Below, in pieces: positions 1 to 31,190 of a stretch of 31,190 bases of DNA. The stretch comes from a virus, in the IMG/VR virus record IMGVR_UViG_3300024255_000097, positions 1 through 31,190 of that record. The stretch is one strand, 5' to 3'. The notes under the pieces are model-generated. The model did not search any database and was not told the DNA's origin. It saw only the letters and a program-made list of their open reading frames with translations. The number at the start of each line of letters is the position of its first letter. The first letter of the stretch is position 1. The translations under genes were made by a program, and so were the position numbers.

Positions 1-229
1 TTGCATACCCACAACATACATCTACATCGGCTTGTGTAAAAAACTTAAATATGTTGTCTATAAGTTTCCTCTCGCCTTCTGATAGTTTTACATTATAATC
101 TTTGATGTCATCTTGGAGTGGCACTTCTTCAGGTAGCCAATGCATTTGTTGTTGTTTTTTGTAAAACTCAAATGCCCAAGGATAATCAAAAGGTTTATAA
201 TAATCTCTTTCTTCTAATAGTTTGCTCAT
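1..229 (-). CDS. nrdB: Ribonucleotide reductase class I small subunit NrdB, N-terminal part (runs off the window)
   Basis: Translating the minus strand from the ATG at 227-229 gives 76 residues before the window edge. They contain PFDYPWAFEF, MHWLPEEVPL and FFTQADVDV, blocks typical of the N-terminus of class I ribonucleotide reductase beta subunits, which carry the di-metal/tyrosyl radical site and donate the radical to NrdA. The metal ligands lie mostly outside the window. The start codon follows the nrdA stop directly (TAA then ATG), so the two subunits are translationally coupled. The gene is cut by the window edge and is not known to be broken. Identity is clear from the motifs. Confidence 0.93.
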   Translation of the reverse strand, partial: MSKLLEERDYYKPFDYPWAFEFYKKQQQMHWLPEEVPLQDDIKDYNVKLSEGERKLIDNIFKFFTQADVDVCCGYA

Positions 230-2002
230 TTATCCCTCGCAACTTAGACAATCTGATTGTTCAAAGATTATCTCTCTTTTAGCCTGAGAAGATACATTAT
301 CGGCACGTCCGATAGCTTCACTTCTTAGGTAATATAATGTTTTTAAGTTCTTTGCCCATGCTAACATATGTACATTGTGCAAATCCCCTTTATTTACATC
401 AGGTGGAAAGAATAGATTCACACTTTGAGACTGACAAATAAATTCTTGTCTGACTGAAGCGTGTTCCACTACCCATGCCTGGTTGATTTCAACTGCTGTT
501 TTGAATACATCTTTCTCCCACTCGTCTAGTATATCTAAGTGCTGAACACTTCCTTTGTTCGCAACTATACTAGACCATGTTTCATCATACAGTTCAGGAG
601 TAACTTTTTCTTTGATGATTGCATCTAAGTACTTGTTCTTTACTAGGTTACTTCCTGTTTTTGTTTTCTGTGTATAAGCATTGGCTCTAAATGGCTCAAT
701 ACTTGGACTTGTGTTTCCACAAATAATACTAGAACTAGCATTAGGAGCAATCGCTAATAGATGAGCATTTCTTACTGTGCAAGAATCATCATCTGGACAA
801 GCGCCTCTTTCTGCTGCTAGTTTTCTGGTTTCGTTGTCTGCGTGTCTTTTTATAAACGCAAACATCTCTAAATTAGTACCGCCTGCCATAGCACTCTCAA
901 ATGGAATACCATTCTTTTGCAGGTATGCATGAAACCCCATAGCGCCAAGTCCAATGCTTCTCTCCCTGTAAGCACTAAACTTAGCTTTATCTAATTGGCT
1001 AGGTGCATTTTCAATAAAGTATGTTAATACATTATCTAACATCCTAACTAAGTCAGGGATAAAAGAAGGGTGATTTTTCCATTCATCATAATACTCTAAA
1101 TTTACACTAGAAAGACAACATACTGCTGTTCTTTCCTCATTAGTAGCAAGAGTAATTTCGCTACATAAATTAGAGTGATGTACTTGTAACCCCTTTCTTT
1201 TTTGAAACTCAGGTAATCCATTTTGCACTGCATCTTCATACATTACATAGGGCTCTCCTGTTTCTATTCTATTTTGTAATATCTTTACCCATAAGGCTCT
1301 AGCAGATACTACTTTTTTTACTTCTTTTGAATGTGGGTCAATTAATTCCCAAGAGTCATCAAAGCCTTCTTCTTTACTTGCTCTATGAATTAGTTCCATA
1401 AAAGCATCAGGTATAACAATACCATGATGCAGATTAGTGAACTTCCTATTAACATCTCCACCAGTGGGTTTTCTTCCATCTAAGAACTCCTCTATTTCTG
1501 GGTGACTAATATGTAGATACGCTGCATAACTTCCTCTTCTTGTAACCCCTTGTGAGAAAGCAAGCATTTCTGCATCTACCACTTTCATGAATGGTATCAC
1601 ACCAGTCGATTCAGACCCTTTAGAAGTTTTACTTCCCATAGACCTAACATCAGACCAATGTCCTCCGATACCACCACCGAAAGAACTTAAGAACGCATTT
1701 TCTGTAAAATGGTCTGTTATTCCTTCTCTACTATCGTCTACATAGTTCAAAAAACAACTAATGGGAAGTCCTCTGCGAGTACCTCCATTTGATAATACAG
1801 GCGTAGCAAACATAAACCATAGTTTACTTACATAATCATATAACCTTTGTGCATGGTCGTCATCATCTGCAAAAGCCATTGCAGCACGAGCAAAAGCTTC
1901 TTGTGGTGAAGTTTCATCACCTACCATATATCTATCTTTTAGAGTTGCTAATGCAAAATCATCTAAAAGTTTGTCTTTACTAAAATCAATTTTTACTGAC
2001 AT
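230..2002 (-). CDS. nrdA: Ribonucleotide reductase class I large (catalytic) subunit NrdA
   Basis: Reduces ribonucleoside diphosphates to deoxyribonucleotides for phage DNA synthesis. Visible hallmarks are the active-site Cys in GLPISCF (residue 83), the NLCSEI block near residue 280, the partner Cys in AVCCLSSVNL near 294, and a C-terminal CLSCEG redox pair that is recharged by thioredoxin or glutaredoxin. At 590 residues it is much shorter than the roughly 750 residues of E. coli or T4 NrdA. It begins close to the catalytic barrel and appears to lack the N-terminal ATP-cone, so dATP feedback inhibition may be absent (inference). The start overlaps the end of the exonuclease gene by 17 bases. 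A glutaredoxin, a plausible reductant, sits two genes upstream in the same unit. Confidence 0.96.
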   Translation of the reverse strand: MSVKIDFSKDKLLDDFALATLKDRYMVGDETSPQEAFARAAMAFADDDDHAQRLYDYVSKLWFMFATPVLSNGGTRRGLPISCFLNYVDDSREGITDHFTENAFLSSFGGGIGGHWSDVRSMGSKTSKGSESTGVIPFMKVVDAEMLAFSQGVTRRGSYAAYLHISHPEIEEFLDGRKPTGGDVNRKFTNLHHGIVIPDAFMELIHRASKEEGFDDSWELIDPHSKEVKKVVSARALWVKILQNRIETGEPYVMYEDAVQNGLPEFQKRKGLQVHHSNLCSEITLATNEERTAVCCLSSVNLEYYDEWKNHPSFIPDLVRMLDNVLTYFIENAPSQLDKAKFSAYRERSIGLGAMGFHAYLQKNGIPFESAMAGGTNLEMFAFIKRHADNETRKLAAERGACPDDDSCTVRNAHLLAIAPNASSSIICGNTSPSIEPFRANAYTQKTKTGSNLVKNKYLDAIIKEKVTPELYDETWSSIVANKGSVQHLDILDEWEKDVFKTAVEINQAWVVEHASVRQEFICQSQSVNLFFPPDVNKGDLHNVHMLAWAKNLKTLYYLRSEAIGRADNVSSQAKREIIFEQSDCLSCEG

Positions 2003-2837
2003 AATCTTCTACTAATCCTATAATTTCTTCTGCATGACCTAAGACAGCACCGTCTACGTCATAAGTTAAATCCATGAGTTTAATACCAATCTCTAGTCCT
2101 TCTTCTCCGAACTCATTTAAGTTCTGAATGAATTTGTACTTTCCTTCCATTGGCAAACTCGCCATAATATCAAAGATATCTCCATACTGTTGTATAATCT
2201 GTGTGGCTCTTTTAGGCCCGATTCCATCAACACCAGGAACGTTATCTCCTTTATCTCCAGTTAAGCACTTATATGTTAAAAAGTACTCAGGGTCAAAGTC
2301 ATAATGCTCGTCCCAATTTAGGAGTGTTGTTTCTTTTCTGGTAACTGTAGAAAATCTACTTATATTACCATCGACTAGTAAATCCCAGTCTCTATCTGAA
2401 GATATCATCCAAATCTCATCGAGACCTAACTCTTCTCTGTTTTGACAAATAAGAGCTGCAATATCATCAGCTTCTACTCCAGGATATTTAAGCGTAAGAT
2501 ATCCCTTACGCTTTAACGCACTTAAAGTAGTTGAAAATTCTGCTAAGAACATTTCAAATTCTTTTGCTTCTTTTTCTGTTTGTTCTGCATATCGTTCTTT
2601 ACGATTTGCTTTATACTCTGGATAGATTTCCTTACGATAGTTACTACCGCCGTCGCCTAAAACGACTATCTCTCCACAGTTATAGGACTTTGCCAAAGAC
2701 TGAACAGTTCTTACATAATCATGCTCGAAGTCAGTATTACCTTGGTGTTTCCATCGAAAAGCCAGATTGAGTCCATCAACAATCAATAAGTTCCCATTCG
2801 GGGTCGGCTTTCCATGGTTCATAAATTGTATCGCCAT
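1986..2837 (-). CDS. 5'-3' exonuclease / flap endonuclease (T5 D15 / T4 RNase H-like)
   Basis: A structure-specific nuclease expected to remove RNA primers and 5' flaps during replication. The family PolA carries in E. coli as a 5' nuclease domain is here a separate protein. Visible are LLIVDGLNLAFR at the N-terminus, the acidic block VEADDIAALI, SSDRDWDLL, and the helix-hairpin-helix region TGDKGDNVPGVDGIGPKRA that binds the flap. The length of about 283 residues suits the phage FEN family. The start is uncertain. ATGs at 2837 and 2822 lack a clear ribosome binding site and overlap the upstream nuclease gene by about 50-60 bases. A TTG inside the LLIVDG block is also possible but would clip the fold. 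Confidence 0.9.
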   Translation of the reverse strand: MAIQFMNHGKPTPNGNLLIVDGLNLAFRWKHQGNTDFEHDYVRTVQSLAKSYNCGEIVVLGDGGSNYRKEIYPEYKANRKERYAEQTEKEAKEFEMFLAEFSTTLSALKRKGYLTLKYPGVEADDIAALICQNREELGLDEIWMISSDRDWDLLVDGNISRFSTVTRKETTLLNWDEHYDFDPEYFLTYKCLTGDKGDNVPGVDGIGPKRATQIIQQYGDIFDIMASLPMEGKYKFIQNLNEFGEEGLEIGIKLMDLTYDVDGAVLGHAEEIIGLVEDYVSKN

Positions 2838-3264
2838 TTGTAAATTCCATGTTTTGTGTTTCTAAAAATTTATCAGCTAAAGTTACATAGCAACCTAGCC
2901 AATTAAAGTACATATGTTTTTTGTAAAGTGGCTTTCTTGTCGTTGCCACATACCATTGTGAGTGGTTTTCTTTGAAGAACAATATAGGTTCTTGTTTCAT
3001 TTGCTCAGCTTGTTTCACTATCTTACTCCACCAGTTTACAAATTTATTACTTTTTTGTGTAAACATTTTGTGGTTAAAAGACATATCTCTATAGAACTTT
3101 ACTTCTATAGCAAACAAGTTTTCTTTGTGTGCTACCATTAAGTCGCCTTTTATCTTACCACTACCTGAGCCTGGGGTTTGTACAAAAGCTTCTCCTGTAT
3201 ATCTGTGTAACATTTCTGCTACTTTTATTTCTGCGTTATTACCTTTCTGTCTACCATTAACCAA
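2776..3264 (-). CDS. PD-(D/E)XK nuclease, Holliday-junction-resolvase-like
   Basis: A 162-residue protein with the spacing of a small PD-(D/E)XK endonuclease: a helix with Glu12 (GNNAEIKVAEML), Asp41 in KIKGDLMV, then Glu54-x-Lys56 in FAIEVKFY. This layout is shared by archaeal Hjc-type resolvases and related phage endonucleases. A role in resolving recombination or replication intermediates before packaging fits its position beside the flap nuclease and a few genes downstream of gp46/gp47. Specificity cannot be read from sequence. It overlaps the glutaredoxin gene by 8 bases at its start and the exonuclease gene at its end. Confidence 0.72.
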   Translation of the reverse strand: MVNGRQKGNNAEIKVAEMLHRYTGEAFVQTPGSGSGKIKGDLMVAHKENLFAIEVKFYRDMSFNHKMFTQKSNKFVNWWSKIVKQAEQMKQEPILFFKENHSQWYVATTRKPLYKKHMYFNWLGCYVTLADKFLETQNMEFTNGDTIYEPWKADPEWELIDC

Positions 3265-3484
3265 TTAACTTCTCCAGTTCTATGTAGCCGCCAATGTGCT
3301 TATCGTCTACAAGTATTTGTGGGAATGTCCTAGCACCAGGAAATAGTTCTCTAACATCAGACGCAGAAAAATCTTTGCCAATCATTTTATATGACACCTC
3401 TGTTACTTCATCTACATGGTCAGCTAAAAACTTAGCCTTCTTGCAATAAGTACAATTTGGTATACTATAAATTTCTACTTTCAT
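3257..3484 (-). CDS. Glutaredoxin
   Basis: A 75-residue glutaredoxin-fold protein with the redox motif CTYC at residues 11-14, the cis-Pro segment TFPQILVD, and the glutathione-binding GGYIEL near the C-terminus. It is short and single-domain, as in phage NrdC-like proteins. It is the first gene after the promoter at 3505-3533 and lies in the unit that carries nrdA and nrdB, so supplying electrons to ribonucleotide reductase is the natural role (inference). The ATG at 3484 is preceded by GGAG with a six-base spacer, which fixes the start. Confidence 0.93.
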   Translation of the reverse strand: MKVEIYSIPNCTYCKKAKFLADHVDEVTEVSYKMIGKDFSASDVRELFPGARTFPQILVDDKHIGGYIELEKLIG

Positions 3485-3504
3485 TTTTTCTCCATAAGAT
3501 ATAT

Positions 3505-3533
3505 ATTATAACAGAAAATAAGTTTCATGTCAA
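3505..3533 (-). promoter_or_regulatory. Sigma70-type promoter upstream of glutaredoxin / RNR unit
   Basis: On the minus strand: TTGACA (3528-3533), 17-base spacer, TATAAT (3505-3510) followed by ATATAT. Predicted +1 is near 3498, giving a leader of about 14 bases that contains the GGAG ribosome binding site of the glutaredoxin gene. The spacer is the least similar of the seven promoters. It still has a CTTATTTT core. Confidence 0.88.
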
Positions 3534-3550
3534 GATATACTTTTGTGTTG

Positions 3551-5365
3551 CTATTCAAGATAACTAATGTTATCCTCTTTTGTTATTTCTATTTTCTCTA
3601 GTAGAGGGTGTGTCCAACCATGTGATACCATATAAGTATTTAAGGTTTCTTCTTTTAATAACACTTCTACTACTTTTTCTTTTCCGACTTCGTCTAACGC
3701 CTGGTTTACTTCGTCAAGGAAAAGAACATTAATTTGACTTCTACTAATTGAAGTCATTAACTTCCTAATTGATACTAGTGTTGCAATATTTACTCTGGCT
3801 AACTCGCCGCTAGAAAGAGCAAGGATGTCAATAATATTGCCATTGTCTGAGACTTCCACATTTAATTTATCATTCTCCACTACAAAATTGATGGCAAATC
3901 TACCATCACTAAACTCTGCTAGATATTCGTTTGTGAGAATCTCTAACTCTTTTACTAAACTTTCTATCTTGTACGCGAGGAGTCCATTGGTTGAGAACGC
4001 TTTTTTAAGTGTTTCAAGTACCGCCAGTTTTGTTTCTGCACTCTTAAGTTTAGACTCGCTGTTACTAAGGTCGCTCTCAAACTGTTCCGTTTGTTCAAGA
4101 ATAATTCCAATTCTTGTGTTATGTCTTTCAATTTTTTCATTCTCATCTATTACCTCTTGAAAAGTTTCCCTAGCAGTGGTAATCTTTGTACGAAGTTCCG
4201 AAATCTGCTCTTGGAGTTGTTCTGCATTGAGGACTTTAGTTGGGAGTTCCCTGTCAATGTCCCTGTAGAGAGTTTCCCAAGTCTCGATGTCTTTCTTTGC
4301 TTTCCTATGTATCTCATTATCTGCCTCTGCCTCTTCTAAATTTTGTCTATCTTTTGCTGCGAATTGTTGTGTTTGTTCAACTCTTTCTGAATGTTCAGCA
4401 ATCATTCTATTTACAAAGTCAATATCAATCGCACCTTCACAAGTTGGACACTCCATGTTTTCCATACCCGCTAGGTCTTGATATTTCTTCAACATTTGTT
4501 GTTCATGCATTTCTTCAGCACGCCACGTTCCTAAACCCTCCAATATAACTTTGGTATCTTTCAACTCAGGATGTAAAGCCATAAGTCTTTTGGCTTCGTG
4601 CAAATCTATTGAGTTTAACTGTTGTTTCAGATTTTCATTTAAATTTATATTTTTATTCTTTTCCGAGATATTTGCAAACTCTACTTGTAAAGAACGTAAA
4701 GATTCTTCATCTTTTTCATTAATTTTTGGTAAAATTTTCTTTTCGAGTATGGAACTATCTTCGAGAATATTGTCTGTCAACCATTTTTGAATAGTTGCAA
4801 TTTTGGCTTCCTCTGTTGTTACCATACTAGATACGTTACGTACAGCTTCTTTAAAAACTTCAAAGTATGAAACATAATCGTCTAGTTTTAATAGGTCGAT
4901 TAAGAACTTTTTACGGTTTGTATCTGTTGCTGTTAAAAATTGTAATGATGCATTAGTATTCTGATACACTAATTGACTAAACGTTTTAAAGTCTATACCT
5001 AAAATATCTCCTAGTGTTTTATAGGTATTAGACGCAGTGTGAGAAGATATATCCTCTCCATTTTTAGTTAATTTGCATTTGAGATTTGTACGCCTACTAA
5101 CAGCAATATTATATAAATCACTGTCGACACTAAACTCAAGGCTAATATCATATCCTTTGTTAACATATCTGTTCGCTATATCTGCCTTCTTAACATTTTT
5201 ACTATTTTTGTTAAATAAGACTTCCTCTAATATAAGGGGTATAGAGGATTTACCCACGCCGTTTGTTCCGACTAACTGTGTAAGAGTTGCATCTGATAAA
5301 TTCAACTCATTACCTTCTCCGTACGAGAAGCAATTATCCCACTTCAGCTTCTGAAGAATAATCAT
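3551..5365 (-). CDS. Recombination nuclease ATPase subunit (T4 gp46 / SbcC / Rad50-like)
   Basis: An SMC-like ATPase that partners the SbcD/gp47 nuclease encoded just upstream to process double-strand ends. Visible are the Walker A GTNGVGKSS near residue 35, a zinc-hook CPTC near residue 306 in the middle of two coiled-coil arms, the ABC signature LSSGELARVN near 520, and the Walker B VLFLDEVNQALD near 550. The total of 604 residues is close to T4 gp46 and far shorter than bacterial SbcC, so the arms are short. It overlaps the nuclease gene by 32 bases. Such pairs support recombination-dependent replication and host DNA breakdown in phages. Confidence 0.95.
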   Translation of the reverse strand: MIILQKLKWDNCFSYGEGNELNLSDATLTQLVGTNGVGKSSIPLILEEVLFNKNSKNVKKADIANRYVNKGYDISLEFSVDSDLYNIAVSRRTNLKCKLTKNGEDISSHTASNTYKTLGDILGIDFKTFSQLVYQNTNASLQFLTATDTNRKKFLIDLLKLDDYVSYFEVFKEAVRNVSSMVTTEEAKIATIQKWLTDNILEDSSILEKKILPKINEKDEESLRSLQVEFANISEKNKNINLNENLKQQLNSIDLHEAKRLMALHPELKDTKVILEGLGTWRAEEMHEQQMLKKYQDLAGMENMECPTCEGAIDIDFVNRMIAEHSERVEQTQQFAAKDRQNLEEAEADNEIHRKAKKDIETWETLYRDIDRELPTKVLNAEQLQEQISELRTKITTARETFQEVIDENEKIERHNTRIGIILEQTEQFESDLSNSESKLKSAETKLAVLETLKKAFSTNGLLAYKIESLVKELEILTNEYLAEFSDGRFAINFVVENDKLNVEVSDNGNIIDILALSSGELARVNIATLVSIRKLMTSISRSQINVLFLDEVNQALDEVGKEKVVEVLLKEETLNTYMVSHGWTHPLLEKIEITKEDNISYLE

Positions 5366-6287
5366 TAAACACTCCTATAATTTGTCTAACTTTTTCATCA
5401 TCAAGCGATAATATTTCTTGTAAATATTTTATAAGCTCTTCTGACATAGTTAAATCTCCGCTCAAATCTAATCTAGCATCAACTTCTCTACGTACTACTT
5501 TTTTGTCAAGAAGGTCTGAGTTTTTAACTTTTGCTAAATCTTGTACATCTCCTGTGACTTCATAAATAGTATGGTGAAAGTCAGTTTGTTCCATATCCGC
5601 TGGGTCTTCGATAGTCTTACGAATTAGTTGTGGTAAATCAAATTCATACCATGTCCAATCCCAGTTATCGTCTATTATTAAGTACCCAGTTTTTACAATA
5701 TTTCTATGAAATGATGTTGTCATTGGACTGCCAGGATATACAATGTTTCGTTGAGTATTCTCGTGAGCATGTAAATCTCCTGCGTACACTTCCTTAAACT
5801 TATCAAATCTTTCTAGTTCTACTTCGGGCATAACATGAGGAGGTATCTCACCTCTTACATGAGTAAATAAATAGTCTGCATCTATCATTTCTATACTTTT
5901 CTTTTTATGCAAGTCTGCATAAGGTAAGATTGCCCAATCATCCTCATAGTAAGTTTCTGTTATAACTTTTACTAGAGGATTTAATTCATTTGTTACTCTC
6001 TTTAAATTATCAAAGAAAGTTTTATTTTTTCTAGTGGCTTCATGGTTGCCATCATAGATAATTGTTCTTACTTTTGTTCTTTTTACAAAATCAAAGTACA
6101 AAGTAAGCTCATCCATAGAAGGGACTCGGTCAAACAAGTCCCCGCCTATGATGTGAAGATTAACTTCATGATTATCTACAGCTTCCTGCACTTGTTCAAA
6201 GAACATTTGATAACGAGAGCAAGCCCACGCTACTGGTACGTTCTTTTGTCCTAATTTAATATGCCAATCTGCTGTAAATAAAATCAT
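5334..6287 (-). CDS. Recombination nuclease subunit (T4 gp47 / SbcD / Mre11-like)
   Basis: A calcineurin-like metallophosphoesterase nuclease. The five motifs are visible in order: TADWH at the N-terminus, IGGDLFDR, YDGNHEATR, a His in LFTHVRG, and AGDLHAHE. These residues bind two Mn ions. The 317 residues match T4 gp47. It forms the heterotetrameric end-processing complex with the ATPase gene that follows, with a 32-base gene overlap. Its first codon overlaps the end of the peroxiredoxin gene by 4 bases. Confidence 0.95.
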   Translation of the reverse strand: MILFTADWHIKLGQKNVPVAWACSRYQMFFEQVQEAVDNHEVNLHIIGGDLFDRVPSMDELTLYFDFVKRTKVRTIIYDGNHEATRKNKTFFDNLKRVTNELNPLVKVITETYYEDDWAILPYADLHKKKSIEMIDADYLFTHVRGEIPPHVMPEVELERFDKFKEVYAGDLHAHENTQRNIVYPGSPMTTSFHRNIVKTGYLIIDDNWDWTWYEFDLPQLIRKTIEDPADMEQTDFHHTIYEVTGDVQDLAKVKNSDLLDKKVVRREVDARLDLSGDLTMSEELIKYLQEILSLDDEKVRQIIGVFNDYSSEAEVG

Positions 6288-6805
6288 CCTAATAGTTCAT
6301 CCCCAGGTGTCCATTCACACCCTGTTAATCCACCTGCTTTAATGCCTTGTAAAGTTCTAAGAACTTCATGAGCATTTCTGCCTGTGTCAAGTGCGTTAAC
6401 ACTTACATGTTGTATTATATCATTTCTGTCTATAATATAAGTAGCTCTAAAACATACTCCTACTTCTTCGTGAACTATTCCTAGTTTAGAAGATAGTCCT
6501 AAGCCGCAATCTGCCGCTAAGGAATGTTGTATATTTCCTATAAGTTCATTGTCTTGTTTCCAAGCTAATTTACAAAACTCATTATCACCACTAATACCAA
6601 TAACATTAGCTTCTTCTACTAATATATCCATTCCAGCAATTTCTGTTGGACATATAAAAGTAAAGTCTTTTGGATAGAAGTATATAACTGTGTAATCTTT
6701 TTTCAAAGGTTCGTACTGTTCTGTGACAGATACTTGTACAAAGTTATTATCTTTGTCTACACCCTGCAGTGTAAAGGCAGGGAACTTCTCTCCTACTCCA
6801 ATCAT
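6284..6805 (-). CDS. Peroxiredoxin (typical 2-Cys, AhpC/TSA family)
   Basis: Reduces hydrogen peroxide and organic peroxides. The peroxidatic Cys52 lies in YPKDFTFICPTE, the family signature. The conserved Arg is in CFRATYIID, and a resolving Cys163 is in GLTGCEWTPGD near the C-terminus. The 173 residues are somewhat shorter than bacterial AhpC, and the YF motif that favours overoxidation is not apparent. The gene is embedded between SSB and the gp47 gene with ATGA coupling, so it is co-expressed with recombination functions. The encoded glutaredoxin could be its reductant, although they are in different promoter units (inference). Peroxiredoxins are uncommon in phages. Confidence 0.93.
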   Translation of the reverse strand: MIGVGEKFPAFTLQGVDKDNNFVQVSVTEQYEPLKKDYTVIYFYPKDFTFICPTEIAGMDILVEEANVIGISGDNEFCKLAWKQDNELIGNIQHSLAADCGLGLSSKLGIVHEEVGVCFRATYIIDRNDIIQHVSVNALDTGRNAHEVLRTLQGIKAGGLTGCEWTPGDELLG

Positions 6806-7434
6806 GATACGTCAAACTCCTCTGATACTTCGCTAGGTGTTTCACTACCAGAATCGTTAACTCTTCTTAGTAGTTCTAACTGAGCGTCTGCTGTTGGTCT
6901 AACAAGAATTTCGTCCATAGACTTAAGTCCTGAAGTTAATTCTTTTTCCCAATCTTCAAGTTCTCTTGGTTTACACTTTAGAACTTGTAATTGATACTCG
7001 ACATTAAATACCTGCGGACCAGTTTTCTTTCTTTTGAAATGAATGTCATAACCAGTAACTGGGTCTGTTGGGTCACCCAACTCTTCCATAGCTACTATAA
7101 CTTGGTCGAACAACTTTCTTTTTAAATTAAGAACTTTTACAGATTTATCAGCGTAGTCTATGCACTGAACGGCATAAGACCATCCACATTTTAAATCAGG
7201 GTAAAAGTCTCGAACATGGTCATGTTCTACATTGTTGAATGTTTCAGAGTTTCTGTCAAAAGATAAGCACTCCATAGGAATGTTTTTGCCATTTTCTCCT
7301 TTAATCCAGTACACATATCTAGGAAGTAAGTCTCCTACCAGTCTTACGTGGTGGTCTTCTCTACCTGCGTAGTTATATGTTTCTATTTTGTTTTTTTGGG
7401 CTGAGCCCTTGGTTTGGTTGAATCCAATTGCCAT
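6802..7434 (-). CDS. Probable single-stranded DNA-binding protein
   Basis: A 210-residue protein when started at the ATG at 7434, which has GGAG seven bases upstream. A longer frame to 7479 lacks such a site and overlaps the upstream gene. The central part (RLVGDLLPRYVYWIKGE, ECLSFDR, GWSYAVQCIDYADKS, NVEYQLQVLKC) alternates beta strands with aromatic and basic residues, as in phage OB-fold SSBs. The C-terminus is acidic (SEVSEEFDVS), the usual protein-interaction tail of SSBs. It sits in the recombination operon beside gp46/gp47. No sharp motif proves the family, so the call rests on architecture and context. Confidence 0.62.
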   Translation of the reverse strand: MAIGFNQTKGSAQKNKIETYNYAGREDHHVRLVGDLLPRYVYWIKGENGKNIPMECLSFDRNSETFNNVEHDHVRDFYPDLKCGWSYAVQCIDYADKSVKVLNLKRKLFDQVIVAMEELGDPTDPVTGYDIHFKRKKTGPQVFNVEYQLQVLKCKPRELEDWEKELTSGLKSMDEILVRPTADAQLELLRRVNDSGSETPSEVSEEFDVS

Positions 7435-7435
7435 T

Positions 7436-7828
7436 TTATTTCTCCATTGTCTCCTCGAATAAAAAGTGTACCCTTCCATCTTTTAACTCAAGCAGTCTGT
7501 TATTATTTATAATTTCCTCACTAACTTCACAGTCAAAGAGGTCTAGTGTGGTGTCTTTTGTGCGGACATAGTCGTAATAGTTGCGGAATGATGCGACACC
7601 TGCATACTCCACAACCTCTCTATCACTCAATGCCCTTCCTCGTTCTAGCAAATCCTTTGGGTTTAGGATGAAGCTAGAGCCTCCGAATTTATGCTTATAA
7701 AACTTAAATGTTTTATCGTAATAATTTTTTGGTTGAATCTTGTAAGTAATGATTCTAAGTATCTGAATCATATCATCAACATTTCCGTTGCTTACTCTTA
7801 TTATCTTATTCCAATTAAATAGTAACAT
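7436..7828 (-). CDS. Unknown phage protein upstream of SSB
   Basis: A 130-residue protein that I do not recognise. The N-terminus (NWNKIIRVSNGNVDDMIQIL) looks well structured, and the rest is mixed charged and aromatic with no metal or nucleotide motif. It is followed directly by the SSB gene (TAA, one base, ATG). A role connected with SSB or the recombination proteins is only a guess from position. The start is problematic. The TATAAT of the promoter at 7829-7857 abuts the ATG at 7828, so transcripts from that promoter would begin inside the frame. The next in-frame ATG is at 7771. Confidence 0.72.
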   Translation of the reverse strand: MLLFNWNKIIRVSNGNVDDMIQILRIITYKIQPKNYYDKTFKFYKHKFGGSSFILNPKDLLERGRALSDREVVEYAGVASFRNYYDYVRTKDTTLDLFDCEVSEEIINNNRLLELKDGRVHFLFEETMEK

Positions 7829-7857
7829 ATTATAACAAATTTTTAAGCGCGTGTCAA
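7829..7857 (-). promoter_or_regulatory. Sigma70-type promoter upstream of SSB / gp46-gp47 unit
   Basis: TTGACA (7852-7857), 17-base spacer with CTTAAAAA, TATAAT (7829-7834). The upstream sequence AAATAGTTC matches the other copies. The TGA within TTGACA is also the stop codon of the upstream glycosyltransferase gene, and the TATAAT touches the first ATG of the downstream gene. Predicted +1 is near 7822. Confidence 0.87.
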
Positions 7858-8750
7858 GAACTATTTTTCTGAGCTTTTTCAGCTTTAGCCTTTTGCATTT
7901 TTATTATAGTTTCCTCGTCAACTGTAGCATGAACATCGGCTTGCGCCATTCTTGCTATGCTACCTTTAAATACGTAACTACCACAATGCATTAGCTCTAT
8001 CATAGGTAATGCCCATATGTCCATACCTAGATTTCTACAATACTCGGAGAACATGTAGTCTTCCGATAGATACCTGTTTTGGTCATTTATAATACAATCA
8101 AAGAAAGCATGAATCTTCTCATTTAAAGCAAACTCTCCTTCTCTTAAATGGTCAGGAGTATATAGTAACTCGGGGTGAGCTTCTGCATACTCTTCAAAAA
8201 CACTTCTTTCTATTAACATAAATCCAGTAGCACCTTCTTTAATTTTTACTGGTTCATTGATAGGTGCTCTTCCATCAGGGTACTCATCAGGTAACGGATT
8301 AAATACCATATCCCCTCCTAATCTTTCTAGTTCCCATGGTTTTTCATCATACTCTCCTGACTTTGCTGCTTTCAATACTTTCTCCCAAGCAATAGTTTTC
8401 TTAGGATATAATGCACACATAATTCTATATAGTTCTGGTTTTTCTGTTACAATATGTAACATATACATCAAGTCCATTGCGCTCCAATGTATATCGCTAT
8501 CTATAAAAAGTAAATGCGTAGCATCTGATTTTAAAAAGTTTGCTACACAATAATTCCTTGCTCTAGTAATTAAAGATTCATTAAACAAATAATAAATCTG
8601 AATAGGTATTCCGTACTGCATTGCTACATTTGTTGTGTCCATTAAAGATTTTGTGTATAGACCATGACACATACCTCCATACATTGGAGTTGCAAGAAAT
8701 ATCTTCATCTGCCTCATTTTTTCTAAGTTAAGTTGTACTTCTACACTCAT
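7854..8750 (-). CDS. Glycosyltransferase-like protein (GT-A type)
   Basis: A 298-residue protein resembling phage GT-A glycosyltransferases. The N-terminal strand is MKIFLATPMYGG, followed by an alpha/beta region, and the metal/nucleotide-sugar motif D84-S-D86 lies in LLFIDSDIHW. Later elements are KEGATGFMLIERSVF and a Glu-Asp pair in RYLSEDYMFSEYC, as in related transferases. Donor and acceptor are unknown, and DNA bases, glycans or proteins are all possible. The ATG at 8750 overlaps the helicase stop (ATGA) with GAGG upstream. ATGs at codons 12 and 15 are alternatives. It is the last gene of the long primase-polymerase unit. Confidence 0.7.
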   Translation of the reverse strand: MSVEVQLNLEKMRQMKIFLATPMYGGMCHGLYTKSLMDTTNVAMQYGIPIQIYYLFNESLITRARNYCVANFLKSDATHLLFIDSDIHWSAMDLMYMLHIVTEKPELYRIMCALYPKKTIAWEKVLKAAKSGEYDEKPWELERLGGDMVFNPLPDEYPDGRAPINEPVKIKEGATGFMLIERSVFEEYAEAHPELLYTPDHLREGEFALNEKIHAFFDCIINDQNRYLSEDYMFSEYCRNLGMDIWALPMIELMHCGSYVFKGSIARMAQADVHATVDEETIIKMQKAKAEKAQKNSS

Positions 8751-10027
8751 AATATTTTTACCTCGTAATCTTGTTTTATATAGTAGCCCATTCTAGCATT
8801 TGCTTGTCGAGCTGCTGTTTTTCCTTTTAAATGTATATCAACCACTACTGGTTGTTGTTTTCCTTCTTTATCTCTTATAACCCTACCAATTAACTGTGTA
8901 AGAAGGGGGTCATTATTGACTGGAGTACCTAGTACTAGGCAACTCAAATCATTCAAAGATATGCCTTCAGAAAAGATTGACTGTGTTCCAAATAAAATAT
9001 TTTTATCTTCTTTTATTAGTTGCATAGTATTTTCTCTTTCTTCAAAATCCATATCTCCAGTGATTGATACTGCATTATCCCCGCACAATCTTGCACAGGC
9101 TTTTAGAAATGCAACTCTATCTGATACTACTAATACTTTGTGCCCTAGTGCTGCATACTTTGATGCAATCAGAGCTACGCTATGTACATATTCTTCATTG
9201 TACGCTAGATGATTTATACGTTCTGCCCATGGAGTATACGCCCCATCAAGAAATATTACATCTGACTTTACAATATGAATCTTTGGTATTAAATAGTTCT
9301 CTTTAGGCGGTTTAAATACATTGTGCCCAAAGTAATCTCTAAACACCACATGACGCCCATCTTTTCGTTCTAGTGTTCCTGTGAGGCCTATCTTATAACG
9401 AGCAGGCATTTCATCTACAATTCGTGTAAAAGTTGGACTGCTGACGTGGTGCATTTCATCTAAAATAACTGTCCCGAATATCTTTTTAATGTCAGTCATT
9501 TTTCGGTATAAACTCTGAATATTCCCAATAACTATAGGAGCATTAGTGTTAAAGTCTCCACTACCTATTCTGCCTGGTTTAATTCCAAAGCATTTTTCTA
9601 CCTCTTTTTCCCACTGATTTCTTAAGTTAGTTGTGTGGGTAACAACTAATGTTTTCTGACCAAGCTTCGCTGCGATAGCTAAACCTGTAAATGTCTTGCC
9701 CCAACTTACCCATGCGTTTACTATAGCATTGTCATCTATCTCGTCATGAACCGCTTTTTGGGAAGGTCGTAAATCAAACTTAAAATCTGCATGTTCTGTT
9801 GGTGAGGTAACACGCTTATCGATTACTTCGTAATCATCTGGTATTAAATCCACTCTTCCAATAGGTATGGAGATTAAACCTTCTTTTATGTATCTAATTG
9901 TTTTAAATACTAAAGGAGGGTCTTGAGGCATACGAGCAGGAATTGTATAAGTAAGTTCCTTCTCGATAGAATTATGTGTTTCTTTATTTACTTCTAAATA
10001 TATTCTGTTACTAAGAACTGCTTTCAT
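8747..10027 (-). CDS. SF2 DNA helicase (UvsW / T5 D10-like)
   Basis: A 426-residue superfamily 2 helicase with a RecG/UvsW-like layout. An N-terminal extension of about 90 residues precedes the motor. Motif I reads AWVSWGKTF, Walker A with Ser replacing the usual second-position Gly. Motif II is DEMHH near residue 188, motif III is GLTGTLERKDG, and motif VI is QLIGRVIRDKEGK. Phage members of this family unwind branched structures and help switch from origin to recombination-dependent replication. It overlaps the nucleotidyltransferase gene by 17 bases at its start. Confidence 0.9.
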   Translation of the reverse strand: MKAVLSNRIYLEVNKETHNSIEKELTYTIPARMPQDPPLVFKTIRYIKEGLISIPIGRVDLIPDDYEVIDKRVTSPTEHADFKFDLRPSQKAVHDEIDDNAIVNAWVSWGKTFTGLAIAAKLGQKTLVVTHTTNLRNQWEKEVEKCFGIKPGRIGSGDFNTNAPIVIGNIQSLYRKMTDIKKIFGTVILDEMHHVSSPTFTRIVDEMPARYKIGLTGTLERKDGRHVVFRDYFGHNVFKPPKENYLIPKIHIVKSDVIFLDGAYTPWAERINHLAYNEEYVHSVALIASKYAALGHKVLVVSDRVAFLKACARLCGDNAVSITGDMDFEERENTMQLIKEDKNILFGTQSIFSEGISLNDLSCLVLGTPVNNDPLLTQLIGRVIRDKEGKQQPVVVDIHLKGKTAARQANARMGYYIKQDYEVKIL

Positions 10028-10427
10028 GTATCTTATTTCTCAAATTCGTACTAGAAAAAGAGTGCTGTCTACTTGTGTAAAAAATCTCATGCAGTCCTTT
10101 GCCTGTAAAATGTCTGTCGACATAATCCTCTCCGACAAATCGAAGATGTATTTCTGTAGCCTCTAGTAAGTCTAGTAGACTTTGTTCTGTATCATATGGA
10201 ATAATTTCGTCTATGTACTTCACTGCTCGTAGTTGTATATATCTTTCAAATACAGATTGAACAGGTATATTCTTTTCTTGTCTATCTAGACTAGGGTCTG
10301 TCTGTAATCCTACTATTAAATAGTCGCAGTTTTCTTTTGCTTCTTTGAGCATTACTATATGCCCTGCATGAAGTAAGTCAAAGGCTCCACAAGTAAATCC
10401 TATTGATAACTTTTCAGTGTTTCCCAA
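10011..10427 (-). CDS. HIGH-type nucleotidyltransferase (cytidylyltransferase-like)
   Basis: A protein of about 138 residues with GFTCGAFDLLHAGH, where HAGH is the HxGH nucleotide-binding signature, and with SSTNLRNKI near the C-terminus, the (I)SSTxLR block. These define the glycerol-3-phosphate cytidylyltransferase / FAD synthetase / PPAT superfamily. It would transfer a nucleotidyl group from CTP or ATP to a phosphorylated substrate, releasing pyrophosphate. A TTG at 10427 with GGAGG eight bases upstream is the better start. The in-frame ATG at 10442 itself forms part of that GGAGG and has no site of its own. It overlaps the end of the asparagine synthetase gene, which suggests a shared pathway. 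Confidence 0.86.
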   Translation of the reverse strand: MGNTEKLSIGFTCGAFDLLHAGHIVMLKEAKENCDYLIVGLQTDPSLDRQEKNIPVQSVFERYIQLRAVKYIDEIIPYDTEQSLLDLLEATEIHLRFVGEDYVDRHFTGKGLHEIFYTSRQHSFSSTNLRNKIHESSS

Positions 10428-11914
10428 TCTTGATTCCTCCATTTTTGTTGTAATTTTTTTATATTATTGTTCCAAGGACTTGACCACCCTGTTTTTTGTT
10501 TTCTGTTTCGTACATGCTCAGGCAACATATCACCTAGTAAATCTCTTAAAATATACTTATATGTTCCTTTAGGATAATCGGGGTGTGTTTTGAACTTAAT
10601 TTCTCCATCTTGCTCAAATATCCATCTTACAAAATCTTGTTGTAAAAATACAGGTCTTGACTCCATACCAAACATACCACAGGTCTGGTCAGCTGCAAGT
10701 ACGTTTTGTTCTGATGTTACTAATAAATCATAAAATAAACCATTATTCCAGTGGTCTGTTTTATGCCATATTTTATTCGGAGTCCAGTTCATCTTTTCTG
10801 CTCTTTTTACTGTCTCATCATCGTACCCTTCTTCAAATCTTTTGTCGTGATGATAATATCCTGTGAATAACTCGTCTGCACTATCTCCTGTAAGTATGAC
10901 CTTACACCCATCTTCAGAAGCAGTCTTTGCTAATAAAAATCTAGGTGCTTGTCTTAGTCTATCAGTCCAAGGAAAGTGAGTATAATTCATCCACATCTTA
11001 CCATAATGCTCTACATTTTCTTCATGTAGAGTTGCAACTTTATATGGTATATTCCATTCTTTGCAAGTCTGTATCGCCATCTTAGATTCATTTCTAAAAG
11101 TATTATGGTCTTGTATAGACCCTTTCTTTTCATCATATGCCAATATATAAGCTGTAAGGTCTAATCCCATATCTTTTACAGCTGCCAAAGCAAACGTACT
11201 ATCTAGTCCGCCACTTAAAAATATTCCTGTTTTTTGTTTATTCTTAGCAATAGATTGTATACTTGTTATTAATTTTTCTCTAACTCTTTCCTTTTTAAAT
11301 CTTCTAGATTCTATTCTATAATAATCCCATAAATTTTTATGTACTCTTTCTCCTGGATTATTTAAGTCAAACTTAAAGGTCTGACCAGGTGCTACTTTCC
11401 AAGTATTTTGGTACGGACAACTTGTTCCCTGCCATATAGGATTAAACAAGAAAGAAGGTTTGTGTTTTTCATCAACTTTTTTATGTACCATACTTCTTAA
11501 ACTTGTACTAAACATCCACTCTGTTGGAGATAGCATTTGAAACCATAGAGGCTTAGCACCAAAGTGGTCTCTTGTTACTAGTAGTTCGTTCTTCTCTATA
11601 TTTAGATATGCAACTGCGCCATGCCAATTATTATACTCTAAGAAACGTATGCCATATCTATCCATACCTTCTCCTAGCCAAGCAGTATCATTCTCTATTG
11701 GACAGTTATACATTTCGCCATTGAATACTAATACATTTCCTTTCTTTGTTGTGTAAGGCTGTATTGTTTTACTACCATTTATATCTAGCAAAACATGTCC
11801 CATTTCTAATCCTTGACCTTTCCACATAGAAACCGCGTCAGGGCCTCGATGCCTTTGTCTGATAAGTGCTTCTCTAACTACACCTGATTTATTTGATACT
11901 ACGAATCCGCACAT
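10400..11914 (-). CDS. Glutamine-hydrolysing asparagine synthetase-like amidotransferase
   Basis: A 504-residue AsnB-type enzyme. The N-terminal glutaminase begins MCGFVV, so Cys2 becomes the nucleophile after Met removal. RHRGPDA and FNGEMYN bind glutamine. The synthetase domain carries the PP-loop SGGLDS near residue 232 and DSADELFTGYY further on. The canonical reaction forms asparagine from aspartate, glutamine and ATP, but many relatives amidate other carboxylates. In a replication operon next to a nucleotidyltransferase, the substrate may be something other than free aspartate (inference). The start overlaps the preceding stop (TAATG). Confidence 0.92.
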   Translation of the reverse strand: MCGFVVSNKSGVVREALIRQRHRGPDAVSMWKGQGLEMGHVLLDINGSKTIQPYTTKKGNVLVFNGEMYNCPIENDTAWLGEGMDRYGIRFLEYNNWHGAVAYLNIEKNELLVTRDHFGAKPLWFQMLSPTEWMFSTSLRSMVHKKVDEKHKPSFLFNPIWQGTSCPYQNTWKVAPGQTFKFDLNNPGERVHKNLWDYYRIESRRFKKERVREKLITSIQSIAKNKQKTGIFLSGGLDSTFALAAVKDMGLDLTAYILAYDEKKGSIQDHNTFRNESKMAIQTCKEWNIPYKVATLHEENVEHYGKMWMNYTHFPWTDRLRQAPRFLLAKTASEDGCKVILTGDSADELFTGYYHHDKRFEEGYDDETVKRAEKMNWTPNKIWHKTDHWNNGLFYDLLVTSEQNVLAADQTCGMFGMESRPVFLQQDFVRWIFEQDGEIKFKTHPDYPKGTYKYILRDLLGDMLPEHVRNRKQKTGWSSPWNNNIKKLQQKWRNQDWETLKSYQ

Positions 11915-12162
11915 TAGTCAATGTCCACCATGGTTTTCCATTCTAGTATTGTCGTAAGGAGTAAGTCTTCCCATTTCTGAAACTCTACATCCCATACTAT
12001 AAGTCTATCTCCAGACTGTCTAGATATATGATTAGGTAAAGGTAAATAGTTTTTAGAAAGAGTGTATTCTCTATTGTATATTTCTCCACTTTTTAGAGAT
12101 TCAAAAGTTATCAAAACTATTCTACTCTCTAATTTCTTTTTTAATTTTTCAATGTCTACCAT
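11914..12162 (-). CDS. Small DUF2693-like protein
   Basis: An 82-residue protein. The middle (RIVLITFESLKSGEIYNREY) and end (LIVWDVEFQKWEDLLLTTI) resemble small phage proteins grouped as DUF2693, which look like a compact beta fold. The function is unknown. The start is well supported: the ATG follows GGAGAATAAT, where the GGAG site lies in the last codons of the upstream oxygenase gene. The 90-residue protein at 26711-26983 has a comparable layout and may be a distant relative. Confidence 0.6.
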   Translation of the reverse strand: MVDIEKLKKKLESRIVLITFESLKSGEIYNREYTLSKNYLPLPNHISRQSGDRLIVWDVEFQKWEDLLLTTILEWKTMVDID

Positions 12163-12163
12163 A

Positions 12164-12775
12164 TTATTCTCCAGGTGGCCAATCGGGCCAGCATCGACCC
12201 ATAGGGTCAGTTATTAATTCTTCTCTTTTAAATGTAAGCCAACGAGGCTCTTCATATCCTGGTGGTTTTTCGTACCAAATATCAAATGCCATACTGATTC
12301 TGTGTGTTTTTGTTTTATTCACAGGAACTGCGTGAGGGAATCTACAATCAAAAAATGTTAATGTACCTGGTGTATTTTCTACTGTACCTATTCCTTCATA
12401 CCAAGTACCTGGTTTTGTATTTCCTGATATAAATAAGTTTGCGGCATAAAATTTATTGTGACTTTTCATTCCTGCATGAACATGTTTACTTAATTTTTCC
12501 CCTTCTCTTACTATGTTACACCAACATTGAATATACAATTCATTATAAGATTCTAGTGCTTTCATATTAAAAAATCTATCAGGTAAGTCTAATGAAGCAA
12601 CTGCATCATTTTGTAACCAGTTATATACATGATACTGACTTGTAAGTGCAGGATAAAATCTATGTATATTATCATTTGGTATACCTAATATTTGGTCTTC
12701 GTCTCTTTCAATGACTTCTTCTAGTCTTTGTACTTCATAAGGATTGACAAAGTTATGTATATTTAAATGTATCAT
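12164..12775 (-). CDS. 2OG-Fe(II) oxygenase-like protein with HxH motif
   Basis: A 203-residue protein with the order of elements expected for a 2-oxoglutarate/Fe(II) dioxygenase. The first metal-binding position is in LSKHVHAG (His98-x-His100), the distal His148 is in CRFPHAVPVN, and Arg159 in THRISMAFDI would bind 2-oxoglutarate. The usual HxD is HxH here, so either His100 substitutes for Asp or catalysis is altered. PGTLTFFDCRFPHAV and RISMAFDIWY are close in style to phage and bacterial members that hydroxylate proteins or small molecules. The substrate is unknown. ATGA overlap with the upstream gene. Confidence 0.72.
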   Translation of the reverse strand: MIHLNIHNFVNPYEVQRLEEVIERDEDQILGIPNDNIHRFYPALTSQYHVYNWLQNDAVASLDLPDRFFNMKALESYNELYIQCWCNIVREGEKLSKHVHAGMKSHNKFYAANLFISGNTKPGTWYEGIGTVENTPGTLTFFDCRFPHAVPVNKTKTHRISMAFDIWYEKPPGYEEPRWLTFKREELITDPMGRCWPDWPPGE

Positions 12776-13266
12776 ACGTTTCTTTTTCTGTTTTTCTTTT
12801 TAGTTTCGCTATATTCCCATAAAGTCCAAGGCATATTTTTTACATACAAAACTCCGCACCATTTTGCATTAGTTGGTTGCGGAGTAAGTGTCTTTAATGT
12901 TATAGCCAAGTCACGACATCTTATGGTTCTAATACCTTGTTTTTCTTTTATAGAAGCTATCTTATGATATTTTATTGTTCCTATTGGTTTTAACTCTTTA
13001 TAATAATATGTACCTTCGGTATCTATAAAATGCTTCCCTCTATGTTTATATACATTACTAGGTTCGTTTATTTGTCTATGTAAAGGATATAAACTTTTCA
13101 TTGGTGTTTGTAGCCTTCTATGTCCTATAGTTTTTCCTAACATATTTCTATCATCTACTACTTCGTCATTAATCCATACTAAACCATCTACTAGTTCTGG
13201 TTCTTCTGAAAGAACATACATAGGAAACTTACATAACGTCAATGTTGTCTGTACGTACATTGCCAC
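12772..13266 (-). CDS. Unknown phage protein
   Basis: A protein of about 164 residues that I do not recognise. It is rich in basic residues at the C-terminus (ETKKKNRKRNV) and contains QINEPSNVYKHRGKHFIDTEG and WCGVLYVKNMPWTLWEYS. There is no membrane segment or nucleotide motif. A GTG at 13266 has GAGG six bases upstream and is preferred. The ATG at 13260 is the alternative. It lies between the polymerase and oxygenase genes and overlaps both neighbours. Confidence 0.7.
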   Translation of the reverse strand: MAMYVQTTLTLCKFPMYVLSEEPELVDGLVWINDEVVDDRNMLGKTIGHRRLQTPMKSLYPLHRQINEPSNVYKHRGKHFIDTEGTYYYKELKPIGTIKYHKIASIKEKQGIRTIRCRDLAITLKTLTPQPTNAKWCGVLYVKNMPWTLWEYSETKKKNRKRNV

Positions 13267-13705
13267 CAAAAACCTCTTGTGTTGTTACTACTTTTCTTTG
13301 AACTTGACTTTTACCCCAATATTTATCATACCCTAACTTTAATGCTTCAAACTTTAAATTTGTGTATACTGCTAAGTGAGGCCCGACAATATCTATAGGT
13401 TTAGTTACATCACATATTGCGGAATGTACTTTCCATCCATTTATACTTACATGAAAAGGGTCAAAACCCCAAACATATACTGATTTCCAGTTAGGGCCTG
13501 ACACAGTTGTTTTGTCATTTACTATTTGCATTATTCCTAATTTATATTTTTTCTCTTTAAGCGCATTATCAAATACTGTTAAAAGAGGTTGCATAAACTC
13601 ACTTATGTTTGGGTCTTTTAGAGTCGTTTGTTTACGACCACACTTTTCCCATACATCTTTCATATAGTCAGTATCACAATACCAATTTATCTCATGAAAT
13701 GCCAT
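13229..13705 (-). CDS. Unknown phage protein following DNA polymerase
   Basis: A 158-residue protein when started at the ATG at 13705 (MAFHEINWYC). A TTG four codons upstream is less likely. No known motif is seen. It has many aromatic residues (WYCDTDYMKDVWEK, YVWGFDPFHVSINGW) and a mixed alpha/beta pattern. It overlaps the polymerase gene by 14 bases and the next gene by about 38, so it is part of the primase-polymerase transcript. Function unknown. Confidence 0.7.
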   Translation of the reverse strand: MAFHEINWYCDTDYMKDVWEKCGRKQTTLKDPNISEFMQPLLTVFDNALKEKKYKLGIMQIVNDKTTVSGPNWKSVYVWGFDPFHVSINGWKVHSAICDVTKPIDIVGPHLAVYTNLKFEALKLGYDKYWGKSQVQRKVVTTQEVFGGNVRTDNIDVM

Positions 13706-15953
13706 ATAATTTCTCAAACTTTCCTAATGAATAGTCGTCTGCAACATCAAAGTCACATCCAACTGGAGCGCCTGGGATTGATAATCCTCTATCTTTTTGT
13801 ATAAACTCTTGAAGCTTTTCTGAATAATGTTCTATCTCATCTTCAGGCACTTCTGCTAGTACGGAATCGTGAACAAGTGCAAATATCTTCGCTTTCATAC
13901 CTGTCTTTTCTATATATCTTTGCATATCTATACCGCCCATAAGGTTAATATCAGATGCAACAGATTGTACTAAGAAGTTGATTCCACTACGCACTTCATG
14001 TGAGGCGATTCCTTTGTCCTGTGAATGGACATCAGGTAATCTTCTCTTTCTGCCAAACCTACTGTAAACAAATCCATTCGCTTGAATAAATTTCTTTTGG
14101 TTGTCTAGCCATTCACGAAGTTTAGGGAACGCCTCGAAATAATCTTTGATAGTATTTGCTGCGTCTTGCATACTGAAGTATTCTCCACTATCCTTTGTTA
14201 CTTGTTCACTAATCTTTTTCGGTCCCGCTCCATACATGATACCAAAGGTAACAGCTTTTGCTTGTTGTCTTTGTGCACCAAAGTTTGTTGCTATGTCGTC
14301 AACATCCCCTGGCAGTCTGAATACTTGTTTCGCAATCGTACTATGAAAATTACCACCAGACTTAAATACATTCATAAGTCCTTTGTCATCTGCAAGTACA
14401 GCCGCACAGTATACCTCTGCTGTTGTTAAGTCCATCGCAACTATTTTGTTTCCAGCTTTTGCTTTGATACAACCTTTTACGGTGGGATTATCTCTTGGAA
14501 GCTGTTGCATATTCAGTTTACCACTACTACTCAATCTACCACTGGTTGTACCATGAAGATTGAAACCTGTACGAAGTCTACCATCTCTATCTAGGTTTGG
14601 TATAATTTTATCAAGATATGTATTCTTAATTTTAACTTTTTGACGAACTTCAAGAATATGTTTTGGTACTCCATGTTCTTCTGCAAGATTACCAAGTACT
14701 TCAGCATCTGTGCTGAGTGCACCCGTTGCGGTTTTCTTGTCAGATTTAAGTCCACAATAATCAAATAATAAAGTTCTAAGTTGTAGTGTACTATTTGGAT
14801 TGAATCCTTGATTATCTGCAATAAATCTTTTTACTTCAGGAAACTCATTCAAAGCTTGAACTGCTGTGTCAATGTCTTCGCCCATACGCTTCTGTCCAAA
14901 TTCTAGACGAGTCTTGTCGAATGGAACACCATTGCTCTCAATACATTTTAGAAATCTACAACCTTCTATTAATATTCTTTTGTATACTCCATATAGTTTG
15001 TCATTTGTTTTCAATGCTTTTTCAAACTTTTCAAATAGTAAGTACGTTACAATAGCGTCCATACCAGCATAGTTCTGCATAACATCAAAGGGAACCATAC
15101 TATAATCAAATGAATCTTTGAGTATACCTGTTCTTTTCTTGAAGTCTGCAATCCAGTTTGAGAGTTCTGCTTCATAGTCTCCATATGGAGTATGCTTGAT
15201 TGCTAGTGTCTTCAAGCCATGTGTGCCTGGTCTTTCATCAAACATATAGTGCATAAGCATAGTGTCTTCAAACTGTGGAAACTCAAAGTTGAAATGATAC
15301 TCAAACCATTGTAAGTCAAACTTTGCATTATGAAAGACGACTCTTTTCTTGTTGAATATTTCCTGCATGAGTCTTTCTGATTCTTCATCCATGCAATCAC
15401 AGTCTCCATAGATACCATGCTCAGGTTCATATGACATAGAGAATCCTAGCATATAGCCATCACGACAATATAGTGCTGAAGTCTCTGAGTCAAGTGCAAT
15501 AAAATCGCCTGGTGCATCTAGTGCTTTCTGTAACCAAGCGTTTAATTCTTCTGTGTCTTGTATGCCATAACATTTATCTTTTGGTATGGTCATTTGTTGT
15601 AGTTCTCCGCTAACATATCCCGTTATGCTCTCAACGGCTTCCTCGAACGACTTCTTTGCTTCTGGTCTGAACTTTATCATTGCGGGATTGATTATTGCCA
15701 AAAACTTAGAATCAACAACTTTTCCATTGTACTCAGTTATTGATGTCTTTTTTGTAAACATTTTGAAAGGTTCGGAACCCACAACTATGAGCCATTCGTA
15801 CGCATCAATATCGATTTCGATATCAACATCTCTTTTCAAAATTTTCTTCTTTGAACTATCTGAACACAGGGCAAACCTATCGAATTCAAACTCAAAGTAT
15901 TTATTCCAGTTCGTGCTGGACATTGTTGTTTCTATTAGTGCTACATTAGCCAT
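13692..15953 (-). CDS. polA: DNA polymerase, family A, with 3'-5' exonuclease
   Basis: The replicative polymerase of the phage, 753 residues. The proofreading domain shows DSETS near residue 155 (exo I), FHNAKFDLQWF (exo II) and YAGMDAIVTY (exo III). The polymerase domain shows motif A VAMDLTTAEVY near 505, motif B RQQAKAVTFGIMYG near 560-573, and motif C VHDSV near 692. There is no 5' nuclease domain, and that activity is a separate gene at 1986-2837. The position equivalent to E. coli Phe762 is Phe (in AVTFG). Motif A has DLTTAE in place of DYSQIE. It overlaps the primase gene by 8 bases and is co-transcribed with it. Confidence 0.97.
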   Translation of the reverse strand: MANVALIETTMSSTNWNKYFEFEFDRFALCSDSSKKKILKRDVDIEIDIDAYEWLIVVGSEPFKMFTKKTSITEYNGKVVDSKFLAIINPAMIKFRPEAKKSFEEAVESITGYVSGELQQMTIPKDKCYGIQDTEELNAWLQKALDAPGDFIALDSETSALYCRDGYMLGFSMSYEPEHGIYGDCDCMDEESERLMQEIFNKKRVVFHNAKFDLQWFEYHFNFEFPQFEDTMLMHYMFDERPGTHGLKTLAIKHTPYGDYEAELSNWIADFKKRTGILKDSFDYSMVPFDVMQNYAGMDAIVTYLLFEKFEKALKTNDKLYGVYKRILIEGCRFLKCIESNGVPFDKTRLEFGQKRMGEDIDTAVQALNEFPEVKRFIADNQGFNPNSTLQLRTLLFDYCGLKSDKKTATGALSTDAEVLGNLAEEHGVPKHILEVRQKVKIKNTYLDKIIPNLDRDGRLRTGFNLHGTTSGRLSSSGKLNMQQLPRDNPTVKGCIKAKAGNKIVAMDLTTAEVYCAAVLADDKGLMNVFKSGGNFHSTIAKQVFRLPGDVDDIATNFGAQRQQAKAVTFGIMYGAGPKKISEQVTKDSGEYFSMQDAANTIKDYFEAFPKLREWLDNQKKFIQANGFVYSRFGRKRRLPDVHSQDKGIASHEVRSGINFLVQSVASDINLMGGIDMQRYIEKTGMKAKIFALVHDSVLAEVPEDEIEHYSEKLQEFIQKDRGLSIPGAPVGCDFDVADDYSLGKFEKLYGIS

Positions 15954-16785
15954 ATAATTTTTCCTTTAATCTTTCTATCTCTGGTCTTGTTAAGTTGCCA
16001 GGGTCTATGTTATCTCGTAATTTTACTACTCTTGCAGACATCTCTAGTTTCTCTGCAAGGTCTTTGGCTTTCTCACCAGCCTGCCTTCCTGCTTCATCTC
16101 CATCAAACATGATATCTATACCAGTTATCCCTTGGAGTTTTAATAAACTAAGCTTAACCCAGTTTACCTGCTGTGTACCAAAACAACATACAGTATTCTT
16201 GAGCCCTTTATCCCATAAGTTAAGTGCATCAAAGATTCCTTCTACAAGGATAACTCTGTTTTGTATTGGTTTTACCTTAGCGGGACAGAAAGGCATTTCC
16301 ACTCCGTTAGGGTAAATGTAATATTTGTTAGGATTGAAGTCATCTATGCTTCTGCCTATTAAAGCCACCGTCTTGCCTGTGATATCTCGTATCGGAAAGA
16401 TGATGCGATTCTCAAACTTAGGAACGTTCCATGTGAACGCATCCCATTTAGCGAGAGTTTCTTCGGAAATATTCCGAATACCACCACCTTTCCACGATAG
16501 TCTATCCTTTGGGAGTTGGATACCGACAGTTGCTGACCTGACTTTGTTGATTGATTCTTTAATTCTGTGCATACGAACTTCTAGTGGAGAAGCAGGTGCA
16601 CCAAAGTATGTAAACAGATTACCTTTATAACCGCATGAGAAACAATTGAACACGCCAGTTACCCTATCTATACGCATAGACGGATTACTGTCATCATGTT
16701 CTGGATTAAGGCAAGACACTACGGCATCTTGTCCGCTTATGCGATAATCAATTTTCTTCTCTCTTAATAAGTCTTCTGCTATCAT
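15946..16785 (-). CDS. DNA primase (DnaG-like, zinc-binding + TOPRIM)
   Basis: A 279-residue primase. The N-terminal zinc finger has Cys25, His30, Cys48 and Cys51 (CHC2 type). The TOPRIM domain shows VILVEGIFDALNL near residue 185 and MFDGDEAGRQAG near 230, holding the catalytic Glu and the DxD-like metal ligands. The helicase is a separate gene at 19865-21226, so the T7 gp4 fusion is split here. It is the first gene after the promoter at 16796-16824. The predicted leader is only about four bases and no ribosome binding site is visible, so translation may be near-leaderless. Confidence 0.94.
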   Translation of the reverse strand: MIAEDLLREKKIDYRISGQDAVVSCLNPEHDDSNPSMRIDRVTGVFNCFSCGYKGNLFTYFGAPASPLEVRMHRIKESINKVRSATVGIQLPKDRLSWKGGGIRNISEETLAKWDAFTWNVPKFENRIIFPIRDITGKTVALIGRSIDDFNPNKYYIYPNGVEMPFCPAKVKPIQNRVILVEGIFDALNLWDKGLKNTVCCFGTQQVNWVKLSLLKLQGITGIDIMFDGDEAGRQAGEKAKDLAEKLEMSARVVKLRDNIDPGNLTRPEIERLKEKLYG

Positions 16786-16795
16786 AATTAAATAT

Positions 16796-16824
16796 ATTAT
16801 ATCAAAATTTTAAGGATTTGTCAA
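16796..16824 (-). promoter_or_regulatory. Sigma70-type promoter upstream of primase-polymerase unit
   Basis: TTGACA (16819-16824), 17-base spacer with CCTTAAAATTTT, TATAAT (16796-16801) then ATATT. The AT-rich TAGTTC lies directly upstream of the -35, and its TAG is the stop codon of the preceding methyltransferase gene. Predicted +1 is near 16789, four bases before the primase ATG. Confidence 0.9.
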
Positions 16825-16827
16825 GAA

Positions 16828-17376
16828 CTATTTTTGGCATAACCAACTTGTATCTGCAAACGTATCAACTTGAGGAAATACGTTATCTACTGCAGCGCAT
16901 ACTTCGGGCCAGTGGTGTTTGTTGTAATCATGTCCACCGATATACCCGCCAGGTTTTACTTTTGGAAAGTATTGTTTTATGTCTCTTGCTACATTTTCTC
17001 CGCTGTGGTCTCCATCAATATATACAAAGTCGTATTGGTTGTTGTCAAACCTATTGTGAATGTCTTGACTGTAATGTTTGTGTAGTTTTATATAATCCCA
17101 ATATCGAACATTTACTTTGTACTGCATTTCTACTTCATAACTACCTGGCCAATAATAAGGGTCAATCGTATCAATACTTATGAACTTACCACTAGAGGCA
17201 AACATTGATGTACTTTCTCCAGCATATGTTCCTATCTCTATCATCTTTCCTTGCTGTATTTGCAACTTAGCTATTAAATGACATAAACCCATCCAATGAT
17301 GATTAAACTTATTGTTTACCCACTTCGGGTCTGGGGCAAATCTCATACCTCCATTTAATTTTTCATACTCACTCAT
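16828..17376 (-). CDS. Class I SAM-dependent methyltransferase (Methyltransf_24-like)
   Basis: A 182-residue protein with the SAM-binding strand and loop MIEIGTYAGES near residue 45, an acidic residue ending the next strand (FISIDTIDPYY), and YDFVYIDGDHSGENVARD followed by KPGGYIGGHDYN. This pattern is typical of the Methyltransf_24 group, often found with glycan biosynthesis genes. It is coupled by an ATGA overlap to the sugar-nucleotide epimerase gene upstream, so O- or N-methylation of a sugar is a fair guess. DNA or another acceptor is not excluded. Confidence 0.82.
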   Translation of the reverse strand: MSEYEKLNGGMRFAPDPKWVNNKFNHHWMGLCHLIAKLQIQQGKMIEIGTYAGESTSMFASSGKFISIDTIDPYYWPGSYEVEMQYKVNVRYWDYIKLHKHYSQDIHNRFDNNQYDFVYIDGDHSGENVARDIKQYFPKVKPGGYIGGHDYNKHHWPEVCAAVDNVFPQVDTFADTSWLCQK

Positions 17377-18320
17377 AGTATATTATAGTACTCCTCGAAG
17401 TAAGATAGATTGTCTTTGTACCAATCTATTGTAATTGGAATAGATATATCAGGGTTTAATGAATGTTTCCAACCTAAGTCTCTTTGAATATCAGTTGGAT
17501 TATATGGATATATTGTATCGTTATATATTCTGTCTTCTGTTGTTTGTATTATTTCGTGTCCTATATCTAAGTGGTCGCAAATCATTTCTGCAATATCTAA
17601 GTTAGAGTAGACTTCAGGATGTCCGATGTTATATATCTTGTGATTGTAGTCACTCTTAGAAATTAACCACAGAGCTTCTGCAGCATCTTTTACCCACAGA
17701 TATCTTCTCTCAGCTTCTCCTTTGCCGTGCAAAGTTATATTCCTACCCGTTAGGGCTTGGAGAGAAAACCTTGGTATTATATTTCTTATAAACTGACGAG
17801 GTCCGATTATATTATTAGACCTTAGAGTATTTATCTTCATGTCAGGATACATATGTTTGAAACTATTAACTAACATATCTGCAGCTGCTTTTGTTGCACT
17901 ATAAGGATTAGTTGGGTCTAGTTTTGTATTCTCATCTATTACATTTGTAGAACCATATACTTCATCAGTACTCATAACTGTTAGACTTTTTACTTCATTT
18001 TTCAAGCAAGAGTTTAAAACACTATGTGTTCCTAGTACATTACTGATTGTTGTTTCCATAGGACTGATGTATGATAAATCTACATGAGGTTGAGCTGCAA
18101 GATGAAATACTACATCATCTTTCTGTAAAATCTTCATCATTATATTTGCATCTGCTATATCAACTAAGTAGTAAGTGTACTCATTCGTATTTAAGTTGTG
18201 AGTTTTACTGTGGTTAGATATTTTATCTACAATAACTATTTCATCATTCACTCTATCTTTTAAGTGTTCTGCTAAGTGAGAGCCAATAAACCCTCCGCCT
18301 CCTGTAATTACATATCTCAT
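17373..18320 (-). CDS. NAD-dependent sugar-nucleotide epimerase/dehydratase (extended SDR, RmlB/GalE-like)
   Basis: A 315-residue extended short-chain dehydrogenase. Visible are the NAD-binding GGGGFIGSHL at the N-terminus, VFHLAAQPHVDLS, the active-site STDEVYG and the catalytic YSATK (Tyr-x3-Lys). RSNNIIGPRQF and RRYLWVKDAAEAL follow, as in dTDP-glucose 4,6-dehydratases. The Thr-Asp-Glu triad in STDEVYG is the dehydratase-type triad, so a 4,6-dehydratase reaction is more likely than simple C4 epimerisation. The exact substrate is unknown. It neighbours the methyltransferase (ATGA) and the ParB-like gene (ATGA). Confidence 0.92.
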   Translation of the reverse strand: MRYVITGGGGFIGSHLAEHLKDRVNDEIVIVDKISNHSKTHNLNTNEYTYYLVDIADANIMMKILQKDDVVFHLAAQPHVDLSYISPMETTISNVLGTHSVLNSCLKNEVKSLTVMSTDEVYGSTNVIDENTKLDPTNPYSATKAAADMLVNSFKHMYPDMKINTLRSNNIIGPRQFIRNIIPRFSLQALTGRNITLHGKGEAERRYLWVKDAAEALWLISKSDYNHKIYNIGHPEVYSNLDIAEMICDHLDIGHEIIQTTEDRIYNDTIYPYNPTDIQRDLGWKHSLNPDISIPITIDWYKDNLSYFEEYYNIL

Positions 18321-18802
18321 TGTTTATGTTTCCATCCTTCTAGTTCATCGCCTATCTTTTCAAACTCTTTATAATCTGTTCCCATAGAGTCTACACCATT
18401 CTCCTCGTAATACATTGACTTCCATACTAATTCTAGCATTTGGAAATAGATTGCTACTATTCTGTTTCTTTCTTCTGTCTGACCCCATAGATAGAATACT
18501 AACCACCATTCTTTATCGAATCGGCATACTCTTATCTCTTGCCCATGTAGGGCAGGGAGTTCCTGAAGACATCTCATCCTCTGACTCCCTGCTATGGGGT
18601 ACCAGTTTGGCATACAGAGTATGGGAGATTTTACTCCGTCTTCTGCCAAACTTTCCCTTAACTTTTCATTTATTGGAACATTCTGTATGTTCTCTTTTAC
18701 TTTTTCTTGTTCTAGCAACCATCCAACCGTTCTTACATACCAAGTATGTGGAGGTAATGGTACTAGTTCTGCTGTTTCTCTACTTATTCTGTCGTACGCC
18801 AT
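18317..18802 (-). CDS. ParB/sulfiredoxin-like domain protein
   Basis: A 161-residue protein whose central part (NEKLRESLAEDGVKSPILCM, then YPIAGSQRMRCLQEL) follows the ParB N-terminal fold: a helix, GV-x-SPI, then a G-S-Q-R loop in place of the common GxHR/GERR. Members bind or hydrolyse nucleotides and occur in phages as small ParB-like nucleases or ATPases. There is no HTH segment, so it is not a partition protein. The ATG has AAAGGAG six bases upstream. It overlaps the sulfotransferase gene by 19 bases and is coupled to the epimerase gene. Confidence 0.68.
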   Translation of the reverse strand: MAYDRISRETAELVPLPPHTWYVRTVGWLLEQEKVKENIQNVPINEKLRESLAEDGVKSPILCMPNWYPIAGSQRMRCLQELPALHGQEIRVCRFDKEWWLVFYLWGQTEERNRIVAIYFQMLELVWKSMYYEENGVDSMGTDYKEFEKIGDELEGWKHKQ

Positions 18803-19518
18803 GGTGTCTCCTTTGGTAATCTTAATCTTAACTCAGGATTAAACATTTTTTCATAGTAATCCTCTAATCCTAAATTAAATTTTTTGTTTGTTTTTAAAAA
18901 TCTTTCTTCGTCTGTATACAAATCTTCATAATACAATATAGGTATTTCCATACGCCTAGATACTTCTTCTACTAATCTGAAAGAGTCTAGACATAAATTT
19001 AAAATCCACTGAGAATCTTTAGTAAACGGAACATCTCTATCTTCATAGTAAGAACTGTAACTCCATTCATAATTACTAGAAGCAGTTCTATGATATTGAG
19101 CTAGTAAATGACTTCTAAAACAATCTGCAAAATCTTGTCTAGATAATAGTATTGTTCTATCAAACTCTCTCATATATTTTAAATAGAAATGTAACTTTTC
19201 TTGAAAACCATGATGTTTTAAATATACTTCATGATAAAATCTCATAGGGTCTTTGCCCATTCTTTCATTTGCCATATTATTTGGAAACTGTGTATAATGA
19301 GACAAACATTTTACTACTTTTCTATCAGGTACATTTCTCCAATGTTCAACTCGTTCTGGAAAAGTGAATCCATCTACTTTCATGTTTTGGTATCTACGTT
19401 CCCAGTTAAAAGGCTCAGAAATTCCTCCTAAACCATATCTTTCACATAAAGCTCCCATCAATCTACTACTACCTGTTCTACCAGGACTTAACAATAGTAA
19501 TTTATTATAATCCCTCAT
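18784..19518 (-). CDS. Sulfotransferase-like protein
   Basis: A 244-residue protein with an N-terminal P-loop-like PGRTGSS (residues 12-18) at the end of a hydrophobic strand, the 5'-phosphosulfate-binding signature of PAPS-dependent sulfotransferases. The 3'-phosphate-binding region may be RTILLSRQDFADCFRSHL, where an Arg and a Ser sit at the expected distance. IPILYYEDLY is a typical late strand. It would transfer sulfate from PAPS to a hydroxyl or amine. The acceptor is unknown, and the sugar genes that follow suggest a glycan. The start has AAGGA upstream of the ATG. Confidence 0.75.
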   Translation of the reverse strand: MRDYNKLLLLSPGRTGSSRLMGALCERYGLGGISEPFNWERRYQNMKVDGFTFPERVEHWRNVPDRKVVKCLSHYTQFPNNMANERMGKDPMRFYHEVYLKHHGFQEKLHFYLKYMREFDRTILLSRQDFADCFRSHLLAQYHRTASSNYEWSYSSYYEDRDVPFTKDSQWILNLCLDSFRLVEEVSRRMEIPILYYEDLYTDEERFLKTNKKFNLGLEDYYEKMFNPELRLRLPKETPWRTTE

Positions 19519-19678
19519 TCATTTCCTTGTATTTTTGATTCCATTCATCTTCATAAATCTTTCTAAATTCTTCTAGTGTAGGAAACGGTACTTCTATTCC
19601 TTGTCTGTTTGATACTATTAAACTCTGTAGATACGTTGTATAAGCTACTTTTAATTGTGTTTCTGTGTACAAAATCAT
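19505..19678 (-). CDS. Small conserved-looking phage protein
   Basis: A 57-residue protein started at the ATG at 19678, which overlaps the stop of the upstream gene (ATGA). A longer frame exists but would run deep into that gene. Sequence: MILYTETQLKVAY then PFPTLEEFRKIYEDEWNQKY, predicted mostly helical. No known motif. It overlaps the sulfotransferase gene by 14 bases. Function unknown. Confidence 0.62.
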   Translation of the reverse strand: MILYTETQLKVAYTTYLQSLIVSNRQGIEVPFPTLEEFRKIYEDEWNQKYKEMNEGL

Positions 19679-19875
19679 TTCCACTCCCATCCTTCTTCGA
19701 TTGAAGACTGACATCCTTGGATATAATCTCTATCTTCTTCTGAGAGAACTGACCAAAATTTGCTGATAGTTAGCGTATATTCCATGCACCCGTTGGGGTC
19801 TGATAGGTGTATATTATTTTCCATCATGAATTGTAATACATCTAATCTTTTCTGTATTTTATCCTTAAATGTCAT
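19675..19875 (-). CDS. Small helical phage protein
   Basis: A 66-residue acidic, helical protein (FKDKIQKRLDVLQFMMENN, SEEDRDYIQGCQSSIEEG). The ATG has GGAG nine bases upstream within the end of the helicase gene, and the gene overlaps the helicase by 11 bases. No motif identifies a role. Its place directly after the replicative helicase is the only context. Function unknown. Confidence 0.65.
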   Translation of the reverse strand: MTFKDKIQKRLDVLQFMMENNIHLSDPNGCMEYTLTISKFWSVLSEEDRDYIQGCQSSIEEGWEWK

Positions 19876-21226
19876 ATGCGCTTTCTCCTGTACTCATTGC
19901 CTCTTTCATTTCGGCTCTTTCGTCTGGGTCTATTTCAGTCTGAGGGCCGATTCTCAAACTATCCCAGTTCATAGAAGAAACAAACCCTTCTACTTTTCCA
20001 TTTCTCATCTTATCACATTTCAACTTAATTGCTGGTTCTGTATCGCCCCAATGCTGAATACTGTAGGCAGCATCAACTGCATCAAGGATACCCTTGGCGA
20101 ATCGTGCTTCTCCTTTTTCGTTTGTTTGAAATGCTGAAAGAACAAGGACATTGTTCTCTTGGGCTAGTGATTTTAACCCTTTGGATATCTCTATTTGTTC
20201 AGTCCATTCGTACTGACCACCACGACTGGGAGCGTTGTGGCGTCTGACTTGGTTTAGGTAATCCACAATAACTATGCCAAGGTCTGGAGTATTCGCAACC
20301 TTCTGTCTTACTACACTAATAATTTTAGCTAGTGTAAGACTTGGGTCATAGTAGATGTCTATTTGAGGAACATCTGTGCGCAAAGGATTACGAGTCAACT
20401 GATAATGGAACTTATCAAAATCTTCGTGTTCATTGAATCCTTTCCTAGCTTCATCTCCATTCTCGAATCTTCCTGCCCACCAATCAGCTACTTTATGCCA
20501 CTCCATAGGAGATAGATTTTTAGTATTGATTCGTTTGATAGGAATATTACATGCCATAGCACAGACTCTTTGAAGAATCTGTCTTGGTTCCATTTCGATT
20601 GTAAAGTACAAAGACGACTTACCTTTTTCGGCTGCCGATACTGCAACATTACAACAAGTAAATGATTTACCTCCACCACGACTTCCGCCAACAACGACCA
20701 GGTCTTTGGGAGAGAATTTATAGTCAAAATCATATTCGTGATTAAGACCCAGAGGTAGATACTTAGCGTAATCTTCCTCACTATCAAATAGCTCGATAGA
20801 ATCCATACTTTCGTTTTCGTCGTTGGTTTCTACCCTATCTTCTACTTGTACTACAATCTCTTGCAACAAGTCAATGTTCTCACGAGCATCGCCGATAGCT
20901 ATTTGGTTTTCTACAAAAGATTCGATTCTCGTAAGAATCTCACTTTGTGTAAATTGATTTTTTAGATAATCTAATAATAATTCTGAGGGAACATCTGTTT
21001 CTACTGTTTCAATAGCATATATCTTTTCCTGAAGTTCTCTTGAACGAACCTCTAGTTTTAAGTCTTCAAATGTAGGCAAGTCATGATACTTATGTACGTG
21101 TTTGTCTACTATCTTCCACAGTTTTCGGTATTCACCTTCAGGGAAGTAGTGTTCTTTTAACCCGTTCCAAGTATTAAAATCACCATTCGCAAGTATTTGC
21201 TTAAGTAATGCACTTTCTAATGTCAA
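19865..21226 (-). CDS. Replicative DNA helicase (DnaB-like)
   Basis: A hexameric 5'-3' helicase of about 453 residues. The RecA-like domain shows the Walker A GGSRGGGKS near residue 180, a LYFTIEME strand, the Walker B GIVIVDYLNQV near 313, and LVLSAFQTNEKGEARFAKG at the position of the arginine finger and DNA-binding loops. The N-terminal helical region is shorter and more acidic than in bacterial DnaB. The TTG at 21226, with GGGAG six bases upstream, is the preferred start. It lies 30 bases after a strong terminator hairpin and has no recognised promoter of its own, so expression may depend on readthrough. Confidence 0.94.
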   Translation of the reverse strand: MTLESALLKQILANGDFNTWNGLKEHYFPEGEYRKLWKIVDKHVHKYHDLPTFEDLKLEVRSRELQEKIYAIETVETDVPSELLLDYLKNQFTQSEILTRIESFVENQIAIGDARENIDLLQEIVVQVEDRVETNDENESMDSIELFDSEEDYAKYLPLGLNHEYDFDYKFSPKDLVVVGGSRGGGKSFTCCNVAVSAAEKGKSSLYFTIEMEPRQILQRVCAMACNIPIKRINTKNLSPMEWHKVADWWAGRFENGDEARKGFNEHEDFDKFHYQLTRNPLRTDVPQIDIYYDPSLTLAKIISVVRQKVANTPDLGIVIVDYLNQVRRHNAPSRGGQYEWTEQIEISKGLKSLAQENNVLVLSAFQTNEKGEARFAKGILDAVDAAYSIQHWGDTEPAIKLKCDKMRNGKVEGFVSSMNWDSLRIGPQTEIDPDERAEMKEAMSTGESAYDI

Positions 21227-21256
21227 TTGAATCTCCCAAAACAATTATTAAGTTAT

Positions 21257-21291
21257 AAAAAAGGCGAGGCAATCCCGAAGGAAAGCTCGCC
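21257..21291 (-). terminator. Rho-independent terminator with UUCG loop, after SANT-repeat regulator
   Basis: Minus strand: GGCGAG pairs with CTCGCC, and an inner TCC-TTCG-GGA stem carries a stable UUCG tetraloop. The hairpin is followed by TTTTTT (complement of 21257-21262). It sits between the regulator gene and the replicative helicase gene, 15 bases downstream of the regulator stop. Confidence 0.85.
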
Positions 21292-21306
21292 CGCGAAGTA
21301 TAGGTA

Positions 21307-22023
21307 TTAGCCTATTTCTTTTTTAGCAGCTCCGTTATAGTCTGAGCACTGTAAGCCTCTTCTAGTAAGCATTGTTTTCACGCCTCTTACTGTTTTGCCG
21401 ATTTCATCAGCAATTTCTTCAACAGTCATGCCGTCAATGTCGACACCTGCTAAAGGGTCAGCTTTGCTTGAACCTTTGGTTTCTTTCTGCTTAGGAATAG
21501 CATTGATTTCACCAGCTCTTAAGAGTGATAAAGCTTTTCCTCTGATTGAGTTAACACTTCTGCCTAAAGCTTCTGCGATATCCTCAATAAACGCACCATC
21601 ATTAACTAATGATACGAACTGTCCTTCTTCCTGTTCGTTATAAGACTTAACAGTCTCAACTTTAGGTGCAGGTTTAACATGTTCTGTTAACTGCATAGAA
21701 AGGATTTTACCTTGAATTGACTTAGCTGAAAAAGCTCCGCCTTCAAAGTTTGATGCAATTTCTGCATATGTGTAAGAACCACTGTTGTCTTGCACAAAGT
21801 TTGCAAGAGTTGATTCTTGCTCATCTGAGAAAGATTTAGTTGCTGAAGCTGAAGCTAGTTCAACATCAAAACCCATCTTTCTTAGTTTTGAACTAACACT
21901 TCTTACTGAAGTTTCTAGTTCTTCTGCAGCGTTAGCTACAGTTGCCTGTGATACAGGGCTTTCTCCACCGATGAAGTCTGTCAATTGTTGAGTTCTTTCA
22001 TCTGTCCATTTTGGTAATGCCAT
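21307..22023 (-). CDS. DNA-binding protein with four SANT/Myb-like HTH repeats, putative regulator
   Basis: A 238-residue protein built of repeated helical units. Units 1-3 begin with an aromatic-acidic entry (KWTDER at 5, KSFSDEQE at 63, KSYNEQEE at 126). All four end in a putative recognition helix: TSVRSVSSKLRKMGF, FSAKSIQGKILSMQL, RSVNSIRGKALSLLRAG and KTVRGVKTMLTRRGL. Between units 1 and 2 and before unit 4 are low-complexity Ala/Ser/Lys linkers. Tandem SANT-like helices usually bind DNA, so a transcription or genome-organising factor is likely. The ATG has AGAGGA nine bases upstream. It is followed by a UUCG terminator, as is its apparent paralogue at 27104-27571. Confidence 0.78.
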   Translation of the reverse strand: MALPKWTDERTQQLTDFIGGESPVSQATVANAAEELETSVRSVSSKLRKMGFDVELASASATKSFSDEQESTLANFVQDNSGSYTYAEIASNFEGGAFSAKSIQGKILSMQLTEHVKPAPKVETVKSYNEQEEGQFVSLVNDGAFIEDIAEALGRSVNSIRGKALSLLRAGEINAIPKQKETKGSSKADPLAGVDIDGMTVEEIADEIGKTVRGVKTMLTRRGLQCSDYNGAAKKEIG

Positions 22024-22024
22024 T

Positions 22025-22783
22025 TTAATATTCCTCTATTAAATGTTTTATATTTGTTATTATTAAAACACCTCGGTCACGAGCTGTCTGTGTTTTTGCT
22101 GACTCAATGCCTGACTCATTTATAAGATGAGTACATTCTTTTGTCAGACTTGATTTTACTACAAATCCGTATGACTCTAGTACTTGCGTAGCATGAGCCT
22201 TTGTAGGGTAGCTTTTTAACTTACCTGATATACATACAACACCTGTGACCTCTTTCTTTTTATTAATTTTATTATTCCAATTGAAGGGTAACGTGTCTTT
22301 GTATCTGTTAGGATAAAATTCAGTCTCCATAAAGTTTACCAAGTTAGCTGATGCTTTTGGTCCGATACCTGCCTCAGTACAACTGTTCTCGCTAATATCT
22401 TCGATGTTTGATATTGTATCGCATAATTTTTGAGAAGCCGACCGACCAATAAGTGGTATTGAGAAAGCAGGCAGAATATCTACCAGCTTGCTACTCTTTG
22501 ACTTTTCTAGTTCATCAATGAGTTTCTCAGCTAATCTTTGAGACCCTAATCTATCTTGTACGTCAGATACAGTAAGTTCATAAAGCTCGGGCAATGATTC
22601 AACACCTAACTTATTGATAGTTGCTGGCCCAAGCCCTTTAATTTTAAGAGAAGATGAAAAGGACTCTAACTTTTTACTCCACTGCGCAGGACACTTCGTG
22701 TTTCTGCAGAACAACTGCTCGTTTACTAACTCCAGTATGGAGTCACAGCAAGGACAGTTAGTCGGTGGTATAATTGTTGTCAT
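22025..22783 (-). CDS. ligB: NAD+-dependent DNA ligase, C-terminal subunit (Zn finger, HhH, BRCT)
   Basis: A 252-residue protein equivalent to the C-terminal part of bacterial LigA. A Cys4 zinc finger (Cys10, Cys13, Cys26, Cys31 in CRNTKCPAQW) is followed by helix-hairpin-helix repeats (IKGLGPATINKLG, IGRSASQKL, AGIGPKASANLV) and a BRCT domain from about residue 176 (TGVVCISGKLKSYPTK, then YGFVVKSSLTKECTHLI). No adenylation domain is present. That is encoded at 25405-26373. T5-like phages are known to carry a two-subunit NAD+ ligase, and this looks like the same arrangement. It is the first gene after the promoter at 22811-22839. Confidence 0.92.
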   Translation of the reverse strand: MTTIIPPTNCPCCDSILELVNEQLFCRNTKCPAQWSKKLESFSSSLKIKGLGPATINKLGVESLPELYELTVSDVQDRLGSQRLAEKLIDELEKSKSSKLVDILPAFSIPLIGRSASQKLCDTISNIEDISENSCTEAGIGPKASANLVNFMETEFYPNRYKDTLPFNWNNKINKKKEVTGVVCISGKLKSYPTKAHATQVLESYGFVVKSSLTKECTHLINESGIESAKTQTARDRGVLIITNIKHLIEEY

Positions 22784-22810
22784 TTCTTTTCTCTCTCAAA
22801 TATATAATAT

Positions 22811-22839
22811 ATTATACAAAAAGTTTAACCTCATGTCAA
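22811..22839 (-). promoter_or_regulatory. Sigma70-type promoter upstream of ligase C-terminal subunit and regulator
   Basis: TTGACA (22834-22839), 17-base spacer with GTTAAACTTTTTG, TATAAT (22811-22816) then ATATTATATA. Upstream AAAAAAAGTTC matches the family. Predicted +1 is near 22804, giving a 20-base leader with a GAGAGAG purine stretch before the ATG at 22783. Confidence 0.9.
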
Positions 22840-22883
22840 GAACTTTTTTTGATGAGGTAACGGAAAAACACCAAACCAAATTT

Positions 22884-22991
22884 TTAATCTTCCTCATAGA
22901 TATGAGTTTCCATTTCAATGTTTCTGTGTTTATAGTAAAAGTATATCGCTTTTACTTTTTTAACTAATCTGTTTATCCAATTCTTTATCAT
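22884..22991 (-). CDS. 35-residue basic microprotein
   Basis: A short frame from the ATG at 22989-22991 to TAA at 22884-22886. It reads MIKNWINRLVKKVKAIYFYY, then KHRNIEMETHIYEED. The start has AAAGGA five bases upstream, and the gene overlaps the SGNH-like gene by 32 bases, as its neighbours do. The N-terminal half is a basic amphipathic helix and the C-terminus is acidic. It fills what would otherwise be the largest gap in the window. Function unknown. Coding status rests on the ribosome site, the overlap and the protein-like composition. Confidence 0.68.
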   Translation of the reverse strand: MIKNWINRLVKKVKAIYFYYKHRNIEMETHIYEED

Positions 22992-23712
22992 AAATATCCT
23001 TTATTATTCTGTCAGCCATTAGTTGGTGACCATCCTCAAGTGGGTGGTCTTTTGGGCCAAATGCTGCTTTGTGTCTTTGACACATGGTATAGAAGTCTTC
23101 TGTTTTTAACTCAGGTATCAATTCCAACCACTGTTGTCTACTTAACGAAGTCTCTTCCCATATAATGTTCGTAGCTTCGTAATACTTTTCATCTAGTGTA
23201 TGTAATGCATGGGTCAATTGTCCCTTAGATACAAAATAATGTAAGCTAGGTATATCTAGTGCCTTACAATATTTTTTCATTGCATTAATAAAAGTAAGCG
23301 TTTGTATTAGGTTATACCTTATGTTTCTCACATAAATTCCATAATTCGACAAACCTAAATGATGTTGTCTAGTCATATCTGGATGTTTCACTATTTGACT
23401 AAACTCAGGATTGATTTGAAGTTTTCTTCTATCAAAACCGAATGAAGACCACCCAGCATTTCTCCATAAATTTCCTTCAGCTAAATACTCGAATCTGTTT
23501 GGAGTTGTCCAAACAAATACAGCAAGTGTTGGTTTATGAGTTGCTAAATAATGTGTTGATGTTCTAAATATTCTTTCATTACTTCCACCTACTTTAGATT
23601 GTTTTCTGCATTTTACGTTAAAGTGTTTACTTACTAAATGCGGAAATCCATCTTCCATCGGATGTACTAACTCCATTCCTTGTACAAAACTGCACCCATT
23701 CCAATATATCAT
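22960..23712 (-). CDS. SGNH/GDSL-like hydrolase
   Basis: A 250-residue protein with the block order of SGNH hydrolases. The nucleophile Ser8 is in NGCSFVQG (block I), Gly43 and Asn45 are in VGGSNERIFR, and the catalytic dyad candidate is Asp222/His223 in KDHPLEDGHQLMAD. VFVWTTPNRFEY fits the intervening strand. Such enzymes hydrolyse acetyl or other acyl esters, often on glycans. The exact assignment of the Asp-x-x-His pair is uncertain, because His223 and His229 are both possible. It is coupled by ATGA to the carbamoyltransferase gene, which suggests a common substrate. Confidence 0.65.
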   Translation of the reverse strand: MIYWNGCSFVQGMELVHPMEDGFPHLVSKHFNVKCRKQSKVGGSNERIFRTSTHYLATHKPTLAVFVWTTPNRFEYLAEGNLWRNAGWSSFGFDRRKLQINPEFSQIVKHPDMTRQHHLGLSNYGIYVRNIRYNLIQTLTFINAMKKYCKALDIPSLHYFVSKGQLTHALHTLDEKYYEATNIIWEETSLSRQQWLELIPELKTEDFYTMCQRHKAAFGPKDHPLEDGHQLMADRIIKDIYDKELDKQIS

Positions 23713-25040
23713 AAAACTTTTACTTTATACCTCTCTTCAAATTGCTGGGCATGTTCCCATGTATTTACCATTGGCTGTCCTTTTATATTTAAACTTGTAT
23801 TCAATAACATTGGTACTTTAGTAAGTTCGTACCATTCTTCTAGTATAGGTCGTAGTATTGACTTAGAGTCTTTTCTAACCACTTGTACTCTTGCTGTTCC
23901 GTCAACGTGAGTGACTGAGTTGTAATCATGTTTAGCTTTCGCAACATATTGCATATACTCATTGCAATGCCCTTCAAAGTATTCATCTACAAACTCCTCC
24001 AATATCGCGGGAGCGAAGGGTCTAAACTTTTGCCGTTTCTTAACATCATTGACTGTGTCTTTGATGTCATAACGACAGTCACCAAGAAGACTACGATTAC
24101 CCAGCGCACGAGGTCCAAATTCTGCTTTTCCATTTGCTACTCCACATAGTCTATTGTTACTTAGTTCTCTTACTACATCTAAAGGATTTATATTTCTTTG
24201 TATATTATATCCTAAAAACATATCTTTAAATTCTACTCGCCTTTTTGTATGTGCTAGTATGCAACCTAGTGCACTACCTGCATCCCCTGGATTTGGAAAT
24301 ATCCACATATTTTTAAACTTCTTACGAATCTTAGAGTTTGCTACACAGTTCAGTGCAACTCCTCCACCATACGCAACGTTATCTCCATACCTTGCGGCTC
24401 TATCGAATATCTGTTCGATTTCATACTCTAAATGTAGCTGTGCTGAGGCAGCGATGTCCTCAGGTGCTCTAAACATCCACTTTTTCCAAGGGATGCCTTT
24501 GTGTAAATTTGTATGTATAATATCACTCATATTTATACAAGGACTACCATACGCAGCCATACCCATAGTTATGTACTCATCTTCATTAGGTTTAAGTCCT
24601 ATACGTTTAGTTATAGCACTATAAAATAATCCTAATGACCAAGGGTATTCTCGACTCCATACTTTTTCTCCATCAACCCATATACTTGCTGTATCATACT
24701 CTCCAATCGCATCAATTACTACTGTAGCATCTGGTACGAAAGGCGCTGTATAATACGCTGCAGCCATATGGCTTTCATGGTGTTTCATGTGAGTGTGTAT
24801 ATATTGACCAGCAGAACTAGGTAACATTCCGTATTTCTTTCTACGTTCATTCTTTAATTTAGTATCTTCGTAGAATATGGTTGTAGTATTTGCTGTTAAC
24901 TTTCTTAAGTTTAAAGGTAGACGTTTATCATTTTTGACACGAGTGTACCTCTCCGCTTGTGCGGCAAAGAGTATTTGGTTTCCTTCTACGACTGCAATAG
25001 ATGCATCGTGAAACCCTTCACTAATCCCTGTAAATTTCAT
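23709..25040 (-). CDS. Carbamoyltransferase (NodU/CmcH/TobZ family)
   Basis: A 443-residue enzyme. The N-terminal Kae1-like domain has TGISEGFHDASIAV, metal-binding HHESHMAAAYY and DEYITMGMAAYG. The C-terminal domain has AEFGPRALGNRSLLGDCR and KFRPFAPAIL. These enzymes make carbamoyl-adenylate from carbamoyl phosphate and ATP and pass the carbamoyl group to a hydroxyl, often on a sugar or antibiotic. The frame is open further upstream, but family alignment and a 20-base overlap with the GIY-YIG gene support the ATG at 25040. The substrate is unknown. Confidence 0.92.
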   Translation of the reverse strand: MKFTGISEGFHDASIAVVEGNQILFAAQAERYTRVKNDKRLPLNLRKLTANTTTIFYEDTKLKNERRKKYGMLPSSAGQYIHTHMKHHESHMAAAYYTAPFVPDATVVIDAIGEYDTASIWVDGEKVWSREYPWSLGLFYSAITKRIGLKPNEDEYITMGMAAYGSPCINMSDIIHTNLHKGIPWKKWMFRAPEDIAASAQLHLEYEIEQIFDRAARYGDNVAYGGGVALNCVANSKIRKKFKNMWIFPNPGDAGSALGCILAHTKRRVEFKDMFLGYNIQRNINPLDVVRELSNNRLCGVANGKAEFGPRALGNRSLLGDCRYDIKDTVNDVKKRQKFRPFAPAILEEFVDEYFEGHCNEYMQYVAKAKHDYNSVTHVDGTARVQVVRKDSKSILRPILEEWYELTKVPMLLNTSLNIKGQPMVNTWEHAQQFEERYKVKVL

Positions 25041-25401
25041 CTTTCTTGGGGAAGCTGTGTAAGATTTTCGAGTCCATTGTAAAGCATTCCGTATGCCCTC
25101 CAAAATGGTGGGCGGTTTTGTGTCTGTCATTCTTGTACATTTTGTGTAGTTTCTGTTCCCATCTCCAACAGTTGTATATCGTTCCTGTCCAAATCCTCTG
25201 TATTCTGATGTCGTAGTTTGTAAATCCACGCCCTCGTTTTACTACGTCTTTGAATGTTCGCCCTTTTGCGATTCCGACTTTTATTGTTTCTCGTTCCCAT
25301 GTTGCCTTATTTACTAGCACTATCCCATAGAGGACGCCTTCTTTTTCTTTTTCCCACGGATGGTTTTCAAAAAAAGTTTTATTATATACTCCACCACCCA
25401 T
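25021..25401 (-). CDS. GIY-YIG nuclease-like protein
   Basis: A 126-residue protein. VLYGIVLVN (Tyr25-Gly26-Ile27) and IKVGIAKGR (residues 40-48) fit the two halves of a GIY-YIG core. WEQKLHKMYK with Glu82 and GGHTECF with Glu105 provide candidate metal-binding acids, and GGxTECF is common at the end of T5orf172/MUG113-type domains. It could be a free-standing homing endonuclease or a structural-repair nuclease. It lies between the ligase catalytic subunit (three bases downstream of its stop) and the carbamoyltransferase. No intron is apparent in either neighbour. Confidence 0.72.
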   Translation of the reverse strand: MGGGVYNKTFFENHPWEKEKEGVLYGIVLVNKATWERETIKVGIAKGRTFKDVVKRGRGFTNYDIRIQRIWTGTIYNCWRWEQKLHKMYKNDRHKTAHHFGGHTECFTMDSKILHSFPKKDEIYRD

Positions 25402-25404
25402 GTA

Positions 25405-26373
25405 TTATACTCGTTTTACAATTCGAGGTATGATTTCTCCACTACGAATAACTTCTACATTACACCCTATCTCTAGGTCTAGTGCTTCGATATATCCGAT
25501 ATTGTGTAAGGTGGCACGGCTAACTGTTGCCTCTCCTATCACACATGGCTCTAAGATTGCGACTGGTGAAACAGCACCTGACTTCCCGACATTCCATTCA
25601 ACATCTAAGAGTCGAGTAACTACTCCTGCCTGTCTTGTCTTCAGAGCGAAAGCTCCTCTTGGATGGTGTGAGGTGTGGCCTAATGTTTCAAAATATATAT
25701 TAGAGTCGACCCTTACAACTTTACCATCGTGAGGAAATTCAGTCCAATCACTTTCTGTGACAGTGTTAAATCCCATATCTTTTACCATAGTCATATCTTC
25801 AATCCAATCAACACAAATTGCTGGTTGAATACCATAAGATATAAATGTAAGATTACGAGATTTAAATTCTTCTAAGTCCTTTAGATTCAAAGCACCACTC
25901 GCATAGTTTCTAGCGTTTGGTATTTCTTTTGGTGCAACGACTTCTCCAGTAATCTGTTTCAGTCCTTTACTCCATATTTGATTTGGTACTAAAGTTTTCA
26001 TTTTTCCAGTAATATCTAATCCTTCTCTGCCATCTCCACGAGTTAATGCCTGTGTTAGTTCGCCATCTATGTATGTAATAGACACAGCTGCGCCATCCAA
26101 CTTGGCAGTCATAATGTGTGGTTGTTTGGAATCCCAATCTGGTTCTTTATCTTCTCCGATAAAGACTTTCTGTAATGAATACATTGGGTAAGGATGTTTG
26201 AATCGTGAATCTAGAGGTGCAAAGCCGCGAAAGCATGTGTCTTGAGGTTTATATCCTACTTGTGTTTCTAATGCGGTATTCTCTACGAGTCTATCGTATA
26301 CTTCGTCAGGTAATATAGGATTACCCTCTGCATACTTCTGATTACATAATTCTAGGTATTCTGTCTTATTCAT
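25405..26373 (-). CDS. ligA: NAD+-dependent DNA ligase, catalytic subunit (adenylation + OB)
   Basis: A 322-residue protein matching the N-terminal half of bacterial LigA. A short NMN-binding Ia region contains NPILPDEVYDRL. PMYSLQKVF follows, then the adenylated lysine in AKLDGAAV (Lys91, KxDG) and GDGREGLDITG. The OB fold follows with GKSGAVSPVAI, ATVSRATLHN and RSGEIIPRI, where the protein stops. The zinc, HhH and BRCT parts are in the separate gene at 22025-22783. It is first after the promoter at 26380-26408. The predicted +1 falls on the A of the ATG and no ribosome binding site is present, so the message looks leaderless. Confidence 0.94.
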   Translation of the reverse strand: MNKTEYLELCNQKYAEGNPILPDEVYDRLVENTALETQVGYKPQDTCFRGFAPLDSRFKHPYPMYSLQKVFIGEDKEPDWDSKQPHIMTAKLDGAAVSITYIDGELTQALTRGDGREGLDITGKMKTLVPNQIWSKGLKQITGEVVAPKEIPNARNYASGALNLKDLEEFKSRNLTFISYGIQPAICVDWIEDMTMVKDMGFNTVTESDWTEFPHDGKVVRVDSNIYFETLGHTSHHPRGAFALKTRQAGVVTRLLDVEWNVGKSGAVSPVAILEPCVIGEATVSRATLHNIGYIEALDLEIGCNVEVIRSGEIIPRIVKRV

Positions 26374-26379
26374 AGATAT

Positions 26380-26408
26380 ATTATACAGAATTTTTAAGGA
26401 TTTGTCAA
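26380..26408 (-). promoter_or_regulatory. Sigma70-type promoter upstream of ligase catalytic subunit
   Basis: TTGACA (26403-26408), 17-base spacer with CCTTAAAAATT, TATAAT (26380-26385) then ATATC. AAATAATAC lies upstream. The base seven positions downstream of the -10 is 26373, the A of the ATG. Confidence 0.9.
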
Positions 26409-26424
26409 GTATTATTTTTTAGAG

Positions 26425-26727
26425 CTATAGGTATATCTTATCGAGAACTTCTTTGAAATGAGTTTCTAGCACTCCTTTGACCTCTGATATTGAAAGAATC
26501 TCAACCAACGCCTCAAATAGTCCACGACTATTATTAAAGTCTAAAGGCATGGCAATGCCGTCCTTGGTAGGTTTCCATTCTTCATCAAAGTCTTGATAAT
26601 ACTTTCTAATATGTAGATACTCTGTTCCACGAAAAGTATTTATCATAACGAATACTTTTTCAGATTTTGCTTCGTTATAACTTATTTCTTTTTCATAGAC
26701 AGCTGGTGCTTCATGTAGTTCTATCAT
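26425..26727 (-). CDS. PC4-like ssDNA-binding / transcriptional coactivator family protein
   Basis: A 100-residue protein. Residues 25-75 match the PC4/p15 core pattern: FVMINTFRGTEYLHIRKYY followed by DEEWKPTKDGIAM and an ending helix LFEALVEIL. In PC4 the equivalent FKG-x-IREYY and KPGKKGISL form the ssDNA-binding beta sheet. Homodimeric PC4-fold proteins bind single-stranded DNA and can assist transcription or replication. The gene overlaps the preceding small protein gene by 17 bases and is separated from the ligase promoter by 16 bases. It has no promoter of its own that I can see downstream of the terminator at 27060-27091. Confidence 0.72.
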   Translation of the reverse strand: MIELHEAPAVYEKEISYNEAKSEKVFVMINTFRGTEYLHIRKYYQDFDEEWKPTKDGIAMPLDFNNSRGLFEALVEILSISEVKGVLETHFKEVLDKIYL

Positions 26728-26983
26728 TTTTCAATATCCTTGATAGAGGTACAATAGAAGTTACATTGTCAGGGACTAACAATCTATAAGAGTCAGTATC
26801 CCAACAAAATAATAATACTTGTTTATTATTTGGTTTTGCTCTATTTCTTTTAGATTGTATATACTTATTGTCAAAGTCACTCGTGCATACGTTATATTTT
26901 AGCCTACGACTGTTTTGACTTCTGTATGTGACGATTGCATCCCCAGCATCGTCTAATTTTCTAACAAAATCTTCTTTCTTCAT
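26711..26983 (-). CDS. Small beta-rich phage protein of unknown function
   Basis: A 90-residue protein (AGDAIVTYRSQNSRRLKYNV, QVLLFCWDTDSYRLLVPD, VTSIVPLSRILKN). The strand pattern and the WDTDSYRLL-x-VTSI ending resemble the DUF2693-like protein at 11914-12162. The ATG has AGGA five bases upstream. It is the first gene after the UUCG terminator, and transcription seems to depend on readthrough or an unrecognised promoter. Function unknown. Confidence 0.68.
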   Translation of the reverse strand: MKKEDFVRKLDDAGDAIVTYRSQNSRRLKYNVCTSDFDNKYIQSKRNRAKPNNKQVLLFCWDTDSYRLLVPDNVTSIVPLSRILKNDRTT

Positions 26984-27103
26984 GTGATTCCTGTTGGTAG
27001 GTTAATATCTATTACCGTCCAATCATGGTGTCACTCTGTAAGGTGATTCCTTTAGATGTAAAAAAGTGCGGACAGTCCGAAGACTGCCCACATTCCAGGG
27101 GTA
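26984..27103. other. Intergenic stretch holding a terminator and a repeated 9-mer
   Basis: 120 bases without a gene. It contains the terminator at 27060-27091 and two copies of GTGATTCCT at 26984-26992 and 27043-27051. On the minus strand these read AGGAATCAC, and the first is the ribosome binding region of the following gene. No hexamers resembling the promoter family are present. A four-codon ATG frame is seen but not supported. Confidence 0.6.
27060..27091 (-). terminator. Rho-independent terminator with UUCG loop, after single-repeat regulator
   Basis: Minus strand: GTGGGCAGTC, loop TTCG, GACTGTCCGCAC, then TTTTTT (complement of 27060-27065). The inner stem is CAGTC/GACTG with further G-C pairs and a small bulge. 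It starts 13 bases after the stop of the gene at 27104-27571. Confidence 0.87.
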
Positions 27104-27571
27104 TTAATCGTTAAGTTTGTTGATTAAGTTAGTGAAGTATACTGCTGCTTTACCTGTAAGTTTACTTACAATAGCACTATCTGCTTCTTCGCCCATATCA
27201 CTAATAGCTTTAATCAAACCATCTTGTGCAGCTGCGACATTTACTCTGCCACCGCCTCCACCTGATGAGGATTTGACTGCTGGTGTTTTCTTAACATAAA
27301 CACCTGCTTTTGTTAGAATCATTCTGACACCATTTGGGCTCTCGCCTAATTCTTCAGCAATCATCTGTACAACTTCCATGCTATTCTCTGGAGTTGGTTC
27401 TTCAGCAGTATACATTTCAACTGCTTGTTCTTTACTTTCGTCTGTCCACGCCATGTTTCTTTTCCTTTTTAATGTGTAGTTTTGTTTGTATTCGGCAAGA
27501 GTTGAGGTATTACGATAACCTGGAGCCCAACCTGTGGTCTCTAGCATTTGTTGGTAAAATCTGTCACTCAT
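27104..27571 (-). CDS. SANT/Myb-like HTH protein, putative regulator
   Basis: A 155-residue protein. Residues 40-90 form one SANT-like unit (MAWTDESKEQAVEMY, then IAEELGESPNGVRMILTKAGVY) that closely resembles the units in the protein at 21307-22023. A GGGGG linker leads to a C-terminal helical segment (AVVYFTNLI-like end). The first 39 residues are a separate basic segment. The ATG at 27571 has AAGGA nine bases upstream. An internal ATG at 27454 also has AAGGAAAAG upstream and would give the regulator without the N-terminal segment, so two products are possible. It forms a single-gene unit between its own promoter and a terminator. Confidence 0.75.
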   Translation of the reverse strand: MSDRFYQQMLETTGWAPGYRNTSTLAEYKQNYTLKRKRNMAWTDESKEQAVEMYTAEEPTPENSMEVVQMIAEELGESPNGVRMILTKAGVYVKKTPAVKSSSGGGGGRVNVAAAQDGLIKAISDMGEEADSAIVSKLTGKAAVYFTNLINKLND

Positions 27572-27595
27572 TGCTTATTTCCTTAATATAAATAT

Positions 27596-27624
27596 ATTAT
27601 ACAAGAATTTTAAGCATGAGTCAA
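27596..27624 (-). promoter_or_regulatory. Sigma70-type promoter upstream of SANT-like regulator
   Basis: TTGACT (27619-27624), 17-base spacer with GCTTAAAATTCTTG, TATAAT (27596-27601) then ATATTTATATT. Upstream AAAATAGTTC matches the family. Predicted +1 is near 27589, giving an 18-base leader with AAGGA. Confidence 0.9.
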
Positions 27625-27634
27625 GAACTATTTT

Positions 27635-27991
27635 TTAGTAGCTAAAACCGTAGGTAAGTATATCATCTTTGAATACTTCAGTAATTACTTGTTTACTTTT
27701 TAAAGTGTACCAACTTCTCCAGTCCGTTATTGTTTTTTGACCTTGCATAACTGATGTATCTTTTACATCTAGCTTTAAATTTTTTAATTCATTTTCCCAG
27801 TCATCAAATGCAATTAGTTCTATACATTGTTTATAAGCCTCTACTTGACTAACTAAATTATTTTCTTGAATCCACTTATCAAACCCAATCCAATTTAGTC
27901 CGTGCATATAATGAAAGACAGCACGTTCATAAGGGTTTCTTATGACACCTATCTTTGTACTCCCTATTTCTAGTATTAGTACTTGATTCAT
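27635..27991 (-). CDS. Short sulfotransferase-like protein lacking the P-loop
   Basis: A 118-residue protein. IGVIRNPYERAVFHYMHG (residues 14-31) is the 3'-phosphate-binding RNPYxR region of PAPS-dependent sulfotransferases. The later WRSWYTLKSKQVITEVFKDD and TYGFSY match the C-terminal end of that fold. The usual N-terminal phosphosulfate-binding P-loop is absent, so this is either a half-protein that needs a partner or a repurposed fold. No broken frame is visible around it. The start overlaps the preceding stop (ATGA), so the short length seems native. The full-length sulfotransferase-like gene is at 18784-19518. Confidence 0.66.
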   Translation of the reverse strand: MNQVLILEIGSTKIGVIRNPYERAVFHYMHGLNWIGFDKWIQENNLVSQVEAYKQCIELIAFDDWENELKNLKLDVKDTSVMQGQKTITDWRSWYTLKSKQVITEVFKDDILTYGFSY

Positions 27992-28200
27992 CTTTTAAGC
28001 AACTTGCGTAAAGCTTGTAGCTTTTCATCAGCACTTGCAAGTTGTTCTACCCACTTATCAAACTCAGGTAATAAATCAGAGTGTTCTCCAATACCTACTG
28101 AGTTTTGAAAGTATGTTTGTAGCACTGCTTGTGCTTCTTTAATCTGTGCTATATACTTTGCTTCGAGTGCATCGTAGTAGGGGTTTCCTATATACGCCAT
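27988..28200 (-). CDS. Small helical phage protein
   Basis: A 70-residue protein (MAYIGNPYYDALEAKYIAQI, then EFDKWVEQLASADEKLQALRK), predicted to be two helices that could pair as a coiled coil. The ATG follows AGGAG and overlaps the preceding stop (TAATG). It is coupled to the sulfotransferase-like gene by ATGA. Function unknown. Confidence 0.68.
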   Translation of the reverse strand: MAYIGNPYYDALEAKYIAQIKEAQAVLQTYFQNSVGIGEHSDLLPEFDKWVEQLASADEKLQALRKLLKR

Positions 28201-28445
28201 TATTCTTCTCCTAATAATCCTTTCAGAAATCCATTCTGATATCTAATCCTGTGATTCTCACTTAGCATAGCTGGTAGTGAAAATGGTACTAGCAAGATAG
28301 CGAAGATAAATACTACGCTGTAGGAAACAAACCATTGTTTTCTTACTATATGCCCATGAGGTACTCTCCTCATTACGGGATAATAAATTGTGTAAAGTTG
28401 TAATAACCATGCAGAAAGCCACATGGCTATAATATATTCTGACAT
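28200..28445 (-). CDS. Small inner-membrane protein, two predicted transmembrane helices
   Basis: An 81-residue protein with hydrophobic segments at about residues 4-22 (YIIAMWLSAWLLQLYTIYY) and 42-60 (YSVVFIFAILLVPFSLPAM), joined by a basic loop (RRVPHGHIVRKQ). The basic loop predicts a cytoplasmic position with both ends outside. AAGGA precedes the ATG. No family is recognised. Roles such as lysis timing or superinfection exclusion are possible but not supported by sequence. Confidence 0.72.
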   Translation of the reverse strand: MSEYIIAMWLSAWLLQLYTIYYPVMRRVPHGHIVRKQWFVSYSVVFIFAILLVPFSLPAMLSENHRIRYQNGFLKGLLGEE

Positions 28446-28456
28446 AAATGTCCTTA

Positions 28457-28588
28457 TTACATATACTCTCGTAAATGTCTTAGACTGCCCATCTCATAAG
28501 ATGCTAGACAATATTGTTTGCCTGCAAAACTTAGATATGGAAAGTACGTATCTTTTAAATCTTCTTGTGTACACTCTATTGTATCTAC
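28457..28588 (-). CDS. 43-codon coding-like frame in phase with the upstream HTH gene, no standard start codon
   Basis: Directly after the TGA stop of the HTH gene (28589-28591) the same frame stays open for 43 codons: DTIECTQEDLKDTYFPYLSF, then AGKQYCLASYEMGSLRHLRE, ending YM with two TAA stops. The composition is protein-like, and it ends one ribosome site (AAGGA) before the next gene, filling the gap as this compact genome would predict. No ATG, GTG or TTG occurs in frame until a Met at codon 33. It could be a readthrough extension of the HTH protein, a remnant after a nonsense mutation, or a gene using a rare start. See the finding. Confidence 0.5.
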   Translation of the reverse strand, partial: VDTIECTQEDLKDTYFPYLSFAGKQYCLASYEMGSLRHLREYM

Positions 28589-29116
28589 TCAATACACTCT
28601 GTACCCTCTTTCATCTGCCAATTCAGGCTTCAGTTCTCTCTTAACTATAGCAGGATAGTTTTGTCTAATTGCCCAAACTTTTTCTTCGGGTTTAAACTCC
28701 TCTGCTACACACTGTTCTGGTAACATAGCATTTCTTCTTCCTTCATAGTCTGTCATTGAGAGCTTTTGAGGTACTCCAATTCTATCAATGATACCTTTTA
28801 CGAAAGCAGGAGAACGATACAACCCTTTGGCTATATCTGATATTGTAGCTCCTTCCAAGTACATCGCTACTGCGGATGAAATCTCTTGTGGTGTTGCTGC
28901 TTTACCTTTGTTCTGTGCTTTTCGTTTTGCACGAAACTCCATAGTCTCGTTAAATTCTGTTATAATATTACTTAATCTTGTTGTGTTGTAAGCAATATTT
29001 AATATACCACAAGCTTCCTTCTTGGTAATGGGTTTACTACCATCCGTTGGATTTAATAACTCAATTACCTTGGTTATATTTGCCTGTGTAAGATTTTCGT
29101 GTTTTTTCGTTCTCAT
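28589..29116 (-). CDS. HTH-domain DNA-binding protein
   Basis: A 175-residue basic protein. Residues 76-118 (TPQEISSAVAMYLEGATISD, then IAKGLYRSPAFVKGIIDRIG) form a resolvase-like helix-turn-helix. The N-terminus (NITKVIELLNPTDGSKPITK, KEACGILNIAYNTTRLSNI) holds a second HTH-like unit. A role as DNA-binding regulator is likely, target unknown. The ATG has AGGGG six bases upstream. It overlaps the DUF3310-like gene by 56 bases. The stop is TGA, after which the same frame remains open for 43 codons. Confidence 0.76.
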   Translation of the reverse strand: MRTKKHENLTQANITKVIELLNPTDGSKPITKKEACGILNIAYNTTRLSNIITEFNETMEFRAKRKAQNKGKAATPQEISSAVAMYLEGATISDIAKGLYRSPAFVKGIIDRIGVPQKLSMTDYEGRRNAMLPEQCVAEEFKPEEKVWAIRQNYPAIVKRELKPELADERGYRVY

Positions 29117-29378
29117 ATGTTGCCCCTAGTAAAATTATTCCGTAATGTAAAATCTTTAATAAGTCTGCTGTGTTCTTTCCTTCTTTCTTTCCATATCTCT
29201 GTGCATACTTTATTATGTTTCCTAGACAGAAACTTTCTCCATGCCCTGCGTCAAATATGAACTCAGTAGACTGTATTTTATTCATACTATAATGTCCACC
29301 GTACGTGGATTCAATATAGGTTTGAAGCGTTTTGAGTGCTTCGTCCTCGTTAAACTTATTGCTGTTGTATTCTGTCAT
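29061..29378 (-). CDS. DUF3310-like phage protein
   Basis: A protein of about 105 residues. STEFIFDAGHGESFCLGNII, then KYAQRYGKKEGKNTADLLKI, is the conserved core of the DUF3310 group, often annotated loosely as nucleotide-kinase-like in phages, though no kinase P-loop is visible here. The second ATG (29378) is preferred, because GGGGAG stands four bases before it while the first ATG is too close. It overlaps the oxygenase gene upstream by about 23 bases. The actual biochemical role is unknown. Confidence 0.78.
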   Translation of the reverse strand: MTEYNSNKFNEDEALKTLQTYIESTYGGHYSMNKIQSTEFIFDAGHGESFCLGNIIKYAQRYGKKEGKNTADLLKILHYGIILLGATYENEKTRKSYTGKYNQGN

Positions 29379-30012
29379 CATACTCCCCTCTTTCTACCAT
29401 AAAAAAGCAAACTTGTACAAGTCTGCCTGTCTTTTTGTCATAACCCCAACCTGCATTTGAAGGCGCATGCCAATATCTTGCAGGGTATACTAATGCTCTA
29501 TTGTATATATTTGCTGAGAACATATGTAAATCAAAGTTAGGGTGTCCTTTCCAAACATCTTTAAATCCTGTAGAGTTATCAAAAGTCACTTCTTTTGTTT
29601 TCCAAATTGTTTTTGATTTTCTACTTCTAAAAAATGCAGTACCCGCTGTAGGGTCTGGCTCAGGGGATAGATATATAACTGCGGCATACTCTGTACCTCC
29701 AAGTCTATTCTCCCTGTCCATATAGGTTGCATCATGATGAATCCAATTTTGAGGAGACTTATCTCTAATAGTTCCTAGTGTAAACGCAGCGTTGCTAGTA
29801 TTGTGAGGAAAGTTTATCATGTTTCTATTTAACATATGTGATAATTTATTCCTAACATATATCCTGTTCTCTTTCGAGAATGTTCCTCTAGTTCGCTGAC
29901 CTGGGAACTTTGTTTGCATACCCATTTGACCTGGGTGAAAGAACATAGCAAGTGCCTGTTCTCTCACTTTATCAGGTTCAGGGTAGAAATTATCTTGGAC
30001 TACTATTCTCAC
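29356..30012 (-). CDS. 2OG-Fe(II) oxygenase-like protein (DUF6445-like)
   Basis: A 218-residue protein. Iron ligands are His92-x-Asp94 in NWIHHDATYM and His182 in ARYWHAPSN, and Arg197 in GRLVQVCFF would bind 2-oxoglutarate. VVQDNFYPEPDKVREQALAM at the start and LSPEPDPTAGTAFFRSR follow the DUF6445 pattern. It would hydroxylate a protein or small molecule, substrate unknown. The start is GTG, overlapping the previous stop (GTGA). It keeps the canonical triad, unlike the HxH version at 12164-12775. Confidence 0.83.
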   Translation of the reverse strand: MRIVVQDNFYPEPDKVREQALAMFFHPGQMGMQTKFPGQRTRGTFSKENRIYVRNKLSHMLNRNMINFPHNTSNAAFTLGTIRDKSPQNWIHHDATYMDRENRLGGTEYAAVIYLSPEPDPTAGTAFFRSRKSKTIWKTKEVTFDNSTGFKDVWKGHPNFDLHMFSANIYNRALVYPARYWHAPSNAGWGYDKKTGRLVQVCFFMVERGEYDDRIQQQ

Positions 30013-30224
30013 TTTTGTAATTCATTTAAAGTTTCAATACCACCAACTATTTTTAATAGATACTCTTTCTTATCAGCTAAGTCTTCTTCTAATAAATGTA
30101 TCTCTTGTCTAGTCTTTGCTTGTTGTGTTTCTAAATTACTTAAAAGCATATCAGATTTAGACATAGTTTCTAGTGGCTCGTCTGTTATTCCTAGTAATTT
30201 ACTAAGAGGTGTGTCTTTTGCCAT
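30009..30224 (-). CDS. Small coiled-coil phage protein
   Basis: A 71-residue protein. After a short N-terminus (LSKLLGITDEPLE), residues 23-68 are strongly helical with heptad-like spacing (MLLSNLETQQAKTRQEIHLL, EEDLADKKEYLLKIVGGI). The ATG has GGAG nine bases upstream. It overlaps the previous gene by 23 bases and the oxygenase by the GTGA junction. Function unknown. Confidence 0.68.
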   Translation of the reverse strand: MAKDTPLSKLLGITDEPLETMSKSDMLLSNLETQQAKTRQEIHLLEEDLADKKEYLLKIVGGIETLNELQK

Positions 30225-30396
30225 GTTTTCTCACTCCATTTCCTAGGTGTACTTCGCTACCATCAGACTTTCGCATGACGATATTTCTAAAGTAGTTTCC
30301 TCTTTTTAAATATGTTTTGATAGCTTCTTCCATAGCTTTCTCGGAAGTGCCATCGTTAAATGTGAAGGTATATCCTCCAGCTTCTTTCTTAATCAT
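30202..30396 (-). CDS. Small phage protein of unknown function
   Basis: A 64-residue protein with an N-terminal beta hairpin-like region (GGYTFTFNDGTSEKAMEEAI) and a basic C-terminus (GNGVRKHGKRHTS). ATGA overlap with the preceding gene supports the start. No family is recognised. Confidence 0.63.
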   Translation of the reverse strand: MIKKEAGGYTFTFNDGTSEKAMEEAIKTYLKRGNYFRNIVMRKSDGSEVHLGNGVRKHGKRHTS

Positions 30397-30992
30397 TTTG
30401 CTGTTATTCTCTCCTCATAATCGGCGTAATCTTCATTCCACCAATGAGGCTTGTCTCTGTGAGACCATGCTGCAAATGTAGCTTTGTCAAGATGATAATA
30501 ATCTCGATAACTCTGTATAGGATTATCGTAGTCTTTCAACTCATCTGGCATTGCCAATCCAAATTCTGTAAATCCTAGTCTGGGCATATTCTTTGGCTCA
30601 GGTAGTTTGTTTACTACTTCTACTATAGATTTGTGTTGTTTGCCATAACGATAGTGGTACTCATCATTTAACGCGTTAGCGTAACAATGAGTCCACTCAA
30701 AGTTATCCAAGCTCGACCTTACCCATATCGTACACGGATGATTATACATCATCGGTAGGTATGGCGTGAGCGGTCGCTGGTCAAGCGGTAGGTGCTTAAT
30801 CTTGGCTTTCTCACTATTTAGTACCTCACGTTCGTCCTTGTCAAGCGCACGGGGTACAAAACCTAGTTTGGCATCAATCCATATCGCAGTACATAAGAGT
30901 TGTGCTGCCTCGAGAGGCATCTTTACTATGTGCTTGTCGACATGATACTCTGCGCACTTGTCTAGGTTTTCATCTAAATAAAATAAATTCAT
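30393..30992 (-). CDS. Conserved phage protein, unknown function
   Basis: A 199-residue protein. The N-terminus (MNLFYLDENLDKCAEYHVDK, then HIVKMPLEAAQLLCTAIW) is a block I associate with a widespread phage family of unknown function. Conserved-looking His, Asp and Lys residues (His22, Asp24, Lys25, His26) suggest a catalytic or metal site. NHPCTIWVRSSLDNFEWT and a Trp-rich C-terminus follow. The ATG at 30992 overlaps the stop of the zinc-ribbon gene (TAATG). A start five codons upstream is less likely. Confidence 0.75.
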   Translation of the reverse strand: MNLFYLDENLDKCAEYHVDKHIVKMPLEAAQLLCTAIWIDAKLGFVPRALDKDEREVLNSEKAKIKHLPLDQRPLTPYLPMMYNHPCTIWVRSSLDNFEWTHCYANALNDEYHYRYGKQHKSIVEVVNKLPEPKNMPRLGFTEFGLAMPDELKDYDNPIQSYRDYYHLDKATFAAWSHRDKPHWWNEDYADYEERITAK

Positions 30993-31150
30993 TACGCAAT
31001 CCAGCATTTATACTGAGGACATTCGCCATTGTCTGACTGTATTGATGTCCCACAGTGTTTGCACTCTCCGTAATGGTATGTTTCAAACTCTTTTGTTTCT
31101 GAGTTCCACATATTAACTGTTTTGTGTTCGTTGTATTCTGTATTTTTCAT
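30992..31150 (-). CDS. 52-residue zinc-ribbon-like microprotein
   Basis: A short frame from the ATG at 31148-31150 to TAA at 30992-30994. It carries ECKHCGTSIQSDNGECPQYKC, with Cys30-x2-Cys33 and later Cys44 and Cys49, a possible four-Cys zinc site. The N-terminus is charged and polar. It is first after the promoter at 31157-31185, whose predicted +1 is the A of this ATG, and no ribosome site is present. It is coupled to the next gene by TAATG. Possible roles include a small regulator or host-protein binder. None is proven. Confidence 0.72.
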   Translation of the reverse strand: MKNTEYNEHKTVNMWNSETKEFETYHYGECKHCGTSIQSDNGECPQYKCWIA

Positions 31151-31156
31151 ATGTAT

Positions 31157-31185
31157 ATTATACTAAAATTATAAGCATATGTCAA
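31157..31185 (-). promoter_or_regulatory. Sigma70-type promoter upstream of zinc-ribbon gene and accessory block
   Basis: TTGACA (31180-31185), 17-base spacer with GCTTATAATTTT, TATAAT (31157-31162) then ATAC. AATAC lies upstream, as in the ligase promoter. Seven positions after the -10 is 31150, the A of the first ATG. Confidence 0.9.
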
Positions 31186-31190
31186 GTATT

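Follow-up and report, generated by a model that had tools for sequence, protein, structure and literature searches.

Seven promoter-like sites recur in a 31,190-nt stretch of viral DNA, here called the window and analysed over its whole length, and they resemble one another in the spacer between the hexamers as well as in the hexamers themselves. What is the conserved spacer core for, and what would be expressed from these sites? Compared with the T5 D region in gene order and homologs, the window turned out to come from a T5-like phage that is uncultured and to be its early (D) region, and the source lineage of the seven promoters is, on sequence grounds, a marine relative of phage T5.

The seven sites and the units behind them

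The motif TTGACW-N17-TATAAT was found seven times, always on the minus strand, exactly where the initial annotation had placed near-identical sites with 17-bp spacing, while a search of the plus strand of the window gave no copy. The number expected by chance is 0.04, and none of 100 dinucleotide shuffles of the window reached seven. Six of the sites have the full consensus (TTGACA and TATAAT), 27596 has TTGACT, and all seven combine a sigma70 -10 with 17-bp spacing. The sequence thus supports their description as host-type (sigma70) promoters, and we infer promoter activity from it. Each site heads a run of minus-strand ORFs, and a hairpin follows the D3 unit (Table 1), in agreement with the proposal that the sites split the region into units. 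To place the predicted +1, we took the discriminator length of 6 bp from N25, the homologous promoter in T5 (PMC12464699, in excerpt). No Rfam match at gathering score was found within the window. The motif was also considered as a feature of host genomes and rejected: of its 12 matches in the genome collection, 4 were T5-like contigs and 8, from various bacteria, had no T5-like hits.

Table 1. Putative promoters and associated features of the window
Feature	Coordinates	Strand	Remarks
Promoter	3505..3533	-	+1 predicted 3498; upstream of glutaredoxin/D14/D15; spacer core missing; T5-only spacer rank 2170
Promoter	7829..7857	-	+1 predicted 7822; -10 abuts ATG of 130-aa ORF
Promoter	16796..16824	-	+1 predicted 16789; primase ATG at +5 (4-nt leader)
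Promoter	22811..22839	-	+1 predicted 22804; ligB leader 21 nt, with GAGAGAG
Promoter	26380..26408	-	+1 predicted 26373, first base of ligA ATG; predicted leaderless
Promoter, TTGACT	27596..27624	-	+1 predicted 27589; D3 homolog leader 18 nt, with AAGGAAA
Promoter	31157..31185	-	+1 predicted 31150, first ATG base; predicted leaderless; full upstream taken from record G001
52-aa ORF (first gene)	30992..31150	-	predicted leaderless
NAD-dependent DNA ligase part A	25405..26373	-	T5 ligA homolog; predicted leaderless
NAD-dependent DNA ligase part B	22025..22783	-	T5 ligB homolog
D5-like transcription regulator	21307..22023	-	first "SANT-repeat" protein of the initial annotation
D3-like DNA-binding protein	27104..27571	-	second "SANT-repeat" protein of the initial annotation
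DNA primase	15946..16785	-	
Terminator-like hairpin	27067..27092	-	11 pairs and T-run, behind D3

Six of the sites are much alike and 3505 is the odd one out. The CTTAAAA-like core noted initially stands as CTTAWAA in five sites (7829, 16796, 26380, 27596, and 31157); 22811 reads GTTAAAC, and 3505 has nothing similar. Likewise, the upstream TAGTTC or ATAC noted there was found as TAGTTC in three sites and as AATAC in two (26380 and 31157), while 22811 has AAGTTC and 3505 neither. Directly before the -35, an UP-like A-tract is visible by eye in 6/7 sites and is weak at 3505; together with ATAGTTC it resembles the proximal subsite of the UP element, which the alpha subunit of the polymerase contacts. 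The discriminator begins with AT in all seven sites and is exactly ATATT in three. Among the dereplicated orthologs of the gene behind 3505, 1/27 of the matches listed has a perfect promoter upstream.

Site 3505 fits a T5-type model poorly, and two T5 characters are missing from the whole set. The T5 early -35, TTGCTW, occurs in 0/7 sites (TTGC-type sites number 0 in the window versus 28 in T5), and there is no ATAAATTGA-like T5 downstream box, for which the window sites rank 310-13084.

The spacer core and the discriminator

The seven spacers hold 10.2 bits of information, compared with 0.8 ± 1.0 bits after shuffling of the bases within the spacer, and 0/2000 shuffles reached the observed value, so the spacer conservation reported at the outset is confirmed. 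It also exceeds the flanks: in 56 non-redundant related sites the spacer had 6.4 bits, and the maximum in 52 tested 17-column blocks of upstream flank was 1.7. This set, anchored on ligB and on whole contigs, is free of pattern selection. Of the other loci, one set was fetched by the spacer pattern and another by the upstream pattern, each comprising the matches listed; such sets cannot prove the parts used for fetching. Throughout, sites too near a contig end were left out, near-duplicates (≤8/55 differences) were merged, orthologs more than 85% alike were removed, and 3/62 ORFs (<20 aa) were excluded from the families.

In 268 marine sites among the matches listed the spacer held 4.0 bits, versus 1.0 in 83 perfect sites from unrelated viral contigs without any T5-like hit; the consensus is weaker in this larger set, and 3.4 bits remained in the 216 sites kept after removal of the loci fetched by spacer pattern. 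The original control loci had T5-like contigs among them (39/120 with at least two protein hits, 43/120 with at least one), and the cleaned set replaces in this comparison the uncleaned 86 sites from 80/120 loci. Two discriminator bases are fixed in the control sites, as these were picked with TATAATGNT. The most-common-base spacer consensus of 28 T5 sites agrees with that of the 56 marine sites, and G or C occupies spacer positions 4-5 in 70-75% of marine and 61-79% of T5 sites. A spacer model built from T5 only, hexamers excluded, ranked the window sites 3, 5, 15, 16, 58, 130, and 2170 among 62,312 positions; the core GCTTAAAATTTT is accordingly found in six of them (top 130) and is absent from 3505.

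Regions of records G001, G004, and G007 were labelled early or late according to their strand, their position, and their homologs in T5; the two classes were based on these regions, and 78/268 sites fell outside both. Among the matches listed, the spacer score did not distinguish early (165) from late (25) sites (p=0.17), while an AT-first discriminator was present in 141/165 early versus 2/25 late sites (p=1e-14). The spacer core is thus true conservation common to early and late promoters, and it is the discriminator, not the core, that holds the stage signal. An early/late split of the discriminator, with ATATT as the early form, is reported for T5 in the excerpted PMC7472727.

A core common to both classes looks like a polymerase contact rather than an operator. 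One candidate is the AT-tract between -17 and -23 read by sigma70 R451, whose position is alike. In the excerpted text of PMC7229825, a promoter whose -35 is near-consensus can dispense with R451 and the tract, and no enrichment of the tract is seen at canonical promoters. The element is required there where a good -35 is missing, whereas here the hexamers match the consensus, which weighs against this contact as the reason for the core.

The "SANT-repeat" proteins turned out to be homologs of T5 D5 and D3. The D5 homolog is predicted to be a string of three-helix units, and its predicted structure had no match among PDB folds at E≤0.001. A phage sigma factor was rejected, with no sigma70 region-2 match in the window, G001, G004, G007, T5, or VCPH (several of these records may be fragments), and a gpT5.026 homolog gave no tblastn match at 1e-4 in the window, G001, G004, or G007. 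In a search for T7-type polymerases, the control genomes gave no match.

The suggestion that the core is an operator through which D5, D3, or another phage DNA-binding protein times or silences the host promoters found no support, and we consider it unlikely. Its conservation does far exceed that of the flanks, the G/C at spacer positions 4-5 is not explained by an AT-tract contact alone, and T5 D5 is annotated as DNA-binding, needed for late transcription, and having a part in shutoff. The spacer-only T5 model also scores non-promoters high: several of its ten best window positions are of this kind, among them the plus-strand positions 684 (the best overall), 21553, and 19262. However, in the T5-trained model of upstream, spacer, and discriminator the window sites rank 1, 2, 3, 4, 7, 29, and 327 of the 62,312 positions, the top four positions all being promoters (14.1-17.0) and the best orphan scoring 11.1. 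A stage operator in particular was rejected on the early/late comparison above, and the same core is present in T5, whose promoters are transcribed by the host sigma70 polymerase (PMC7472727, in excerpt); the AT-rich spacer of N25 is described in the excerpted PMC12464699 as an aid in anchoring DNA on the polymerase. Still less credible, and in our opinion very improbable, is that the likeness reflects recent duplication of one promoter cassette with a spacer under no selection. Six of the window sites are indeed very alike, but their consensus is found again in T5 and at the promoters of ligA, ligB, primase, and D3 orthologs of 48-100% protein identity, and the flanks of the 56-site set have almost no sequence in common.

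Start codons at the predicted initiation site

An unexpected feature, absent from the initial annotation, is the position of some start codons. Of 266 related sites among the matches listed (2/268 were dropped for short downstream sequence), 61 have an ATG at the predicted +1, so that the arrangement recurs in dozens of related phage sequences. Among these matches, 58/61 such ATGs are open in frame for at least 30 codons, compared with 1 and 3 for the two remaining frames, and the same frame is open for at least 30 codons in 53/205 sites without ATG at +1. By offset, open-frame ATGs over the 266 listed sites numbered 8 at 0, 13 at 2, 0 at 3-5, and 58 at 6 (the predicted +1), with a second hump at 24-27. 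By gene, in orthologs with a perfect promoter, a share inflated by the pattern-fetched loci, the ATG lies at +1 in 26/37 for ligA, 8/8 for the 52-aa ORF, and 0/44 for ligB, and the primase offset is as in the window in 16/21 (all among the matches listed). For ligA in the same matches, 4/37 start calls are odd and 19/56 have no perfect promoter within 160 nt. The bias-free set had ATG at +1 in 14/56 sites. An open ATG at +1 was likewise seen in 5/82 control sites from unrelated viruses (marine enrichment p=5e-4), so the arrangement is enriched, not unique. No Shine-Dalgarno sequence was found before the two +1 ATGs of the window (ligA and the 52-aa ORF), while ligB and most D3 orthologs retain leaders, many of them with one.

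Very probably, then, a T5-like phage has in these sites its early promoters for the host sigma70 polymerase, and all follow a single extended plan. The A-tract and ATAGTTC are followed by a consensus -35, by G/C at -26/-25 and the AT-tract core AAAATTTT (roughly -22 to -15), and by a consensus -10 and an AT-first discriminator marking the early class. Each site would serve host RNA polymerase as the start of one early unit. Transcripts from 26380 and 31157 would begin directly with the AUG of ligA and the 52-aa ORF, respectively, so that these messages, from two of the seven sites, should be leaderless and would be translated through recognition of the AUG at the 5' end in place of a Shine-Dalgarno sequence.

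It is improbable, if slightly less so than an operator, that the +1 ATGs are not leaderless starts and that translation of these genes depends entirely on read-through transcripts from upstream promoters. Neighbouring genes lie on one strand, which makes read-through possible, and it is the likelier reading for the 130-aa ORF at 7828, whose start codon precedes the predicted +1 of promoter 7829. Read-through would not, however, predict the lack of open-frame starts at offsets 3-5 and the sharp peak at 6 (among the matches listed), nor does the promoter sequence before ligA contain a Shine-Dalgarno sequence; at ligB and most D3 orthologs, by contrast, leaders are present.

The promoters tie an uncultured phage lineage to the T5 promoter family, and dozens of leaderless messages are predicted; no earlier report of leaderless starts in T5-like phages was found among the literature matches listed. 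More tentatively, promoters throughout the marine lineage may have initiation sites that incorporate the start codon, creating a gene-specific leaderless class (ligase A, a single-unit D5-like regulator, the terminase small subunit, and others). Members of this class could acquire Shine-Dalgarno starts, or lose them again, in the course of evolution, and would be translated by undissociated ribosomes, as a separate translational programme in infection.

Relation to T5 and to other leaderless systems

The T5 early promoters (N25, H207, K28a, and others; AY543070) share with the window lineage the 17-bp spacing, the upstream A-tract, TATAAT, the AT-first discriminator, the gene region, and the spacer consensus AAAGCTTAAAATTTT. 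The spacer is thereby a conserved promoter part across the T5/marine divide, and the discriminator code reported for T5 extends to a distant lineage. The -35 differs, being TTGCTW in T5 (28 TTGC-type and 2 TTGACW sites) and TTGACW here, and, unlike T5, the window lineage has an upstream part ending in ATAGTTC and no downstream box. Full consensus in 6/7 window sites, and also in unrelated viral contigs, contrasts with the excerpted PMC12464699 (2025), according to which none of the natural sigma70 promoters of E. coli has it.

Cultured Demerecviridae (VCPH, 70E37.1, Akh-2, and AAS21, one stretch of ~49 kb each) likewise have the A-tract, N17, TATAAT, an AT-first discriminator, and related spacers, but their -35 is mostly TTGC (16/18 in 70E37.1, 6/8 in Akh-2, and 15/16 in AAS21; the whole of VCPH has 21 TTGC-type and 6 TTGACW sites). 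Unlike the marine lineage, T5 has ATG at +1 in 0/36 sites, and the cultured relatives have two, neither with a frame open beyond 9 codons; no +1 ATG with a longer frame was thus found in the 85 sites of T5 and the four stretches.

Leaderless mRNAs of the lambda cI type have the AUG at the 5' end and no Shine-Dalgarno sequence (PMC4965119, in excerpt), as is predicted here from sequence, with the difference that a single phage lineage would have such messages for several unrelated genes, bound to one promoter family. In Deinococcus-Thermus, a -10 beside the start codon gives leaderless messages, as we predict for the marine phages; that mode is phylum-wide in the excerpted PMC12340547, whereas here a phage promoter with a full -35 would serve leaderless genes alongside genes with leaders.

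Promoters of a T5-like early region

The virus record was taken whole (31,190 bases). In both protein content and gene order it parallels phage T5 and Vibrio phage VCPH across their early D region (D2, D3, ligA, ligB, D5, replicative helicase, primase, polymerase, D10, D11, D12, D13, D14, and D15), with PolA ~43% identical to the T5-group enzymes and the D5-like regulator 50% identical to that of VCPH. The seven host-type promoters listed in the initial annotation were all present, against a dinucleotide-shuffle expectation of 0.04, and that number was reached in none of 100 shuffles. All lie on the minus strand, as do the T5-like genes around them, and six carry 12 of 12 consensus bases. The sequence said to be shared beyond the hexamers turned out to be uneven, with CTTAWAA in five of the seven spacers. 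The spacers as a set were conserved, as had been proposed, with a column information of 10.2 bits versus 0.8 ± 1.0 after within-spacer shuffling (0 of 2,000). All seven sites were found unchanged in a 90-kb relative (G001), and two other relatives, G004 and G007 (ligB 78% and 69% identical, respectively), have promoter sets of their own. Judged from sequence, we regard the seven sites as a real promoter set and as a previously undescribed variant of the T5 early promoter. Four T5-like contigs (L440, L441, L444, and L445) sit among bacterial genome-bin contigs.

Features of the window and of related records
Feature	Position	Remark
Promoter	3505-3533	no spacer core, no upstream motif
Promoter	7829-7857	
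Promoter	16796-16824	
Promoter	22811-22839	
Promoter	26380-26408	predicted +1 (26373) is A of ligA ATG
Promoter	27596-27624	TTGACT
Promoter	31157-31185	predicted +1 (31150) is A of first-gene ATG
First gene, 52-aa ORF	30992-31150	
130-aa ORF	7436-7828	downstream of promoter 7829-7857
D5 homolog	21307-22023	
D3 homolog	27104-27571	
AhpC/TSA	6284-6805	within replication gene run
Cytidylyltransferase-like	10011-10442	within replication gene run
Asparagine synthase-like	10400-11914	within replication gene run
Carbamoyltransferase	23709-25229	within replication gene run
Divergent promoter pair	G001 5347-5435	ATG at +1 in both arms
Divergent promoter pair	G002 3017-3105	
Divergent promoter pair	G004 62907-62995	ATG at +1 in both arms
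Divergent promoter pair	G005 30314-30402	
Divergent promoter pair	G007 14945-15033	
Promoter subgroup	G004 56035-57876	AAAAGCGAG- or AAAGTGGA-like bases ahead of -10, replacing AATTTTTG
GOLLD RNA	L320 3804-4224	annotated amid tRNA genes; Vibrio phage 70E37.1

Role of the spacer

The most-common-base spacer consensuses of T5 and of 56 marine sites agree in AAAGCTTAAAATTTT, with many columns below 60%; AAAATTTT spans roughly -22 to -15. In this unbiased set the spacer held 6.4 bits versus at most 1.7 in any 17-column flank block tested. The upstream block was stronger still (0.88 bits per column), and its A-tract fits the consensus of the proximal UP subsite. The spacer consensus was weaker in 268 marine sites, partly fetched by spacer or upstream pattern (4.0 bits), and it was almost absent (1.0 bit) from 83 perfect promoters on viral contigs that had no T5-like hit.

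The spacer core had been proposed to be an operator or the site of a phage factor such as the SANT-repeat proteins, here the D5 and D3 homologs. When sites were sorted by downstream gene, the upstream and spacer motifs proved common to early (n = 165) and late (n = 25) promoters, while the discriminator was AT-first in 141 early sites and 2 late ones (P = 1e-14). T5 early and late promoters are likewise described in one report as differing mainly in the discriminator, the early ones having ATATT (PMC7472727). The stage signal thus resides in the discriminator and not in the spacer, and the operator reading is not supported. The D5 homolog may well bind DNA. It is predicted to form three three-helix units and a partial fourth (mean pLDDT, 84.5; pTM, 0.32), and sigma-70 region 4 was the sole Pfam family above its cut-off, other HTH families falling below theirs. 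The model matched no PDB fold at an E value of ≤0.001, the sequence had one weak PDB match (8vd6_A; E = 0.0011), and sequence, structure prediction, and Pfam gave no tie between D5 and the spacer.

Some form of polymerase contact is the likeliest role of the core, since one study describes sigma70 as touching, via R451, an AT-tract that spans -17 to -23 (PMC7229825) and another describes the AT-rich spacer of T5 N25 as able to bend, helping to anchor DNA on the polymerase (PMC12464699). The former also describes the tract as dispensable with a near-consensus -35, and the G/C at spacer positions 4 and 5 falls outside this account.

Start codons at the predicted +1

The 6-bp discriminator of N25 places +1 at the seventh base past TATAAT (offset 6). 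Among 266 nonredundant related sites, 61 had ATG there, the frame being open for at least 30 codons in 58; the two other frames were open in 1 and 3, and non-ATG triplets in 53 of 205. Open-frame ATGs numbered 8 at offset 0, 13 at 2, none at 3 to 5, 58 at 6, and 15 at 7, with a second hump at 24 to 27, where starts with a leader lie. Unrelated viral controls had an open ATG at +1 in 5 of 82. The 268-site set yielded 62 such ORFs, 59 of which (≥20 aa) fell into 15 families, including ligA (13 members), 57- to 69-aa proteins (12 members, among them L103 8687+ and L361 794-; the one tested matches a single D5-like unit, phrog_323), a family of 9 (phrog_624 in the member tested), and two families of 6, one of 45 to 49 aa and the other with a match to terminase small subunit in the member tested.

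Start-codon offsets among orthologs (near-duplicates removed) having a perfect promoter no more than 160 nt away
Gene	Offset	Orthologs lacking such a promoter
ligA	6 in 26/37; 24-25, Shine-Dalgarno-like, in 7; 4 odd calls	19
First gene	6 in 8/8	0
Primase	10 in 16/21 (window ATG at +5)	26
ligB	6 in 0/44	8
D3	6 in 1/47; 7-10 in 6	6

Translation of 5'-terminal AUGs by E. coli ribosomes, with lambda cI as the usual example, is described in one source (PMC4965119). The start-codon counts predict a class of leaderless messages, which was not expected and can be tested. Of 28 orthologs of the 130-aa ORF that have a perfect promoter, 27 start before the predicted +1, overlapping or abutting the -10. 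Five relatives have a divergent promoter pair at an exact 60-bp register. T5, together with a 49-kb stretch from each of four cultured relatives, has 85 TTGNNN-N17-TATAAT sites, of which 2 carry ATG at +1, both with frames of ≤9 codons.

Comparison with T5 promoters

A model of 28 T5 sites (TTGCNN-N17-TATAAT, hexamers omitted) was scanned over both window strands (62,312 positions). By spacer only, the seven sites ranked 3, 5, 15, 16, 58, 130, and 2170, and the top ten included nonpromoter positions, with plus-strand 684 first. With 10 upstream and 5 discriminator bases added, they ranked 1, 2, 3, 4, 7, 29, and 327, the first four scoring 14.1 to 17.0 and the best orphan 11.1. In the same scan they did not stand out by T5 upstream bases alone or the T5 downstream box. 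The common early form among the promoters annotated in the T5 record is A-tract, TTGCTW, 17 bases, TATAAT, and AT-first. The -35 element varies with lineage: TTGACW sites number 7 in the window, 13 in G001, 18 in G004, and 17 in G007, compared with 2 in T5 and 6 in VCPH, whereas T5 has 28 TTGC-type sites and VCPH has 21, with 0, 1, 3, and 1 in the window, G001, G004, and G007, respectively. The four cultured relatives, in their 49-kb stretches, have mostly retained the T5 form.
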